Shown piece by piece: positions 1 through 64,000 of a stretch of 64,000 bases of DNA. The first letter of the stretch is position 1. Each line of letters starts with the position of its first letter. The translations under genes were made by a program, and so were the position numbers. The stretch is from Lacimicrobium alkaliphilum. GTDB taxonomy: Bacteria > Pseudomonadota > Gammaproteobacteria > Enterobacterales > Alteromonadaceae. The DNA is taken from NCBI RefSeq assembly GCF_001466725.1, contig NZ_CP013650.1:3906001-3970000 (forward strand), written 5' to 3'. Under the pieces are notes generated by a model that was not told the origin of the DNA, ran no database searches, and saw only the letters and a program-made list of their open reading frames with translations.

Positions 1-507
1 CACCGCATCCACTTCTTGCCGGCTGTAGCCGTGCAGCGAAGCGATTAAATCAGCGCCACTGCCCATCATAAACATGCCCATTCTGGCGGCCAGCTTGGCA
101 TCCATAAAAGGCCTGGGCTTATCCGATAACATCGCCACTCTGGACATCATTTCCACCCCGCCAGCGACGACCAGTTGATCCATTCCGCACATGACTTTCA
201 TGGCGGCCATATTGATCGCGTCAATTCCTGAAGAGCAATAGCGGTTAACAGTGATGCCCGGTATGCTGCCCGGCCAGCCGGCATACAGAGTAGAGGTTTT
301 GGCAATATTGGCCGCCTGCTCTCCGGCCTGTGTTGCACAGCCAAGAATCACATCCCCGACCAGCTCTGGATCAAGCTGGGTGCGGTTTTGCAGAGCGGTA
401 TACAAGGTGCCAAGCAGGTCATAGGGCATTAAATCATGCAGTTCCCCCTCTTCACGGGCTTTGGTGCGGGGTGTTCTGATCGCGTCGTAAATATAGGCTT
501 GGGTCAT
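1..507 (-). CDS. Acetyl-CoA acyltransferase (thiolase), partial, C-terminus beyond window edge
   Basis: Only the first 169 residues are inside the window; the gene runs leftward off the edge. Reverse-strand translation from the ATG at 507 gives a classical thiolase N-terminus with the catalytic cysteine in an RYCSSGIDA motif (C91), followed by a GGVEMMS segment typical of degradative thiolases. A thiolase of this type cleaves 3-ketoacyl-CoA with free CoA in beta-oxidation-like pathways, in the cytosol. The start lies one base after the stop of the preceding thiolase gene, so it is the last visible gene of a tightly packed leftward operon. The CSSG active site differs from the ACASGS of the two other thiolases in the operon, so the paralogues probably have different substrates. 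The substrate cannot be told from sequence. Confidence 0.88.
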   Translation of the reverse strand, partial: MTQAYIYDAIRTPRTKAREEGELHDLMPYDLLGTLYTALQNRTQLDPELVGDVILGCATQAGEQAANIAKTSTLYAGWPGSIPGITVNRYCSSGIDAINMAAMKVMCGMDQLVVAGGVEMMSRVAMLSDKPRPFMDAKLAARMGMFMMGSGADLIASLHGYSRQEVDAV

Positions 508-508
508 A

Positions 509-1735
509 TCAGACTCCTAAAATAAAACTTGCACAGGTGGTGGCACTGCCACCGAGATTGAATGTTCCGAAATTTTTTGCCCCTTCAACCTGATAAGCAC
601 CGGCTTCAGAGCGAACCTGCTTGTACGCATCCAGCATCATTCGTACACCAGTGGCACCGACCGGATGCCCGAGGCCAATCAGACCGCCGCTGGGGTTAAC
701 AGGAAAGCTGCCCTGCCTCTCGATTGTCCCTTCTTCTATCGCCTGCCAGGATTGACCGGGTGCGGTCAGCCCCAAATGGTCAATCAGCATATATTCGGTC
801 ATCGAGAAGCAATCATGCACTTCCATCCCATCAAGACTGTTGATATCAGCCAGTCCGGCACGGCTCAGGGCATCGGTGAAAGTGCCACGCACATAGGGAA
901 AGATCAGTTCAGCCTCCCGGCTTTGCATAAGTTTGTGTTTTAGCAGCATAGGTGCACAGCGATGGCCCCAGCCCTTTATGTGAGGAAGGCTTTGCAGCGC
1001 TATCCCCCGTTGTTTTGCATAACGGGCGGCGTACGCCTCACTGGCCAGGAATAACACAGCAGCGCCGTCTGTAATCTGGCCACAGTCCTGCTTGCGTAAC
1101 GGCGCTTCCACAACCGGGTTGGCCTGTTCGTCCGCACTAAAACTATCGGGCCCGAAGCGCCAGTTGCGGGTTTGCGCATTTGGGTTTTGTCTGGCGTTGG
1201 CAAAGTTAATTTCGGCAATACGTCGCAGGTAACCAATATCAGTGTTATATCGTTGTTGATACTCTTCGAATAAGTCCGCAAACATGCGCGGCCAGGGATA
1301 GTTGCAGCCCAGTGTTTCTTTACCTCGCCAGGCAGCAGCGCCCAGATGCGCGGCGCCAGTGGCGCCGTCGACATTGCGCATCAGTTCAATGCCCATCACA
1401 CAGGCAAGCTGGTAGTGCCCTGACTCTATATCCCGCATCGCCGCCAGCAGCGCCATCGAACCAGAAGCACAGGCGGCTTCATGGCGTGAACTGGGAACAT
1501 GCTCCAAGGCTTTGTTAGCATGGCCAAAAAATCCCCCCAGATGAGCCTGCCCGGTAAACAGGGATGAAATAAAGTTACCGACATGGGCAACATCAATATC
1601 AGACGCATCAATGGCACTTGCACAGAGGGCCTGATTCAGGCTCTGCTCAAACAAATCATAAATATCTTTCTGTTGTCTTGCCCAGTTAACAGCAAAGTCA
1701 GTTTGTGCGCCGCCCAGTACATAGACCTTGGTCAT
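509..1735 (-). CDS. Thiolase family protein (SCP2-thiolase-like acetyl-CoA acetyltransferase)
   Basis: A 408-residue thiolase-fold protein. The nucleophilic cysteine sits in EAACASGS (C89), and the C-terminal GLGHPVGATG motif marks the second active-site loop. EVHDCF before it matches the SCP2-type thiolases used on branched or ring-derived acyl-CoAs. An in-frame GTG lies 15 bases upstream at 1750, but the ATG at 1735 has a GGAG ribosome site 9 bases before it and is preferred. It sits between the PaaI-type thioesterase gene (32-base gap) and the partial thiolase (1-base gap), so it is part of the leftward catabolic operon. Role inferred: thiolytic cleavage of a CoA intermediate. The exact substrate is unknown. 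Confidence 0.85.
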   Translation of the reverse strand: MTKVYVLGGAQTDFAVNWARQQKDIYDLFEQSLNQALCASAIDASDIDVAHVGNFISSLFTGQAHLGGFFGHANKALEHVPSSRHEAACASGSMALLAAMRDIESGHYQLACVMGIELMRNVDGATGAAHLGAAAWRGKETLGCNYPWPRMFADLFEEYQQRYNTDIGYLRRIAEINFANARQNPNAQTRNWRFGPDSFSADEQANPVVEAPLRKQDCGQITDGAAVLFLASEAYAARYAKQRGIALQSLPHIKGWGHRCAPMLLKHKLMQSREAELIFPYVRGTFTDALSRAGLADINSLDGMEVHDCFSMTEYMLIDHLGLTAPGQSWQAIEEGTIERQGSFPVNPSGGLIGLGHPVGATGVRMMLDAYKQVRSEAGAYQVEGAKNFGTFNLGGSATTCASFILGV

Positions 1736-1767
1736 GGTGTAATACTCCACAAATAATAAAGATGGGA

Positions 1768-2217
1768 CTAAATCCTGATGGCATTGGCCATTGATTTGGC
1801 AATCAGGCGCCCCTGACTATCGAGTATCCTGCCGCTGGTCGCAAAAGTACGCCGACCTGCATGATCAACCTCACCAATGACCGTCAATTGCTGCTCAAAA
1901 TCCATAATGGCTTTTATAAATTTAGTGTTAAGGTCAATCATGGTGTAGCGCTCCTGATTATCCAGCAGTGTCAGCACAGAACAGCCCATTGCAGCATCCA
2001 GCAATGCAGCCAGCACACCACCGTGCAGCGAACCAATAAGGTTCATATGTTGCTCTTTGGGCGTATAGCTAAGTTGCACCTGACCGGGTTCGATATGGGT
2101 AAATCCATATCCGAGGTTTTTATCCATACCTCCCCGTTTGCCATCCTCAGCGAAGAGTTTTAAACGCTCGATTCCGGACATCTCTGAATATTGCGTATTG
2201 AGATTGGTGTCACGCAT
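1768..2217 (-). CDS. PaaI-type hotdog-fold acyl-CoA thioesterase
   Basis: A 149-residue single hotdog-domain protein. It contains the PaaI/YbgC-like active-site helix LHGGVLAALLDAAMG (H65-G66-G67, D74), where the helix dipole and the acidic residue support thioester hydrolysis. In phenylacetate-type pathways PaaI rescues CoA by hydrolysing stalled CoA thioesters, and a similar housekeeping role fits here. The start overlaps the end of the upstream acyl-CoA ligase gene by 8 bases, so translation is probably coupled. Length is normal for the family. Substrate is not evident; another hotdog thioesterase or dehydratase activity is possible but less likely given the HGG motif. Confidence 0.85.
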   Translation of the reverse strand: MRDTNLNTQYSEMSGIERLKLFAEDGKRGGMDKNLGYGFTHIEPGQVQLSYTPKEQHMNLIGSLHGGVLAALLDAAMGCSVLTLLDNQERYTMIDLNTKFIKAIMDFEQQLTVIGEVDHAGRRTFATSGRILDSQGRLIAKSMANAIRI

Positions 2218-3751
2218 GATCCTGCTCCTGTTGCTTGGCGATTAACTGCCGGATGTCTCTGCGCACAACTTTGCCAACCGGGTTACGTGGCAGTGCGTCC
2301 AGAAAATAAAAAGCTTTTGGTGTTTTGACTGGCCCAAGAGAGTCTTTTAATGCTGCTTTTAGCTCAGTTTCATCAGCAATCCCTGGTTCGCTGAGAACTA
2401 CCGCTGCCGCTACCTGCTCGCCCCAGTAAGGATCCGGAAGGCCAAATACTGCGGCTTCCGCAACGCTGTCCAGAGCAAACAATGCCGCTTCTACTTCAGC
2501 CGGATAAACATTGAAGCCGCCGCTGATAATGACTTCTTTGGAGCGACCCTGAATAAATAAATAGCCCTGCTCATCCAGGTAGCCCAGATCTCCGGTCAGC
2601 AGCCAGCCCTGATAGAATGCCCCTGACGTTGCATCCTGCTGTTGATAATATCCGCTCATAACAATGTCGCCCCGCACAGCAATCTCGCCCACCTCCCTGG
2701 GGCCAAGCATTGATTGCTCTTTACCAATAATTGCCACCTCACTGAAGCGACAGGCTTTACCCACTGAAAGCTGTAGGGCGGGATCAGCCATATCTTTACT
2801 ACTCAGCGCGGTGATGACCATTGGAGCTTCTGTCTGACCGTATAAAGTAGAGAGCCGGTCTCCTATCAGAGCTCTTATCTGACGAATACGTGAGGTAGGC
2901 ATGGGCGCCGCGCCGTAGGTAAGAAAACGCAGATATGGAAAGTTTCTTGCACTGACACCTGGTGTATCGAATATTTTGTAAATAAGGGTGGGGGGCATAA
3001 AGCAGATGCTGACTGACGACGCAAACGCCTGCATAATTCTGCTGACCTCAGGTTTTTCCAGCAGAATATGCCGGCCCCCGACGGCCAGAACCGGCAGAAT
3101 ATAATGGGAACCACCATGAGTCAGTGGTGCAACAGCCAGGTTGCAGTCATGTTGATCAAATTCATACAGTTCCCGGAGCGATTCCACAACCGCGGAAACG
3201 TTATGATGAGACTGCATTACACCTTTAGGCGTACCTGTGGTGCCGCCGGTAAATTTGATCGCCATAATTTCCTGCGGTTCGGGGCGCATCGCAGTGAAGG
3301 GCATTTGATAATATTTCTCAACCAGTGCCTGGGCGCTCTGGTCAGTGTCTCTTGTTGAGGTCAGCGACATTACCGGAACAGTGATTCCTTCTGGTAGCGT
3401 CGTCTGGCTGGCTTCATCAACAATCACCAGTGAAGGTGAGGATTGCTCCAGCAGTTGCCGGTTTAAGCTTGCACCGTTTTTGGGGTTAACGGGGATCCAG
3501 ATACAACCGGCAGCGAGAATAGCCAGGTAAGCGGTCAGGTGGCCGATATGATTCTCCGCGCATAACGCAATGCGGGCACCAGAGGGATAACGTTCATGTA
3601 GAGCTAAAGCTAACGCCTCCACACGATATACCAGCTCCTGATAGTTTACCGTTTCCTGGCTGTCTGTGGCCGCAGGCGCATTCGGATTAATAGCCAGCCC
3701 TTTGTACAAGTAATCAATTGGCAAGGGTAAACTTGCTGAATTGGCTAGCAT
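2210..3751 (-). CDS. AMP-dependent acyl-CoA synthetase/ligase
   Basis: A 513-residue ANL-superfamily adenylating enzyme. The phosphate-binding loop TGGTTGTPKG is at about residues 168-177, YGQTEAP marks the adenine/acyl site, GDLGYLDEQGYLFIQGR gives the hinge region, and the catalytic lysine lies in NPVGKVVRR (K494). It would activate a carboxylic acid to its CoA thioester with ATP in the cytosol. The ATG at 3751 has a GGAGAAAA ribosome site. The gene overlaps the upstream thiolase by 7 bases and the downstream thioesterase by 8, so the operon is translationally coupled. It may act on aryl, alkyl or terpenoid acids; the acid cannot be named from sequence. Confidence 0.9.
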   Translation of the reverse strand: MLANSASLPLPIDYLYKGLAINPNAPAATDSQETVNYQELVYRVEALALALHERYPSGARIALCAENHIGHLTAYLAILAAGCIWIPVNPKNGASLNRQLLEQSSPSLVIVDEASQTTLPEGITVPVMSLTSTRDTDQSAQALVEKYYQMPFTAMRPEPQEIMAIKFTGGTTGTPKGVMQSHHNVSAVVESLRELYEFDQHDCNLAVAPLTHGGSHYILPVLAVGGRHILLEKPEVSRIMQAFASSVSICFMPPTLIYKIFDTPGVSARNFPYLRFLTYGAAPMPTSRIRQIRALIGDRLSTLYGQTEAPMVITALSSKDMADPALQLSVGKACRFSEVAIIGKEQSMLGPREVGEIAVRGDIVMSGYYQQQDATSGAFYQGWLLTGDLGYLDEQGYLFIQGRSKEVIISGGFNVYPAEVEAALFALDSVAEAAVFGLPDPYWGEQVAAAVVLSEPGIADETELKAALKDSLGPVKTPKAFYFLDALPRNPVGKVVRRDIRQLIAKQQEQDHA

Positions 3752-4992
3752 TTTATTTTCTCCAATACTGTTATTACTGTGGTGGCCTCTTCGTTCTCAT
3801 AGAAACCACCGCCATTTTCCGCCACACCAATGCGTGCATCTGGTACCTGTCGCTTGCCGGCCCGATGGCGCAACTGTGCTACCAGTTCCTGTATTTGCAT
3901 AAGCCCGGTGGCACCCACTGGATGGCCTTTTGAGATCAACCCTCCAGAGGTATTAACAGGAACTTTCCCACCCAGACGTGTATGGCCGGCCTCACTAAAA
4001 GAACCGCCCTCTCCAATCGGACATAGACCCAGATTTTCGATCTGCTGGATTTCTGAATAAGCGGTTGCATCATGCACCTCAGCCACATCAATATCCGTAG
4101 GTTCAATCCCGGACTTTTCATACACATCCAGGGCAGCCAGCCGGCCTATATGCTGAGAGAAATCTGAGTCAGCTCTTGATATACCTGTAAGCAAACTGAT
4201 CCCGCGAATCCCTATTGCCTTGTCTGCATATAAAGATCGGGCCATTTTTTCTGAGCAAAGCACTAATGCCGCTGCACCATCAGAAATAGGGGCGCACATA
4301 GGCAGGGTTAGTGGCCAACTGATGGAACGACTGGCGAGGACTTCATCGATACTCATATCATGTTGATACTGGGCCAGCGGGTTCATGGTCGAGTGCCAAT
4401 GATTTTTCGCCGCTACTGCAGCCAGTTGCCGACGGGTTGTACCAAATTTTTGCATATGCAACCTTGCCTGGCCGGCATAACTGTCCATAAAGAAGCTGCG
4501 CTGTACTTGTGATTGATCAGTAAACTCTTCGGGTACCAGGTTTTGCGCCCAACCAGCGACCTTACGCTCGAACTCCTCCAGCCGGTGAATATCGGTGCCT
4601 CCCAGAAAAGCCCTGAACATCATTGGCCGATTGTCGGGGAAGTACATTTTCTCTGCCCCCACTACCAGCGCCACATCACAGAATCCGGCCGCAATATGTG
4701 ACACTGCATTGAAAAGAGCTGTTGAACCCGACGCGCAGGCATTCTCGACATTGGTAATGGGTATGGGTCCGATTCCTAAGGGCCGCAACGCACATTGCCC
4801 ACGAATGCCATTCTGACCTTCAAACAAGCCTTGCCTTGAATTAGAAAACCAGGCCGCCTGCACCGACGAGATATCCAAGCCCGCATCCTTTAAGGCTTCG
4901 CCAACAGCCTGTTGAGTCAGAGATTTAACCGAAGCCTCAGGGAATTTTCCCAGTGCAGTCATACCCGCACCCACTATGGCCACTCCGGTCAT
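3745..4992 (-). CDS. Thiolase family protein (SCP2-type), second full copy
   Basis: A 415-residue thiolase paralogue with the nucleophile in ENACASGST (C86), an EVHDAT segment, and GGLISKGHPVGATG near the C-terminus. It resembles the SCP2/acetyl-CoA acetyltransferase branch rather than the classical FadA type. The start ATG overlaps the stop of the PaaN-type dehydrogenase gene by 4 bases, and its end overlaps the acyl-CoA ligase start by 7 bases. It is clearly diverged from the thiolase at 509-1735, so this is not a recent duplication. Three thiolases in one operon suggest several rounds of chain shortening or chemically different substrates. Cytosolic. Confidence 0.87.
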   Translation of the reverse strand: MTGVAIVGAGMTALGKFPEASVKSLTQQAVGEALKDAGLDISSVQAAWFSNSRQGLFEGQNGIRGQCALRPLGIGPIPITNVENACASGSTALFNAVSHIAAGFCDVALVVGAEKMYFPDNRPMMFRAFLGGTDIHRLEEFERKVAGWAQNLVPEEFTDQSQVQRSFFMDSYAGQARLHMQKFGTTRRQLAAVAAKNHWHSTMNPLAQYQHDMSIDEVLASRSISWPLTLPMCAPISDGAAALVLCSEKMARSLYADKAIGIRGISLLTGISRADSDFSQHIGRLAALDVYEKSGIEPTDIDVAEVHDATAYSEIQQIENLGLCPIGEGGSFSEAGHTRLGGKVPVNTSGGLISKGHPVGATGLMQIQELVAQLRHRAGKRQVPDARIGVAENGGGFYENEEATTVITVLEKIKC

Positions 4993-6692
4993 GCTTTCAT
5001 GACCTTATTCTGAACCACCCGAAAACGACGACAGACAAATGCAAGATCGGTCAAACATGCATTACCGGCAGGGTTCAGACCAGTGACGTGAAAGTCACTA
5101 TACGCTGCAGCAAAATTGATGGGCATGTTGATCAGGTTGCAGGCAAGAGAAGCACCGGAACGATTGAAGCTTTGTTGTGCCCGGAGAATGAATGCCTCAT
5201 CCGTTGAGTAAACATGGGAGGTGATGGCACCGTAATCAGCCGCATCACTGCTGGCCGCCATAAGACAATCGTCACTGTCCTGGCCTTTGATAATAAACGA
5301 AATTGGCCCGAACAACTCCTGACTGTAGAGCGATTTTTGCTGCTGGCTGACTTCTAAAATCAGCGGCGTAGCGGTGCGGGCATGGCTGAATTGCGGATGA
5401 GCGTATGGTGCCGAGTCACGCAATATGCGGCCTGCCTTGTTACCCTCGCTGCGCAAACGGCTGATGGTGTCAGGAATATCATCATTCACCAACGCTCCAC
5501 ACAGAAATGCCGCCTGCTCCGGCTTTTCCAACAGTTGATTGACCGCTTCGACAATCGCACCTGCCACCTCATCAAAACTGATTTGACGGCCCTGAGCCAT
5601 AATTCCTGCGGCCGGAATATGAATATTCTGCACACTGGTACACATTTGTGCCGAAGCCTGGCACAGCGATTGTGCAATTGCTGTTGCCATGGCGCTGAGG
5701 TTATCCGTTGATTCGATAACCACCGAGTTACACCCCGCTGTTTCAGTATAAACCTGCAGCTGTGAACAATGGCGCTCAATCCAGCTACCAAAGGCCGGAC
5801 TGCCGGTAAAATCGACGATCGCGGTATCCTGATGTTCCAGCAGCGTTTTGGCTACAGGCTCTGAACGCGTGTCTGCCGCCAGTGTCACCAGGTTTGGATC
5901 AAACCCGGCCTCAGCAAGCACCTCGCGACAGGTACGCACCAGCATCGCCACTGGCAAAGTGGCATTAGGATGGGCTTTCATCACCACTGGATTGCCTGTT
6001 GCCAGACTCGCCATTAAGGCCGGATAACCATTCCATAACGGAAAAGTTGCACAGCAAATCACGGCTGCCACGCCGACCGGCATCAGCTTATATTCCTTTT
6101 CCAGCTGGATCTCCGGTCCCGAGCCAAAACGTCGCTGCCAGCTGGCTGTAGGCGGGATATCCTGCACCGCTTTATAAGCATACGCCAGAGCCTCAAGCCC
6201 CCGATCCAGCGCGTTAGCGCCACTGCCGGCAAATGCCATAATAAAGCTCTGCCCCGATGTATGCATGGTGGCATGAGCATTTTCAAATAACTGCTGCGAG
6301 CAACGATGCAGTATCTCCAGGCAAACACCAAAGCGGGTATTAACAGAGGTCTCAGCCCACTGCTCTTTTCCAGCTGCCATAGCCTGATAGAGCGTTTCTA
6401 CATCAACCCTGGGATAGCTGATACCCAGAGGCTCTCTTGTATAGGGTGAAACCTCTTCACCAATCCGGCCCACCTCGCCTGGCATTGTCAGGGGAAAGTC
6501 CCGGTTCAGCATTCGCTCAAAATTGGCTTTTCCCTGGATAGGCGGTTCTTTTCCGTGAATTTTACTGCTTGGCGATTCGGCATAAGCGGTCCATGCGTAT
6601 CGATGGTTACAGGCGTCAATTGCTTTGCTCAGCGTTGACCGATGCTCTGCAAACCAATCCACATCATTTGTCTGTAGCACATTCCACCTCAA
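4989..6692 (-). CDS. paaN: PaaN-type aldehyde dehydrogenase
   Basis: A 567-residue aldehyde-dehydrogenase superfamily protein of the PaaN type. The N-terminal extension, the LEILHR...MHTSGQ region and the DRGLEALAYAY stretch are typical of proteins annotated as phenylacetate degradation protein PaaN. The superfamily glutamate is in TETAG (E317) and the catalytic cysteine in AQMCTS (C351). Unlike E. coli PaaZ it has no C-terminal MaoC hydratase domain. It would oxidise an aldehyde to an acid or acyl-CoA. It is the first gene of the leftward operon. The longest frame begins with TTG at 6692; GTG at 6680 is an alternative, and an AGGTGG sequence lies between them, so the exact start is uncertain. 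No other paa genes are visible, so phenylacetate itself need not be the substrate. Confidence 0.82.
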   Translation of the reverse strand: MRWNVLQTNDVDWFAEHRSTLSKAIDACNHRYAWTAYAESPSSKIHGKEPPIQGKANFERMLNRDFPLTMPGEVGRIGEEVSPYTREPLGISYPRVDVETLYQAMAAGKEQWAETSVNTRFGVCLEILHRCSQQLFENAHATMHTSGQSFIMAFAGSGANALDRGLEALAYAYKAVQDIPPTASWQRRFGSGPEIQLEKEYKLMPVGVAAVICCATFPLWNGYPALMASLATGNPVVMKAHPNATLPVAMLVRTCREVLAEAGFDPNLVTLAADTRSEPVAKTLLEHQDTAIVDFTGSPAFGSWIERHCSQLQVYTETAGCNSVVIESTDNLSAMATAIAQSLCQASAQMCTSVQNIHIPAAGIMAQGRQISFDEVAGAIVEAVNQLLEKPEQAAFLCGALVNDDIPDTISRLRSEGNKAGRILRDSAPYAHPQFSHARTATPLILEVSQQQKSLYSQELFGPISFIIKGQDSDDCLMAASSDAADYGAITSHVYSTDEAFILRAQQSFNRSGASLACNLINMPINFAAAYSDFHVTGLNPAGNACLTDLAFVCRRFRVVQNKVMKA

Positions 6693-6965
6693 GTAGGTAC
6701 TATATTGAAAGTTACATTCACAATATCAGGGCAAAACTGGCAGTGCAAGACTTTCATTTTTCATGCTGTTTGCGTTTTTTTGTCAGGGACAATGTCCCCG
6801 ATGACAAAAATATTTCCCTGACTAGCTCTTGCAGCTCCCTCCTGAATAGCCTTTAAAACTATTACTTGCATTATAAGTCTTTCTATTCAATCATAAGTGT
6901 AAATGAAATGTATGCATATTGTTTCGCTATGGAACAGATGCATCTCGATGATAAGAGAAGGTGTT
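6693..6965. promoter_or_regulatory. Divergent intergenic region with nested palindromes (candidate operator)
   Basis: This 273-bp region separates the leftward PaaN/thiolase operon from the rightward nitronate monooxygenase operon, so it must hold both promoters. It contains outer arms TTTTTGTCA (6777-6785) and TGACAAAAA (6802-6810) enclosing the inner palindrome GGGACAATGTCCC (6786-6798). A second pairing is possible between GTCAGGGA (6782-6789) and TCCCTGAC (6815-6822). A TCAGGGACA-like half-site therefore occurs about three times. This could be a repressor-binding site acting on both operons, or a hairpin. No regulator gene is adjacent within the window, so the cognate protein is unknown. 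Confidence 0.5.
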
Positions 6966-7925
6966 ATGAATCAAGCTCAGAAACTGCTTGCCGGATTGAA
7001 AATACCGGCTTTACAGGCGCCGATGTTCCTAATTTCCGGACCGGAAATGGTCATTAACGCGTGTAAGTCGGGAATAGTGGGGAGTTTTCCCACACCCAAT
7101 GCCAGAACGCCCGAAATTTTGGATCAGTGGATGGCAGAGATAACGGAGCAGTTAAGTTCTGCACAGAACCCGGCTCCATGGGCTGTTAACCTGATAGTAC
7201 ATCCCTCTTATCCGCGTCTTGAAGCTGATCTGCAGGTAATCCTCAAATACAAGCCACCGATTGTTATCACAGCACTGGGTAGTCCAAAGAATGTTGTTGA
7301 AGCCATCCATAGCTACGGCGGTGTTGTACTGGCGGATGTTGTCAATACAACCTACGCCAAGAAAGCGGCGTCAGCGGGAGTAGATGGGCTGGTACTGATA
7401 TCAGCCGGTGCCGGCGGTCATACCGGATACCTCTCTCCTTTCGTGTTTGTCAATGAAGTACGCCAGTGGTGGGATGGCGCCATTGTCTTAGGCGGTGGCA
7501 TCAGTACCGGGAAAAACGTGTTCGCAGCCCGTGCAATGGGAGCTGACGCTGCATATTTGGGCACCCGTTTTATTCCCACAAAAGAAGCGCTCTGTGTAGA
7601 CGAGTACAAACAAATGATCGTCGAAGCGTCATCTGATGACATCGTAACCTCAGATGCCATTACCGGAGTCAAAGCCAACTGGCTGCGCCAGTCGCTGCTC
7701 AACGCCGGACTGGATCCGGACAATATGACTGCAAAAGGCAAAATTGATTTTGCCAGCAACGGTGCTGATAACAAGCGCTGGAAGGATATCTGGGCAGCAG
7801 GCCAGGGCGTATCAGCTTCAGAATCAGTCTCCGATGTGTCCAGCATCGTTAATCTACTTGCCCGGGAATACGTCTCTGCTGCCAGCGAGCTGACGCAGAC
7901 GCTTAAGCCCGGAAATAGGGAGTAA
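6966..7925 (+). CDS. Nitronate monooxygenase-type FMN flavoprotein
   Basis: A 319-residue TIM-barrel flavoprotein of the 2-nitropropane dioxygenase/nitronate monooxygenase family. The GAGGHTG motif (GGHTG at 150-154, with the family histidine H152) and the FMN phosphate-binding stretches LGGGIS (about 175-180) and GADAAYLGTRF (192-202) are present. The frame is open from 6903, but the ATG at 6966 follows an AGAGAAGG ribosome site and gives the normal family N-terminus, so it is preferred. Family members oxidise nitronates or act as NAD(P)H-dependent flavin oxidoreductases or enoyl reductases. In this context, next to a carotenoid oxygenase and an acyl-CoA ligase, a catabolic redox step is more plausible than nitronate detoxification. 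Confidence 0.83.
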   Translation: MNQAQKLLAGLKIPALQAPMFLISGPEMVINACKSGIVGSFPTPNARTPEILDQWMAEITEQLSSAQNPAPWAVNLIVHPSYPRLEADLQVILKYKPPIVITALGSPKNVVEAIHSYGGVVLADVVNTTYAKKAASAGVDGLVLISAGAGGHTGYLSPFVFVNEVRQWWDGAIVLGGGISTGKNVFAARAMGADAAYLGTRFIPTKEALCVDEYKQMIVEASSDDIVTSDAITGVKANWLRQSLLNAGLDPDNMTAKGKIDFASNGADNKRWKDIWAAGQGVSASESVSDVSSIVNLLAREYVSAASELTQTLKPGNRE

Positions 7926-7931
7926 TATGTC

Positions 7932-9449
7932 ATGAGCCAATTTGAAATCACCGATCGTAATACCATCAGATTGTCCCGGGATGGGCGAGAGTCGCCTGAT
8001 AGCCCTGAATGGACCAGGAATATAGACAATCCATATCTGCATGGTGTCTATGCCCCGACAACAATCGAAACCGATACCGACGAATTAGAGATTGTCAGTG
8101 GCAGTATACCCGAAGATCTGTATGGCGCTTATCTGCGCAACGGCCCCAATCCAGTGCATGAACCGCGCTTCAACTACCATCCCTTTGATGGTGACGGTAT
8201 GTTGTATGCCATTTACTTTAAACAGGGCCGGGCTCGTTTTTGCAACCGATGGATAAAAACCGAAGCGTACCTGAAAGAGCAAGAGGCCAACGAGGCTATC
8301 TGGCCTGGTGTGATGGGACCTTTCGATTTCAGCTTGCCGGGCTTTCCTATTAAAGATACGTCAAACACCGACGTGATGTACTTCAACGGCCATATCATGT
8401 CACTCTGGTATAACGCTGGCACCCCTTACAAGCTGGACACCAAAACCCTTGAGACCGTAGGCCGGGAAGACCTGAATGGCCAGCTCAAACGCGCGCTTTC
8501 AGCTCACTCCAAAGTTGACTGGGAGAAAGAAGAGTTAATCTTCTTTGACTACTTCGATGAATTCCCCTACATGAGTTATGGCATTGCCGACAAGAAGGGC
8601 AATGTAATACATCAGCAGGATATTGAGCTACCCGGCCCACGCCTGCCCCATGATATCGGTGTGACTCAGAACTATGTCATTCTGCATGACTGCCCCTTTT
8701 ATCATGATGTTGAGCTGCTTAAGAAAACAAAAAAGCGGGTAATGACGTTTCATACTGATGTTCCCACCAGATTTGGTGTACAGCCCAGATATGGTGCGGG
8801 GAGTGAAGTGAAATGGTTTGAATGCGAACCCTGTTACATACTTCACACGGTAAATTGCTGGGAAGAGGGTGACTGGGTGATCCAGGTTGGTTGCAGGTCA
8901 ACCAACCCGATGCCAAAGGCTGACCCCAGCGAAGGTAAGCTCTCTCATATGCTGGCCTATATGCGGCTGGAAGCCAATATGTATGTCTGGAAATTCAATC
9001 TCAAAACCGGCGAGGTTATTGAAGGTGATCTGGATACACTGAACACTGAGTTCTGTTGCTCTAACCCGCTCTATCTTGGGTACAAAAGCAAATACAGTTA
9101 CAACCAGTATATTATGCAACGGGATAAGGACAATGTTGGCACACTGGCCTTTGGCGCATTGCTGAAATACGACATTGAGACCGGGCAATATGATCGTTAT
9201 GACTACGGGCCTGGTGTATTCGGCAGCGAAACCCCGTTCTGTCCCAGACGCTCGGCTACTCGCGCCGACCCGGAAGATGATGGTTACCTGGTTAATTTTG
9301 TCACCGACACCAATGACTGGACCTCCTACTGTCTGATTTTCGATGCTAAAGACATCACTAAAGGCCCTGTTTGTAAAATTAAGCTTCCCCATCGTTTGCC
9401 ATATGGATTCCATGCCAATTGGGCCCGTGGTGAAGATCTTAGTCTCTAG
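7932..9449 (+). CDS. Carotenoid cleavage oxygenase family dioxygenase
   Basis: A 505-residue RPE65/carotenoid oxygenase family protein. The four histidines that hold the catalytic Fe(II) at the centre of the seven-bladed propeller are visible: H192 (SAHSK), H240 (PHDIG), H305 (LHTVN) and H494 (GFHAN). The N-terminal AYLRNGPNP motif is also typical. Enzymes of this family split C=C bonds of carotenoids, apocarotenoids or stilbenoids with O2, giving two aldehydes or ketones. It follows the flavoprotein gene by 6 bases with a GGGAG ribosome site, and precedes an acyl-CoA ligase by 15 bases. No signal peptide is apparent. The aldehyde dehydrogenase encoded divergently could process the aldehyde product (inference). 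Confidence 0.9.
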   Translation: MSQFEITDRNTIRLSRDGRESPDSPEWTRNIDNPYLHGVYAPTTIETDTDELEIVSGSIPEDLYGAYLRNGPNPVHEPRFNYHPFDGDGMLYAIYFKQGRARFCNRWIKTEAYLKEQEANEAIWPGVMGPFDFSLPGFPIKDTSNTDVMYFNGHIMSLWYNAGTPYKLDTKTLETVGREDLNGQLKRALSAHSKVDWEKEELIFFDYFDEFPYMSYGIADKKGNVIHQQDIELPGPRLPHDIGVTQNYVILHDCPFYHDVELLKKTKKRVMTFHTDVPTRFGVQPRYGAGSEVKWFECEPCYILHTVNCWEEGDWVIQVGCRSTNPMPKADPSEGKLSHMLAYMRLEANMYVWKFNLKTGEVIEGDLDTLNTEFCCSNPLYLGYKSKYSYNQYIMQRDKDNVGTLAFGALLKYDIETGQYDRYDYGPGVFGSETPFCPRRSATRADPEDDGYLVNFVTDTNDWTSYCLIFDAKDITKGPVCKIKLPHRLPYGFHANWARGEDLSL

Positions 9450-9464
9450 AACAAAGGGGTAATT

Positions 9465-11132
9465 ATGATAACTACAAGTAGTTCAGATATCGCTCGCTAT
9501 CGCGATGAAGGAATCTGGGGTGACCGCAAGCTACACAACTTGCTGAGTCAAACCTCCAAATCGAAAAGTCGTGAAATTGCGCTTGTTGATCCACTTAATA
9601 AATACGATTTAACCGGTGCTCAGCCTTTGCGGCTAAGTTATGCGGATTTAATGGATAAAGTTGACAGGCTGGCGCTTTCTCTGTTGAAAAACGATATTGG
9701 TAAAGATGATATTCTGCTGGTACAGATGCCAAATATTATTGAGCTGGTGCTCGTATATCTGGCAGCATCGAAGTTGGGAGCCATTGTCAGCCCGATTCCC
9801 ATGCAATACCAGGAATACGAATTACAGCGTATTCTCAACGTGCTGCAGCCCAAGGCTGTAATAACCGTTGCCACATTCAAGCAACAGGACTTTACCCAGC
9901 ATATTCTTGATGCGGTGAAGTCGGCATCTTCAGAGCTTAAGACATCACCCGAAGTGTTTACTTTTTTCGATGGGAAAAGCACTACAGATCTGAGTGAAAT
10001 GATGCAGCAGGTGGACACTTTACAGCCACTGGAAGCCTATATCAAAGAGGTTGATATCACTGCGGATCAGGTATTTACCATCTGCTGGACATCAGGTACG
10101 GAAGGCGCACCGAAAGGTATTCCCCGTTCACATAATCAATGGCTGACCGTTGGTCTGGCAACCTATGAAGGCAATCAGATTGAGGATGGAGAAGCTCTGC
10201 TTAATCCGTTTCCGTTTATTAATATGGCCTCCATTGGCGGATTATTTCTTAGTTGGCTGTACAGTGGTGGCAAGCTGGTCTTGCATCACCCCCTGGATTT
10301 GCCCCTTTTCCTGCGTCAGATTGTGTCTGAAAAGATCAGCTACACTCTGGCTCCCCCCGCGCTATTAAATAACATTCTCAAGAATGAAGCCTTGCTGGCA
10401 CAGTGCGACTTTTCCGGCATCAGAGCCATAGGCTCAGGCTCTGCGCCACTGGATACCTGGATGGTAGAGGGCTTTAAGGAACGCTTTGATATAGAAATTG
10501 TCAATCACTTTGGCTCGAATGAAGGTGTTTGTCTGCTTTGCGGGCCTAATGAAACAACATCAAGTGAAAAGCGGGCACAACTCTTTCCCCGCGCGCACAA
10601 ATTCCTGCAAACCCGCATCGTTGATCGAACCAGTGGAGAAATCATAGAGCAACCAGGTATTCAGGGTGAGCTACAAATAAAGGGGCCGAGTGTTTTTGAT
10701 GGCTACTATGGTGCTGACAAGCTTACCGACGAAGCTTTCACCCCTGATGGCTACTACCGGACAGGGGATCTGTTTGAAATCAGTCAATATGATCAGGCTT
10801 TTTATCATTTCAGGGGACGCTGTAAAGATTTGATTATAAGAGGGGGAGTAAATATTTCTCCGGCTGAGCTGGATACACTTATAAACGCCCATCAGGATAT
10901 TGTTGAAGCCGCCGTCGCTCCCTACCCCTGCGATATTATGGGAGAGCGGGTTGCAGCCTTTGTCGTTACTCACCCGGGAAAAGAGATAACACTCGCGCAA
11001 CTGGTCAGCTTTATGAAACAAAGTAAGATTGCCACATTTAAGTTGCCTGAGAAAATCATCCAGTTAGAAGCTATTCCCCGTAATCCACTTGGTAAAGTGG
11101 AAAGACACAAATTGGCTGACTTTCTGACTTAA
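9465..11132 (+). CDS. AMP-dependent acid-CoA ligase (second copy)
   Basis: A 555-residue ANL-superfamily ligase with the P-loop variant WTSGTEGAPKGIP (about 208-220), GDLFEISQ..FRGRCKDLIIRGG hinge region and catalytic lysine in NPLGKVERHK (K544). It resembles (2,3-dihydroxybenzoyl)adenylate synthase/aryl-acid ligase proteins in overall layout and probably makes a CoA thioester or acyl-adenylate. An AAAGGGG ribosome site precedes the ATG. It is the last gene of the rightward operon with the flavoprotein and the carotenoid oxygenase. It is strongly diverged from the ligase at 2210-3751, so the two are likely to act on the two different fragments of a cleaved substrate (inference). Confidence 0.88.
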   Translation: MITTSSSDIARYRDEGIWGDRKLHNLLSQTSKSKSREIALVDPLNKYDLTGAQPLRLSYADLMDKVDRLALSLLKNDIGKDDILLVQMPNIIELVLVYLAASKLGAIVSPIPMQYQEYELQRILNVLQPKAVITVATFKQQDFTQHILDAVKSASSELKTSPEVFTFFDGKSTTDLSEMMQQVDTLQPLEAYIKEVDITADQVFTICWTSGTEGAPKGIPRSHNQWLTVGLATYEGNQIEDGEALLNPFPFINMASIGGLFLSWLYSGGKLVLHHPLDLPLFLRQIVSEKISYTLAPPALLNNILKNEALLAQCDFSGIRAIGSGSAPLDTWMVEGFKERFDIEIVNHFGSNEGVCLLCGPNETTSSEKRAQLFPRAHKFLQTRIVDRTSGEIIEQPGIQGELQIKGPSVFDGYYGADKLTDEAFTPDGYYRTGDLFEISQYDQAFYHFRGRCKDLIIRGGVNISPAELDTLINAHQDIVEAAVAPYPCDIMGERVAAFVVTHPGKEITLAQLVSFMKQSKIATFKLPEKIIQLEAIPRNPLGKVERHKLADFLT

Positions 11133-11292
11133 ACACAACGCAATAGTCAGACTTCATTGTTACGAGCTTGCCGGAGAGCTGTTCATGTTTGGCATGCAGA
11201 ATCCAGTAAGCTCAGTTTCTCTTTATAAAAATTCAGACAAGTGCTTTAAGTACAGTGTCGGCGGCTAATAACTAAAGCTTACAATTGCTTCC

Positions 11293-11321
11293 TTGCTGGT
11301 GCTCAAGTCCATCGGTATATT
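11293..11321 (+). promoter_or_regulatory. Candidate sigma-70 promoter for the RND operon
   Basis: TTGCTG at 11293-11298 and TATATT at 11316-11321 are separated by 17 bases, a good match to a housekeeping promoter, 48 bases before the ATG of the RND adaptor gene. The rest of the 11133-11368 gap shows no gene and no clear terminator for the upstream ligase gene. Confidence 0.42.
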
Positions 11322-11368
11322 CAGGCTATGCTGATCATTTATCCGCGCCTGTTGCCAGGGATGCACTT

Positions 11369-12445
11369 ATGTTGAAAAAAATGTCCTTTTCTCCCGTGAT
11401 CATCGCCATAGTGCTGGCGATTGTACTGGTCATCTGGCTGTTAAGTGGTGATGACTACAGTGCCCGTACCGAAGCGCCCGCAGAGCAACAACCTCCAAAA
11501 GCGCAACTGACCAGCGTTGAAACTCGCTGGTCTGAGGCCCGGCCCTATGCAGCCACAACAATTGCACAGGGCCAGGTGTTGCCCTGGCGTCTGGTGGAAA
11601 TCAAGTCACAGCAAAGCGGCAGAATAGAACAGCTTTACAAGCAACAGGGCGAGCCCGTGCAGCAAGGGGAAAAGCTGTTGCGTATTTCCGATGAAGGCCG
11701 CAGCGCATTGCTGGCAAAGGCTCAGGCCAATCTGAAATTACGTCAAAGCGAACTGAAAAGCGCGCGCTCCCTGGGAGAATCGCAGTTTTCCTCAGCCACT
11801 GAACTGACCCGGCTGGAAAGTGAACTGGCAAAGGCCGAAGCCGAATTACACAACGCCCGTCTTAACCTTAGTCAGACTGAACCCGGCGCCCCTTTTGACG
11901 GCGTGGTCGACCGCCGCCATATCGAAGTGGGCGACCTGGTGCAAAGCGGCACGGCCCTGATGCAACTGGTGCAACTGGACAAGCTCAAGGTCACCGCGCA
12001 GATCCCACAGCAACATGTTAGCGAACTGGAAATCGGCCAGAGCGCGACCCTGACGCTGCTCGATGGCCGCAAACTGGAAGGCACCTTAAGCTTTATCAGC
12101 GCGGCTGCCGACACCTCCACCCGCAGTTTTTATATCGAGATCACGGCCCCCAACCCGCAGCATTGGCGCATCGCCGGTGGCAGCGCCACGGTGGAAATAG
12201 CCCTTGGCAGTGTGCCCGCCCATTATGTGTCACCGGCGCTGCTGAGCCTGGATGACAGCGGTAACCTGGGGCTTTCGGTGGTTAATCAGCAAAAACAGGT
12301 GGAGTTTTATCCGGTCAGCATCCTCTCCGCCACCAACGATGGCGCCTGGGTCAGCGGTTTGCCGGAACGGGCACAAATCATCATTCAGGGCGCCGGTTTT
12401 GTGCAGCCAGGAGACGTTGTGCGCACCACTGAGGTAAGCTCATGA
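11369..12445 (+). CDS. RND efflux periplasmic adaptor (membrane fusion protein)
   Basis: About 358 residues. A short cytosolic start is followed by one hydrophobic segment, then the MFP layout: a lipoyl half (VLPWRLVEIKSQQSGRI), a long alpha-hairpin rich in Lys, Ala, Glu and Leu, the second lipoyl half (GAPFDGVVDRRHIEVGDLV), and beta-barrel and membrane-proximal domains. It would link the inner-membrane pump encoded next to an outer-membrane channel. The frame is open from 11285, but the ATG at 11369 follows CAGGGATG and places the membrane anchor at the normal position. It overlaps the pump gene by 4 bases (ATGA). No outer-membrane TolC-like gene is adjacent, so a TolC encoded elsewhere is likely. 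Confidence 0.9.
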   Translation: MLKKMSFSPVIIAIVLAIVLVIWLLSGDDYSARTEAPAEQQPPKAQLTSVETRWSEARPYAATTIAQGQVLPWRLVEIKSQQSGRIEQLYKQQGEPVQQGEKLLRISDEGRSALLAKAQANLKLRQSELKSARSLGESQFSSATELTRLESELAKAEAELHNARLNLSQTEPGAPFDGVVDRRHIEVGDLVQSGTALMQLVQLDKLKVTAQIPQQHVSELEIGQSATLTLLDGRKLEGTLSFISAAADTSTRSFYIEITAPNPQHWRIAGGSATVEIALGSVPAHYVSPALLSLDDSGNLGLSVVNQQKQVEFYPVSILSATNDGAWVSGLPERAQIIIQGAGFVQPGDVVRTTEVSS

Positions 12446-15400
12446 GCGAGATGATTCGCGCGGCGATTCAACGCAGCCGTGCCAGTATCATGTTATTGCT
12501 GTTTTTATTTATCGCCGGGATTACCGCTTATCAGTCCATTCCCAAGGAAGCCAATCCGGATGTAGCTATTCCCCTGATGTATGTGTCCATGACCCTGGAT
12601 GGCATCAGCCCGGAAGATGGCGAACGCTTACTTGTCAGGCCCATGGAGCACGAATTGCGCTCCTTAGAGGGCATCAAAAAGATGACCTCTACCGCCAGTG
12701 AAGGTCATGCCTCGGTGATGCTGGAGTTCGATGCCGGCTTTGACGCCGATCAGGCGCTGTCAGATGTGCGGGTCAAGGTGGACGCAGCCCGGGCCAAACT
12801 GCCCAGTGAAGCGGAAGAGCCCACCGTCAACGAAATCAATGTCGGCCTGTTCCCGGTATTGTCGGTCGGTCTGTCCGGTCCGGTTTCAGAAAGTCAGTTG
12901 GTATTTATCGCCCGCCAGTTAAAAGAGAACATCGAGTCCATTCCCGAGGTGCTGGAGGTGGATATTGGTGGTGACCGCGAAGATTTACTCGAAATCGTGG
13001 TCGATCCGCAGGTACTGGAAGGTTACGGTCTGGATTATCAGCAACTTTTCAGCCTGGTCTCCAACAATAACCGCCTGGTGGCCGCCGGTAGTCTGGACAC
13101 CGGTGCCGGCCGCATGGCAATGAAAGTACCGGGGGTGATAGAGGATCTGGATGATGTGCTGTCTATACCCATCAAGGTAGAGGGCGACACCGTTATCACC
13201 TTTGCCGATGTGGCCACCATCAACCGCACCTTTAAAGATCCTCTTGGCTTTGCCCGCATCAACGGGCAGCCTGCGGTGGTACTGGAGATTAAAAAACGCA
13301 GCGGTGCCAATATCATCTCCACCATAGAGCAGACCAAACAGATTATTGAACAGGCCGACAGCCTTCTGCCCGAGGGCATGAAGGTAAACTACATCATGGA
13401 TCAGTCCAAAGATGTCAAAACCATGCTCTCGGATCTGCTCAATAATGTACTGACTGCTGTGGTGCTGGTGCTGATCCTGATTATCGCCACCATGGGCATG
13501 CGCTCGGCGGTGCTGGTAGGTATTACCATACCGGGAGCATTTTTTGCCGGCATACTGATGATCTATATGCTGGGCTATACCATGAACATTATCGTGCTGT
13601 TTGCCCTGATCCTGGTTGCCGGAATGCTGGTGGATGGCGCCATTGTGGTCAGCGAGCTGGCAGACAGGAATCTGGCTGAAGGCCAGCAACCCAAACGGGC
13701 CTGGGCCAATGCCGCCAGCCGTATGGCCTGGCCTATTATTGCCTCCACCGCCACCACCATCGCGGTATTCACGCCGCTGTTGTTCTGGCCCGGTGTGGTC
13801 GGCCAGTTTATGAAGTACCTGCCAGCTACAGTGATCCTCTGTTTGCTGGCATCGCTGTTTATGGCGCTGATATTTCTGCCGGTTATGGGCAGTGTCAGCC
13901 GCCGTCGAAACCGGGTTCACGAGCTTAAAAACAGTGTCGGAGGAAAGGCTTATGGCAGTATCCTCGGTCATCTGCTGCGACGGCCTGTCCTGACCTTTAT
14001 GGGCACCATCGGCGCCATTATTGTGATTTACATTGCCTATTGGAAATACAACCATGGCCTGGAATTTTTCCCCTCCGTTGAGCCTGAGTCAGCCCAGGTC
14101 TGGGTCAGAGCCCGTGGCGATATGTCAATTTATGAAAAAGACGCCCTGCTGCAAAAGGTCGAAAAGCGCCTGCTTGGCTTATCTGAAGTCAAGGCCCTGT
14201 ATGCCCGCTCGCTGGCCAGTGCCAGCGGTGAACTGGCGCCGGATGTGATTGGCACCCTGCAGTTTCAGTTTATCGACTGGCATCAGCGCCGGCGGGCGGC
14301 AGAGATACTCGAAGAAATGCGCTCACTGACTGCAGATATTCCCGGTATTATTCTCGAATTCCGTGAGCAGGAAGGCGGACCGGCAGCCGGCAAACCGGTC
14401 GAGTTGCAGGTCAGCAGTATGGACAACGAAGCCACCGAACAGGCGGTGGAAAAGATCATCGCTCAGATGCAGCAGATGGAGGGCTTTGTTGATATCGAAG
14501 ATGATCGCAGCTTAGCCGGGGTGGAATGGCGGTTGCTGGTTGATCGCGCCGCCGCTGCACGCTTCGGTGCCGATGTGCTGACAGTAGGTAACGCCGTACA
14601 GATGATAAGTAATGGTCTGCTGCTGGCCAAATTCCGCCCTGAATACGCCAGTGATGAGGTGGATATTCGCGTACGCTTTCCAAAGGACTGGCGTTCATTA
14701 GATCAGCTCAGCCGTCTGACGGTTAACTCCCCGCGCGGACAGGTGCCGCTGAGTAATTTTGTGAAACTGCAGCCGGCACCAAAAACCAGTATTGTTAAGC
14801 GCATTGATGGTAGTCGCGCCATCACCATAAAATCGGACCTTGCTGAAGGTTATCAGGTCAGCGAACGGCTGCAGGCCCTGTATGCCAGTGAACTGGATAT
14901 AGCGGACAGTGTGTCGATAAAAGCCGCCGGCGAAAGTGCCGATCAGGAAGAGGCCATGATGTTTCTTATCCGCGCTTTTATCACCGCCATCTTTCTGATG
15001 CTGATGATCCTGCTGGTGCAATTTAACAGCTGGTATCAGAGCCTGCTGGTGCTCTCCGCCATTGTTTTTTCCACCGCCGGGGTATTGCTGGGGCTGCTGG
15101 TGAATGGCCAGAGCTTTGGCGTGGTCATGGTGGGCATGGGGATTATCGGCCTGGCGGGCATTGTGGTAAACAATAATATTGTACTCATCGACACCTATAA
15201 CCAGATGCGCGATGACGGCCTGTCACCACAACAGGCCGCACTGGAAACGGGTTGCCTGCGTTTAAGACCGGTACTGCTGACATCTGTTACCACAGTATTG
15301 GGGCTGATGCCCATGGTGCTGGCGGTCAACGTCAATCTGCTCGAGCCCAGCCTTGGCTTTGGCGCGCCCTCCACCCAATGGTGGACCCAGATGTCCAGCG

Positions 15401-15561
15401 CCATCGCAGGAGGACTGGTGTTTGCCACTGCGCTGACACTGTTTTTAACCCCCTGCATGCTGGTGCTGGGAGAGAAAATCAAACCCCGTAAAACCACCAG
15501 CCAGACCGAGCCGGAAACCAGAGAGGAAGATATTCCCCGGCTTACCAGACGCCGGGCCTGA
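12442..15561 (+). CDS. RND efflux transporter permease subunit
   Basis: A 1039-residue inner-membrane pump of the AcrB/HAE family: N-terminal transmembrane helix, a large periplasmic porter loop, six helices, a second large loop, and a final group of helices. The N-terminal SIPKEANPDVAIP segment and the TM4 motif LVDGAIVVSELADR identify the family. In most drug-type RND pumps TM4 has two adjacent aspartates (VDDAIVVVEN); here the second is glycine, a variant proton-relay motif. It would export toxic compounds using proton motive force, together with the adaptor encoded immediately upstream. Substrates are unknown; proximity to an aromatic/terpenoid-type catabolic cluster may hint at solvent or intermediate export (weak inference). 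Confidence 0.92.
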   Translation: MSEMIRAAIQRSRASIMLLLFLFIAGITAYQSIPKEANPDVAIPLMYVSMTLDGISPEDGERLLVRPMEHELRSLEGIKKMTSTASEGHASVMLEFDAGFDADQALSDVRVKVDAARAKLPSEAEEPTVNEINVGLFPVLSVGLSGPVSESQLVFIARQLKENIESIPEVLEVDIGGDREDLLEIVVDPQVLEGYGLDYQQLFSLVSNNNRLVAAGSLDTGAGRMAMKVPGVIEDLDDVLSIPIKVEGDTVITFADVATINRTFKDPLGFARINGQPAVVLEIKKRSGANIISTIEQTKQIIEQADSLLPEGMKVNYIMDQSKDVKTMLSDLLNNVLTAVVLVLILIIATMGMRSAVLVGITIPGAFFAGILMIYMLGYTMNIIVLFALILVAGMLVDGAIVVSELADRNLAEGQQPKRAWANAASRMAWPIIASTATTIAVFTPLLFWPGVVGQFMKYLPATVILCLLASLFMALIFLPVMGSVSRRRNRVHELKNSVGGKAYGSILGHLLRRPVLTFMGTIGAIIVIYIAYWKYNHGLEFFPSVEPESAQVWVRARGDMSIYEKDALLQKVEKRLLGLSEVKALYARSLASASGELAPDVIGTLQFQFIDWHQRRRAAEILEEMRSLTADIPGIILEFREQEGGPAAGKPVELQVSSMDNEATEQAVEKIIAQMQQMEGFVDIEDDRSLAGVEWRLLVDRAAAARFGADVLTVGNAVQMISNGLLLAKFRPEYASDEVDIRVRFPKDWRSLDQLSRLTVNSPRGQVPLSNFVKLQPAPKTSIVKRIDGSRAITIKSDLAEGYQVSERLQALYASELDIADSVSIKAAGESADQEEAMMFLIRAFITAIFLMLMILLVQFNSWYQSLLVLSAIVFSTAGVLLGLLVNGQSFGVVMVGMGIIGLAGIVVNNNIVLIDTYNQMRDDGLSPQQAALETGCLRLRPVLLTSVTTVLGLMPMVLAVNVNLLEPSLGFGAPSTQWWTQMSSAIAGGLVFATALTLFLTPCMLVLGEKIKPRKTTSQTEPETREEDIPRLTRRRA

Positions 15562-15682
15562 AACACCGTATTAGGAAGTACAGGCCTTAATAGCGCTGCG
15601 CTATGACTCTGCCCGACCTGACACGTTTCCCGAAAAGTTTAGACTCAACCGGACAGTCAGCTAAGAGCGAGGAGCGGATATT

Positions 15683-15757
15683 AAAGGATAAGTTTGGAGC
15701 TTATGTTGTCAGTCGGTATGAGAGGTAAGAGCATTAATATGGATCTTATCCTTTTTT
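15683..15757 (+). other. Inverted repeat ending in a T-run (possible terminator or small RNA end)
   Basis: AAAGGATAAG at 15683-15692 pairs perfectly with CTTATCCTTT at 15745-15754, and the right arm runs into six T residues. The 52-base interior is long for a simple terminator, so it may be a structured transcript, a decayed element or chance. It lies in the A+T-rich gap (15562-15859) between the RND operon and the NACHT gene; no gene is visible in that gap. Confidence 0.3.
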
Positions 15758-15795
15758 ACCCTTTCATTTTTAATGTTTGTGCAGCAGTTTAAACT

Positions 15796-15848
15796 CATGT
15801 ATTTTGGGGGAATGCCTAGATTCTTTGGCATTTACCCCAAAATACATG
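15796..15848. repeat. Large imperfect palindrome immediately upstream of the NACHT gene
   Basis: CATGTATTTTGGGG at 15796-15809 pairs perfectly with CCCCAAAATACATG at 15835-15848; inside, AATGCC (15811-15816) pairs with GGCATT (15827-15832), leaving a 10-base loop and a small bulge. The structure ends 11 bases before the ATG of the NACHT ATPase, which lacks a clear Shine-Dalgarno sequence. It could be an operator, a translation-controlling hairpin in the leader, or the end of an inserted element. I see no second copy in the window. Confidence 0.55.
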
Positions 15849-15859
15849 GTGTTTAGAAA

Positions 15860-17629
15860 ATGGATCTTGTCATCTCAGTAATAAAGTTTTTACTTCCCAA
15901 AGTATATGACCGCGCCGCGAATATTTATTATAGGAAGATAAGAAGCAAAACTATAAAAATAGACAGCATAGAAGATACAGCATCGAACTGCGAGGTGGTT
16001 AGAACTATTTGGAATCCAGAGAACCCTGTAAATCTAAATACTTTCTATTACCCGACCTCTTTGGACTTGCATGGACAATCGTTGTACCTAGATGATATTG
16101 ATAAAATCGACAACAATAAAAAAGTTGTGATTGAGGGAAACACTGGACAAGGAAAGAGCATACTTCTAAAACACCTAGCTGGAAAAGAAATTAGGAAGGG
16201 GTATAAAATACCAATTTTTGTCGAGCTGCGAAGAATCGATAAAGAAAACAATCTGGAAAGTCTTATATTGCGTTGCCTATCCTCTTATGGCATCGAAATA
16301 AAGAAGAATCATTTACCTTATCTTTTGGAAGATGAACGAGTTTCACTACTTCTTGACGCATTTGATGAAATAAAAGAAGATTTAATTGAAAGAACCTTCA
16401 ATGAAATTGAAGGTTTGTGCGTCACCCCATCTTTGAAGATTCTCGTAACTAGTAGAAAAGATCAGGAAATACAAAAATCCGTATATTTTGTAGTTAGCAG
16501 AATGCAGAATGTTCACCACGAAGAGTTTGAAAACTTCTTTAAGAAGCTATTCTATTGGGAGAATAATATTGCAAGAGATCTTTCAAAAGAGATTCTGAGA
16601 GAGGGTCATGAACTTACAGAAATGTCTGTGACTCCTTTGATGCTTACCATGCTTGCAATATCTTACAAGGTCAACAAACAAATCCCAAAAACAATGATCG
16701 AGTTCTATGATGGATTATTTTTGTTACTTATATCAAGACATGACAGGAGTAAGCCAAATTTCTCAAGAAAATTCAAATCCGGACTCGATGTTTCAAATTT
16801 AGAAAACTTTTTTGTGGGGCTATCTTTTTTATGCGTATCAACTCGCCAGTTTGTAGTTAATAGAGAGGCTATGGTTGAGTTACTTCCTAAAGTAGCCTCC
16901 TTCTACAACATTGAAAGCACTGCGTTTAAAGAAATATTGCATGATATAAGTGTTAACACTAATCTATTATTGCCCGAAAATGAAACTTATGTGTTTATGC
17001 ATAGAAGCATTGCTGAGTTTAGTGCGGCAAGATTCGTAAGGGATTCACCATCTGATCTTAAAAAGAAATTCTACGAAAGATGTCGAGAAAAATACTCAGA
17101 ATATATGCAGGTTCTTTTTTATTTAAAGGAAATTGATAATGCTGATTTTAGGGTGAACTTAATTGCTCAAGAAATTAGAGAGGTGTTTTCTAAGATCAAG
17201 TATGATCATTCCAGCAAATATGTAGATTTAACTTGGCTACCACCAATTGAATTAAGTTACCGTGGTCATGGGCGGTGGCACTATGATCTTTCTAAAGTTG
17301 ACTATCAAGACACCGACTTCATTGGTCTTTCATCGTTTCTTAGAAGTTCACTAGATAAACTGATACACACAAAAAAAATTAAAATGAAAAATAAGCCAAT
17401 TACATATGGTGTCGGAGACTCTTATTATAATTTCGGAGACAAAATTTTTTCAATTAAGCTGTCAGACATCGACAACTTGGAAGAGGTGATTTGCGAGTTA
17501 AAAACTAAATTTATTCCTTGGTGTCATGAGTGCTTTGATCTATTAAATAGGATAGAGAGCGAGTTAGAAGCACAAAATAAAATGTTAGAGTCTGCTGACG
17601 TTTTTCGATCAAGGGGCGGTAGTTGTTGA
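15860..17629 (+). CDS. STAND/NACHT-domain NTPase (candidate anti-phage defence protein)
   Basis: A 589-residue protein. After an N-terminal region of about 85 residues, the NACHT NTPase core has Walker A GNTGQGKS (93-100), Walker B LLLDAFDE (163-170, D166 and D169-E170) and a sensor-1-like ILVTSRKD (194-201). Further on, [12 protein letters not shown] and [14 protein letters not shown] match the helical and winged-helix region of NACHT proteins. The last 150 or so residues are unrecognised and have no leucine-rich or tetratricopeptide pattern; they may be the sensor. Bacterial NACHT proteins are NLR-like and several defend against phage. Base composition is visibly A+T-rich compared with the RND operon, indicating transfer. 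The gene stands alone. The effector domain, if any, must be the short N-terminus. Function is inferred from the family only. Confidence 0.8.
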
Positions 17630-17855
17630 AATGATAAGGGATTCGAAACAATACATTGGCACGTTCTACAATCGGAAGAGATTGCACAGTAGCCTGAACT
17701 ATCTTTCTCCGGTACAGTTTGAAAATGCCGCCTAACAACAACGCGTGTCCGATTTATCGGGGGAACATCATAGTGCGCCCCCATTTTTTCCTTACCTACA
17801 ACAACGCTTCTAAACCAAAAACAAGAATTGGCGACGCGAACCGTTATAGCTAGTT

Positions 17856-18434
17856 CTAGTGTCCGACTCTTATTCTCCATGAGTTAAAGAGTATGAAAAC
17901 AAGAAAAATGTAAAACAGTGAACTAGGTTCATCGATAAGTGCTATATCGTACAACGAAAAGCCAGCGTTCTCTAAACCATCAGTTATGTACGACCAGCCG
18001 AAGGATATATCTTGACCACTGAAATCTTTCAAACTAATAAAAGCCTTACCAGAAATTGTTTCTAACTCCGGCTCATATTGAACCCAGAGATCTAACTGGG
18101 TTGGACCCCAAACTTCATCGAAGCTACTATTTTCGAACACCCTGAACACGAGCCAATTGACCCCTATATCTTCATCAAGAGTGTTGGGAGTTAATTCATA
18201 GTCGAAGATGATTCCTGATATATAAGATGGAACAGAAAAGTTGTCCACAAATACTGAGAAGCTCCCCGAACCCCCTTCCTCATCTGGGTAATACGAATAT
18301 ACCCCGTTATCCAATTCTGTTCCTTGTGTTTGGAATTGTAGCGAGGAGAATGCTGGTGCAACAAAAAATGTGGAGAGAATGAGTATAAAGTAAGAGATGT
18401 TTTTTTTAGAGCGTCCGCTGTTAAAGATATTCAT
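17856..18434 (-). CDS. Small exported protein with a PEP-CTERM-like C-terminus, function unknown
   Basis: A 192-residue protein. An N-terminal signal peptide (basic start, hydrophobic stretch, probable cleavage after the alanine in APAFSS) is followed by an acidic, beta-rich region. The tail is EPSS, then a transmembrane stretch, then Arg-Ile-Arg near the end, which resembles PEP-CTERM sorting signals (EP motif, hydrophobic span, basic end). Such proteins are processed by exosortase and usually surface- or matrix-associated. A good AAAGGAA ribosome site precedes the ATG at 18434. It lies in the same A+T-rich accessory segment as the NACHT gene, on the opposite strand. No exosortase is in the window. 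I do not recognise the central domain. Confidence 0.6.
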   Translation of the reverse strand: MNIFNSGRSKKNISYFILILSTFFVAPAFSSLQFQTQGTELDNGVYSYYPDEEGGSGSFSVFVDNFSVPSYISGIIFDYELTPNTLDEDIGVNWLVFRVFENSSFDEVWGPTQLDLWVQYEPELETISGKAFISLKDFSGQDISFGWSYITDGLENAGFSLYDIALIDEPSSLFYIFLVFILFNSWRIRVGH

Positions 18435-18745
18435 TGTTATTCCTTTCGGGGGGATTATTTGTGGTAACTTTATTGTGATTATAGGCTGTCAGCTTCCTGT
18501 ATGAGTATAGCAACGCCTATACGTAAGACAACCTCGTTTGGAGAAAAGATTGCTTTGGCAGTCAGGAAAATTGATGGTCTCCTCTGTAGCAGGTGCAGAA
18601 AGTGTAAAGAGAGTTTTCAAAATCTGTGTCGCCCTAAATTTCAATCATGCTTATGACCACTTAATTACATTAGGATAGATCGAATACATTGAGCCGCACA
18701 GTAATCTGGGTGCAGGTCCACTCAAACTGTACATAACGACCACTC
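18435..18745. other. Gene-free stretch upstream of the exported protein
   Basis: No credible coding region is seen. A TATAAT hexamer on the minus strand (18478-18483), about 45 bases before the ATG at 18434, could be the -10 box of that gene, but no convincing -35 box accompanies it. A small palindrome, GTATAG and CTATAC around a 6-base centre, lies near 18505-18525. The sequence is A+T-rich and of accessory character. Confidence 0.4.
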
Positions 18746-19083
18746 TTGGCACACGGCTGCCTTGAATTCCCATATGGGAAATGTAAGGGGTCAGAAATGT
18801 AAGGGGTCACAGAATGTAAGGGGTCATGTAAGGGGTCATGTAAGGGGTCAGGTCTTGCATTGGGGTCATGTAAGGGGTCAGGTCTTGCATTGTGCAAGAA
18901 ATGTAAGGGGTCAGGTCTTGGTCATGTAAGGGGTCAGGTCTTGCATTGAGTGTAAGGGGTCAGGTCTTGCATTGTGCAGAATGCAGAATGTCCGGGGTCA
19001 GTGTAAGGGGTCAGGTCTTGCATTGTGCAGAATGCAAAATGTCCGCAATTGGCACACAGGTGCCTTGAATTCCCATATGTGAA
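18746..19083. repeat. Compound short-repeat array bounded by 35-bp direct repeats
   Basis: The unit TGTAAGGGGTCA occurs ten times between 18782 and 19013 (starts 18782, 18798, 18815, 18827, 18839, 18869, 18902, 18925, 18951, 19002). The last six copies continue into GGTCTTG, mostly GGTCTTGCATTG, some further into TGCAGAATG. The array is flanked by a 35-bp direct repeat at 18746-18780 and 19049-19083 (32 of 35 identical). That repeat holds the palindromes TTCCCATATGGGAA (left copy) and GGCAC/GTGCC (right copy). Spacing is irregular and there are no unique spacers, so it is not CRISPR. It looks like a dispersed, REP-like element that has expanded by slippage or nested insertion. No transposase is adjacent. 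Confidence 0.8.
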
Positions 19084-19181
19084 CTCAAGGCTCAAAGCTG
19101 ACTGTCAGATTATGCCGGGCTATGCACATGGGATGTGTCACATGGAGTTAGACCGAATCCAAATAATCTGACCTGATTCCC

Positions 19182-20603
19182 TTATCCCTGCATATCTTCC
19201 AGTTCGGTGCCTTTGGTTTCATGCACCATTTTCACCACAAACAGGATAGAAATCAGCGCTCCCAGGGTATACAGGCCATAGGCCCCTGCCAGACCGATAC
19301 CAGTGAGGAGCAGAGGGAAGGTCATGGTAATCAGAAAATTACTGCCCCACTGGGCTAACCCACTGACCGCCAGCCCCGAGCCGCGAATCTGATTGGGGAA
19401 CATTTCACCCAGCATCACCCACATCACCGGGCCCCAGGACATATTAAAGAAAAACACATAGGCATTGGCACTGATCAGCGCCAGCGGCCCCCACTCGCCC
19501 ATCACCAGTTTTCCTGCTCCATCCGTATCAGCGTTGGAAAAGGCCACCACCATCAGGCCTAAGGTCAGTGTCATCCCCACCGATCCCCATTTCAGCAGCG
19601 GTTTACGGCCAATCTTGTCGATCACCATCAGGGTAATCACACAAGCGGCGATACTCAGGCCACCGCTAATCACATTGATCAGCAAGGCATCGGATTCGGA
19701 AAAACCCACCGCCTGCCACAGCACCGCACCGTAATAAAATACCACGTTAATCCCCACCAGTTGCTGGAAGGTGGCCAGACCAATGCCCACCCAGACGATA
19801 CGGCGCACTTTGCCGGTCTGGCGGCTGATTAAATCGGCAAAACGGGGCTTATGATCATCGGCCAGTGACGCGTTAATTTCATCGATTTTACGCTGTGCGG
19901 CCGTGCTGCCGTACAGCCTTGTCAGTACCTGCTTCGCTATTTCACTGTGACCTTTGAGCACCAGAAAACGGGGGCTTTCGGGAATAAACAGCAACATCAA
20001 TAAAAACAACGTCGCGGGGATCAGTTCCATCCAGAACATCCAGCGCCAGGCGCTAAAATCCATCCACAGCACAGCCGTCGAGGCACCGGCAAACTCGGCC
20101 AGCAGATAGTTACTGCAAAAAGACAAAAACAGGCCGCTGATAATGGCAATTTGCTGAATAGTGGTGAGCATCCCCCGGTAACGGGCCGGAGCCACTTCGG
20201 AAATATAAGCCGGGGCCATCACCGACGCACCGCCCACAGCCAGTCCGCCCAGAACCCGGTACAACACAAATTCCAGTGAACTTCCTGCTATACCTGAGCC
20301 CCAGGCGCTGACCACAAAACAAATGGCGGCGATACGCAGCAGCGTCCGACGTCCATATATATCTGCCAGCCTACCAGCGAAGAAAGCCCCCACCGCACAA
20401 CCGAGCAACATACTGGAAACATTAAATCCAGTGCCGACACTTTGAGAGTTAAAGGCCTGTTGCAGACCATCCACCGTGCCATTGATGACGCCACTGTCAA
20501 AACCAAACAGAAAACCGCCGATGGTGGCAACGATGCTGATAAACAGAATAAAGCCCTGGTTGTCTTTATCCTGAGTCGCTGAACTTTCAATACTCTGTTG
20601 CAA
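19182..20603 (-). CDS. Sugar porter family MFS symporter (XylE/GalP-like)
   Basis: A 12-helix major facilitator of the sugar porter family, about 473 residues. Signature motifs are present: GGFLFGFDSGVING in TM1, DIYGRR after TM2, PESPRFL after TM6, QQLVGINVVFYYG in TM7, DKIGRKPLL after TM8 and HETKGTEL after TM12. It should bring a monosaccharide into the cytosol with protons; D-xylose is the natural guess beside xylan genes. The open frame begins with an ATG at 20645, which has no ribosome site; a TTG at 20603 follows GGAGAG with 6-base spacing and gives a more normal N-terminus, so it is used here. It is transcribed divergently from the GH8 operon. Confidence 0.88.
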   Translation of the reverse strand: MQQSIESSATQDKDNQGFILFISIVATIGGFLFGFDSGVINGTVDGLQQAFNSQSVGTGFNVSSMLLGCAVGAFFAGRLADIYGRRTLLRIAAICFVVSAWGSGIAGSSLEFVLYRVLGGLAVGGASVMAPAYISEVAPARYRGMLTTIQQIAIISGLFLSFCSNYLLAEFAGASTAVLWMDFSAWRWMFWMELIPATLFLLMLLFIPESPRFLVLKGHSEIAKQVLTRLYGSTAAQRKIDEINASLADDHKPRFADLISRQTGKVRRIVWVGIGLATFQQLVGINVVFYYGAVLWQAVGFSESDALLINVISGGLSIAACVITLMVIDKIGRKPLLKWGSVGMTLTLGLMVVAFSNADTDGAGKLVMGEWGPLALISANAYVFFFNMSWGPVMWVMLGEMFPNQIRGSGLAVSGLAQWGSNFLITMTFPLLLTGIGLAGAYGLYTLGALISILFVVKMVHETKGTELEDMQG

Positions 20604-20787
20604 AAGATACTCTCCGTTGGCACATAGATTCAGAAAATCCAGCATATGTTTTATTTGCGGCCAATAACAGCAGGTAGCGGCCAGGTTGTTAAAAAAGATA
20701 ATTATTCCAGAACATTCCGTTAACGCACTGGTCTGCCCGACATTGTATGGTTGGGCCTGATTACAGCCACAAACATGATTCGCGCTT

Positions 20788-22119
20788 ATGACTTCAAACC
20801 CCCTTCAGTTTATTTGTTCGGCCCTGCTCAGGCTCACCGGCAGCATAGCCCTGTTAGTCCTGCTAAGTAGCTGCGCAAATAAGCCATCAACTGAAGCTGA
20901 AACTCTCACCACCGCTGGCGCGATCTCTGGCAACTACCCGAATTTGTTCGCCGGGGCCGGCTACAGCCAGGCCGATATTGACAATAAAATTGCAAGCGCC
21001 TTTACGCAATTATTTTACGGCGACAGGGATACACAACGGGTCTACTACCAAGATGGCCATAATAGCCATGGCCCTAAAGCCTATATCGAAGATATCAATA
21101 ATCAGGATGTACGCTCAGAAGGCATGTCCTATGGCATGATGATCGCTGTACAGCTGGACAAACAACAGGAATTTAATGCCCTGTGGAACTGGGCCGTGAG
21201 TCATACTTATCAGGACGATCCCAGCCATCCGGCATACGGATATTTTGCCTGGTCAGTGCGCCCCGATGGCACCATCATTGATCCCATGCCTGCACCTGAT
21301 GGCGAAGAATATTTCGCCACGGCCTTGTATTTTGCCTCGGTGCGCTGGGGGGATGGTGAAGGTATTTTTAATTATCAGGCTCAGGCCGACAATCTGCTTA
21401 CCCATATGCGCCACCGCGAGATCATCACCGGCACCACCATAAAAGGTCAACAAAGCGCCACTAACCTGTTTCATCCGGAATACGCCATGGTGCGCTTTAC
21501 ACCGGATCTGGCCCACTCAGAACATACTGATGCCTCCTATCATCTGCCTGCCTTTTACGAAGTCTGGGCCAGAGTGGGCCCAAAGGCCGACCGGGCATTC
21601 TGGAAGCGGGCAGCGCATGCAAGCCGTGATTATTTCAGCCTCGCTGCCCATCCCAAAACGGGCCTGACGCCGGACTATGGTAATTTTGATGGCAGCCCCT
21701 GGGCGGCCCCCTGGCGACCGGAATCAAAAGATTTTCGTTTTGATGCCTGGCGCACCGCCATGAACTGGTCTTTTGACTGGAGCTGGTGGCGACAGGATCC
21801 CCGTGCCCGGCAGCTTAGTGACAGATTACAGGCCTTTTTTGCCAGCGAAGGCCTGGACAATTATGTCAGCCAGTACAGTCTCGATGGCAAAAAACTGGAT
21901 AACGCTCAGACCACAGGTCTGGTGGCCATGAATGCAGTGGCCAGCCTCGCAGCCACCCGCCCGGTGGCGGAAGATTTTGTCCATGCCCTGTGGCAGCAGA
22001 GCATACCCGCTGGCCGGCATCGCTACTATGATGGCATGTTGTATATGATGGCTCTGCTGCATGTCAGCGGGCAGTATCAGGCCTGGCTTCCCACTCAACT
22101 GAATGAGCAACAACCATGA
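20788..22119 (+). CDS. GH8 reducing-end xylose-releasing exo-oligoxylanase (probable), lipoprotein
   Basis: A 443-residue family GH8 enzyme. The general acid is in RSEGMSYGMM (E111), and FDAWRTAMNW (D319) supplies the probable base. The compact GH8 fold and the xylan setting fit reducing-end exo-oligoxylanase (Rex) rather than endoglucanase. The N-terminus has a lipobox ending in LLSSC (C29), so it is probably anchored in the periplasm. It is the first gene of a rightward operon, overlapping the GPH symporter gene by 4 bases. It would shorten linear xylo-oligosaccharides from the reducing end. Endo-xylanase activity is the main alternative. No clear Shine-Dalgarno sequence precedes the ATG. 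Confidence 0.85.
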   Translation: MTSNPLQFICSALLRLTGSIALLVLLSSCANKPSTEAETLTTAGAISGNYPNLFAGAGYSQADIDNKIASAFTQLFYGDRDTQRVYYQDGHNSHGPKAYIEDINNQDVRSEGMSYGMMIAVQLDKQQEFNALWNWAVSHTYQDDPSHPAYGYFAWSVRPDGTIIDPMPAPDGEEYFATALYFASVRWGDGEGIFNYQAQADNLLTHMRHREIITGTTIKGQQSATNLFHPEYAMVRFTPDLAHSEHTDASYHLPAFYEVWARVGPKADRAFWKRAAHASRDYFSLAAHPKTGLTPDYGNFDGSPWAAPWRPESKDFRFDAWRTAMNWSFDWSWWRQDPRARQLSDRLQAFFASEGLDNYVSQYSLDGKKLDNAQTTGLVAMNAVASLAATRPVAEDFVHALWQQSIPAGRHRYYDGMLYMMALLHVSGQYQAWLPTQLNEQQP

Positions 22120-23651
22120 CCAGCAGTACCGACACCCTTGCCGCAAATGATCAACAGGCCCGGATAACGACCGATACGGAGAAACTCAGTGTTACCGAAA
22201 AGGTTGGTTACAGCCTCGGCGACCTGGCCGCCAATCTGATCTTCCAGACTCTGATGACCTTTCTGGCCTTTTTCTATACCGATGTGTATAAGATCCCCGC
22301 CGGTGCGGCAGCGACCATTATTTTTACCGGTGGCATTATCGGCGCCTTTTTCAATCCCGTAATGGGCATCATTGCCGACCGGACCCAGACCCGCTGGGGC
22401 AAGTTCCGCCCCTGGATCCTGTGGACCTCCATTCCCTTTGGTGTCATTGCCCTGTTGGCATTCAGTACACCGGCGTTCAGCCCCGAGGGCAAGATCATTT
22501 ATGCCTTTGTTACCTATGTGATCCTGGTGCTGGTTTATTCTGCCAATAACCTGCCCTATTCGGCCTTAAGCGGGGTACTGACCGGCAATATGGCTGATCG
22601 CAACAGCCTGTCGGCTTACCGTTTCGTGGCGGTGATGGTTGCGCAGTTTATTATTCAGGCACTGTTACTGCCGCTGGTTCTGATTCTCGGCGATGGCGAC
22701 AAGGCGGTGGGCTTCGAGAATACCATGACCCTGTTTGCCTGCGTGGGGATTGTGTTTTTTCTGATCACCTTTATTACCACTAAAGAGCGAGTGCTTACTA
22801 TCGCCACAAAGGGTTCCAGTATTAAAGAAGATATTGGTGATCTGGTACGTAACAAGCCCTGGGCCATTATGCTGGTGGTGACAGTACTGGTGTTTATTAC
22901 CCTGTCTCTGAAAGGCGGCATGTATATTTTCTATTTTGAACATTATCTGAGTGATCAGCACACTGCACGCTTCCTTGAAGATATCGGTTTTAATGCGTTT
23001 ATTGCAGGGCTGAACACAGTACTCACCGGTATGGGGCTGAATGAATTTCTGTGGCCCAAAGACGCCGCAACCTCAGGGTTTAGTCTGTTCAATGCCGGCG
23101 GTATCATCTGCATGATCCTCGGCATAGGCTTTTCCAAATTTCTGGCAGACCGCTTTGGCAAGCGGGATGTGTTTGCCGCCGCCCTGTTTCTCTCCAGTCT
23201 GTTTATTCTGGTGTTTTATCTTTTCCCGCCTGATGCCACAGGCCTGGTATTTCTGTCGCAGTTATTACATGGCTTTTTCTATGGCATCACCATCCCATTG
23301 CTATGGGCGATGATTGCCGATGTGGCCGATTATTCTGAGTGGAAGAATCACCGCCGGGCCACCGCCATTATCTTTTCAGCCATGATTTTCGGCCTCAAAC
23401 TGGGGCTGAGTATCGGCGGCGCGCTGGTTGCCGGTGTACTGGCTCACTACGGCTATGACACCGAACTGACTATTCAGAGCGCCGAGACCGTCAATGGCAT
23501 TCTGCTCTCGGTCAGCCTGTTTGCCGCCCTGCCCTTTTTGCTCGCAGTGGGCTGCATGTTTCTGTACGAGATCAACAAACGCAAAGAAATTCAGATAGAG
23601 CACGAGCTGAGCAGCCGACGTTCAGCCGTGCAAATTCAGACAGGGGAGTAA
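22116..23651 (+). CDS. GPH-family glycoside/pentoside cation symporter
   Basis: A 511-residue membrane protein of the glycoside-pentoside-hexuronide:cation symporter family (MelB/XynP type). EKVGYSLGDLAANL in helix 1 and ADRTQTRWGKFRPWILW in the first cytosolic loop are family hallmarks. It would import xylosides or xylo-oligosaccharides with Na+ or H+. Compared with the second GPH protein (59265) it has an insertion in the middle, around GFNAFIAGLNTVLTGMGLNEFLW, accounting for its extra length. It lies between GH8 and GH43 in the operon: 4-base overlap upstream and 1-base gap downstream. The downstream cytosolic GH43 suits hydrolysis of the imported oligomers. Confidence 0.9.
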   Translation: MTSSTDTLAANDQQARITTDTEKLSVTEKVGYSLGDLAANLIFQTLMTFLAFFYTDVYKIPAGAAATIIFTGGIIGAFFNPVMGIIADRTQTRWGKFRPWILWTSIPFGVIALLAFSTPAFSPEGKIIYAFVTYVILVLVYSANNLPYSALSGVLTGNMADRNSLSAYRFVAVMVAQFIIQALLLPLVLILGDGDKAVGFENTMTLFACVGIVFFLITFITTKERVLTIATKGSSIKEDIGDLVRNKPWAIMLVVTVLVFITLSLKGGMYIFYFEHYLSDQHTARFLEDIGFNAFIAGLNTVLTGMGLNEFLWPKDAATSGFSLFNAGGIICMILGIGFSKFLADRFGKRDVFAAALFLSSLFILVFYLFPPDATGLVFLSQLLHGFFYGITIPLLWAMIADVADYSEWKNHRRATAIIFSAMIFGLKLGLSIGGALVAGVLAHYGYDTELTIQSAETVNGILLSVSLFAALPFLLAVGCMFLYEINKRKEIQIEHELSSRRSAVQIQTGE

Positions 23652-23652
23652 T

Positions 23653-24657
23653 ATGTCAGAATCCGATTATGCCAGCCTGAAAGCAAAGGCAATCTCTCAG
23701 CCGCTGGTAGAGCATATCTATACCGCCGACCCTTCCGCCCATGTGTTCGACGGCCGCATTTATATTTACCCCTCTCATGATATTGATGCTGGCATCCCAT
23801 TCAATGACAACGGCGATCATTTCGGTATGCAGGATTATCACGTATTGTCGATGGATGCCCCGGACAGCCCGGCAACGGATCATGGCGTGGCTCTGCATAT
23901 AAAAGATGTCCCCTGGGCCGAACGGCAGATGTGGGCGCCCGATGCGGCCAGAAAAGGTGACAAATACTATTTCTATTTTCCCGCCAAACGGGCTGACGGC
24001 ATTTTCCAGATCGGCGTCGCCACAGGCGACTCGCCAACCGGGCCGTTTATTCCCCAGCCCGAACCTATTCAGGGCAGTTACTCGATTGACCCGGCCGTAT
24101 TCGAAGACGATGACGGTAGCTTCTATCTGTATTTTGGCGGTATCTGGGGCGGTCAGCTACAGCATTACCGTGACAATCAATACAATGAGCAATACCAGGA
24201 GCCCACTGCCGGTGGGCCCGCTCTTGGCCCCATTGTGGCGAGACTCACCGACGATATGCTGGAGTTTGATGAAGACCCTGTAGAAATTCAGATTCTGGAT
24301 CAGCAGGGCAAGCCGCTACTGGCCGGTGATACCGACAGGCGCTTCTTCGAGGCCTCCTGGATGCACAAATATCAGGGTAAGTACTATTTTTCCTATTCCA
24401 CCGGCGACAGCCACTACATTTGTTACGCCACCGGTGATTCCCCCTATGGCCCCTTCACCTATCAGGGACGGATCTTAGAGCCGGTAGTGGGCTGGACCAC
24501 TCATCACAGCATCTGTGAAGTCCAGGGGAAATGGTATCTGTTCTATCACGATTCGATCCTCTCCGGTGGGGTCACGCATCTGCGCTCGGTGAAAATGGCT
24601 GAAATTCACTATGACTCACAAGGCCGTATTCAGACCTTGCGTCCTTATCAGGAATAA
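23653..24657 (+). CDS. GH43 beta-xylosidase/alpha-arabinofuranosidase, cytosolic
   Basis: A 334-residue five-bladed propeller enzyme. The three GH43 acids are visible: the base in TADPSAHVF (D26), the pKa-modulating aspartate in SIDPAVFEDDDG (D146) and the general acid in FFEASW (E233). The start IYTADPSAHVFDGRIYIYPSHD resembles GH43 subfamily 1. No signal peptide is present, so it acts in the cytosol on oligosaccharides brought in by the symporter encoded one base upstream. GGGGAG precedes the ATG. It would release xylose or arabinose from non-reducing ends; which one cannot be settled from motifs. Confidence 0.9.
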   Translation: MSESDYASLKAKAISQPLVEHIYTADPSAHVFDGRIYIYPSHDIDAGIPFNDNGDHFGMQDYHVLSMDAPDSPATDHGVALHIKDVPWAERQMWAPDAARKGDKYYFYFPAKRADGIFQIGVATGDSPTGPFIPQPEPIQGSYSIDPAVFEDDDGSFYLYFGGIWGGQLQHYRDNQYNEQYQEPTAGGPALGPIVARLTDDMLEFDEDPVEIQILDQQGKPLLAGDTDRRFFEASWMHKYQGKYYFSYSTGDSHYICYATGDSPYGPFTYQGRILEPVVGWTTHHSICEVQGKWYLFYHDSILSGGVTHLRSVKMAEIHYDSQGRIQTLRPYQE

Positions 24658-24669
24658 CAGGAGAAGGTT

Positions 24670-27093
24670 ATGGGTAAGCAACTGCTCTGTGCACTGCTGG
24701 GAGCTGGCATGGTAATCACTGCGCAGGCGGACGACCTGCCCTATTGGGACAGCAGCCTGACCACAGACCAACGGGTCGCAGATTTGCTGTCCCGTATGAC
24801 GCTGGAAGAAAAGGTCGCCCAGTTGCAGACCCTCTGGCACCGACGGCGGGATATGGAAGACGAGCAGCACAGATTTGTGGCAGAAAAAGCCGCGCAAATC
24901 ATGCCTGTTGGTATCGGTCATATCGCCCGGCCCAGCGAGTTCAAAACACCGCGTCAGACCGCCGAATTCAATAATGCCGCCCAGCGCTGGCTCAAAGAAC
25001 AGACCCGTCTGGGCATTCCGGCACTGATGCATGAAGAAGCCCTGCATGGATATGTGGCTTTCGATGCCACCAGTTTCCCACAGGCCATTGCGCTGGCCAG
25101 TAGCTGGTCACCGCAGGATCTGCACGACATCTATGCCCTGGCCGCCAGTGAAATGCGCGCTACCGGTGGCCACTGGGCGCTGACACCTATTCTGGATATT
25201 GCCCGCGATCCACGCTGGGGGCGGATTGAGGAAACCTTTGGTGAAGACCCCTACCTGCAAACCGCTATGGGCGTCGCCGGTGTAAAGGGCTTTCAGGGCC
25301 TGTCATCAGCCAATGCGCCTTTTGCCACCGATAAGGTGGTCGCCACACTGAAACATCTGACCGGCCATGGCCAGCCCCAGGCCGGGGTGAATATTGCCCC
25401 GGCACAAATTGGTCCGCGGGAATTGCACGAGGTGTTCCTGCCCCCCTTTGAGGCGGCGGTAAAACTCTCCTTCGCTGGCAGCATTATGGCTTCCTACAAT
25501 GAAATTGATGGCATTCCATCACATATTAATCAGCCCCTGCTGGAAGACATTGTTCGTCATCAGTGGGGCTTTGACGGCGTAATAGTCAGTGATTACTTCG
25601 CCATACATGAGCTCAACACAAGACACAGTCTTTATGCAAATGAGGCGGAGGCGGCCAGAGCAGCATTGCTGGCCGGGGTGGATATGGAAACCCCGGATCC
25701 CAGGGCCTTTTTGCACCTCGCTGAGCTGGTAAACTCAGGTCAGCTGGATGAGGCCGCGATCGACCGCTCTGTGCGCCGGGTACTGGCGATGAAATTCCGC
25801 CTCGGCTTATTCGAAAATCCCTTTGTGGATGCCAGCCTGGCTGATGAACGGGTCGGCGCCGCGCAACAGCGTGACTTTGCGCGCCAGATAGCAGAAAAAT
25901 CCATGGTGCTGCTTAAAAACGACGGCACCCTGCCGCTGAATGCAGACAAGATCGCAAATCTGGCGGTGATCGGCCCCCATGCCAATGAAACCCTGCTCGG
26001 CGGCTACAGCAGTATTCCACGCCAGACGGTGAACATTGTCGAAGGGCTGCAACAAAAACTGGCCGACAAGGCGCAGGTGCATTATGCCCCCGGCACCATG
26101 CTGATCAAACCTGTGCCGGATATCAGCGAGCGCAGCAAAAAAGCTGGCACTCAGTCGATGCAGCGCTGGAACCATGATCAAATTGTACTGGCCGATGAGA
26201 CTGACCGTCAGGGCCTGTTGGAGCAAGCGGTCAGTCTTGCTCAGAAGGCCGATGCGGTGGTGCTGGTGCTGGGCGAAAACGAAGGCGTGTCCCGGGAGGC
26301 CTGGGGCGATGATCATCTGGGAGACAGAACCCGCCTGCAACTGGTGGGCAATCAGCTTAAACTGGCCAAAGCAGTGCTGGCCACCGGCAAGCCTGTGGTA
26401 CTGGTTCTGACCAACGGCAGGCCGCTGGCCCTGGGCGAACTGGCCGATTCCATGCCGGCAATAATCGAAGCCTGGTATCTGGGCCAGGAAACCGGCAGCG
26501 CGGTGGCCAATGTGTTGTTTGGCGACGTCAGCCCTTCGGGTAAGCTACCCCTTACTTTCCCGCGCAGTGCCGGTCATGTGCCCGCCTATTATAACCATAA
26601 GCCTTCTGCCAAACGGGGTTACCTGTTTGACGATATCAGCCCTCTGTATCCCTTCGGCCATGGCCTGAGTTACAGCCGTTTCGGCTACAGCGATCTGAAG
26701 ATAGATGCCAGCAAGGCCCGGGCCAATGGTGAGGTAAACGTCAGCCTGAAATTAACCAACAGCGGTAAGTACGACGCTACCGAAGTCGTGCAGCTGTATA
26801 TCAACGATCCGGTGGCCAGTGCCACCCGCCCGGTACAAGAGCTCAAAGGCTTTGCCCGGGTGCCACTTAAAGCAGGTGAAAGCGCCACTGTAAACTTTAA
26901 CCTGCCGGTTAACCTGCTGGCCTTTTTCGATATCAATATGAACTGGGTCGTAGAGCCCGGTGACATCAAACTGATGATCGGCAGCTCCTCGGCGGATATT
27001 CGCCTTGAGGACGACATCACAATCAGCGGTGAAAAAACCGATGTCAGTGCCAGTAAGGCCTATCTGAGCCAGTCAGAAATAATCCGGGAGTGA
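24670..27093 (+). CDS. GH3 beta-xylosidase/beta-glucosidase, exported
   Basis: An 807-residue family GH3 enzyme. The N-terminal (alpha/beta)8 domain carries the nucleophile in GVIVSDYFAI (D308) and the substrate-binding KHLTGHGQP motif; the alpha/beta sandwich follows, and a C-terminal fibronectin-III-like domain ends the protein. The N-terminus is a Sec signal peptide ending near AQADD, so it should be periplasmic. GGAGAAGG precedes the ATG. In a xylan operon the likely activity is beta-xylosidase acting on xylo-oligomers, though GH3 proteins of this layout also include beta-glucosidases. The next gene's ATG lies 9 bases after its stop. Confidence 0.9.
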   Translation: MGKQLLCALLGAGMVITAQADDLPYWDSSLTTDQRVADLLSRMTLEEKVAQLQTLWHRRRDMEDEQHRFVAEKAAQIMPVGIGHIARPSEFKTPRQTAEFNNAAQRWLKEQTRLGIPALMHEEALHGYVAFDATSFPQAIALASSWSPQDLHDIYALAASEMRATGGHWALTPILDIARDPRWGRIEETFGEDPYLQTAMGVAGVKGFQGLSSANAPFATDKVVATLKHLTGHGQPQAGVNIAPAQIGPRELHEVFLPPFEAAVKLSFAGSIMASYNEIDGIPSHINQPLLEDIVRHQWGFDGVIVSDYFAIHELNTRHSLYANEAEAARAALLAGVDMETPDPRAFLHLAELVNSGQLDEAAIDRSVRRVLAMKFRLGLFENPFVDASLADERVGAAQQRDFARQIAEKSMVLLKNDGTLPLNADKIANLAVIGPHANETLLGGYSSIPRQTVNIVEGLQQKLADKAQVHYAPGTMLIKPVPDISERSKKAGTQSMQRWNHDQIVLADETDRQGLLEQAVSLAQKADAVVLVLGENEGVSREAWGDDHLGDRTRLQLVGNQLKLAKAVLATGKPVVLVLTNGRPLALGELADSMPAIIEAWYLGQETGSAVANVLFGDVSPSGKLPLTFPRSAGHVPAYYNHKPSAKRGYLFDDISPLYPFGHGLSYSRFGYSDLKIDASKARANGEVNVSLKLTNSGKYDATEVVQLYINDPVASATRPVQELKGFARVPLKAGESATVNFNLPVNLLAFFDINMNWVVEPGDIKLMIGSSSADIRLEDDITISGEKTDVSASKAYLSQSEIIRE

Positions 27094-27101
27094 TACAACA
27101 G

Positions 27102-29698
27102 ATGACAACAACACAAAAACGGACCATCAGAAGGGTTGGCGCCAGACTGCATCGGTCAACGGCCACAAGGATTGCTCTGGCACTGAGCTGTGCCCTGATT
27201 CTGGGAGGCTGTGACCGGGCTGGCAATAATGTCGCCGATAAAGTACAGCAAGCCTCATCGCAGGCCCCTGTGATCACCCCGGATAACTGGCCAGCCCAGT
27301 CTTCCCCCATAACACGACATGACGCCATAGAGACAAAGGTCCGTGAGCTCCTGAAACAGATGACGCCGGAACAGAAAGTCGGTCAGATTATTCAGGCCGA
27401 CATAGCCTCCGTAACCCCGCAGCAGGTGCGTGATTACTATCTTGGCAGCGTACTCAATGGTGGTAATTCTGCACCCGGGCGCGACAACCGGGCGGGTGCC
27501 CGCGCCTGGCTGGAGCTGGCAGATCAGTTCTGGGCCGCCTCCACCGACACCAGTGACGGTCGGCCTTATATTCCGGTGATGTGGGGCACAGATGCAGTGC
27601 ATGGCCACAGCAATGTCAAAGGGGCCACCATTTTCCCCCATAATATTGGTCTGGGCGCCATGGGTGAGCCGCAACTGCTACGGGAAATTGGCCGTATTAC
27701 GGCTATCGAAATGCAGGTGACCGGGCTGGACTGGACCTTTGCCCCCACCATTGCCGTGGCCAGGGATGACCGCTGGGGCCGCACTTATGAATCCTACAGT
27801 GAGCATCCGGCCAGGGTCGCCGAATACGCGCCGCAGATCTTACAGGGCATTCAGGGTCAACCTGGCAGCGAGGACTTTCTGCAAGGTCAGCATATGCTGG
27901 CCACGGTAAAACATTTTCTCGGTGACGGTGGCACCCTGAACGGCAAAGATCAGGGGGCAACCAGGACAGTGAAGCCAGCTTGCGGGACATTCACGGTGCG
28001 CCCTACTACAGCGCCATCGAGGCCGGAGCGCGGGTAGTGATGGCATCTTACAACAGCTGGCATGGTCACAAGATGCATGGTTTTGCGCCTATGCTCACCG
28101 ATGTGCTGAGAGGACGCATGGGCTTTGATGGCTTTACCGTGGGTGACTGGAACGGTCATGGTCAGATAGAGGGCTGCGAGCCCACAGATTGTCCTGCTTC
28201 CGTGAATGCCGGCCTGGATATGTTTATGGCCCCGGACAGCTGGCAAACGCTGTATCACAACACGCTTGCCCAGGTAAAAGACGGCCGTATCAGCGAGGCC
28301 AGACTGGGTCAGGCCGTCAGTCGTGTACTCAGAATCAAGGCAGAAATGGGCCTGTTTGAGCAGATCACGCCCTCAGCACGACCACTGGCGGGGCGCTATG
28401 AACTGCTCGGAGCCCCAGAACACCGGGCCGTGGCCCGCGAAGCGGCGCGCAAGTCGCTGGTGCTGCTGAAAAACAACGATAATCTGCTACCCCTTTCAGC
28501 CAGCAGCCGGGTACTGGTCGCCGGTGACGGCGCCGATAATATTGGCAAACAAACCGGTGGTTGGACCCTCAGCTGGCAGGGCACAGGCAATAGTAACAGT
28601 GACTTTCCAAATGGCGAGTCGGTTTTCGACGGTATCCGGCAGGCAGTAGAAGCTGCCGGTGGCAGTGTCGAGCTCAGTGCCAACGGGCGTTACAGGGAAA
28701 AGCCTGATGTCGCCATCGTCGTATTCGGCGAACAGCCTTATGCGGAGTTTATCGGTGATCGTTCCCACCTGGCTTTCGATGATGGCCGTGCTCTGGCAAT
28801 CCTCAGCGAACTGAAAGCTAAGGGTATTGCCACCGTGTCGGTGTTTTTGTCCGGCCGGCCCTTATGGGTCAATCCTGAGTTAAATCAGTCCGATGCTTTT
28901 GTGGCGGCTTTTTTACCGGGTAGCGAGGGCGGAGCCATTGCTGATCTGCTGTTCCGGGCTGCCGACGGTACCATTCGCCATGATTTTCGGGGCAGGTTGT
29001 CGTTCTCCTGGCCCGATAACGCTAAAGGCGAACCACTGAACCTCGGCGATGTCGGTTATGCTCCCTTATTCGCCTATGACTATGGTCTGAGCTACGACGA
29101 TAAGCTTAATGTGCCGCAACTGAGCGAAGAATCCGGCCTGGATCCGGCCCAGATCCTCAACGTCGGACGCTATCTGTATGCCGGTAAGGCTGTCAGGCCC
29201 TGGCAATTGCAGTTAGTGGATAGGGGCGACATGACTGTGGTCACCGATGCGCTGCAACACTCCACACATGGCGCAATCAGCGCGGAGGCGACCGATCGCC
29301 ACCAGCAGGAAGACTCGGTGGTGATTAGCTTTACAGCAGATGGTGTGCTGGCGCTGGCCCATGATACAGGCGCGACGGTAGATCTGGCCCGCCTGGCAGA
29401 AGGAGATATGGCACTGGAAATTGAATACCAGCTGCTATCCCTTACCGATAACACTTCGCTGTCAATCGGCATGGCATGTGGCAGTGATTGTGGGGCCAGT
29501 CTGGATTTCACCGAATACTTCTCAGAACAGCAGGGCCGGGGCTGGCAGAGTCTCAAAGTCCCCCTGCGCTGCTTTACCGATATGGATATGACCCGGGTTA
29601 CCAGCCCGCTGGTGCTGCAGGGCAGTGCCGGTACGGTAATCCAACTGGCCAATGTGCGCCTGGCCAATAATGAAGGTCAGGGCCAGTGTGGTCAGTGA
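27102..29698 (+). pseudogene. GH3 exo-glucosidase (ExoP-like) with a frameshift, lipoprotein
   Basis: The first frame (ATG 27102, lipobox LGGC with C37) encodes a GH3 N-terminus up to GDGGTLNGKDQG, then reads nonsense to a stop at 28035-28037. The second frame is open from 27926 to 29698 and resumes exactly in register with LRDIHGAPYY, the nucleophile region GFTVGDWNG (aspartate at 28145), the second GH3 domain and a beta-sandwich C-terminal domain like that of Pseudoalteromonas ExoP. One missing base in the G5 run at 27953-27957 explains the break. The whole would be about 865 residues. Rest of the gene is well kept, so the change is recent, a sequencing error, or a slippage-prone switch. 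It is the last gene of the GH8 operon. Confidence 0.85.
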
Positions 29699-29814
29699 AT
29701 GAGAAGAAAATCCGTCCCTGGACGCTCCACCACAGCGTCCATGCTGTGGAGTGTTCACAATCAAACCAACACCCTCTCCCTTTCAACTCAGTAGCCATAT
29801 TGTCCAAATGGCTA

Positions 29815-30489
29815 TTACGCTTCCAGCAACGCCCTGAGCTGGTGCAAATCCTGCACTTCATGATGGGGCGTAATGCCTTCGGGCCTGGCCTGACCATGAT
29901 GATTCAGCCAACAGGTATGGATACCGGCATTGATGCCACCCTGAACATCTGCATGGGGATTATCACCGACCATCAGAATATTGTCTTTGGGCGGGTTGCC
30001 CAACAGCTTAAAGGTGTGCTCAAAAATATCCGGATGAGGTTTGGCCACTCCGACCTGTTCGGAAATCACCAGGTGCTCGAAGTGATGACTGACCTTGTTG
30101 TTATCCAGTCTTGGCTGCTGCATCTGGGTAAAACCGTTGGTAATAATGCCCAGCGTCGCTTTGCCAGCGAGTGCCTCAAGCAGTTCCGCTGCACCGGGTA
30201 ACAGCCTGCTACTATCGGCCATAGCCTCAACAAAGGCTTCGTTAATAACGGAAGCATCAAGACCGTGTCTGGCCGCCCAATGCTCAAAACGGCGGCGTTG
30301 TAATTCCGCTGAGCTGATTCGCCCCTCCTGATAATCCCGCCACAAAGGCATGCTGACGTCCAGAAACAGGTTGAAATCCTGTTCGGCAAAGTCCAGTTCA
30401 AACCGGGCAAAGGCCAGTCTCAGACCGGCAAAGGCATCGAAGTCAAACAAGGTGTCATCGGCATCGAACAGGATCCATTGATACTGCAT
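29815..30489 (-). CDS. yjjG: Pyrimidine 5'-nucleotidase YjjG (HAD superfamily)
   Basis: A 224-residue HAD-like phosphatase. Motif I is DADDT (9-13) with the nucleophilic aspartate, motif II the ITNGF threonine, motif III the lysine in AKPHPDIF, and motif IV MVGDNPHADV. This matches YjjG, which dephosphorylates dUMP, UMP and non-canonical nucleotides to keep them out of DNA. It follows yjjX by one base, so the two house-cleaning genes form a pair; this is core metabolism sitting between sugar genes. Cytosolic. Confidence 0.9.
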   Translation of the reverse strand: MQYQWILFDADDTLFDFDAFAGLRLAFARFELDFAEQDFNLFLDVSMPLWRDYQEGRISSAELQRRRFEHWAARHGLDASVINEAFVEAMADSSRLLPGAAELLEALAGKATLGIITNGFTQMQQPRLDNNKVSHHFEHLVISEQVGVAKPHPDIFEHTFKLLGNPPKDNILMVGDNPHADVQGGINAGIHTCWLNHHGQARPEGITPHHEVQDLHQLRALLEA

Positions 30490-30490
30490 A

Positions 30491-31033
30491 TTATTCTCCG
30501 TATAGCGTCGGATGTAAGAAAGGCGTCATCGCCATGATCAGCGCCTGACGATAGGCACTTTCACGGCTCTCACAACCATTGGTCAACAGCCCTATAGCGC
30601 CACCCTGTTGTTTGATATTGCGGGTATCGAACAACCGGTCCATCACATCGCCCAGCTCTTCGCCCTGACACAAAGCCTGCCAGGCGACAAGCGGTAACGG
30701 CAGGTTAGCACTGCGCCCCACAGACTGGTGCTGTTGATTAGCGATAACCACATAAGCAAAGGTGGCCGGGCCATGCTCAAAACGGTCCACGCCCCCTTCC
30801 ATAGCCAGATAGTAATCGGCAGATTGATGTTTACGGCAATAGGCCACGCGGTTAATGGCACCCTGAAGGGTTTCGGCCTCCGTCATCGGCTGGTCAGCCA
30901 CCCCCGAAGGGGCTGCAATGCCATGACACTGGATATCAGTATCGGCAAACAGTCTGACAAAGGTTTGTCTGGCGGCATCGATTTTAACCGGATTGGTGGA
31001 ACCCACCTGTACCCTTAATGGCTTGCTACTCAT
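30491..31033 (-). CDS. yjjX: Inosine/xanthosine triphosphatase YjjX
   Basis: A 180-residue protein of the YjjX/NTPase family: VGSTNPVKIDAARQTF at the N-terminus, the AMEGGVDRF active-site segment and the TNGCESRESAYRQALIMAM C-terminus are diagnostic. It hydrolyses ITP and XTP so that deaminated purines do not enter nucleic acids. The open frame begins at a TTG (31048), but the ATG at 31033 gives the standard N-terminus; neither has a strong ribosome site. It is cotranscribed with yjjG, one base downstream. Confidence 0.92.
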   Translation of the reverse strand: MSSKPLRVQVGSTNPVKIDAARQTFVRLFADTDIQCHGIAAPSGVADQPMTEAETLQGAINRVAYCRKHQSADYYLAMEGGVDRFEHGPATFAYVVIANQQHQSVGRSANLPLPLVAWQALCQGEELGDVMDRLFDTRNIKQQGGAIGLLTNGCESRESAYRQALIMAMTPFLHPTLYGE

Positions 31034-31117
31034 AATGGAACTGAACAAGAATGGCGATTAGAGAGTATTTTGCCACAGGTGCGGGTTTCCCCCTACCTTT
31101 GCAGCCCGTTATTCAGA

Positions 31118-31141
31118 CCACTGTGGTGAATACCACGGTGG
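31118..31141. other. Strong hairpin downstream of the D-mannonate dehydratase gene
   Basis: CCACTGTGGT (31118-31127) pairs with ACCACGGTGG (31132-31141) with one G-U pair and a GAAT loop. It lies between the end of the dehydratase gene and the start of yjjX on the same strand. There is no T-run after it, so it is not a textbook intrinsic terminator, but it may limit read-through or shield a 3' end. Confidence 0.4.
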
Positions 31142-31192
31142 CCTGCCAGTGGATGTTGTTATCTGCAGGCTGTAGTCCGTTGCTCGTTGCTG

Positions 31193-32401
31193 CTACCAAT
31201 TAAACAGCGTGCCATCCTCCAGCCGGTTAACCGGAAGATAGGCCCTTTTATAGGGATATCTGGCCGCCAGTTTCTCGTCAATATCCACACCATGGCCCGG
31301 CGATTCGCCACAATACAGATAGCCCTGTTTAAAACGATAGTCGTGAGGAAAGACCTCATCGGTCTGTTCAGTGTGGCGCATATATTCCTGAATACCGAAA
31401 TTGGGTACCCAGGTATCAAAATGCAGCGCCGTGCCCATGGTCACCGGTGACAGATCCGTGGCCCCATGAAATCCGGTGCGCACATGGTACAACTCCGCCA
31501 ATGCGGCGATCCGGCGCAGATGGGTCACTCCGCCGCCATGCACTATTGTGGTACGGATATAGTCAATCAACTGCTCGCTGATCAACTGATGGCAATCATG
31601 GATGGAAGAAAATACTTCACCCACCGCAAGCGGCGTGGTGGTGTGCTGACGGATCAGCCGGAAACCTTCCTGTAATTCAGCGGTGACCGCATCTTCAAGC
31701 CAGAACAGCCTGAAAGGCTCCAGTTCCTTACCCAGCCGCGCGGCTTCAATGGGCGTGAGGCGATGATGCACATCATGCAGCAGATGCACCTCGCCACCGA
31801 ACTGGCGACGCAGTTCGGCAAACAATTGCGGTACATGGTTCAGATACTTGCTGGTAGACCAAAGGTTTTCGCTGGGGAGATCGGCATCAGCCGGTTCATA
31901 AAACAACGTATCTTTAGACACACCGTAGGTAGACGCCAGGCCCGGAACACCAGACTGGGCCCTGATAGCCTGATAACCCAGCTCGCGATATTTGGCCACC
32001 GCGTCGATGGTATCCTCAATATCTTTGCCATTAGCATGCCCATACACCAGCACTTTGTCGCGGCTACGCCCGCCAAGCAACTGATACAGCGGCATATTGG
32101 CAGCCTTGGCCTTAATGTCCCACAGCGCCATATCCACGGCCGCCAGCGCGGTCATACCCACCGGGCCTCTGCGCCAGTAGGCACCACGATAAAAAAACTG
32201 CCAGATATCTTCAATCTGACCGGCATCTTTGCCAATCAGACAGGGGATCATATGCTCTGTCAGGTAGCTGGCCACCGCCAGTTCGCGGCCATTGAGGGTG
32301 GCATCGCCGATACCGTACAGACCCTGATCCGTTTCAATTTTGAGGGTTACAAAATTGCGCCCCGGACTGCAGACGATAACGCGTGCATCGGTGATCTTCA
32401 T
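31193..32401 (-). CDS. manD: D-mannonate dehydratase, enolase superfamily
   Basis: A 402-residue enolase-superfamily protein of the ManD/RspA type. The family length, the N-terminal [18 protein letters not shown], the [10 protein letters not shown] segment, and the metal-ligand strands ending [14 protein letters not shown] and AVGEVF are all present, as is the C-terminal [18 protein letters not shown]. It would convert D-mannonate to 2-keto-3-deoxygluconate in glucuronate catabolism, consistent with GH115 releasing (methyl)glucuronic acid from xylan. It is monocistronic as far as can be seen, transcribed away from the acetylesterase gene. Some ManD-like proteins have low activity or act on gluconate, so the reaction is likely but not certain. 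Confidence 0.88.
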
Positions 32402-32607
32402 AGCATTATTCCCGACAGAGTAAAAACCATCAGGCTAGCAGCCCGGCACCGCCCTGCAATTCAGTTTACACACAACAGATTTATGGAATACCGCACATAA
32501 GCCCCGATTATGTTTTTTACCACCGGCATAGCCATTATTGTCACTCGCTATTGGCCAGCTCCCTGCCGGTGGTAGGCTGAGCAAAACGATTCAAAGAACA
32601 TCTGTTT

Positions 32608-34521
32608 ATGATCAGAATACTGCTAATTTTTACGCTATTGCTGAGCCCCGTGGTCAGCGCCGATATCCGTCTTCCGAAACTTATCGGCGAAGGCATGGTG
32701 CTGCAAAGGGATACCAAAATCCCCCTTTGGGGCTGGGCGGAGCCGGGCGAGCAGGTGCAGGTTCGACTCAACGGCAGGCTGGTGGGGCAAACCCGAAGCG
32801 ACTCAGAGCAATGGCAGGTAGCACTGCCGCCACAGCCTGCTGGCGGGCCACATCGCATAGAGCTCAGTGGCAATAATCGTATCGTATTGAAGGATGTCTA
32901 TTTTGGCGATGTCTGGGTGGCCTCGGGCCAGTCGAATATGGAACTGCCCATGGCCAGGGTAGCAGAAGCCTACCCACAGGATCTGGAAAACGCAGACTAC
33001 CCACTGATCCGCCAGTTTAAAGTGCCGCAGAAATACAATTTTAAAGCGCCTCAGGATGATGTTGAATCGGGCCAATGGGTGTCCGCCACGCCGGATACTG
33101 TGGCCGGATTTTCTGCGGTGGCCTTCTACTTTGCCCGCGAGCTGTTTGAACACAACAGCGTACCCATTGGCATACTGAATAATGCGTTGGGCGGTTCTCC
33201 GGTAGAGGCCTGGTTAAGCGAAGAAGCACTGCAGGCCTTTCCCGAATCGCTGGCCGAGGCCTCACGCTTTAAGAACGATGCGCTTATTCAGTCAATCACA
33301 CTGGCCGACAAAGCCAAAAACGAACAATGGTATGGCCAACTGCATCAGAATGATGCCGGCCTTAATGCCACTGTCCCCTGGTATGACCCGACGCTGGATG
33401 ACAGCCACTGGCAAACCTTTACTCTGCCTGGTTATCGCAGCCAGCCCTTTACTGGCGTATGGTGGCTGCGTAAAACGCTGACACTGAGCAAGGGGCAGGC
33501 GGAAAATGCCGATATTCTGCGCATGGGCCGGGCTGTGGATGCCGATGAGACCTATATTAACGGGGTAAAGGTGGGTCACACCACCTATCAGTACCCTCCC
33601 AGGCGCTATACCATCCCAAAAGGGTTGTTAAAAGCAGGAGACAACCTGGTTACCATTCGTGTCACCGCCACCAGTAATAAAACCGGTTTTGTGCCAGACA
33701 AACCCTACTGGCTGGGTACCGACAACGACAAACTGACACTAAGCGGACAGTGGAAAATGCGGGACGGCACCACTGCCGAGCCTTTGGAGGGCGATACCTT
33801 TATCCGCTGGAAACCGCTGGGATTATTTAACGGCCTGACGGCGCCCCTGACCCACATGCCTGTTAAAGGCGTTATCTGGTATCAGGGTGAGTCGAACACC
33901 GGCCGCTGGCAGGATTATCACGCCAAATTCACAACCATGATCCGCGACTGGCGCAAGCATTGGGGTCAGGGTGAGCTGCCTTTTCTGTATGTACAACTGG
34001 CAAACTTTATGCAAAAAAGCGATGTGCCCAAAGACAGCAACTGGGCTCGTCTGCGAGAGGCGCAAAGACAGGCCTTGTCTGAGCCCAATACGGCCATGAC
34101 AGTGGCTATCGACACCGGAGAGTGGAACGATATTCACCCGGTTGATAAAAAAACTTTAGGTCAGCGTCTGGCCCTGGCCGCAAGAGCCGTGGCCCTGAAT
34201 GAAGAAATGCCCTATCGGGGCCCGGCGCTGCAATCTGTGACCAGACAAGGGCAACAACTGCAGCTGAGCTTCACACATGCCACTGACGGACTGGTGATCA
34301 AAGACGGCGACGCCTTTGCCATCGCCGCTGCCGACGGGGAGTATCAATGGGCCAAAAAAGTGCAACAGCAGGGCAACAAAATTCTGCTGTCTCACCCGGA
34401 TATCAGAGAACCGGTTAAAGTACGCTACGCCTGGGCAGATAACCCCGAAGCAGTGCTCTACAACGGTGCTGGCCTGCCCGCCAGCCCTTTTCAGGCAGAG
34501 GTGGCACAGGGGAGGCAGTAA
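32608..34521 (+). CDS. Exported SGNH acetylesterase (sialate O-acetylesterase/CE20-like, probable acetyl-xylan esterase)
   Basis: A 637-residue SASA-family hydrolase. An N-terminal signal peptide ends near VSADIR. The SGNH catalytic serine is in VASGQSNMEL, the glycine/asparagine block in LNNALGGSPVEAW, and WYQGESNT marks the next conserved block; the aspartate/histidine block is probably in EWNDIHPVDK. A jelly-roll insertion lies between the halves, as in CE20 acetyl-xylan esterases. It would remove acetyl groups from xylan or oligosaccharides in the periplasm or outside. Transcribed alone; AAAACGATT close to the ATG weakly resembles the LacI-like operator core found elsewhere in the window. 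Sialate as substrate is unlikely given the setting. Confidence 0.85.
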   Translation: MIRILLIFTLLLSPVVSADIRLPKLIGEGMVLQRDTKIPLWGWAEPGEQVQVRLNGRLVGQTRSDSEQWQVALPPQPAGGPHRIELSGNNRIVLKDVYFGDVWVASGQSNMELPMARVAEAYPQDLENADYPLIRQFKVPQKYNFKAPQDDVESGQWVSATPDTVAGFSAVAFYFARELFEHNSVPIGILNNALGGSPVEAWLSEEALQAFPESLAEASRFKNDALIQSITLADKAKNEQWYGQLHQNDAGLNATVPWYDPTLDDSHWQTFTLPGYRSQPFTGVWWLRKTLTLSKGQAENADILRMGRAVDADETYINGVKVGHTTYQYPPRRYTIPKGLLKAGDNLVTIRVTATSNKTGFVPDKPYWLGTDNDKLTLSGQWKMRDGTTAEPLEGDTFIRWKPLGLFNGLTAPLTHMPVKGVIWYQGESNTGRWQDYHAKFTTMIRDWRKHWGQGELPFLYVQLANFMQKSDVPKDSNWARLREAQRQALSEPNTAMTVAIDTGEWNDIHPVDKKTLGQRLALAARAVALNEEMPYRGPALQSVTRQGQQLQLSFTHATDGLVIKDGDAFAIAAADGEYQWAKKVQQQGNKILLSHPDIREPVKVRYAWADNPEAVLYNGAGLPASPFQAEVAQGRQ

Positions 34522-34718
34522 ATATTAGTGATTGATTCTCGCTTGCAAAGCGGGCTGGAAAAGACAGAACTCGAGGGAACGGCGATACTATTTTACACCG
34601 GCCAGATGGCTGGACTGCATCAGTTAGATGTTGCGCAAGCAGCACAAGGATAAGGGACGGCCACATTGACTGCGGCCGATCCAAAAACGGGTGTCAGATA
34701 CCCAAAGGAGGAATACAG

Positions 34719-35078
34719 ATGTCACAGGTAAGCCGCAGCGCAGATTGTGGCAATTCGCCTAAAAACAAGATGGTGGAAGATATCGCTATCGCATTGGAGA
34801 CCCGGGACACGGATTTTCTTAGGTCCATCCTCGATCCTGAAGTGATGTGGAATTATGTGGGTGGCACTGTGACGACCTCAGCAGCCATCCTGGTCCAAGT
34901 CGGTGAGCTGGACAAACCGACCAGTCTGACCGTTGATCATGTTATCTCTCACGGAAAGACTGGGGCCGTCAATGGCTATACCAGAAAAGGGAAAAGTGAA
35001 CAGCGATTCTGCCACGTCATCGAGTTCACTTCTGTGAAATGCAATCGAATCCGTCGAATCGAGTCTTATGGTGAATGA
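34719..35078 (+). CDS. NTF2-like/SnoaL-type small protein
   Basis: A 119-residue cystatin-like alpha+beta protein. KMVEDIAIALETRDTDFLRSILDPEVMWNYVGG is the typical N-terminal helix-loop of NTF2-like domains, and FCHVIEFTSVKCNRIRRIESY the closing strands. Members include isomerases, binding proteins and polyketide cyclases, so no reaction can be assigned. A very strong AAAGGAGG ribosome site sits before the ATG, suggesting good expression. The 197-base gap before it (34522-34718) holds no recognisable gene. It stands alone between the acetylesterase and the convergent DUF6445 gene. No link to xylan use can be shown. Confidence 0.6.
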   Translation: MSQVSRSADCGNSPKNKMVEDIAIALETRDTDFLRSILDPEVMWNYVGGTVTTSAAILVQVGELDKPTSLTVDHVISHGKTGAVNGYTRKGKSEQRFCHVIEFTSVKCNRIRRIESYGE

Positions 35079-35153
35079 GCTGCTGTGAGTTTTTGACTAA
35101 AGCATTCAACTTTTCTCCGTTCTTCAACCAGACAACGAGCAGTAATTTTTCAC

Positions 35154-35852
35154 TCAACAACAATCAATAAAGCTGCTGATAGTGAGGCGGCCCTGGCGGG
35201 GATCCGCTGACAGGCTGGCATTGGCCGGGATGGCGCCGCTGTGCAGGGAGTGTCTTCGATAGACGATCAGACGGTTGAATACTCCCTGCTGTTCCGCAAT
35301 CTTTTCAAATAGCGGCGTATCGCCACTGATATAGCCTTCGCTGGCTTTAGGCAGATTGGGTCCGTTGTTTTCGGCCTCCAGTGAACGGAAATACTCCGGT
35401 GCCCGGCCCTTATCAATGGTTTCAAAGCCGGTTTTTCGATGGCGATAAAAGGCGGTACCGCCCTGATCGCCCTCAAACAAATAGTGCACTGCGGCAAGGG
35501 CATCGCGCTCAGGCGTATCGAAATGGGGTATGCGTTGCAAGAGTTTTAGCTGCTGTGGCGGCGTAGTCACCACCGAAAAGTGGCAGACAGAAAAACTCAA
35601 TGAGTTTGCGGGCAGCCCGAAAGCGTCGATCAGGGTGGATTCGAGGCTTTGCAATAACAACTGGCGGTAACGGGCCGGGGCGGCGGCGCGGATTCCCGGG
35701 TAATAGGGCGAGTTGGCCACAAGGTGCTCTTTGCAGGCCTGCTCCACCAGCCATTGGGACTGGTCAACAAAATTATCCACTACCAGCAGTGGCGCCTGCT
35801 CCTTACCTATATGCAGGCTCTGGATCTGCATATTCTTGTGGGTAGACAACAT
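35154..35852 (-). CDS. DUF6445 family protein, 2OG-Fe(II) oxygenase-like residues
   Basis: A 232-residue protein of the DUF6445 group that accompanies TonB-receptor/halogenase loci. A pattern HxD (H110, D112 in IPHFD), a distal histidine in SLHSG (H204) and an arginine in GRLTISSF (R222) matches the metal and 2-oxoglutarate ligands of Fe(II)/2OG dioxygenases; this assignment is my inference. The open frame extends to 35897, but the ATG at 35852 has GGAGAA 7 bases upstream and starts 4 bases after the halogenase stop, so it is preferred. It is the last gene of the module SapC-cupin-halogenase-DUF6445. A second paralogue is at 42639-43307. Substrate and cell compartment unknown; no signal peptide is seen. 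Confidence 0.75.
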   Translation of the reverse strand: MLSTHKNMQIQSLHIGKEQAPLLVVDNFVDQSQWLVEQACKEHLVANSPYYPGIRAAAPARYRQLLLQSLESTLIDAFGLPANSLSFSVCHFSVVTTPPQQLKLLQRIPHFDTPERDALAAVHYLFEGDQGGTAFYRHRKTGFETIDKGRAPEYFRSLEAENNGPNLPKASEGYISGDTPLFEKIAEQQGVFNRLIVYRRHSLHSGAIPANASLSADPRQGRLTISSFIDCC

Positions 35853-35856
35853 GCTG

Positions 35857-37344
35857 CTATTCTCCCTCAGCCGGGCAATAGCGACCGATAAAGTCACTAT
35901 GTCCGGGCAGTCGTGCCACTACCTGATTGATAGTCCGGCGGATTCCCTGTAAGTGTTGGGTCAGTTGCTGTTCGCTCAGTGTGGAGACAATTTTCTGATA
36001 ACTTTTTGGTATCAGCCGCTGGCCCAGCATCACGTGGGTCCAGGATTCAAGCCGGAATAATTCCTCACCGGTCTGAAACGCATGGGCACCTTCTCTGAAC
36101 AGCTCCATTCTGTGAGCCAGCGAATCGGGGATCGTCATATTGCGGCAATAACGCCAGAATTCGCTGTCATCACGTTCGGTCTGGTGATAATGCAGAATAA
36201 TAAAATCGCGGATTTTCTCCAGTTCGCTGATCGATTGCTGGTTATATTCGTCGATCAGAGGCTGGGTGACACCGTTAAAGGGAAACAGCCTCAGCAAGCG
36301 GATCACGCCGTTCATAAACAAATAGATACTGGTTGATTCCAGCGGTTCGATAAACCCGCTGGACAGCCCCAGTGCCACACAGTTTTTGTTCCAGAACAGT
36401 TTGCGGCGGCCGGTTTTATAGCGCAAAACCCTGGGCGTCATTAATGCCTGTGTCTCCAGATTACCCAGCAGGCGCTCGCGGGCCTGTTCCTCTTGCAGAT
36501 AATCACTGGCATACACCAGGCCATTACCAACTCGATGTTGCAGCGGGATCCGCCATTGCCAGCCCGCATCATGGGCCATGGCCCGGGTGTAAGGCGGCAG
36601 CGTATCGGCAGATTCGGTCTGTACTACTACCGCAGAATCGCAGGGAAGCCAGTGGCCCCAGTCTTCAAAGCCGGTTTGTAGTGTCTGCTCAATCAACAGC
36701 GCCCGGAAACCGGTGCAGTCGATAAACAGATCGCCCTCCAGCTCCTGCCCTGACTCCAGTACCAGCGAGCTGATATCCCCATTGGCATGTTGTCTTACCT
36801 CAGCGATTTTTCCTTCAATTCTTGTGACCCCCTGCGCTTCACTGAAACCGCGCAGAAACCGGGCGTAGCGCCCGGCATCCAGATGGTAGGCGTAACTGAT
36901 ACCGGAGCTGTCTGTTTTGCCGAATTTATGGGCCTGAGCCGCTTGTAATTCATAACAGTAATCTCCCAGTGGCGCGTCGATACCTAATTGCAGACCATGC
37001 AGATAATAGTGCTGAAAATCAGCCAGAAAGCTGCCTTTGCCGGTAGTGCCGAAGGGATGCATATATTTATCGCCAACTTGCCCCCAGTTTTCAAAACTGA
37101 TCCCCAGTTTAAAGGTGGCATCGGTGGCACGCATAAATTCCTGCTCATCGATACCGAGCAGATTGTGGAACAACTGCACCGGTGGAATGGTCGATTCGCC
37201 CACCCCTACGGTGCCGATATCCTCAGACTCCACCAGCACCACTTCGACCAGGCCATTTAGTCTTTTGCTGAGGGCGGCAGCAGCCACCCAGCCTGCGGTA
37301 CCCCCACCGGCAATCACAACTTTTGTTACGACATTATCCTGCAC
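35857..37344 (-). CDS. Flavin-dependent tryptophan halogenase family protein (copy 1)
   Basis: A 495-residue FAD-dependent halogenase-type protein. It has the FAD motif GGGTAGW (13-19), the catalytic lysine in TFKLG (K79, the same number as in PrnA), the family WxWxIP box as WQWRIP (262-267) and FIEPLEST (331-338) with the conserved glutamate. The key residues for making and using hypohalous acid are thus retained. Homologues next to TonB receptors (for example BrvH-type proteins) halogenate free indole in vitro; their physiological substrate is not known. No signal peptide, so cytosolic. It needs a flavin reductase from elsewhere. It lies between the cupin gene (22-base gap) and the DUF6445 gene (4-base gap). 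Confidence 0.87.
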   Translation of the reverse strand: MQDNVVTKVVIAGGGTAGWVAAAALSKRLNGLVEVVLVESEDIGTVGVGESTIPPVQLFHNLLGIDEQEFMRATDATFKLGISFENWGQVGDKYMHPFGTTGKGSFLADFQHYYLHGLQLGIDAPLGDYCYELQAAQAHKFGKTDSSGISYAYHLDAGRYARFLRGFSEAQGVTRIEGKIAEVRQHANGDISSLVLESGQELEGDLFIDCTGFRALLIEQTLQTGFEDWGHWLPCDSAVVVQTESADTLPPYTRAMAHDAGWQWRIPLQHRVGNGLVYASDYLQEEQARERLLGNLETQALMTPRVLRYKTGRRKLFWNKNCVALGLSSGFIEPLESTSIYLFMNGVIRLLRLFPFNGVTQPLIDEYNQQSISELEKIRDFIILHYHQTERDDSEFWRYCRNMTIPDSLAHRMELFREGAHAFQTGEELFRLESWTHVMLGQRLIPKSYQKIVSTLSEQQLTQHLQGIRRTINQVVARLPGHSDFIGRYCPAEGE

Positions 37345-37366
37345 GGCAATTCCTCATTCACTGCGC

Positions 37367-38404
37367 TTAACGGTTCAGCCGGTTAAGCAACATGGCCCGT
37401 AACTGGCGGGCCTGCATCTCATCCAGTTCGCCCAGCACGCCCCGCGCCGCTTCCGGCAAATGGCGGCCTGCCTGCTGTGGATCGTCAAACACGTAATAGG
37501 CCAGTACTTCCTTCCAGGCCCGGCGTTCGTGCTCCGGTTTATCACGCAGGCATAACAGGGCATGATAAAGCACATTCATACCCGAACCCGTATACCGGGG
37601 TGCTTCACTCCACCAATAGTTGATCAGCAGGTTAAAGGGATCCAGCGCTTCTACCTGGTGCCACCACATACTGGGCAAATATAAGGCATCACCAGGTTCC
37701 AGCTCTGCCACCTGCCCGGCTTGCAGCGCCTGTGGAAAATTCGGATAGCGACTAAGATCGGGGTTGGCAAAGTCCACCATACTGATGGCCTGCCCGCCTG
37801 GTGTCGGCTCCAGCGGACCGGGATAGAGGTTGGCGATCTGCTCAGGTGGAAACAGACTGAAGCGCCGGTGGCCGGCCACGCAGCAGGCCAGATTATCCGA
37901 AGCATCATAATGGCAGGCGGCCAGAGAGCGATTACCGATCCAGATGCTGACCCGCTCAGGCTCAGTGGCCAAATCCGATGGCTGGCGTGGTAAACGGATA
38001 TCGTTCTGTTCACGTAGTTTGGGAAAATGAGTATGAATAACATTCGAGGCGATATAATAGCTTGGCGGCGGTGACTGCTCCGCAGCGGCCAGCATCATCT
38101 CCAGTGCCTCGTCGATGGGGCCGATGCGGGTTTCATAATTCAGTCTGGTAACGGATTCATCATAGAAGTAGCGCCCTTCTATACCCGGTTCACCGCAGCA
38201 AATCTGGCTGGGCCTGCCGTTGTAGTGCTCACACAGATAATCCACCACCGCCCGGTCAGACTGACCCGCCAGCTCTGTCAGCTTCCAGTCGCTGACCAGC
38301 CCTTTAAGCACTACAGGTTCATGGTTGCTCAAAACCTCTGGCGGGATCTGGCCCGGCTGACAGTCCTCAATGACCTGAGTGCGGCGAGCAATGGCTGAAC
38401 TCAT
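37367..38404 (-). CDS. JmjC/cupin-8-like oxygenase domain protein
   Basis: A 345-residue cupin-like protein similar to JmjC hydroxylases. The iron facial triad is visible as H165-Y-D167 (ACHYDASDN) and H249 (PSMWWHQVEALD), with the GDALYLPSMWWH strand typical of the family. Such proteins hydroxylate protein side chains or small molecules using Fe(II) and 2-oxoglutarate. The last 80 residues are helical. It overlaps the SapC gene by 4 bases and precedes the halogenase by 22 bases, so the three are coexpressed. The target is unknown; modification of a partner protein of the TonB system is one possibility (inference). Confidence 0.82.
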   Translation of the reverse strand: MSSAIARRTQVIEDCQPGQIPPEVLSNHEPVVLKGLVSDWKLTELAGQSDRAVVDYLCEHYNGRPSQICCGEPGIEGRYFYDESVTRLNYETRIGPIDEALEMMLAAAEQSPPPSYYIASNVIHTHFPKLREQNDIRLPRQPSDLATEPERVSIWIGNRSLAACHYDASDNLACCVAGHRRFSLFPPEQIANLYPGPLEPTPGGQAISMVDFANPDLSRYPNFPQALQAGQVAELEPGDALYLPSMWWHQVEALDPFNLLINYWWSEAPRYTGSGMNVLYHALLCLRDKPEHERRAWKEVLAYYVFDDPQQAGRHLPEAARGVLGELDEMQARQLRAMLLNRLNR

Positions 38405-39153
38405 GCCCTCTCCCTGCGCCTGTCTGGTTGACGGTTCTTGCGCTCAATCAGCGGCCGTATATTGGTCATGGAGCCGATCACGGCGAAGGCCAGCTGCAGG
38501 TATCCGGCCCGGTGCAATTGCTCCAGTTGCTGACCATTGAGCTGTGCCAGGCGCTCTTCATTGATGCCGTAATTGCCAATCAGGCGATGTTTCTGACCAC
38601 TGTTCAGTTCAAACTCGATATTTATCGGCTCAATCAGATTTAATTGCTCAAAGGCGGAAAACATGCCCTTTTGCAGCGCCATGCCCTGATGAATTGCCTG
38701 CAGTTTAAGGGAAATATACTCAAGGTAGGGGCTGTTGCCCCCCTGAGACAGAAACAGCGGCTGTCCCTCACTTTCAGTAACCTTAGGATGATCCATATCG
38801 ATATGCACTACCGGCTCAGCCTTTTCTCCGTGCATATCCTGCTGGCGCTGAAAGCCGATAAGAAATGGGCCGCGCTCGACGCTGGCGGGAATAGAGCGGG
38901 CATCCCAGCCTGAGGCAGCGCTTTCATCCAGAAACAGATTCTCGCTGTCGGAAAATCCCAGCAGGGCAATGGCCTGATAGGGGCCATCTTCTTTATCACG
39001 GCGAAACAGGATGGGATAATCTTTCTGCAATTCGATAAATTCGGTGGGGAATACCGGCACACTGGCCACATTGTCACCGTACTGGCTACCAAACTGATGC
39101 ACTACATGGGTATGCTGATGGGTAATATTATTCAACAATTCATGTCTGGCCAT
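38401..39153 (-). CDS. SapC family protein
   Basis: About 250 residues, matching the SapC family, named after an S-layer-associated protein of Campylobacter. The VPVFPTEFIELQKDYPILFRR opening, the GFQRQQDMHGE stretch and the C-terminal block from FGSMTNI-like IGSMTNIRPLIERKN are characteristic of homologues that sit beside TonB receptors and halogenases. No catalytic motif is recognised. The frame is open from 39168, but the ATG at 39153 has GAGGAG 8 bases before it and is preferred. First gene after the TonB receptor, separated from it by 145 bases that contain hairpins. Role unknown; no signal peptide. Confidence 0.82.
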   Translation of the reverse strand: MARHELLNNITHQHTHVVHQFGSQYGDNVASVPVFPTEFIELQKDYPILFRRDKEDGPYQAIALLGFSDSENLFLDESAASGWDARSIPASVERGPFLIGFQRQQDMHGEKAEPVVHIDMDHPKVTESEGQPLFLSQGGNSPYLEYISLKLQAIHQGMALQKGMFSAFEQLNLIEPINIEFELNSGQKHRLIGNYGINEERLAQLNGQQLEQLHRAGYLQLAFAVIGSMTNIRPLIERKNRQPDRRRERA

Positions 39154-39168
39154 ACTGTTACTCCTCAT

Positions 39169-39212
39169 CTATACCCAAATAACTTCAGATACTAAAAGTC
39201 ACTTGGGTATAG
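39169..39212. other. Inverted repeat upstream of the SapC gene
   Basis: CTATACCCAA (39169-39178) and TTGGGTATAG (39203-39212) form a perfect 10-base inverted repeat with a 24-base interior, just outside the SapC start. It could be an attenuation hairpin or a regulator site in the spacer between the TonB receptor and its downstream satellites. Confidence 0.4.
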
Positions 39213-39229
39213 CCGTTACTGACGGATCA

Positions 39230-39284
39230 AAGCCGCTGTCACCAGCGGCTTCTGGTTGTACTACTTGTCCGCCGGTTACGGCGG
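39230..39284 (-). terminator. Two tandem hairpins after the first TonB receptor gene
   Basis: AAGCCGCTG (39230-39238) pairs perfectly with CAGCGGCTT (39243-39251) around a 4-base loop, and CCGCC (39269-39273) with GGCGG (39280-39284). Both lie just downstream of the receptor stop codon in its direction of transcription. The T-run after the 9-base stem is short (three T), so termination is probably partial, letting some transcripts reach the SapC-cupin-halogenase genes. Confidence 0.5.
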
Positions 39285-39298
39285 GGGCTAAGTGCCGA

Positions 39299-42200
39299 TC
39301 AGAAGGCGTAACGCGCACCCAACTGATAACGGGCACCGAGGTCAGTCAGATACCATAACATGGCTTCATTACGGGCATGACTGCGACTGTTCTCGCCAGT
39401 TACATTAATACCTTCAGCGAACACTGTCAGTTGGTCGGTGATATCGTAACTGACACTCATATCAATCTGCCAGTAGGCTTCTTCAAACCTGGGGTTGTTG
39501 GATCCCCCTTTGTTTACCTCAGCCAGATATTTATCACGCCAGTTCCAGGCGATTCTTGCCTGTAAGCCGTCTTTCTCATACATGCCAATCAGGTTAGCGG
39601 TATCACTCAGACCAATCAACGCAAACTGCGACTCATTCGGATCTGCGGTCACATCAAAGCCCACATCACCACGCACAATGGTGTAGTTGGCCTGCACACC
39701 ATAACCCGTTTCACCAAAGAAGTGCTGAATCGCAAACTCGGCACCATAAAGTTTGGCTTCCCTGTTATTATCCGGCGTGTCGGTACGGAACTCCATCAGC
39801 GGATCGTCCGGATTTGCAGTCAGATCAAATCCTGGATTATTAGCCAGAAAATCAATCTCAGCCTGCGTCCCGGTAAACTGCGGATTAGGCCCGAACTCGG
39901 CAATCATATCCGGATGATCCCGGTACTCATTAAACACCATCATCGAATACAGATAGGTATCGTCCAGCGGGAAACCGGCATTCACTACATCCTGAGCGGC
40001 CGCCTGAGCACGGGGCCCACCGGTGACATCACGGATATCCAGCAGCGGCTGATCCACCTGACGACTGCCGATAAAGTTAATAACGTTTTTCTGGAAAAAG
40101 CCCGCCGACATATAACTGTAGGGGTTGTAATACCATTCCAGCGACAGATCAAAGTTGGAGGATTCCAGCGGTAGCAGCGCTGGATTCGACGCTTCTGCTG
40201 TGGGCTGAGCACCAAGCAACGTGGAACCGCCTCCCCCACCGAAGTTAGACGCCGATACCCCCAGATCACCCAGTCCTGCCCGGGCAATGGTCTTGCTGAA
40301 GGAGAAACGGCCTTTCAGATCATCGGTAATATTGAGGCTGACGTCGAGACTGGGAAGCAGGTAGTCGTAATCGTTCTCTGCGCTGACCGGTTGCGGCGGC
40401 ACATCGCCGTTTACACGAGAAACAATATCGTTGTTATCCTCCCATACGAAGAACACTTCACTGACCAGCGAACTGGATTTGGTCTCAGTTTTCTCATACC
40501 GCGCGCCGGTGAGCACATCGAAGGTCATATCACCCAGCTCACCGCTAAAGGCGACCTGAAAGTATGCTGCCAGGGTGTCTTCTGAGACGATATCGTCATA
40601 AGACAGGGCTTCTTCTGATGCGGTTGGAATACCAGGATACAAATCAAGACCGGCATCGTACAGCGCGCGGGGATCGGCAATAAAACCATAGCCGCCGTCG
40701 AGGGTATCGTAGTCATCAAACTCATTGGGCAGATCAAAAGGCTGTACCAGATCACCGAACTCACCGGGATTTCCCACGTTCCAGTTACCCATGGCAATAT
40801 TATTACCAGCGGTTTGTATGGAACGGGATTCCATCTCCCGGGCCTCGACCCCAAAATCGAAGCGACCATCATCAAACTGATAGGTACCATCCAGTTTGAT
40901 TTGCTTGATATCACTTTCCTGGCTGGCATTTCTGAGCCTGGCGATGGATGAACCTACATCGCCCGGGTCAACCATGCCATTAGCGTTCGCGCCCTTGTCC
41001 GGCAACGTGTCGTCATACACATTCAGATAGGTGGGCAAGTCACTCCCATAGAACCATTCGCGGGAGGTTACAATAGGCGCACCCAGACCCACAGCCAGTT
41101 CACCGGTGTTGCGCGGTCCGGTGCCACGGCTGTATAACTCTGAACTGTGCGCATCCAGCGCCAGACTGAGGTCATCATTGACATGGTATTCCAGATTAAT
41201 ACCAAAGGACTTCAGCGTATTAGTCTGCTCCCGCCACTGCTGCTCGTACCCTTCGTCCACAGCACCGGCATAGGTTTCCTGAATATAAGTGGGAGTTTTG
41301 ACGATATTATTATCAAACTCCACCACCTTGGTATTGCTGCCGGTTTGTACCCAGTTGGTGATTTCACCGCGATGCTCGACAATTTCATTCTCAGCAAAGG
41401 TGTAATCGGCGGTAGCGGTAAAGTTGTCTGAAGGTCTGAACTGTAAGGTCAGTTGCGCGTTATCACGTACCCGCTCAGTATTGGAGAAGGCATAGCGAAT
41501 ATCATTGGGGCGGGTATACAGCTGGCCCTGTTCCGGTGCGTTACGCACTTCCGTTTCAGTGTTGTTCCAGAGCCGGTCGGCATCGGCAAGATCATCCCAG
41601 TAATCCACCTGCCAGTCATTGACTGTGGCCCCGGTATAGCCGGAGTCCCGTTGCTGATGGCTGGCAGAGAGGCTGACACCAAATCTGGCTTCATCATCGG
41701 TATAGCTGAAAATACCTGAAACTTCAGGCGTAACATCATCGCCGGTCCGATTGGTGGTGTCATGGGCGGCTTTCACACCGACGCTGGCCACCATTCCCTC
41801 GTTGTCCAGAGGCCGTGCGGTTTTAACGTTAATAGTGGCACCGATGCCGCCAGTGGCGATATCCGCCTTGCCGGTCTTATACACTTCCACTGCTCTGATA
41901 CTCTCAGAAGCAAGATTGGCAAAATCAAAGGCCCGTGCGTTACCTCCACGGGTGGTGCCATCGGCTCCGGAACCTGCACCATAAGTGGTGGCAGAAGGCA
42001 TGGTACGGCCATTTAAGGTGACCATATTGTTATCACCACCGAAGCCACGTACCGTCACTTCTGAGCCTTCACCATTAGTGCGGCTGATGGACACACCAGT
42101 AATACGCTGCAGGGACTCCGCCAGGTTAGTGTCCGGGAATTTACCTATGTCCTCTGAGGAGATGGCATCCACCACCCCCATAGAACTGCGTTTAATCATG

Positions 42201-42382
42201 GTCGCTTCCTGCATACTGGAACGCAGACCGCGTACCTGTATGACTTCTACGGCATTGTCCTGGGCCTGATCAGTCTGAGTCTGATTCTCCTGCCCGTGGA
42301 GGGGCAAGACCACCGCGCCGCCCATCAGCAGCGAAATACTTTTCGCCAGAGCGGACTTTGTAAATCTTCGTTGTGTTTTCAT
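39299..42382 (-). CDS. TonB-dependent receptor (copy 1), large carbohydrate type
   Basis: A 1027-residue outer-membrane receptor. A signal peptide (cleavage near LHGQE) is followed by a plug domain beginning VEVIQVRGLRSSMQEA, with EDIGKFPDTNLAESLQRITGVSI and VTVRGFGG, then a 22-strand barrel ending in the required C-terminal aromatic (RYAF). The plug sequence matches the Caulobacter/Xanthomonas-type receptors (TIGR01782 group) that import plant-derived oligosaccharides. It heads the leftward module with SapC, cupin, halogenase and DUF6445, and has a LacI-like operator 150 bases upstream. Imported substrate is inferred to be a xylo-oligosaccharide from the surrounding genes. Diverged from copy 2 in both length and sequence. 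Confidence 0.93.
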   Translation of the reverse strand: MKTQRRFTKSALAKSISLLMGGAVVLPLHGQENQTQTDQAQDNAVEVIQVRGLRSSMQEATMIKRSSMGVVDAISSEDIGKFPDTNLAESLQRITGVSISRTNGEGSEVTVRGFGGDNNMVTLNGRTMPSATTYGAGSGADGTTRGGNARAFDFANLASESIRAVEVYKTGKADIATGGIGATINVKTARPLDNEGMVASVGVKAAHDTTNRTGDDVTPEVSGIFSYTDDEARFGVSLSASHQQRDSGYTGATVNDWQVDYWDDLADADRLWNNTETEVRNAPEQGQLYTRPNDIRYAFSNTERVRDNAQLTLQFRPSDNFTATADYTFAENEIVEHRGEITNWVQTGSNTKVVEFDNNIVKTPTYIQETYAGAVDEGYEQQWREQTNTLKSFGINLEYHVNDDLSLALDAHSSELYSRGTGPRNTGELAVGLGAPIVTSREWFYGSDLPTYLNVYDDTLPDKGANANGMVDPGDVGSSIARLRNASQESDIKQIKLDGTYQFDDGRFDFGVEAREMESRSIQTAGNNIAMGNWNVGNPGEFGDLVQPFDLPNEFDDYDTLDGGYGFIADPRALYDAGLDLYPGIPTASEEALSYDDIVSEDTLAAYFQVAFSGELGDMTFDVLTGARYEKTETKSSSLVSEVFFVWEDNNDIVSRVNGDVPPQPVSAENDYDYLLPSLDVSLNITDDLKGRFSFSKTIARAGLGDLGVSASNFGGGGGSTLLGAQPTAEASNPALLPLESSNFDLSLEWYYNPYSYMSAGFFQKNVINFIGSRQVDQPLLDIRDVTGGPRAQAAAQDVVNAGFPLDDTYLYSMMVFNEYRDHPDMIAEFGPNPQFTGTQAEIDFLANNPGFDLTANPDDPLMEFRTDTPDNNREAKLYGAEFAIQHFFGETGYGVQANYTIVRGDVGFDVTADPNESQFALIGLSDTANLIGMYEKDGLQARIAWNWRDKYLAEVNKGGSNNPRFEEAYWQIDMSVSYDITDQLTVFAEGINVTGENSRSHARNEAMLWYLTDLGARYQLGARYAF

Positions 42383-42532
42383 TCTGTTGTATCCCTCAAT
42401 GTGTTAGTGAGTGACCCTGCGCAGATTTTTTTTGTGCTCACCTTCAGGCGTACTGCCAGCATCTGCGGCTCTGTGTCTAACGCTGGCCCGATGGTTTTTA
42501 CGAAATACAACATCAAAACGAGACCAACGTTA

Positions 42533-42546
42533 TGAAAACGATTGTA
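42533..42546. promoter_or_regulatory. LacI-family-like operator upstream of TonB receptor copy 1
   Basis: TGAAAACGATTGTA, 12 of 14 positions matching the core TGAAAACGATTTCA seen at 59194. It lies 150 bases before the receptor start in a 256-base gene-free gap (42383-42638). The central ACG/CGT asymmetry with outer TGA/TCA is typical of LacI-family sites. Confidence 0.55.
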
Positions 42547-42638
42547 GTATGACCCCGTTGACTTTTAGCTTGTAAAAATACGTTTATAGATTGTGATTTT
42601 TAACAAATGATTAACAGCGGGTTACGAAATTTAAGAAT

Positions 42639-43307
42639 TTAAACGCTGAGGAAGGAAGCAATAGTAAACCGGCCACTCAGAGGATTGAGGTCATAACCAT
42701 AATCAGGCCCGATGTCCCCTGAATGCAGGGAAGAACAACGATAGATCAGCGCCCGGTTGAAGCGGGCTGGAATGGATGCGATGCGCTCAAAAACAGAGGT
42801 GTCGCCATTGATATAGCCCGTCGGCAGGGCTGATTCTCTCAGATCTGCCTCCAGCCGGTGCTGATATTCAGACTGACGTTCAGCAGTGACAGATTCAAAG
42901 CCGGTACTGCGATGGCGGTAGAAGCTGGTACCGCCATGCTGTTCATTGCACAGATAGTGGATTATCGCCAGTTCATCCGGATGAGGCCGGTCAAAATGAG
43001 GCAGGCGTTGTAGCAGAGTTAATTCATTTGCTGGCGTGCTGACCAGAGAATAATAGCAATCGGCCTTGCCTAACTCGCCAGCCGACGCCCCGAAAAAGGA
43101 GATCAGATGCAGAACAAGCTGTTCCAGCAGAAACTGCCCGTAGGCCGGCGGTGCCGGTGAGCGCAAGCCCGGATACTGACCGTCGGCGGGCAACACATTG
43201 GTCTGTTGCATGGCAAAATCGATAAGACCACCGGGATTTGGCACAAAGTCATCCACGATCAGCAGTGGCTGCTGCTCATGGCCAATATGCTGAACGGTCA
43301 GTTGCAT
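42639..43307 (-). CDS. DUF6445 family protein (copy 2)
   Basis: A 222-residue paralogue of the protein at 35154-35852, sharing the layout LLQRxPHFDxP, HYLxxxxxGGTxFYRHRxTGFE, SLHSG and GRxTIxSF. The candidate Fe(II)/2OG ligands are all kept: H104, D106, H195 and R213. The start ATG shares one base with the stop of the halogenase upstream (TGATG), so translation is coupled. It is the last gene of the second receptor module, the same position that copy 1 holds in the first module. Function unknown; an oxygenase role is inferred from the residue pattern only. Confidence 0.75.
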   Translation of the reverse strand: MQLTVQHIGHEQQPLLIVDDFVPNPGGLIDFAMQQTNVLPADGQYPGLRSPAPPAYGQFLLEQLVLHLISFFGASAGELGKADCYYSLVSTPANELTLLQRLPHFDRPHPDELAIIHYLCNEQHGGTSFYRHRSTGFESVTAERQSEYQHRLEADLRESALPTGYINGDTSVFERIASIPARFNRALIYRCSSLHSGDIGPDYGYDLNPLSGRFTIASFLSV

Positions 43308-44815
43308 CAGTAAACTTTCCGGGCTTTGCAGTGCTGATCAATAAACTCCTGATGCGAGGGCATATAATCCACCGATTTACGAATCACGCCACGAATGCTC
43401 TCCAGTCGCCGGGCCAGTTCCTGCTCGCTGAAAATATCCGCCAGCGGATGATAACCCCGCGGCTCAATGCCCTGCCCCAGCATCACTTCAAACCAGCTCA
43501 AATCACTGAACATTTCGTTGTTGAAGCGAAACACCCGCCCGTTGGAGCGAAATTGCTCTATTTTCTGGGTCAGTTCCTCGGGTACATCCATGGTCCGACA
43601 GTAATCCCAGAACGGCGAGTCATCCCGCTGCGTGGCATAATAGTGCAGGATCAGAAAATCCCGGATCCTGTCATAGTCGAAGTGCATCTGACGGTTAAAT
43701 TCATCAATATCGGCCTGCGCAAACTGGCGGTCAGGAAAGAAGCTGAACAACTTGGAAATTGCCGCCTGCACCATATGCAGACTGGTAGACTCCAGTGGCT
43801 CCATAAAGCCTCCGGCAAGGCCAACGGCCAGGCAGTTCTTGTTCCAGAACTGCTTGCGCTTACCGGTTTTAAAGCGGATCCGGCGTGGTTCGGCCAGCGG
43901 CTCGCCATCCAGATTTTTAAGCAGGATATGGGTGGCTTCATCTTCTGACATAAACTGACTGCAATACACATGGCCGTTACCCACGCGGTGCTGCAACGGA
44001 ATTCGCCACTGCCAGCCGGCTTTTTGCGCGCTGGCACGGGTAAAGGGCCAGGGCTCCTTAGTATTAGCGCTGGGCACCGCAATGGCATTGTCACAAGGCA
44101 GCCAGTGGCTCCAGTCCTCAAAGCCGGTTTTCAGGGTCTGTTCGATCAGCAGGCCACGAAACCCTGAACAATCAATAAAAAAGTCGGCTTCATGTTCACT
44201 GCCATCTTCGAGCAGCAATGAATGGATAAAGCCGTTGTCATGCTGGCGTACCTCAACCACCTTGCCTTCGGTGCGCTGCACGCCCCACCCCTGCGACAAC
44301 TCGCGAAGGTATTTGGCAAACAGGCCCGCATCAAAATGAAAGGCATAGGCGATATTTGACAAGGGGGAGTTACCTGCGTCGATGGAGCGCATAAAACGTT
44401 TTTCATGGCAGGCCAGCGACGTCAGCGTATAGTCATCCAGCGGCGCTGCCTTGCCCAAAGCCCGCAGTTTCAGCCAGTAATGGTAGAACTGCACACCTTC
44501 CATGTTCTTGCCCACGTCGCCGAAAGCGTGGAAATAACTGCTGCCGGGCTTGTGCCAGTCAACAAACTGGATACCCAGTTTGAAGGTACCCTGGGTGCGG
44601 CGCACAAACTCATCTTCATCCAGACCAATAAGCTGGTTGTAAAGCATAATCTGCGGAATTGTGGCCTCACCTACGCCCACGGTGCCAATCTGTTCCGACT
44701 CAATCACCTGAATCTGACAGTACTGATTTTTTAATACTTTACCCAGTGCCGCAGCAGTCATCCAGCCTGCGGAACCGCCGCCCAATACAATGATTTTTCT
44801 TAATTTTTCTGTCAT
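43307..44815 (-). CDS. Flavin-dependent tryptophan halogenase family protein (copy 2)
   Basis: A 502-residue halogenase-type flavoprotein with GGGSAGW (12-18), catalytic lysine in TFKLG (K79), WQWRIP box and GFMEPLEST with the conserved glutamate, so the active site appears intact. The open frame starts at 44842, but the ATG at 44815 with GAGG upstream gives the standard N-terminus and lies 13 bases after the stop of the degenerate paralogue, so it is preferred. It is clearly similar to copies 1 and 3 but not a recent duplicate. Cytosolic; substrate unknown; probably needs reduced FAD from a separate reductase. Confidence 0.87.
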   Translation of the reverse strand: MTEKLRKIIVLGGGSAGWMTAAALGKVLKNQYCQIQVIESEQIGTVGVGEATIPQIMLYNQLIGLDEDEFVRRTQGTFKLGIQFVDWHKPGSSYFHAFGDVGKNMEGVQFYHYWLKLRALGKAAPLDDYTLTSLACHEKRFMRSIDAGNSPLSNIAYAFHFDAGLFAKYLRELSQGWGVQRTEGKVVEVRQHDNGFIHSLLLEDGSEHEADFFIDCSGFRGLLIEQTLKTGFEDWSHWLPCDNAIAVPSANTKEPWPFTRASAQKAGWQWRIPLQHRVGNGHVYCSQFMSEDEATHILLKNLDGEPLAEPRRIRFKTGKRKQFWNKNCLAVGLAGGFMEPLESTSLHMVQAAISKLFSFFPDRQFAQADIDEFNRQMHFDYDRIRDFLILHYYATQRDDSPFWDYCRTMDVPEELTQKIEQFRSNGRVFRFNNEMFSDLSWFEVMLGQGIEPRGYHPLADIFSEQELARRLESIRGVIRKSVDYMPSHQEFIDQHCKARKVY

Positions 44816-44828
44816 TACTGCCTCAATT

Positions 44829-46247
44829 TCAACGGTCAACAAAAGGTGCTGCCAAACAGCGGCTAAGGGTTTGTTGATGTTCAGGCATCCCCACCACCAG
44901 ATTATTCAGATGATAGCGGATTTTCTCCATCGCATCGGCTATCTCTGTGGGGCTGTTGCACGCAAGCAGCCGACTGGGCAATTGTGGCCGTAAGCCCAGA
45001 CCATAGAGCAGCGCAATACGCTGAACATTGCGTATGGCATCGGTTTCCTGCATTGGCAACCTTCCCAGGCGGGCGAATAAGCGACCGGATTCGGTCTCCA
45101 GCGGCGCCTGGTGATATTTCAGGTAGTCCAGTGATTCTTGGTAATACAGTTGCCAGTGTTGATTAAACAGGCTTGCAGTCGCCGGGCAAAGGGTCTGATT
45201 CGGCAGCAGATCCAGCCAGCGGATCAGCAGATATTGCAGCGCGCCAAGATCATCCAGTAGCGGGCTGTCCAGCGCCTCTGCAGCCAGACCCAGCTTCAGG
45301 CAGTTAGCCTGCCAGAGATGCTGAGGTGCCTGCTGCCGTCTGTGTCGTGTTTTCCAGGCGGGCTTTGCCAGTCGCTTTTCGAGCCATTCAGTTATCTGCT
45401 CCTGGCGGTGCAGTGACGGGCTGAACTCCGTATACCAGATACATCTTCCCTGCAACGGATGGTTTACCAGCCACCCCCACGGCGTCCGTTCTACCGATGT
45501 ATATGGCCGGTTCAGCTCAGAGCCTGGTTGTTCTGCGGATAACTGTATCCGGCAAGCGGCACTGTCTGCCTGATCCGCCGCCGGGCGGCAGTCGATAAAA
45601 AAATCCAGCGGCAGGGTTTGTCCGTCATCCAGCACAACATGCTGTATCACGCCCTCTGCTGTTTGTTGCATATTCAGGGTTTCGCTTTGTACAAACGCTA
45701 CCCCCTGTTGCTGGTTATATTGACGCAACACTGCGGCGAAAGCATGGCTGTCCAGATGTAAACCAAAGTCCAGTAAGGCTTTGAGATCCGGCCGGCTCTG
45801 TGGGGCCAAAGCGAACTTGCCATGCCGGGCGGCATGGGCGGCCAGACAATAGGGCTCAAGCTGTTGGTCGGGCTGTGTGGCCAGGTAGCCGAACAGTCCC
45901 TGCTCGAATTCAGCCCCATTCTGGCTCAGACCAAAGCTGCCGTAGGGTACAAACCAGCCCGATGACGGCGGACGCGCCTCACTGTTTGCTGCGTCCTTAT
46001 AATCCCGTCCCAGACTGAAGGTAGCACTGGCCTGTCGCAGTATCTCTATCATATTCAGGCCCAGCATCTGACATACACTTTGCAGCTCGGGACCGCAGGC
46101 CACACTGCCGGACTCAGGTTGTAAACCGGGCATTTCGATTGCGCTGCAATGCATCCCGAAGGGTTTAAGTTGCCTGCAGGCCAGCGCTACTGCCATCTGC
46201 AGCCACAAGCCCTGACCCACAAATACAAGCTGGCGGATTGACCTCAT
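44829..46247 (-). CDS. Degenerate halogenase-like protein lacking catalytic residues
   Basis: A 472-residue intact reading frame homologous to the flanking halogenases but stripped of their key motifs. The FAD dinucleotide motif GGGxAGW is replaced by VGQGLWLQ, the catalytic lysine position reads TFSLG (S78), the WxWxIP box is WGWLVN, and the EPLEST glutamate region reads EALDSPL. The alignable frame (FFIDC, LNNLVVGMPEHQQTLSRCLA at the C-terminus) shows it is the same fold. It overlaps the preceding halogenase by 4 bases and is followed by the next after 13 bases. With no stop or frameshift, it is probably a maintained pseudoenzyme, such as a partner subunit, rather than a pseudogene (inference). 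Confidence 0.8.
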   Translation of the reverse strand: MRSIRQLVFVGQGLWLQMAVALACRQLKPFGMHCSAIEMPGLQPESGSVACGPELQSVCQMLGLNMIEILRQASATFSLGRDYKDAANSEARPPSSGWFVPYGSFGLSQNGAEFEQGLFGYLATQPDQQLEPYCLAAHAARHGKFALAPQSRPDLKALLDFGLHLDSHAFAAVLRQYNQQQGVAFVQSETLNMQQTAEGVIQHVVLDDGQTLPLDFFIDCRPAADQADSAACRIQLSAEQPGSELNRPYTSVERTPWGWLVNHPLQGRCIWYTEFSPSLHRQEQITEWLEKRLAKPAWKTRHRRQQAPQHLWQANCLKLGLAAEALDSPLLDDLGALQYLLIRWLDLLPNQTLCPATASLFNQHWQLYYQESLDYLKYHQAPLETESGRLFARLGRLPMQETDAIRNVQRIALLYGLGLRPQLPSRLLACNSPTEIADAMEKIRYHLNNLVVGMPEHQQTLSRCLAAPFVDR

Positions 46248-47788
46248 CTGCCACTCCGAAAGCCATACAGGCTATTGATGGCTGGCGGTTCCCTGGCCGC
46301 CATATTCTGTTGTAACGCGTCGGCATGTTTGGGCATCTGAGCCGCCATCTGTTGTAATTTTTGCTGATAGTCAGAGAACCAGGCCATGGCAGATGCCTGA
46401 CTCTGGCTGTCCAGACGAGCATCCAGATTCCCGGGATACTCCCCCTGCCCCAGTGCCACTGCCAGCCAACTGGCAGGCTGGAACAGACCCTGTCGGTATT
46501 CCAGCAGGTGCCCGGTTTCCCGGTACATGGCCAGACGTTCAGCCAGACTGTCAGGAATCTCCATCTGCGCGCAGTGTTGCCAGAAGGGCTCTGGGCGACG
46601 GTTTAGCTTGTAGTGCAGAATCAGGAAATCCCGCACCCGCTGGTATTCCAGTTCCATGGTACGGTTGAAGTACTGCCGCTCTGTGTCACCTATCTGTGTG
46701 CCCGGAAAACAAGCCAGCAACTGCTGGATAGCCACCTGAATCAGATACAGACTGGTAGACTCCAGTGGCTCCAGAAAACCCGATGACAGACCAATGGCAA
46801 CACAGTTTTTCACCCAGCTATGGCGGCGCCGTCCGGTCACAAATCTCAGTGACTTAGGGTCATTCAGTGCCATTTCCTGCAAACCGGATAGCAGAGTTTC
46901 CTCAGCCTGTTGATCAGACATAAATTCACCACAATACACCAGGCCGTTACCGGTTCGGTGCTGCAACGGTATACGCCATTGCCAGCCAGCTGCTGTGGCC
47001 CGGGAGCTGGTATAGACCGGAGGGTTACTATTCGCATCGCTTGGCACTGCCAGTGCTCTGTCACAGGGAAGCCAGCGCTGCCAGTTTTCATAGCCGGCGT
47101 GCAGATGTTGTTCAATCAGAACACCGGCGAAGCCGGAACAATCGATAAACAGATCCCCTTCCACCTCTCTGCCATCATCAAGTTTGAGGGCGCGAATATC
47201 GCCACTGCAATGCTGAGATACTGCTTCAACCCTGGCATCCAGCCACTCTACACCCTGCTCAATACAGCGCTCTCGCAGCAATTTCGCGTACAAGGTGGCA
47301 TCCATATGAAAGGCATAGTTGTAGGCTGATAAAGGATCATCGGGCTGCTCTTGCGGATAGCTGAAATGACCTCCCTGGGCCATTAAGACCGCCATCGAGT
47401 AATGATCATAGGGTTTCAGGCCGGCTTGTTGATGCTGGCGTAACCACAGCCAGTACTGATGAAAGGGAAGCCCATTGAGATCCTCGCCACTGAAACCGAA
47501 GGGATGAAAATAACTGGCGGCCTCCTTGCCCCACCCCTGAAACCGAATGGCCAGTTTATAGGTCGCACCCGTGGACTGGATAAACTGACTTTCATCCAGT
47601 CCAATCCATTGATTAAACTGGCGAATATGAGGGATAGTGGCCTCTCCGACACCTACAGTTCCAATCTGAGACGACTCCAGCAAGCAGATGTCGAATTCGC
47701 TGGCAGGCAAATATCTTACCAGGGCTGCTGCTGTCATCCATCCGGCGGTACCGCCACCTAAAATGATAATACGCTGTCGCTGCGACAC
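46244..47788 (-). CDS. Flavin-dependent tryptophan halogenase family protein (copy 3)
   Basis: A 514-residue halogenase-type flavoprotein with GGGTAGW (11-17), the catalytic lysine in TYKLA (K78), the WQWRIP box and GFLEPLEST, so it appears catalytically competent. The start is GTG at 47788. It is the first gene after the TonB receptor copy 2 and is separated from it by a strong intrinsic terminator, so its level is probably set by read-through. Its C-terminus is longer than copy 1 by about 20 residues. No signal peptide. Substrate unknown. Confidence 0.87.
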   Translation of the reverse strand: MSQRQRIIILGGGTAGWMTAAALVRYLPASEFDICLLESSQIGTVGVGEATIPHIRQFNQWIGLDESQFIQSTGATYKLAIRFQGWGKEAASYFHPFGFSGEDLNGLPFHQYWLWLRQHQQAGLKPYDHYSMAVLMAQGGHFSYPQEQPDDPLSAYNYAFHMDATLYAKLLRERCIEQGVEWLDARVEAVSQHCSGDIRALKLDDGREVEGDLFIDCSGFAGVLIEQHLHAGYENWQRWLPCDRALAVPSDANSNPPVYTSSRATAAGWQWRIPLQHRTGNGLVYCGEFMSDQQAEETLLSGLQEMALNDPKSLRFVTGRRRHSWVKNCVAIGLSSGFLEPLESTSLYLIQVAIQQLLACFPGTQIGDTERQYFNRTMELEYQRVRDFLILHYKLNRRPEPFWQHCAQMEIPDSLAERLAMYRETGHLLEYRQGLFQPASWLAVALGQGEYPGNLDARLDSQSQASAMAWFSDYQQKLQQMAAQMPKHADALQQNMAAREPPAINSLYGFRSGR

Positions 47789-47811
47789 CTGTTGTCTCAG
47801 TATTCAAAATG

Positions 47812-47850
47812 AAAAAAAGGTGCGCCCCGGTTAATCACCAGGAGCGCACC
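47812..47850 (-). terminator. Intrinsic terminator after TonB receptor copy 2
   Basis: On the minus strand, GGTGCGC (47850-47844) pairs with GCGCACC (47825-47819), with an inner GGT/ACC pairing, and is followed by seven T residues (47818-47812). It sits 26 bases past the receptor stop and 24 bases before the GTG of halogenase copy 3, so it separates a highly expressed receptor from its satellites. Confidence 0.85.
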
Positions 47851-47875
47851 CACACCACACACATTAGCGCACAAC

Positions 47876-50800
47876 TCAGAAGTTGGCCCGCATCACCAGG
47901 GCAATTCTGCGATCCGAGACAAACCATGAGCGTCCGGCTTCCAGACCTTCATTATTCAGCATCATAATGGTTTCCGACTGGGAGTTGGTCAGATTGGTGC
48001 CCTGCAATCCAATAGTGAAATTGTCATTCACATTGTAAAAGATTGAGCCATCCAACTGACCATGATCGTCGTACCACAATGGCGCCTTACTGATCACATC
48101 CCTGGTGGTGAGCAGATATCGGGAGCGCCAGTTGTATGCAAGACGCGCACTCCAGTCTCCTTTTTCATACATGCCTACCAGGTTGAAGGTGCGGTCTGAC
48201 TGCCCCTGCAAGGGCACATTATCCAGATCCACCCGAATACCCGTGTCATTGTCAGGATTGCCCACCCACTCTGCGTCATCCAGAGATTCTTCGTTATTGG
48301 GTACGCCACCAGCGTCGATATAGGTAAAGCTCGCCTGTACCCCCAAACCATCCCAGGGCTCCGGCAATTTATCGAAAAATTGCTGATAAGCAAGCTCAAG
48401 ACCATCCATCTTGCCCTTACCACCATTAGTGGTGGTGGTCACCAGATGGGTCTGTGAGGTACCGGTGCTCGGGTTGGTAAAGTTCTGGGCGAAAGCCCCC
48501 TGAATAAAGTAATTATCCAGTTCCTTGTGGAACAGGGTAACGCTCAACTGGCCTACATCAGCAAAGTACCACTCCAGCGCCACATCATACTGAATAGATT
48601 CCATTGGCTTGAGGAAAGGGTTACCACCGCTGCCGGTCCAGGCAGGTGTAAAGGCGTACTGGATGAGATTGTCCTCAGGCTGCGGCGGATTGTCAGGGTC
48701 CACCTCGTCCGTGGGTCTGACCGCTTCTATCGGCTCGGCACCTAAATTAGCGCGGTACTGTACATCCCCCATATCCGGCAGCGCCACAGCCTTGGAAAGA
48801 GCAAACCTGCCCACCAGATCATCGGTCAGTTCCACCTTAATATTAAAGCTCGGCAACCACATCTTGAAGGTAGTATCGGCCGCCAGTGCGGCTTCGGTAT
48901 CGTTACCATAGGCCTGTTCCTGGGCAGGCAGATAATTGACCTGCTCACCTATCCAGCGATTTTCCTCTGCTGCAAGGGCTTCTTCGAAACTGGCGTAAGT
49001 ACCATCGGCAATCTGCTGATTAACATAGGCCGTAACCACTTCAGGGGTAAGCTGGGTACCTCTTAACTCGCCAGGTGCCGGGAAGTCCGCCACCAAATCA
49101 GGGAAGGTAATAAAGCCCAGCGCCTCACGATTAAGCTCCACATAACGCATACCAATATTACCGCTGTAGCGCAGATCACCGTCCCCTTCAAAATTCAGCC
49201 GCAGATAGATGGCCTTATTGGTTTCGGTGGTGTCATTAATCTCGCCTGGGGTGAAAATACCAAATTCACTGTCCACGTTGTCACGCTGAGGATAGGGCTG
49301 CCAGCTACCACCAGCCGACATAAAGGGCTGACGGGCCGGATTGGCGCCCATAATAGAGCGCACATAGGCCTCTGTCGCATGAATGGTCTGATTGCCAGGG
49401 ATATTCGCCACATCACCGTCATGAAAATCTGACCAGTCCACCAGCTCAAAGTCGGACTCCGCGCCTTCCAGCGTATCCAGCCATCCAGCCGGGGCGGCAC
49501 CACTGAACTCAGGTGCCAATGCTCCCCAGTTCCAACTGGTGCTACGTACTATTTGTTCGCGCTTGGCATAACGTACGCCGGCCTGTAACGAGGTCAGGAT
49601 ACCTCTGTCTTGAAAGTGATATTCTCCGTCGAAACGCACGGCAAAGGAATCACCTTCCGAGCGCTCATAGTGATCCATGGCGCTGCGCAGGAAATAGGAA
49701 GTGGGATCCTGGAAGTAATTGCTGTCACCGGCAGGATCACCACTGAAGCCCGGATAACCACTGGCAAACAGATCCGGATTCTCATCCCGGTAACCCATCC
49801 AGGGTTCAATCAGCCGCACTGTTGGCGTAGAACCACGAACATCATATTCCTGTACGGCAAAGCTGCCGGTGTGTACCACCACATCGTCATCACTGGTTTC
49901 CGCCTGCACATACTGAATATCTGTGCTCAGGGTCAGGTAATCCGTGGCTTTCCATTCCAGATTCAGTGAGAAGTCTTCCACCAGGGTTTCGGTATCCTTA
50001 ACCCGGCTGTCAAACTGAGTTTTGTGACCAAACTGACTGCGGGCATTGTCACCCCAGGCGCGGGGTACACGATCGACGTTGCCGTCTGCAGCCCGCCAGC
50101 CATCCACACCCTGCGTGATAATCCCGGCTTCAAACAGCCCCTGATCATCAAACTCGAACTCAGTGCCCTCCATTGGCCTTGAGGTACGGGCGCCGAGTTC
50201 CTGATAACTGCCCTGATATTTTATCGCCTGCTCATGCCAGGACAGCCTGGCATCAGAGCGGATATACTGGAACGTAGCCAGGAAGGTTTCATCGGCATTT
50301 TCAAACTGCAAGGCCGTGGCAAAGCCTTTGCGCTCTCTGTCATCAAATTTGTTCAGCAGGTTGGAGGCATTGGGGATCCATACCACGCCCTCGCCATCGG
50401 CTCCGGCAAATTCCCCGGCACCTGGCAGGTTGTTGGCATAATAGGTAGTGTAGGCATCAGACTGGATACCGTGAGAGGCTCCATACAAACGGGAGTGAGC
50501 CAGGTTAAACAGCATGCCAAACTCGGCACCACTGTCGAGTTCAAATCTGTCACTGTATAAAGCGGAAAAGGTTGGGCTGCCTTTTTCGGCTAGATCTCCG
50601 TAGGAGTAGTCACCACCAAAGGCAAATACCCGACCGTCAGAATCAAAGGGCTTGCGGGTACGTAAGCTGACCGTACCACCGATACCACCTTCAATCATAT
50701 CGGCAGTCTGGTTTTTATAGATATCCACCCCGCCCATCAGTTCGGGCGACACATCCTGAAAAGACAGACCGCGGCCAGAGTTCGCCGTAAAAGAATCACG

Positions 50801-51205
50801 ACCGTTGAATTCACTGCGGGTCTGGGTCATACCACGAATAATGGCGCCGCTACCTTCCACGCTGAAATGGTCCGGATCATCGGGTCCGGCAAAGCGCTCA
50901 ATAGATACCCCAGGCACCCGCTGAATGGCTTCCAGTACACTGCGATCGGGCAGTACGCCGATATCTTCTGCAGAGATGCCGTCTACCACGGTATCAGAAT
51001 ACCTTTTCATATTCTGGGCACTTTGCAGATTGGCGCGGACACCTGTCACCTCAACGACTTCGACATCTTCACCTTTGTCTTCTGTAGCTTCGCCAGAGTC
51101 CTGTCCATAGGCACTGACCGACATACCGATCATCGCCATGGCCAACATCGACCTTTTGAATACGGGCAGTTGCCCTGCTTTGAAATTCGAACTGTTCCGC
51201 ACCAT
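47876..51205 (-). CDS. TonB-dependent receptor (copy 2), large carbohydrate type
   Basis: About 1109 residues. After a signal peptide ending near VSAYGQ, an acidic linker leads to the plug start VEVVEVTGVRANLQSAQN, EDIGVLPDRSVLEAIQRVPGVSIERF and IIRGMTQTRSEFNGRD; the barrel ends in LVMRANF with the C-terminal aromatic. The frame is open from 51295, but the ATG at 51205 has TTGGAG upstream and yields a normal signal peptide. The type matches receptors for complex plant glycans. It is followed by a strong terminator and then the halogenase genes, and lies downstream of a LacI-like operator and promoter at about 51562-51598. Substrate inferred as glucuronoxylo- or xylo-oligosaccharides. Confidence 0.93.
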   Translation of the reverse strand: MVRNSSNFKAGQLPVFKRSMLAMAMIGMSVSAYGQDSGEATEDKGEDVEVVEVTGVRANLQSAQNMKRYSDTVVDGISAEDIGVLPDRSVLEAIQRVPGVSIERFAGPDDPDHFSVEGSGAIIRGMTQTRSEFNGRDSFTANSGRGLSFQDVSPELMGGVDIYKNQTADMIEGGIGGTVSLRTRKPFDSDGRVFAFGGDYSYGDLAEKGSPTFSALYSDRFELDSGAEFGMLFNLAHSRLYGASHGIQSDAYTTYYANNLPGAGEFAGADGEGVVWIPNASNLLNKFDDRERKGFATALQFENADETFLATFQYIRSDARLSWHEQAIKYQGSYQELGARTSRPMEGTEFEFDDQGLFEAGIITQGVDGWRAADGNVDRVPRAWGDNARSQFGHKTQFDSRVKDTETLVEDFSLNLEWKATDYLTLSTDIQYVQAETSDDDVVVHTGSFAVQEYDVRGSTPTVRLIEPWMGYRDENPDLFASGYPGFSGDPAGDSNYFQDPTSYFLRSAMDHYERSEGDSFAVRFDGEYHFQDRGILTSLQAGVRYAKREQIVRSTSWNWGALAPEFSGAAPAGWLDTLEGAESDFELVDWSDFHDGDVANIPGNQTIHATEAYVRSIMGANPARQPFMSAGGSWQPYPQRDNVDSEFGIFTPGEINDTTETNKAIYLRLNFEGDGDLRYSGNIGMRYVELNREALGFITFPDLVADFPAPGELRGTQLTPEVVTAYVNQQIADGTYASFEEALAAEENRWIGEQVNYLPAQEQAYGNDTEAALAADTTFKMWLPSFNIKVELTDDLVGRFALSKAVALPDMGDVQYRANLGAEPIEAVRPTDEVDPDNPPQPEDNLIQYAFTPAWTGSGGNPFLKPMESIQYDVALEWYFADVGQLSVTLFHKELDNYFIQGAFAQNFTNPSTGTSQTHLVTTTTNGGKGKMDGLELAYQQFFDKLPEPWDGLGVQASFTYIDAGGVPNNEESLDDAEWVGNPDNDTGIRVDLDNVPLQGQSDRTFNLVGMYEKGDWSARLAYNWRSRYLLTTRDVISKAPLWYDDHGQLDGSIFYNVNDNFTIGLQGTNLTNSQSETIMMLNNEGLEAGRSWFVSDRRIALVMRANF

Positions 51206-51561
51206 TGATATGCTCCAATAACTATTCTTTTTATGCCACCCGCATCTGATGGTGTTGCCGGGTGATGTCATCAGACCTGCCGGATCGCCGGACAAGCCAA
51301 TTTGTGGACTGTTACTTTTTGTTGCTCAGATAACTGAGCTGCAAAGGTTTTCAGCCCGAGATACCGCACTGATACAGCCTTGTATAGATAGTGCGTTAGG
51401 GATAACAAGGGGTCAAACCAACTCAAAAAAAACGCAAACAATAAAACATAATTCGCAACATTTTCTTAACATTAAAAACAACAGCCTTATAACTATAAAA
51501 TACTTAAAATTCATCCACTTAATACAAACCAGGACAGCTACACCCGACCCGAACAAGCAAA

Positions 51562-51589
51562 TTATTAGCTGCCGGGAAGAAAACTGCAA
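51562..51589 (-). promoter_or_regulatory. Candidate promoter of TonB receptor copy 2
   Basis: On the minus strand, TTGCAG (51589-51584) and TAATAA (51567-51562) are 16 bases apart. The -35 box overlaps the LacI-like operator at 51585-51598, which would let a repressor block it directly. Confidence 0.4.
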
Positions 51590-51598
51590 ACGTTTTCA
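51585..51598. promoter_or_regulatory. LacI-family-like operator upstream of TonB receptor copy 2
   Basis: TGCAAACGTTTTCA differs from the perfect palindrome TGAAAACGTTTTCA (63637) at one base. It lies between the end of the GH115 gene and the receptor, 380 bases before the receptor ATG, and overlaps the best promoter candidate. Confidence 0.65.
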
Positions 51599-51647
51599 TA
51601 AGGATTTTGTTAGTTTTTTGTTGCAAGGACGTCTTTGCCTGCTGTAT

Positions 51648-54497
51648 TTAGCGCACAAACTGACTCTGGGGGGGGCCTAAATAACTGTCTCGCAGATCGC
51701 CGGTATCGATCACCAGTTTCTGCAACACGGCACCAGGATCGACGAGGTAAACTCGCAATTGATATTGACCAGGTTTTTCTACCTGTAATTTATGGCTGGC
51801 TCGGCGCACACCATCGAGTACCGATTGCTCCCAGGCCCGCTGACTATTATCCGCCAGAATATCCACTATCTGTGGTTTCTCCTCGCCCAGCGCCACGGCG
51901 AAGCGCAGCCCCCGGTCGGGCACAAAATCCAGTGTCGGGGCAACTATTGCATGCAGCTCAAATTCACCGGTGGAGTGAAAATACAGGGGATATTGCAGAT
52001 AGGGTGCAGCACTGAGATCCGTTATTTCCATATCCTGCCCGGTAACCGCAGACACCGAGGAATGGGTGCGCCCATGACCGGGAATCTCCTGCCAATACGC
52101 GCCATCGCGGTTACCCACCACTTTGGCGCTGGCCGCTTCGAGGGAAATATAGCCGTCGGCTTCCACAAACCCTTGTGGCTTGTCCGCCGGTTTATATGCC
52201 GACACCTTAATATGAGCAGCGCCCCAGCCGGTTCCCTGGATGACCACTTCCCCCTGACTGTGGCCAGCTGGTGTCTTATCCCAGTCGATACTGACCCGGA
52301 TTTTTTGTTGCTGCTCAATATTGCCTTGTGTCTGGCTTAACGTAATCCAGTCTGCCACGGCCCTGGCTTTAAATTCAAAAGGCTGGGTGCCTTTGTTAAA
52401 GACTTCGATATAACGTTCGGCCTGGCCATGGGGATAAAAGGTATCCAGCGACAGCGTCTGGCCCTGGTATTCACTGATGGGCCAGGAGTGATCTGACCCC
52501 TCTGGTGCCACGCCCATATCCGCCACTTCCATGGGTTCGGCCACCGATACCACCGGCATCAGATTAGCCGGCGGGTTACGCCAGTAGGTGTAACCTATGT
52601 GAGGCTGAGACATCATATGGTTCCAGCGGCCCTCTCCCAGGCCATGATATTTTTCGGTTAGCTGTGCATCCTGATGAAACCAGTAGCGCACCTGTTCGGC
52701 CCAGTAATTAGTGCTGACCCGGCCCTGCTCTCCATGCAAACGGTTCATCGCCACTGCCCGGTTAAGCTCAAACACCGCCTGAGTGGCCTTGAGAGGATGA
52801 GACACCAGTTGTACATAAGCGTCCTGTTGCTGCGCGGCTAATTGCTGTTCAACAAGGTCGGATTTTTCAACCAGCTGCGCCAGTTCCGTTGAGATCCGCC
52901 CGGCCTCATCGTAATGAAAAATACTGTAAGTGTCCGGCTCCACCGCTTCGGGCTTGCGCCGGCCATTGTGACGGGTATAGCCCTGGATCAGTTCCGCCAC
53001 AGTTTGGGCATGCTTCTTACCAAACTGCTGCGCTGCCCAGTCGATGGCAAACTGCTGCAGATTGTCCGCCCTGAAGTCTTCAGGGTTCCAGGCCATACGC
53101 AGGAAAAAGTCGATGGGAAATTCCATCGGTTTAAGATCGCCCACATTAACAATCCAGATACGATCGGCCTGATACTGCCAGGCCAGATTCATCTGCTCCC
53201 AGATCTTGGCCATTGGCACCGTATTGATCCAGCGGTAGGAACGGGGGCCACCCACATAGTCAAAGTGATAATACACTCCGGCTCCGCCCTCGCGACCGCG
53301 TTCATCGGCGGTAGGCAGGCGACGGATATTGCCAAAATTATCATCGGCCCACAGCAGGGTCACATCATCAGGTACGCGCATTCCGCGCTCATAGAAGCCC
53401 TGAACCTCCTTGTACAGCGCCCAGACCTGCGGCACTTCGCTGATATCTGTGTCGGTGAAAGTATTGCGCAGAATCTCTCGTTGGTCGGCCACCACCTGCT
53501 CGAGTAGGCCGATATTCTCGCCTTCACTCATGGGCTCGTCTTCCTGACCACGCATGCCCAGAGTAAAAATACTTTCCAGCTCCTTATGCCGGCGGGCGCC
53601 CTCCTGCCAGAACTGATAGATATTGTCGCGATTGGTGGAGTATTCCCAGGGCCCTTCACCATAGCGGTTCCATTCCTTGTCGGCGCGCATCATGGGTTCA
53701 TGGTGACTGTTGCTCATTACGATACCCATTTCATCGGCAAGAATGGGATTCAGTGGATCATCATCGGCAAAGGCATTGTTCCACATAGCAGGCCACAGAA
53801 AATTGGCCTTAAGGCGCAACAACAACTCAAACACATGCACGTAAAACTGACTGTTATAGCCGCCAAATTTCTCCGCGGTCCAGTTACTCAGGGCCGGGTG
53901 CTCATCGTTCAGAAAGATACCGCGGTATTTAACCTTCGGCGCATCGGTTATCAGGGTATCGGCTTTGATATGTAGCTGTTCGCGTTTTATCACCGGCACA
54001 TCGGCCCACCAGTACCAGGGTGAGACACCGATGGTCTCGGCCAGATCGTAGACCCCGTAAATGGCGCCTCGTTTGTCACTGCCTACTATCACCAGCGCCT
54101 GCTCAACGCCTGGCAGAGGCTGTCTGACTGTCTGAATCTGATAGGCTTCCCATTTGCCGCGAATGGCACTGACATCCAGCTTACCGGCAGCCACCAGTTG
54201 GTTCACCAGGTCACTGTTATCCAGACTGCCGATAATCAGCATCTGTGGTGCCTGTTCGGTATGACTGATGCTCAGTTGCCGTCCGCTGACCTTATGAATA
54301 TCCTGCTGCAGACTGCGCACTGCGCGCAGCAGGCCTTTGTGATCATCGCTGTCTGTGCGGATCAGAGCCTGGCTGCTTTGTGCCACCAGCGCAAAATCAC
54401 CTTCAGCCGGTTGCTCAGTCAGATAACCTGCTGGTAAAGACCACACCGTCCGGGTGAACAATACCAATCCCAGCCATAGCAAATGGCGCTTTCTCAT
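51648..54497 (-). CDS. GH115 xylan alpha-1,2-glucuronidase, exported
   Basis: A 949-residue family GH115 enzyme. A signal peptide (ending near TVWSLP) precedes an N-terminal alpha/beta domain (LLRAVRSLQQDIHKVSG), the barrel with KYRGIFLNDEHPALSNW, LKANFLWPAMWNNAF and MGIVMSNSHHEPM, then helical and C-terminal beta domains ending near the stop. The length and motif order agree with characterised glucuronidases. It removes (4-O-methyl)glucuronic acid side chains from xylan, including internal ones. It is the last gene of the GH9-GH10-GH43-GH115 operon, with 2 bases between it and the GH43 gene. Released uronic acid could feed the pathway that includes ManD. Confidence 0.93.
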   Translation of the reverse strand: MRKRHLLWLGLVLFTRTVWSLPAGYLTEQPAEGDFALVAQSSQALIRTDSDDHKGLLRAVRSLQQDIHKVSGRQLSISHTEQAPQMLIIGSLDNSDLVNQLVAAGKLDVSAIRGKWEAYQIQTVRQPLPGVEQALVIVGSDKRGAIYGVYDLAETIGVSPWYWWADVPVIKREQLHIKADTLITDAPKVKYRGIFLNDEHPALSNWTAEKFGGYNSQFYVHVFELLLRLKANFLWPAMWNNAFADDDPLNPILADEMGIVMSNSHHEPMMRADKEWNRYGEGPWEYSTNRDNIYQFWQEGARRHKELESIFTLGMRGQEDEPMSEGENIGLLEQVVADQREILRNTFTDTDISEVPQVWALYKEVQGFYERGMRVPDDVTLLWADDNFGNIRRLPTADERGREGGAGVYYHFDYVGGPRSYRWINTVPMAKIWEQMNLAWQYQADRIWIVNVGDLKPMEFPIDFFLRMAWNPEDFRADNLQQFAIDWAAQQFGKKHAQTVAELIQGYTRHNGRRKPEAVEPDTYSIFHYDEAGRISTELAQLVEKSDLVEQQLAAQQQDAYVQLVSHPLKATQAVFELNRAVAMNRLHGEQGRVSTNYWAEQVRYWFHQDAQLTEKYHGLGEGRWNHMMSQPHIGYTYWRNPPANLMPVVSVAEPMEVADMGVAPEGSDHSWPISEYQGQTLSLDTFYPHGQAERYIEVFNKGTQPFEFKARAVADWITLSQTQGNIEQQQKIRVSIDWDKTPAGHSQGEVVIQGTGWGAAHIKVSAYKPADKPQGFVEADGYISLEAASAKVVGNRDGAYWQEIPGHGRTHSSVSAVTGQDMEITDLSAAPYLQYPLYFHSTGEFELHAIVAPTLDFVPDRGLRFAVALGEEKPQIVDILADNSQRAWEQSVLDGVRRASHKLQVEKPGQYQLRVYLVDPGAVLQKLVIDTGDLRDSYLGPPQSQFVR

Positions 54498-54499
54498 TA

Positions 54500-56191
54500 T
54501 TATTCCCCTGTTTCCAGTCGGGCATGCAATCCCAGCATGGTGCCGACAAAACCGCCAGCCACCTCGGTGCTCAGCAATTTGCCATCCTGTTTTCCGCCTA
54601 ATGAGTGCCAGTCTCCGCTACCAATTGAATAAAGAAATTTGATCTGTCCTGGTTTGCCTTCAACCTTCAGTCTGACCGGCTCTGATGAAGGTTGAATTTG
54701 TTGGGAGGCAACCTGCTCAGGCTCACCGTCACCGGCTCGCTCCAGAAACACCTGATAGCCCTCTGTGTCGGCGCGCACGCCCAGATAAAAGTGATAGGAC
54801 TCGTTCTGAAAGGCGGCGATCCCCGCTGACATTCCCTCCTCAGGCAGACTGAGTGCGGTACTGGCGGTAAAATGCATATGCTGCTGACGTCGTGCCACAA
54901 AGGCGGGCTGAGCCATGCTGTCCAGCCCTGCGCTTTTGGCCTGTAATAGCAGCCTTTGTTGGTCCAGATTCAGCCAGCTACGATCAAATTCCCGCAACAG
55001 ATTCCAGTGGACGTTCAATGCTTTACCATCAAAGTTATCCCGCCAGCTGAAATTGCCGGTAAGAGGCTCCGTCACCGGCACTTGCGGCAGCCCTCTGGGC
55101 GTATCCGGACGATAAGGGACGGGCTCGCCGGCTGGAAGGATATGCGGCCAGCCGTTTTGCCAGTTAACCGGCAGCAGGAAGCTTTCCCGGCCGGTGTTGT
55201 AATAGGTCTGCTGATAAGCGCGGGTGGCCAGAAATATGGCCCACCACTGGCCATCCGGCAGTTGCACAAAATCCGCATGACCGGCGGTAGTAACAGGGTC
55301 TGGTCTGTCTATTTCCAGATCCCGCTGGGTCAGAATGGGATTGCCGCTGTAAGGCTCAAAAGGCTTGTCCAGAGAGCGGGTGCGGAACATCACGGCAGAA
55401 TGGTTATAGCCGGTGCCGCCCTCTGCACACAACAAATAATACCAGCCCTGATGCCGGAACAGATGGGGCGCCTCAATCCAGATAGGCTGTTTGCTCAGAT
55501 CCACGCCGCCATTAACAATCAGCTTCCGTGATTCTGGCAACACAGTCTGAGTTTCTGGATCATATTCCCATAGCCAGATAGCCCGGTGGCCTTCATACAA
55601 GGGCTCGTCAGGAGGAGGCCCGTTGTGGGTGATATAAACTCTGCCATCATCGTCAAAGAAAATATCCGGGTCGATACCGTCTATTTCAGGCAACCACACA
55701 GGATCTGACCAGGGACCCGCCGGATCTTCAGCGGTAATAATAAAATTGCCGCCACTGTCTACCGCCGTGGTGATCAGATAGAACAGGCCATCGTGATAAC
55801 GCAGAGTGGGTGCGAAAATACCGCGGGAGATCTGTAGTCCGCTGAATTCTGTCTGCGAAGACCGGTTCAGAGCATGGCCTATCAGTTGCCAGTTGACCAG
55901 ATCGCGGCTGTGCAGAATCGGCAGCCCCGGCGTGTAGGCAAAGGAGGACACCGCGATATAGTAATCATCTCCTTTGCGGGTGATACTGGGATCGGGGAAA
56001 AAGCCCGCCGCCATCGGGTTCTGATACTCACCCTTAGCCAGTGGTTCTGCAAAAACCGGATCCTGCCCCTGATAGTCAAACCAGTGGAAACTGGCTTGTG
56101 GCTTCGGATCAGCCACCACAGCCGATGCCATCATCAGTGAGCTCATACTAAACGCCACACAGCCGATTAAAATCAGGGCAGGACTCTTCAT
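54500..56191 (-). CDS. GH43 xylosidase/arabinofuranosidase with C-terminal beta-sandwich domain, exported
   Basis: A 563-residue enzyme. An export signal (ending near SAVVAD; a cysteine at position 11 leaves a lipoprotein possible) leads into a GH43 propeller with the catalytic triad in FFPDPSI (D67), GIDPDIFF (D174) and WIEAPHLF (E240). After about residue 360 a concanavalin-like beta-sandwich follows (FSWRDNFDGKALNVHWN...), as in GH43 subfamilies 10-12 beta-xylosidases. It should trim xylo-oligomers or arabinose branches in the periplasm. It overlaps the GH10 xylanase gene by 4 bases. It is unlike the cytosolic GH43 at 23653. Confidence 0.9.
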   Translation of the reverse strand: MKSPALILIGCVAFSMSSLMMASAVVADPKPQASFHWFDYQGQDPVFAEPLAKGEYQNPMAAGFFPDPSITRKGDDYYIAVSSFAYTPGLPILHSRDLVNWQLIGHALNRSSQTEFSGLQISRGIFAPTLRYHDGLFYLITTAVDSGGNFIITAEDPAGPWSDPVWLPEIDGIDPDIFFDDDGRVYITHNGPPPDEPLYEGHRAIWLWEYDPETQTVLPESRKLIVNGGVDLSKQPIWIEAPHLFRHQGWYYLLCAEGGTGYNHSAVMFRTRSLDKPFEPYSGNPILTQRDLEIDRPDPVTTAGHADFVQLPDGQWWAIFLATRAYQQTYYNTGRESFLLPVNWQNGWPHILPAGEPVPYRPDTPRGLPQVPVTEPLTGNFSWRDNFDGKALNVHWNLLREFDRSWLNLDQQRLLLQAKSAGLDSMAQPAFVARRQQHMHFTASTALSLPEEGMSAGIAAFQNESYHFYLGVRADTEGYQVFLERAGDGEPEQVASQQIQPSSEPVRLKVEGKPGQIKFLYSIGSGDWHSLGGKQDGKLLSTEVAGGFVGTMLGLHARLETGE

Positions 56192-57261
56192 TCGCTTCCC
56201 CTCAGTCCTTGGGCAAAACCTTCCAGCGCTGGTTTTGGCTGAAAATCAGCATCAAACAGCAAAGGCCAGTCGGCCCGCTCTTTAAATCCCGGGATCCAGC
56301 TGTCGCTGTCGGTAAGACCCCACAGGGTAATACCACCGCGCAGCTTTGCCGGCACCGTTTCCAGATAGACGCGGGCCACATCGCGGTAACGCTGGCGCTG
56401 AAGCTGGGCCACCTCCGGTGTTAAGTGCTGATATTGCTCAGATTGATTAACAGCAATATCCAGCTCCGAAATGCGCACTTTGATGCCACGGGCCACTGCT
56501 TTGGCGAATGACTCCCGGATATCCTCCAGACTGGGCTTTTCGGTATCAATATGCATCTGAAAGCCGAGCCCATGTATCGGCACACCACGGGCCAGAAAAT
56601 CATCGATCATCTCCAGCACCCTATCCAGCTTGGCCGGGCCAATCATGCCGGAGATATCATAATCGTTGTAATAAAGATCCGCCTGCGGCGCAGCCTGATG
56701 GGCAAGGCGGAACGCCCGCTCTATATAGCCCGGGCCGATATTGTTGTACCACAGCGTTTCCCGGTATTCAGAAGGGTTATCATCGGTAAAGGCCTCATTA
56801 ACCACATCCCAGCTGGTTATCTTACCGGCATAATGACCTGCCACAGTGCGAACATGGTTGTCCATTATCTGGGTTATTTCATGGGCCGGGCCTGGGTGTT
56901 CATCCATCCATTTGGCGGTCTGTGTATGCCATACCAGGGCGTGACCGTGAACTATCATGTCGTTAGCTTTGGCATAGCTCACCAGTGCGTCAGCATGGCT
57001 GAACTCAAACTCACCGGGTGCTGGTTGCAGGTAGGCCATTTTCATCGCATTCTCGGCAGTCAGACTGTCAAAGTGCTGCTCCATCAGCGCCTGGCGCTGT
57101 GGACTTTGCATCAGACTATTAGGCCAGGGATCGGCCGGTACGGCCGCACCAATGGGAAAATCCGCCAGGGATGCCAGAGACAACTGAGCGTTGTCGTTTG
57201 CCTGCACGCCAAAATGCACCAGGCTAAGAACAACAAGGGAGAAAAGCAGTCTGTGTTTCAT
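56188..57261 (-). CDS. GH10 endo-1,4-beta-xylanase, exported
   Basis: A 357-residue single-domain GH10 xylanase. The signal peptide ends near VQAND. The acid/base glutamate is in WDVVNEAF (E156), the nucleophile in VRISELDI (E266), and GHALVWHTQ and LWGLTDSDSWIPGF are family signatures. It makes the first cut in the xylan backbone. There is no carbohydrate-binding module, so it probably handles soluble or already loosened xylan, or acts on imported oligomers in the periplasm. It overlaps both neighbours by 4 bases (GH9 upstream, GH43 downstream), so expression is tightly coupled. Confidence 0.95.
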   Translation of the reverse strand: MKHRLLFSLVVLSLVHFGVQANDNAQLSLASLADFPIGAAVPADPWPNSLMQSPQRQALMEQHFDSLTAENAMKMAYLQPAPGEFEFSHADALVSYAKANDMIVHGHALVWHTQTAKWMDEHPGPAHEITQIMDNHVRTVAGHYAGKITSWDVVNEAFTDDNPSEYRETLWYNNIGPGYIERAFRLAHQAAPQADLYYNDYDISGMIGPAKLDRVLEMIDDFLARGVPIHGLGFQMHIDTEKPSLEDIRESFAKAVARGIKVRISELDIAVNQSEQYQHLTPEVAQLQRQRYRDVARVYLETVPAKLRGGITLWGLTDSDSWIPGFKERADWPLLFDADFQPKPALEGFAQGLRGSE

Positions 57262-58997
57262 GGTGACTCCTGTTGGCTGTCAGATGAAAAGGCCGCCAGC
57301 AGATAAACCAATGGCGCATTCCAGTTGATAGTCACTTCATTGGTGGAATAGCTGCACCAGTCATCCACATAGGATTTGGCCGGTAAGCGGCTGGGGTATG
57401 AACATTCATCCTGCCATCCTGGTTGCGGACCACCGGCCAGCCAGCCGGGTACCGGCTCACTGATATCATCCGCTTCTGATTGACGATGATGAATATGCAT
57501 CGGCGTTTTGTGGCCATAACCTGTCACATAGGAATAACCTGTGGGATTGCGCCCCAACACATAATCGAGCAGTCCCTGCGCAACCTGCAGATACCCCTGT
57601 TCGCCGCTGAGTTGCCAGGCCTGATAGACCAGCACGGCCTTATTCAGCGCCACTCCATTACTGCCCCAGACAAAATCCTCTTCAACCATGGCGACCCCAT
57701 AAGCGGATTGCTGATGCTGCGCCAGCATCTTATCTGCCGCTGACACTATCCGCTGAATGACTCGCTGTTTATCTTCCCCACTCAGGCTGTCCGAAGTTGC
57801 CAGAGAATAATACCCAAGGGCCGCCACATGAGACCAGGAGGCCTCTTTGATCTCTTTATCCCGGGCAAAAAACGCCTGCAGATAGTCTGCATTGCCGGTA
57901 GCGAGATAAAGCTCAGCGGCAGCCCAGGAAAACTCATCCTCCAGTTGCTGGTCGCCATAAGCGCCGGTCGACACATCTTCTGGTTGCTGATAAATCACCC
58001 CAGGATTTTCCACAGCCCATTGCCAGGCAAGTTCAGCACTTTGGCGATAATCATCGGCCAGTCCAGGATGCTGCTGGGTAAAATCTTCAAATACGCGGCT
58101 GGCACTGGCCATTACCGCAGCATAGTTGAGTGCTGCCGCAGTGGTTTTTTGTACCACATAGCGCTGCGCAGTCGCCTCGTGGGGCATTACCGCAGCGGCA
58201 AAATTCAGGGTGGTGAGTTTGTGGTAAACACCGCCGTCATGGGGATCCTGCATGGCTCTCATCCATTCCAGATTCCAGAGTATTTCATCGATTAAGTCAG
58301 GGAGTTCGTTAGCCGATTCAGGGATCTGCCAATGACGCTGACGATAAAAATCCTCAAAGTCGTTCCAGGCCTGCAGCAGGGTATAGGTTGAAACACCGGA
58401 ATTGACGATGTACTTGTTGTAATCACCGGCGTCATACCAGCCTTTGGGGCCGGCAATCTCAGTGCCCGCTGGCCGCTCTGCCGATGCGGCCGAGGCATGC
58501 ACCCGTACCCTGTCATCGGGATGGCCGGCAGGACGGGCCCAGGCACCGGCAAATTCCGGGGTTAGTTGCACAGATGCGCGGTTAAAATAGTAGGCTTTGA
58601 TGGCAGCGTCATGAATCTGCTCAAAGACATCCTCGCCAATCTGCACTGCAATGGGATCAGAGCCTTCCACCTGCAACTGATATGCCCCGGGTTGTTGCAG
58701 CTCTGAAAAATCTGCCAGGCTGACCTGCTCACCGGCAGGTTCCCAGAACTTGAGCTCTGAAGAGAAACCGGTAAATATCACCTCGCCTTCTTGTGACACC
58801 AACCGGAACGACTGATTGCCCTGGCCTGTCGACACGGCCAGCTTGTCGCCATCAGGCAAGTAACCCAACTGATTGACTTGCACCGACACCGGCTGTGATT
58901 CTGGATCCTCTTTTAGCGGCTGAGATGACGTTTCTTGATCGCCACAGCCCACAAGCAAGACCGTTATAAGCAATAGAAAACACCTGAACAGCATCAT
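57258..58997 (-). CDS. GH9 glycosidase with N-terminal Ig-like domain, lipoprotein
   Basis: About 579 residues. A lipobox LLVGC (C18) indicates membrane anchoring. Next come a CelD-type Ig-like domain (VSVQVNQLGYLPDGDKLAV) and the (alpha/alpha)6 catalytic domain with GWYDAGDYNKYIVNSG (D189 and D192, nucleophilic water and base) and the acid NEVTINWNAPLVY (E554). GH9 enzymes act on beta-1,4-glucans, and this layout is often an exo-acting cellodextrinase, so it links the xylan operon to cello-oligosaccharides. The frame is open to 59189, but the double ATG at 58997 gives the lipoprotein signal; the upstream extension looks like untranslated leader. First gene of the leftward operon, behind the operator at 59194. 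Confidence 0.9.
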   Translation of the reverse strand: MMLFRCFLLLITVLLVGCGDQETSSQPLKEDPESQPVSVQVNQLGYLPDGDKLAVSTGQGNQSFRLVSQEGEVIFTGFSSELKFWEPAGEQVSLADFSELQQPGAYQLQVEGSDPIAVQIGEDVFEQIHDAAIKAYYFNRASVQLTPEFAGAWARPAGHPDDRVRVHASAASAERPAGTEIAGPKGWYDAGDYNKYIVNSGVSTYTLLQAWNDFEDFYRQRHWQIPESANELPDLIDEILWNLEWMRAMQDPHDGGVYHKLTTLNFAAAVMPHEATAQRYVVQKTTAAALNYAAVMASASRVFEDFTQQHPGLADDYRQSAELAWQWAVENPGVIYQQPEDVSTGAYGDQQLEDEFSWAAAELYLATGNADYLQAFFARDKEIKEASWSHVAALGYYSLATSDSLSGEDKQRVIQRIVSAADKMLAQHQQSAYGVAMVEEDFVWGSNGVALNKAVLVYQAWQLSGEQGYLQVAQGLLDYVLGRNPTGYSYVTGYGHKTPMHIHHRQSEADDISEPVPGWLAGGPQPGWQDECSYPSRLPAKSYVDDWCSYSTNEVTINWNAPLVYLLAAFSSDSQQESP

Positions 58998-59162
58998 TTT
59001 ATTGCCGCCATGTAAATAAAAGGTAACTGGATTAAACGTAAAAACCTTTTTGCTGGCAACAGCACAGGCATTACGAAAATACCAAGCACAGGTGTGTTTT
59101 TTACGATCTCTGGCGGCAACATCAGCGGCTTCTGAGTAGCTCTGCTCAGGGCCACAAACACC

Positions 59163-59192
59163 TTGCAGCGACAAATTGTGCAAAATCATAAT
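59163..59192 (+). promoter_or_regulatory. Candidate promoter for the MFS-GH94-gluconokinase operon
   Basis: TTGCAG (59163-59168) and CATAAT (59187-59192) are 18 bases apart, and the LacI-like operator begins 2 bases later, at the expected transcription start, 73 bases before the MFS ATG. A repressor there would block the start site. Confidence 0.42.
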
Positions 59193-59193
59193 A

Positions 59194-59207
59194 TGAAAAC
59201 GATTTCA
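59194..59207. promoter_or_regulatory. LacI-family-like operator between divergent GH9 and MFS operons
   Basis: TGAAAACGATTTCA, a near-perfect palindrome (one central-flank position off). It is the only strong site in the 267-base divergent region and so could control both the GH9-GH10-GH43-GH115 operon and the MFS-GH94-gluconokinase operon. Confidence 0.7.
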
Positions 59208-59264
59208 ACCATTCGCTGGCCTATGTATTATTGATGCAGAAATAACCAAATTCACTACATCACT

Positions 59265-60626
59265 ATGCCTGATTCAAAATCTGTTTTGCCTCTGCGGGAA
59301 AAGCTGGGCTATGCCATGGGTGACGTCGCCTCCAATTTCTACTGGCGCGTATTCGACGTCTTTCTGTTTATTTTCTATACCGATGTATTCGGCCTGCCGG
59401 CGGCAGCAGTGGGCACTATGATGCTGGTGACCCGCCTGATCGATGCTATTTCAGACCCGCTGATGGGCGCTCTGGCGGATCGCACCCGCACCCGCTTCGG
59501 CAAATTCAGGCCCTATCTGTTATGGGGTATTTTACCGCTGGCCGCGGCCGGGGTGTTGACCTTCACCGTGCCGGATTTAGATGGCGAAGGTAAACTGATC
59601 TGGGCGTATTGCACCTATATTTTTATGATGCTCGCCTACACCTTTATCAACGTGCCTTATGGTGCCCTGCTCGGCGTCATCACCTCTGACAGCCAGCAGC
59701 GTACCACCCTCACCAGCTTTCGTTTTATCGGCGCCTTCTCCGGCGGTACTCTGGTTGCCTGGCTGACTCCGGAACTGGTTATCAGGCTGGGCCAGGGCAA
59801 TGAAGCACTGGGATGGCAACTGACCATGGCATGTTACGGACTGACAGCACTGGTGCTGTTCAGTATCAGCTTTGCCACTACCCGTGAACGGATACAACCG
59901 CCACCACAGCAACGTACCTCGATCACACAAGATGTACGGGACTTATGTGCCAATAAACCCTGGCTGGTGCTGTTTGTGCTGGCCATGACCATTATGGTCA
60001 CCATCAGCCTGCGTGCCAGCGCCGGTACCTTTTATTTCAAATACTATGTAGGCCGTGAAGACCTGATTGGGCTCTTTACCGGACTGTATATGGTATCACT
60101 GGCCTTAGGTGCGGCGCTGACGCCACTGATGACACGCTTTGTCGACAAACGAACACTGTTGATGGGGTTGATGGCACTGGTTGCCATACTCTCGGCGCTG
60201 TTCTTTTTACTCAGCCCCGAGCAGATTACTCTGATGTTCGTGCTGCAGTTTGCCATCGGCCTGGCACTGGGGCCCAAGTCGCCACTGGTGTTTTCCATGT
60301 ATGCAGATACCGCCGATTATTCCCAGTGGCGAACAGGCCGTCGCGCCACAGCGATGATTTTCTCCGCCGCCACCTTTTCACAGAAAATCGGCGGTGCGCT
60401 GGCCGGTGCCACTATCGGCTGGTTGCTTGGCGCACTGGGCTACACCGCCAATGTAGTTCAGAGCAGTGAGTCCAGCCTGGGCATACAGTTGCTGATGACA
60501 TTAATCCCGGCCGCCTTCGCGCTGCTGTCCGTGCTGGTAGTACGCCACTATTCCCTGTCGGCGGACCAGCTTGCCAATATTCACAGCGAACTGAAACTGG
60601 AAGACGCCGCGAGGGGGATGCCATGA
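59265..60626 (+). CDS. GPH/MFS cation symporter, possibly for cellobionate or another oligosaccharide acid
   Basis: A 453-residue, 12-helix symporter with the MelB-family hallmarks REKLGYAMGDVASNFYW in helix 1 and ADRTRTRFGKFRPYLLWG in the first loop. It overlaps the GH94 gene by 4 bases, and gluconokinase follows, so its substrate is most likely the disaccharide that GH94 phosphorolyses. It is shorter than, and diverged from, the GPH protein at 22116. Expression is probably controlled by the operator 58 bases upstream of its ATG. Substrate identity is an inference from the operon. Confidence 0.88.
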   Translation: MPDSKSVLPLREKLGYAMGDVASNFYWRVFDVFLFIFYTDVFGLPAAAVGTMMLVTRLIDAISDPLMGALADRTRTRFGKFRPYLLWGILPLAAAGVLTFTVPDLDGEGKLIWAYCTYIFMMLAYTFINVPYGALLGVITSDSQQRTTLTSFRFIGAFSGGTLVAWLTPELVIRLGQGNEALGWQLTMACYGLTALVLFSISFATTRERIQPPPQQRTSITQDVRDLCANKPWLVLFVLAMTIMVTISLRASAGTFYFKYYVGREDLIGLFTGLYMVSLALGAALTPLMTRFVDKRTLLMGLMALVAILSALFFLLSPEQITLMFVLQFAIGLALGPKSPLVFSMYADTADYSQWRTGRRATAMIFSAATFSQKIGGALAGATIGWLLGALGYTANVVQSSESSLGIQLLMTLIPAAFALLSVLVVRHYSLSADQLANIHSELKLEDAARGMP

Positions 60627-62992
60627 TTGAATTCACCGGCAACGGCCGTTGCGTATTACACAGCCCCACGGCGATGCCGCAAGCCAGTGGTTTTCTGTGG
60701 AATCCGCAGATGCTGATACAGATGAACTGCCGGGGCTATGCCGTCGCCCAGTTTATGCAGCCGGAGCCGGCCAAATACACCAGCGGGCCGATGCTGGAGG
60801 CGAAAACCTTTATGCAGCCGGAGCAACCTTATTACGCCCATAACCCGGGCCGGTTTTTCTATGTGAAGGACGAACACAGCGGCACAGTTTTTTCTGCTCC
60901 CTATGAGCCGGTCAGAGCACCCGTTGAACAATATCGTTTTTTCCACGAAGCCCACCGTATAGGCTGGAAGATACAGGCCGATGGGCTGGAACTTGAACTG
61001 GAACTGACCCTGGCCAATGACCGGGCGGCAGAACTCTGGACAATTACCCTGACCAATCCGGCAGATTCACCAAGAAGCCTCAGCCTGTATCCTTATTTCC
61101 CTGTGGGTTACCGCTCCTGGATGAACCAGTCCGGCTACTTTGATCCAGAGCATCAGGCTATGATCTGCAAAGCCGTCACCCCCTACCAGAAGGTGCAGGA
61201 CTATTTTGCCAACCGACACCTCAAAGACTGGACCTGCCTGTTGGCCGAGACATCACCGCAGGCGTGGGAAGCGAGGCAGCAGCATTTTGAAGGTGAAGGC
61301 GGATTGCATGGCCCCGGCGGCCTGCAGCAGCAGCAACTGGACAAAGGAGAGGCTTTATATGAACTGCCAGCGGCCATTTTGCAATACCGCCTAAAGCTGG
61401 CCGCCGGGCAATCTCAGCGTTTCAGGTTTGTGTTTGCACCGGTACGTGACGACCAGGAGCTGGCCGGGCTGCGGAAGCACTTTTTTGGTGGTCAGGAAGA
61501 CGGTTTCAGACGCAGCGCAGACGCATACCGGGTCGCCATGCAACAACAGCAGGGATGTATCAGGCTGAACGGCCCGCAACCGGACTTCGATCAGTTTGTG
61601 AATCACTGGCTGGGGCGTCAACTATACTATCACGGTGATGTGAACCGCCTGACCACAGATCCCCAGACCCGCAATTATCTGCAGGATAATATGGGCATGG
61701 CCTATCTGCAGCCACTGCGCTGCCGTGAGGCCCTGATCACCGCTCTGAGCCAGCAAAAACGCAGCGGCGAAATGCCCGACGGCATTCTGTTGCATCCAGA
61801 AGCCGAACTTAAGTATATCAATCAGGTTCCCCATGCCGATCACTGCGTATGGCTGCCCATTTGCCTGCAGGCTTATCTGGATGAGACCGATGATTATGCT
61901 CTGTTGGATCAGAAGCTAAGCTTTGCGGATAGTGAGGAGCCAATGTCGGTAGCCAATCATCTGCAACTGGCCATGGAATGGCTGCTTAAGGCCCGCGATC
62001 ACAGAGGCCTGAGCCTGATTCACCAGGGCGACTGGTGCGATCCTATGAATATGGTGGGGTACCAGGGCAAGGGAGTTTCTGCCTGGCTGACCCTGGCCAG
62101 CGCCTATGCGTTCAGATTATGGGCAGATATCTGCCTGGCCAGCGACCGCGCGGAACAGGCCCGTCATTGGCAGAATCAGGCAACTGAGCTGAATAAGGCA
62201 GCCAATCAATGGTTCTGGGCTGATAACTGGTACGCCAGGGGCATCACGGATCAGGGCCGCTTGTTCGGCACAGCACAGGACAGAGAAGGACAGATTTATC
62301 TGAATCCACAAAGCTGGGCGATGCTGTCCGGTGCCGCCGATTCATCCAGGCTGCAATCTGTGCAGGCGGCGATTGAAGAGAAGCTGATGACCCCCTTCGG
62401 ACCGATGATGCTCGCGCCAGCCTATACCGCTATGGTGGAAGATGTAGGCCGTCTGACCCAGAAATTTCCGGGCACAGCGGAAAACGGCTCGGTGTATAAC
62501 CATGCGGTGATGTTCTATATCCATGCCCTTTACCAACAGGGCCTCGCAGAGCAGGCCTTTGAATTACTGAAAAAAATGTTGCCTTCAGAAACAGACTGGC
62601 AGCAACGGGGGCAATTTCCGGTTTTTATCCCCAATTATTATCGCGGTGCCTGGCATCAGTATCCACAGCGGGCTGGACGTTCAAGCCAACTATTCAATAC
62701 CGGTACCGTCAGTTGGTATTACCGCTGCGTGACCGAAGGACTACTAGGCCTCAGAGGGTGCCGGCAGGGCCTGCGGGTCAACCCTCAACTGCCGGCACAC
62801 TGGTCACAAGTCAGAGCCATACGCCATTTTCGCGGCGCCAGAATCAATGTAGAAATACAACGTCAGGCCACAGAGAAGCAGCAACTCTACCTGGACGGTG
62901 TACACGTATCAGGAGATTGTATCTGCGGCCTGCAATCCGGCACTGAGTACCAGTTAAAGGTGATCCTGCCCGGAGCAACCGGCCATGACTGA
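60623..62992 (+). CDS. GH94 phosphorylase, probable cellobionic acid phosphorylase
   Basis: A 789-residue GH94-type protein: an N-terminal beta-sandwich, helical linker and (alpha/alpha)6 barrel. The DWxD general-acid motif is in QGDWCDPMNMVG (D470, D473), with GENGSVYNHA-like AENGSVYNHAVMFYIHAL and PNYYRG further on. Length and the DWCDPMN variant fit the cellobionic acid phosphorylase group (about 790 residues) better than cellobiose phosphorylase (DWND, about 820). That enzyme turns 4-O-beta-glucosyl-gluconate plus phosphate into glucose-1-phosphate and gluconate. The next gene, overlapping by 8 bases, is gluconokinase, which strongly supports this reading. Cytosolic. Another GH94 specificity remains possible. 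Confidence 0.8.
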   Translation: MIEFTGNGRCVLHSPTAMPQASGFLWNPQMLIQMNCRGYAVAQFMQPEPAKYTSGPMLEAKTFMQPEQPYYAHNPGRFFYVKDEHSGTVFSAPYEPVRAPVEQYRFFHEAHRIGWKIQADGLELELELTLANDRAAELWTITLTNPADSPRSLSLYPYFPVGYRSWMNQSGYFDPEHQAMICKAVTPYQKVQDYFANRHLKDWTCLLAETSPQAWEARQQHFEGEGGLHGPGGLQQQQLDKGEALYELPAAILQYRLKLAAGQSQRFRFVFAPVRDDQELAGLRKHFFGGQEDGFRRSADAYRVAMQQQQGCIRLNGPQPDFDQFVNHWLGRQLYYHGDVNRLTTDPQTRNYLQDNMGMAYLQPLRCREALITALSQQKRSGEMPDGILLHPEAELKYINQVPHADHCVWLPICLQAYLDETDDYALLDQKLSFADSEEPMSVANHLQLAMEWLLKARDHRGLSLIHQGDWCDPMNMVGYQGKGVSAWLTLASAYAFRLWADICLASDRAEQARHWQNQATELNKAANQWFWADNWYARGITDQGRLFGTAQDREGQIYLNPQSWAMLSGAADSSRLQSVQAAIEEKLMTPFGPMMLAPAYTAMVEDVGRLTQKFPGTAENGSVYNHAVMFYIHALYQQGLAEQAFELLKKMLPSETDWQQRGQFPVFIPNYYRGAWHQYPQRAGRSSQLFNTGTVSWYYRCVTEGLLGLRGCRQGLRVNPQLPAHWSQVRAIRHFRGARINVEIQRQATEKQQLYLDGVHVSGDCICGLQSGTEYQLKVILPGATGHD

Positions 62993-63500
62993 TGTCCCAA
63001 AACTATTGGTGGTCATGGGTGTCAGTGGCAGCGGCAAGACAACCCTGGCGCGACAACTGGCTGACCAGCTGGATTTTGCCTTTATGGAGGCCGATGAGTT
63101 TCATTCCGACGAGGCCAGACAAAAAATGGCAAGAGCAGAGCCATTGGATGACGAGATGCGCGAGCCCTGGCTTAACAGCATGTGCCAGCATCTTACCCGC
63201 CATCAACAATCCACTGTGCTGGCTTATTCAGGGCTGCGCCGTCGCCATCGACAGCGATTCCGGGAGCTCGGTTATGACACCGGCTTTATCTGGCTGCATG
63301 GCCAGTTTGATGATATCAGGCGGCGCCTGGACAACAGGCAGGGGCATTATATGCCGGCCAGCCTGTTAACCAGTCAGTTCAGGGATTTGGAAATGCCAAA
63401 AGGAGAAACCGACATTCTGATGCTGGATATTCACTGCAATCCAAAACAGTTGCTGACCAGGGCAACTGCGGCCGTTAGTCTGCTCTACCGTTCCGCCTAG
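62985..63500 (+). CDS. gntK: Gluconokinase
   Basis: A 171-residue P-loop kinase of the GntK/IdnK family. Walker A is GVSGSGKT (12-19), EADEFHSDEARQKMARAEPLDDE is the substrate region, and YSGLRRRHRQRFRE and HYMPASLLTSQFRDLEMP are family signatures. It phosphorylates D-gluconate to 6-phosphogluconate with ATP, feeding the Entner-Doudoroff or pentose phosphate route. It overlaps the GH94 gene by 8 bases, so gluconate probably comes from that phosphorolysis. A possible hairpin, CAACAG and CTGTTG at 63543-63559, follows but lacks a T-run. Confidence 0.92.
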   Translation: MTDVPKLLVVMGVSGSGKTTLARQLADQLDFAFMEADEFHSDEARQKMARAEPLDDEMREPWLNSMCQHLTRHQQSTVLAYSGLRRRHRQRFRELGYDTGFIWLHGQFDDIRRRLDNRQGHYMPASLLTSQFRDLEMPKGETDILMLDIHCNPKQLLTRATAAVSLLYRSA

Positions 63501-63636
63501 CTAATGACTTCCAGACAGCACCACGGATGGCGCAAAGCGGAGCAACAGGGAAGCTGTTGTCGGCACCAGCCAGACTCAGACCCGATTAAAAAGCAGTTTT
63601 GCTAAATATAATGTTAAAAATATGAAAATAAATAAT

Positions 63637-63650
63637 TGAAAACGTTTTCA
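63637..63650. promoter_or_regulatory. LacI-family-like operator upstream of the SSS symporter
   Basis: TGAAAACGTTTTCA, a perfect 14-base palindrome and the best copy of the motif in the window, 71 bases before the symporter ATG. A TATAAT hexamer at 63607-63612 lies just upstream and may be the -10 box. Confidence 0.72.
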
Positions 63651-63720
63651 TGCTGCATTACCGTTTCCCCATCAGTGATCGCCGAAACCGGCACTGCTTT
63701 TCCGAGGCTGACAAGAATTG

Positions 63721-64000
63721 ATGAAAATTGCTGCTTTTGACATCGCCATTATCCTGCTCTACCTGAGTACCATCATCGGCATAGGTTTTTACCTTAAGCG
63801 CCGCGCATCAGAAAACATGCGCGCCTACTACCAGGGCGGACGTAAGTTGCCCTGGTATATGCTCGGTCTGTCCAATGCCTCTGGTATGTTTGATATCTCC
63901 GGTACCATGTGGCTGGTCACGCTGTGCTTTGTGTATGGCATGAAAAGCATCTGGATCCCGTGGCTGTGGCCAGTCTTCAACCAGGTGGTACTGATGGTGT
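63721..64000 (+). CDS. Sodium:solute symporter (SSS family), partial
   Basis: The first 93 codons are in the window; the gene runs off the right edge. The translation begins with helix 1 (IILLYLSTIIGIGFYLKRR), then YYQGGRKLPWYMLGLSNASGMFDISGTMW, the conserved SSS loop and helix 2 with the Na+-site region. It would import a sugar or sugar acid with sodium. The perfect operator upstream places it in the same regulon as the xylan and GH94 genes. The substrate could be a monosaccharide such as xylose or a uronate; the sequence seen does not decide. Confidence 0.85.
   Translation, partial: MKIAAFDIAIILLYLSTIIGIGFYLKRRASENMRAYYQGGRKLPWYMLGLSNASGMFDISGTMWLVTLCFVYGMKSIWIPWLWPVFNQVVLMV

Follow-up and report, generated by a model that had tools for sequence, protein, structure and literature searches.

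The satellite genes that follow two TonB receptors in a xylan locus of Lacimicrobium alkaliphilum would, in the reading that we favor and hold at a probability of about 0.4, form cytosolic, receptor-lineage-specific oxidative modification cassettes whose target is a polypeptide, which may be the receptor prior to its export. The cassettes combine predicted flavin-dependent halogenases, predicted oxygenases, SapC and a conserved member of the halogenase family that appears to be non-catalytic.

Two receptor modules in a xylan locus

The window is the whole 64,000-nucleotide stretch of DNA that was analysed (NZ_CP013650.1, positions 3,906,001 to 3,970,000). Between positions 35154 and 51205, its minus strand carries two TonB receptors of the TIGR01782 family, with satellite genes behind each. 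All ten open reading frames of the first-pass annotation were found on this strand with the coordinates it gave, the families it named were matched above cut-off, and its gene orders hold. In module 1, TBDR1 (39299..42382), a member of the SapC/halogenase-linked receptor clade (11 rows), is followed by SapC (38401..39168), a Cupin_8 or JmjC-like protein (37367..38404), the intact halogenase FDHa (35857..37344) and DUF6445a (35154..35897). In module 2, TBDR2 (47876..51205; the likely ATG is at 51205, and the frame extends to a TTG at 51295) is followed by the halogenase triplet and DUF6445b (42639..43307). The triplet consists of FDHc (46244..47788), the degenerate FDHdeg (44829..46247, overlapping FDHc by 4 nt) and FDHb (43307..44842, listed with a TTG start; a later ATG gives 502 aa). 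The receptors score 636 and 641 bits against TIGR01782, for which the curated cut-off is 310 bits. The xylan setting was also correctly recognised, as the modules are flanked by GH115, GH43, GH10, GH9 and GH94 and by GH8, GH43 and GH3.

The gaps behind both receptors had been described as holding terminator-like hairpins. Both fold strongly on the minus strand, with folding z of -6.9 between TBDR1 and SapC (39169..39298) and -3.7 between TBDR2 and FDHc (47789..47875). A short run rich in T (4 of 7) comes after the module 1 hairpin; in module 2 the rule used found no terminator, so the term fits module 1 better. Terminator-like hairpins occur in 47 of 67 receptor-satellite gaps. Hairpins follow 48/65 receptors with a same-strand satellite and 18/37 receptors without satellites, and because these unlinked receptors carry terminator hairpins too, the idea of a special attenuator was dropped.

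A putative operator, the operator-like motif TGNAAACGNTTNCA, links the modules to xylan-locus genes. In the window scan, exact copies (unstranded, as are all copies given here) lie upstream of TBDR2 (51585..51598, a palindrome), between GH9 and sugar-transporter genes that diverge from each other (59194..59207) and, as a perfect palindrome, ahead of the ORF that begins at 63718 (63637..63650). Copies with one mismatch lie upstream of TBDR2 (51340-51353) and upstream of TBDR1 (42533..42546, seen also in the upstream-region comparison). The expectation of 0.04 is that of a pattern picked after looking, because the motif was derived from upstream regions of the window and counted in the same window; with two mismatches, matches in the window are at chance level (18 versus 17 expected). 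A xyl-box-like motif was rejected: with one mismatch it gave 3 matches versus 1.28 expected, and 11 of 100 shuffles were as high.

Halogenases, predicted oxygenases and a conserved pseudo-halogenase

The three intact halogenases score 630, 654 and 572 bits against Trp_halogenase (PF04820). They have the FAD-binding GxGxxG, the catalytic lysine and glutamate, WxWxIP (as WQWRIP) and EPLEST, and the lysines are where they had been reported (K79, K79 with FDHb counted from its ATG, and K78). On these sequence features, FDHa, FDHb and FDHc look able to act as flavin-dependent halogenases of the BrvH/Xcc4156 group. The nearest named relatives of known structure, BrvH (PDB 6frl) and Xcc4156 (PDB 6y1w), match FDHb and FDHc over nearly their full length; the alignments of FDHc to both have only short gaps, with the lysine, WxWxIP and EPLEST kept. 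A long substrate-loop insertion relative to these two enzymes appears to be absent, by direct comparison for FDHc and through the FDHc alignment for FDHa and FDHb. The top PDB match of FDHb is 9luq (560 bits, FDHb residues 14-503), an entry named "tryptophan halogenase." In a tree that included 45 single-gene halogenases drawn at random (44 after a length filter), FDHc falls in a 20-row clade that holds 17 of 18 first-position genes, with 98% support.

The earlier count of three halogenase-fold proteins in module 2 stands if the degenerate copy is included, but it overlooked that this copy belongs to a conserved non-catalytic subfamily. FDHdeg scores 126 bits against PF04820, lacks the catalytic lysine and glutamate (serine is at the lysine position) and has LDSPLL in place of EPLEST and GWLVNHP in place of WxWxIP; it is apparently a non-catalytic relative of the flavin-dependent halogenases. 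The changed motifs are common to 12/12 aligned orthologues at 43-85% identity, and dN/dS for the middle-type gene is 0.17. This gene occurs in 19 of the 80 loci that we fetched, always with other halogenase genes adjoining, and its triplet is found in Alpha- and Gammaproteobacteria. These 80 loci rank highest among at least 585 relatives, and receptor frequency among them is biased because they were found through halogenases. The 16 close pseudo-halogenase matches (P0003-P0018) contributed 12 members to one alignment and 8 to another, with scoring limited to the 7996 candidates sharing most words; L101, L140 and L163 have diverged so far that their motif positions are uncertain. Some family members carry the source name "tryptophan 7-halogenase," in all likelihood a mistaken label that could misdirect enzyme screens.

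Both DUF6445 proteins (264 and 250 bits) have the HxD...H...R set attributed to them, H125, D127, H219 and R237 in DUF6445a and the aligned positions in DUF6445b. These residues, the metal triad and the 2-oxoglutarate arginine, are invariant in 31/31 aligned rows. The family is predicted with high confidence to adopt the double-stranded beta-helix of 2-oxoglutarate/Fe(II) oxygenases. By fold, the closest matches are protein-side-chain hydroxylases (OGFOD1/Tpa1, PHD2, the Pseudomonas putida EF-Tu prolyl hydroxylase and LH3, at 12-18% identity), and small-molecule 2-oxoglutarate oxygenases match almost equally well. The Cupin_8 protein (244 bits) also has its HxD...H triad, in HYD(165)...WWHQV(247) with the last histidine at 249, and is a predicted JmjC/FIH-type oxygenase. 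By sequence it too is closest to protein-side-chain hydroxylases: the nearest solved sequences are the JmjC hydroxylases FIH, JMJD5 and JMJD7, whose best match spans only residues 160-270 of its 345. The SapC protein (PF07277, 214 bits) gave a confident model that matched no PDB fold by Foldseek or VIA, which is not proof of a new fold. SapC is not a receptor-only family, as it is common without TIGR01782-type receptors; receptors may be under-counted in that survey because at most 7 candidates were scored per genome.

Association with receptor lineages and possible substrates

Regulon work has already annotated halogenases close to TonB receptors. The statement that homologues of the satellites occur beside such receptors was borne out in 14 complete genomes: of their 61 Trp_halogenase genes, 56 have a TIGR01782 receptor no more than 10 kb away, versus 2.9 expected. 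Half of the receptors have no satellites. The receptor count is 74, from 81 rows of which 4 below cut-off were dropped and 3 fragment pairs merged. One broken DUF6445 fragment (G039) was excluded, a SapC fragment (G023) was kept, and receptor G007 559291 counts as linked solely through the next receptor's halogenase. Halogenase-receptor pairs occur in Alpha-, Beta- and Gammaproteobacteria. The kind of satellite tends to go with the lineage of the receptor and not with the sugar, and in the receptor tree this lineage-specific association crosses bacterial classes; TBDR2 sits in a 27-row clade with all 18 triplet-linked rows. Related cassettes accompany receptors beside GH1, GH94/GH3, alpha-amylase, and an amidohydrolase with a BadF-type kinase, a locus that we read as GlcNAc-like.

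The proposal that the satellites form an oxidative modification system holds insofar as predicted oxidative enzymes fill every slot except those of SapC and FDHdeg, and the satellites, said to lack signal peptides, do appear to lack them: in a crude hydropathy check, none has an N-terminus as hydrophobic as that of TBDR1. In the favored model, the halogenases and oxygenases would add halogen or hydroxyl groups to the side chains of a polypeptide that is produced together with the receptor: most simply the receptor itself, as a precursor still to be exported, or else a protein that partners it. FDHdeg could be a non-catalytic subunit, for scaffolding or substrate recognition, in a complex with FDHc and/or FDHb, and the modification would tune receptor assembly or function while the sugar regulon is on. 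A more specific version, in which a dedicated cytosolic halogenase/hydroxylase complex brominates or hydroxylates TonB receptors, or a partner, while they are still unexported, with the pseudo-halogenase recognising the client in some lineages, is rather unlikely. If true, outer-membrane proteins would have a maturation step of a new kind; no description of receptor halogenation in this role was found among the titles and abstract starts listed by searches of open-licence papers.

The part of the proposal that found no support is that the enzymes share a target in an aromatic side chain of the receptor. When three linked clades (27, 45 and 11 rows) were compared with 37 unlinked receptors, no tryptophan, tyrosine or histidine column stood out, the best aromatic-class column being occupied at 0.93-1.00 in linked versus 0.54 in unlinked receptors (the genome count and the receptor tree each have 37 unlinked receptors, labelled "none" in the tree, but the two sets differ slightly). 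A comparison of receptor motifs three residues long, centred on W, Y, H, K or P, gave nothing decisive, with a best difference of 0.40 for Gly-Gly-x-Pro, and tryptophan content was not clearly higher in linked receptors (group means of 1.29-1.64% versus 1.21%, with wide spreads). Since no aromatic position divides linked from unlinked receptors, a small-molecule substrate stays a serious rival, though we consider it somewhat unlikely: the satellites would modify an aromatic such as indole, a tryptophan derivative or a plant phenolic, making or destroying a halogenated or hydroxylated signal or toxin, and would sit beside receptors because the same habitat and regulon call for both. The near-equal match of DUF6445 to small-molecule oxygenases and the shared operator-like motif agree with this, as does the bromination of free indole by BrvH (PMC5945002) and the action of Xcc4156 on free indole and derivatives (PMC7336383), both enzymes having open sites in the parts of these papers available. 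However, the available text of PMC5945002 gives low activity of BrvH on indole and doubts indole as the natural substrate. A general small-molecule role also would not predict that satellite type tends to track receptor clade, and no compound pathway was recognised among the window proteins scanned, those beyond the first 9.4 kb, although an AMP-binding enzyme lies at 9465-11132 of the window.

It is improbable that the satellites are independent genes merely riding in receptor operons, with FDHdeg a decaying duplicate. The wide distribution of SapC, the half of receptors that lack satellites, the hairpins in the gaps, and the long tree branches and lost catalytic residues of FDHdeg-type genes fit such a view, but it is opposed by the lineage-specific association across classes, by the constant company of the middle-type gene and by its identical changed motifs and low dN/dS. 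Modification of an aromatic group carried by the imported glycan, for instance the ferulate of xylan, would suit the location of both receptors in a xylan locus but is very improbable, given the cassettes at other sugar loci, where feruloyl groups are not expected, and enzymes that seem to carry no export signal. For the favored polypeptide-modifying cassettes, the ties of halogenases to receptor lineages, to two predicted oxygenases resembling protein hydroxylases and to a conserved, apparently inactive partner provide concrete targets, namely, the receptors and co-expressed proteins.

Comparison with known systems

Xanthomonas carbohydrate TonB-receptor (CUT) loci likewise group receptors with sugar transporters and glycoside hydrolases at a single locus. 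A term search of the accessible text of PMC1790865, on those loci, gave no halogenase, SapC or cupin, and that of PMC5945002 and PMC7336383 gave neither TonB nor SapC. Judged by titles and abstract starts, none of the papers listed by open-licence searches was recognised as linking halogenases, SapC and TonB. Among the ORFs of three window gaps, no RiPP-like precursor was convincing by eye. MibH-type peptide tryptophan halogenases have been set beside BrvH and Xcc4156: the available parts of the papers compare the open site of BrvH with that of MibH (PMC5945002) and give 26% identity between Xcc4156 and MibH (PMC7336383). The native substrates of BrvH and the Xanthomonas halogenases are termed unknown there (PMC5945002, PMC7336383). 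BrvH and Xcc4156 have been studied singly, whereas their relatives here form cassettes with a pseudo-halogenase and oxygenases.

Layout and regulation of the two modules

Two receptor modules occupy 35154-51205 of the window on the minus strand. Module 1 runs from a TIGR01782 TonB receptor (TBDR1) through SapC, Cupin_8 and the intact flavin-dependent halogenase FDHa to DUF6445a, and module 2 runs from TBDR2 through the intact halogenase FDHc, a pseudo-halogenase (FDHdeg) and the intact FDHb to DUF6445b. The pair is flanked on one side by GH115, GH43, GH10, GH9 and GH94, and on the other by GH8, GH43 and GH3. The first-pass annotation was sound in its observation of these modules, and its claims about the motifs that their proteins retain were borne out on rechecking the sequences. 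The module 2 ORFs, as listed, overlap at 46247/46244, 44842/44829 and 43307/43307, which suggests translational coupling; the overlap at 44842/44829 is lost if a later ATG is the FDHb start. The SapC protein (PF07277, 38401-39168) has a confident predicted fold, for which neither Foldseek nor VIA found a match among solved structures.

Several neighboring features were also seen in the window. A 119-aa ORF, SnoaL-like by eye only, lies on the opposite strand just beyond module 1 (34719-35078, plus). A single GH3 enzyme appears to be split across two overlapping plus-strand ORFs (27090-28037 and 27980-29698), each carrying part of its N-terminal domain, possibly due to a frameshift or sequencing error. 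A NACHT-domain NTPase (15860-17629, plus) adjoins an RND efflux pair, with weak PADLOC matches only.

The palindrome TGNAAACGNTTNCA, which we take to resemble operators of LacI-type regulators, has exact copies at three sites: upstream of TBDR2, in the GH9-transporter intergenic region and ahead of an ORF at 63718. A copy with one mismatch lies upstream of TBDR1. The window holds five strand matches where 0.04 would be expected, the motif having been spotted first and counted afterwards. Terminator-like hairpins separate the receptor from the first same-strand satellite (halogenase, SapC, Cupin_8 or DUF6445 gene) in 47 of 67 gaps, versus 3 of 71 shuffled ones. Within a fixed stretch after the receptor, hairpins follow 48/65 receptors with a same-strand satellite, 14/30 otherwise linked and 18/37 unlinked receptors. 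Because unlinked receptors carry them too, these hairpins are likely ordinary receptor terminators.

The degenerate middle halogenase

Among fetched loci with at least three adjacent halogenase genes, the second gene has lost one or both catalytic residues (Lys, Glu) in 15 of 17, versus 1 of 46 genes at other positions (Fisher p ~2e-11, uncorrected for shared ancestry). At the two loci that seem to depart from this, the middle-type gene occupies another slot, being first at L103, where the contig begins, and third within a run of five at L110; both copies retain Lys and Glu. In a tree of 127 halogenases, for which the program warns of long branches meeting, a branch with 99% support sets apart 19 middle-type rows, which include no single-gene halogenase. 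Besides the window module, only 19 of the best 80 loci contain genes that a middle-type profile scores above the general halogenase profile; the sole further match of this kind, elsewhere in the own genome (22 bits), is regarded as chance. In Cellvibrio mixtus (L096, 3998-11515), five halogenase genes are adjacent, the second and fourth being of the middle type.

EPLEST is absent from all 29 aligned middle-type members, with Lys kept in 5, Glu in 8 and both in 2. A protein search returned 16 further relatives (43-85% identity), some named tryptophan 7-halogenase by their sources, along with the window protein, the Gilvimarinus copy that had been part of the query, and four remoter matches. Among the remoter matches, P0019 and P0021 are intact halogenases. 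In 12 of 12 aligned relatives, S, N or T replaces Lys and [LV]D[SC]P[LM] replaces EPLEST. In the closest locus pair (L108/L109), dN/dS is 0.17 for the middle gene versus 0.04-0.05 for the other three; a second pair is saturated, and a third, with high dS, gives no contrast (0.20 versus 0.24 and 0.17). FDHdeg is no isolated relic. We read its type as a putative non-catalytic subunit maintained by selection.

The module, receptor and triplet together, looks as if it had moved as a unit. In 16 triplet loci, the distances between receptors are correlated with the distances between copies of each triplet gene (r 0.61, 0.76 and 0.87), values also raised by shared descent alone. For each of the four genes, the gammaproteobacterial L108 and the alphaproteobacterial L159, a metagenome-assembled genome in which misassignment is possible, are more alike than a median pair.

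Satellites, receptor lineages and sugar context

The own genome has nine Trp_halogenase (PF04820) genes above cut-off. They form four clusters, none of them more than 10 kb from a TIGR01782 receptor. One TIGR01782 receptor of this genome appears split into two ORFs (G000:C1:3778225-3780974). We placed 61 halogenases, 28 SapC, 9 DUF6445 and 74 receptors in a sample of 14 complete genomes, 12 of which had any. Within 10 kb of a receptor lie 56/61 halogenases, 19/28 SapC and 6/9 DUF6445 genes, versus 2.9, 1.2 and 0.4 under uniform placement, and 37/74 receptors have a satellite within that distance. A genome-collection scan, queried with six aligned intact halogenases, kept the best 80 loci of at least 585 relatives; 65 include a receptor and several contigs end early. 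These rows were found via halogenases, which biases their receptor frequency, and the 14-genome figures alone are free of that bias. Across 110 genomes sampled from the phylum, with at most seven receptor candidates scored per genome, receptors (E <= 1e-120) occur in 11. SapC is present in 42 genomes, including 9 of those 11, and DUF6445 in 3, each of which also has such a receptor.

Receptors of the same lineage tend to have the same type of satellites. A tree of 135 receptors puts every one of the 18 rows labelled triplet-linked into a single 27-row clade (100% support), and TBDR1 belongs to an 11-row clade whose members from complete genomes have halogenases in 10/10 cases and SapC in 9/10. 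TBDR1 sits in a xylan locus, its same-genome clade mate L048 beside a LacI regulator and GH1, and its clade mate L251 beside GH94 and GH3. The most complete arrangement is that of L251, which reads receptor, halogenase, SapC, cupin, halogenase, DUF6445. Of two other own-genome modules, L049 has an amidohydrolase, a BadF-type kinase and a transporter as neighbors, and L050 an alpha-amylase. Since sugar context varies between related modules, receptor lineage is the more constant partner of the satellites. Exceptions to the link exist: in parts of the tree, receptors with and without satellites intermix (14 changes for the label 'none', 32.5 when shuffled), and the receptors of L244 and L248, in the same genome, are nearly identical yet differ in satellite linkage. 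Solitary SapC genes count against a simple receptor-satellite picture. Nine, lacking a nearby TIGR01782 receptor, occur one per genome in 9 of the 14 complete genomes (L218-L226; own-genome copy G000:C1:3608572-3609225) and make up two separate clades. Several adjoin genes that resemble, by eye, mraZ/mraW of the cell-wall cluster.

The substrate question and known halogenases

The earlier proposal of an oxidative modification system remains a reasonable guess; its more specific target, an aromatic receptor side chain, gains no support from conservation. The evidence points to a receptor-lineage cassette, leaning towards protein-type oxygenases. Titles and abstract openings in the open-licence literature on halogenases and TonB revealed no work recognisably on their link, and a combined search with SapC and cupin found nothing there. 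Passages in reports on the open-site halogenases BrvH (PMC5945002) and Xcc4156 (PMC7336383) call native substrates unknown, and the word TonB is absent from both main texts. These two (6frl and 6y1w) are, with 9luq, the closest solved sequences to the window halogenases. The conserved active-dead-active triplet, tied to one receptor clade, stands as a new and checkable arrangement.
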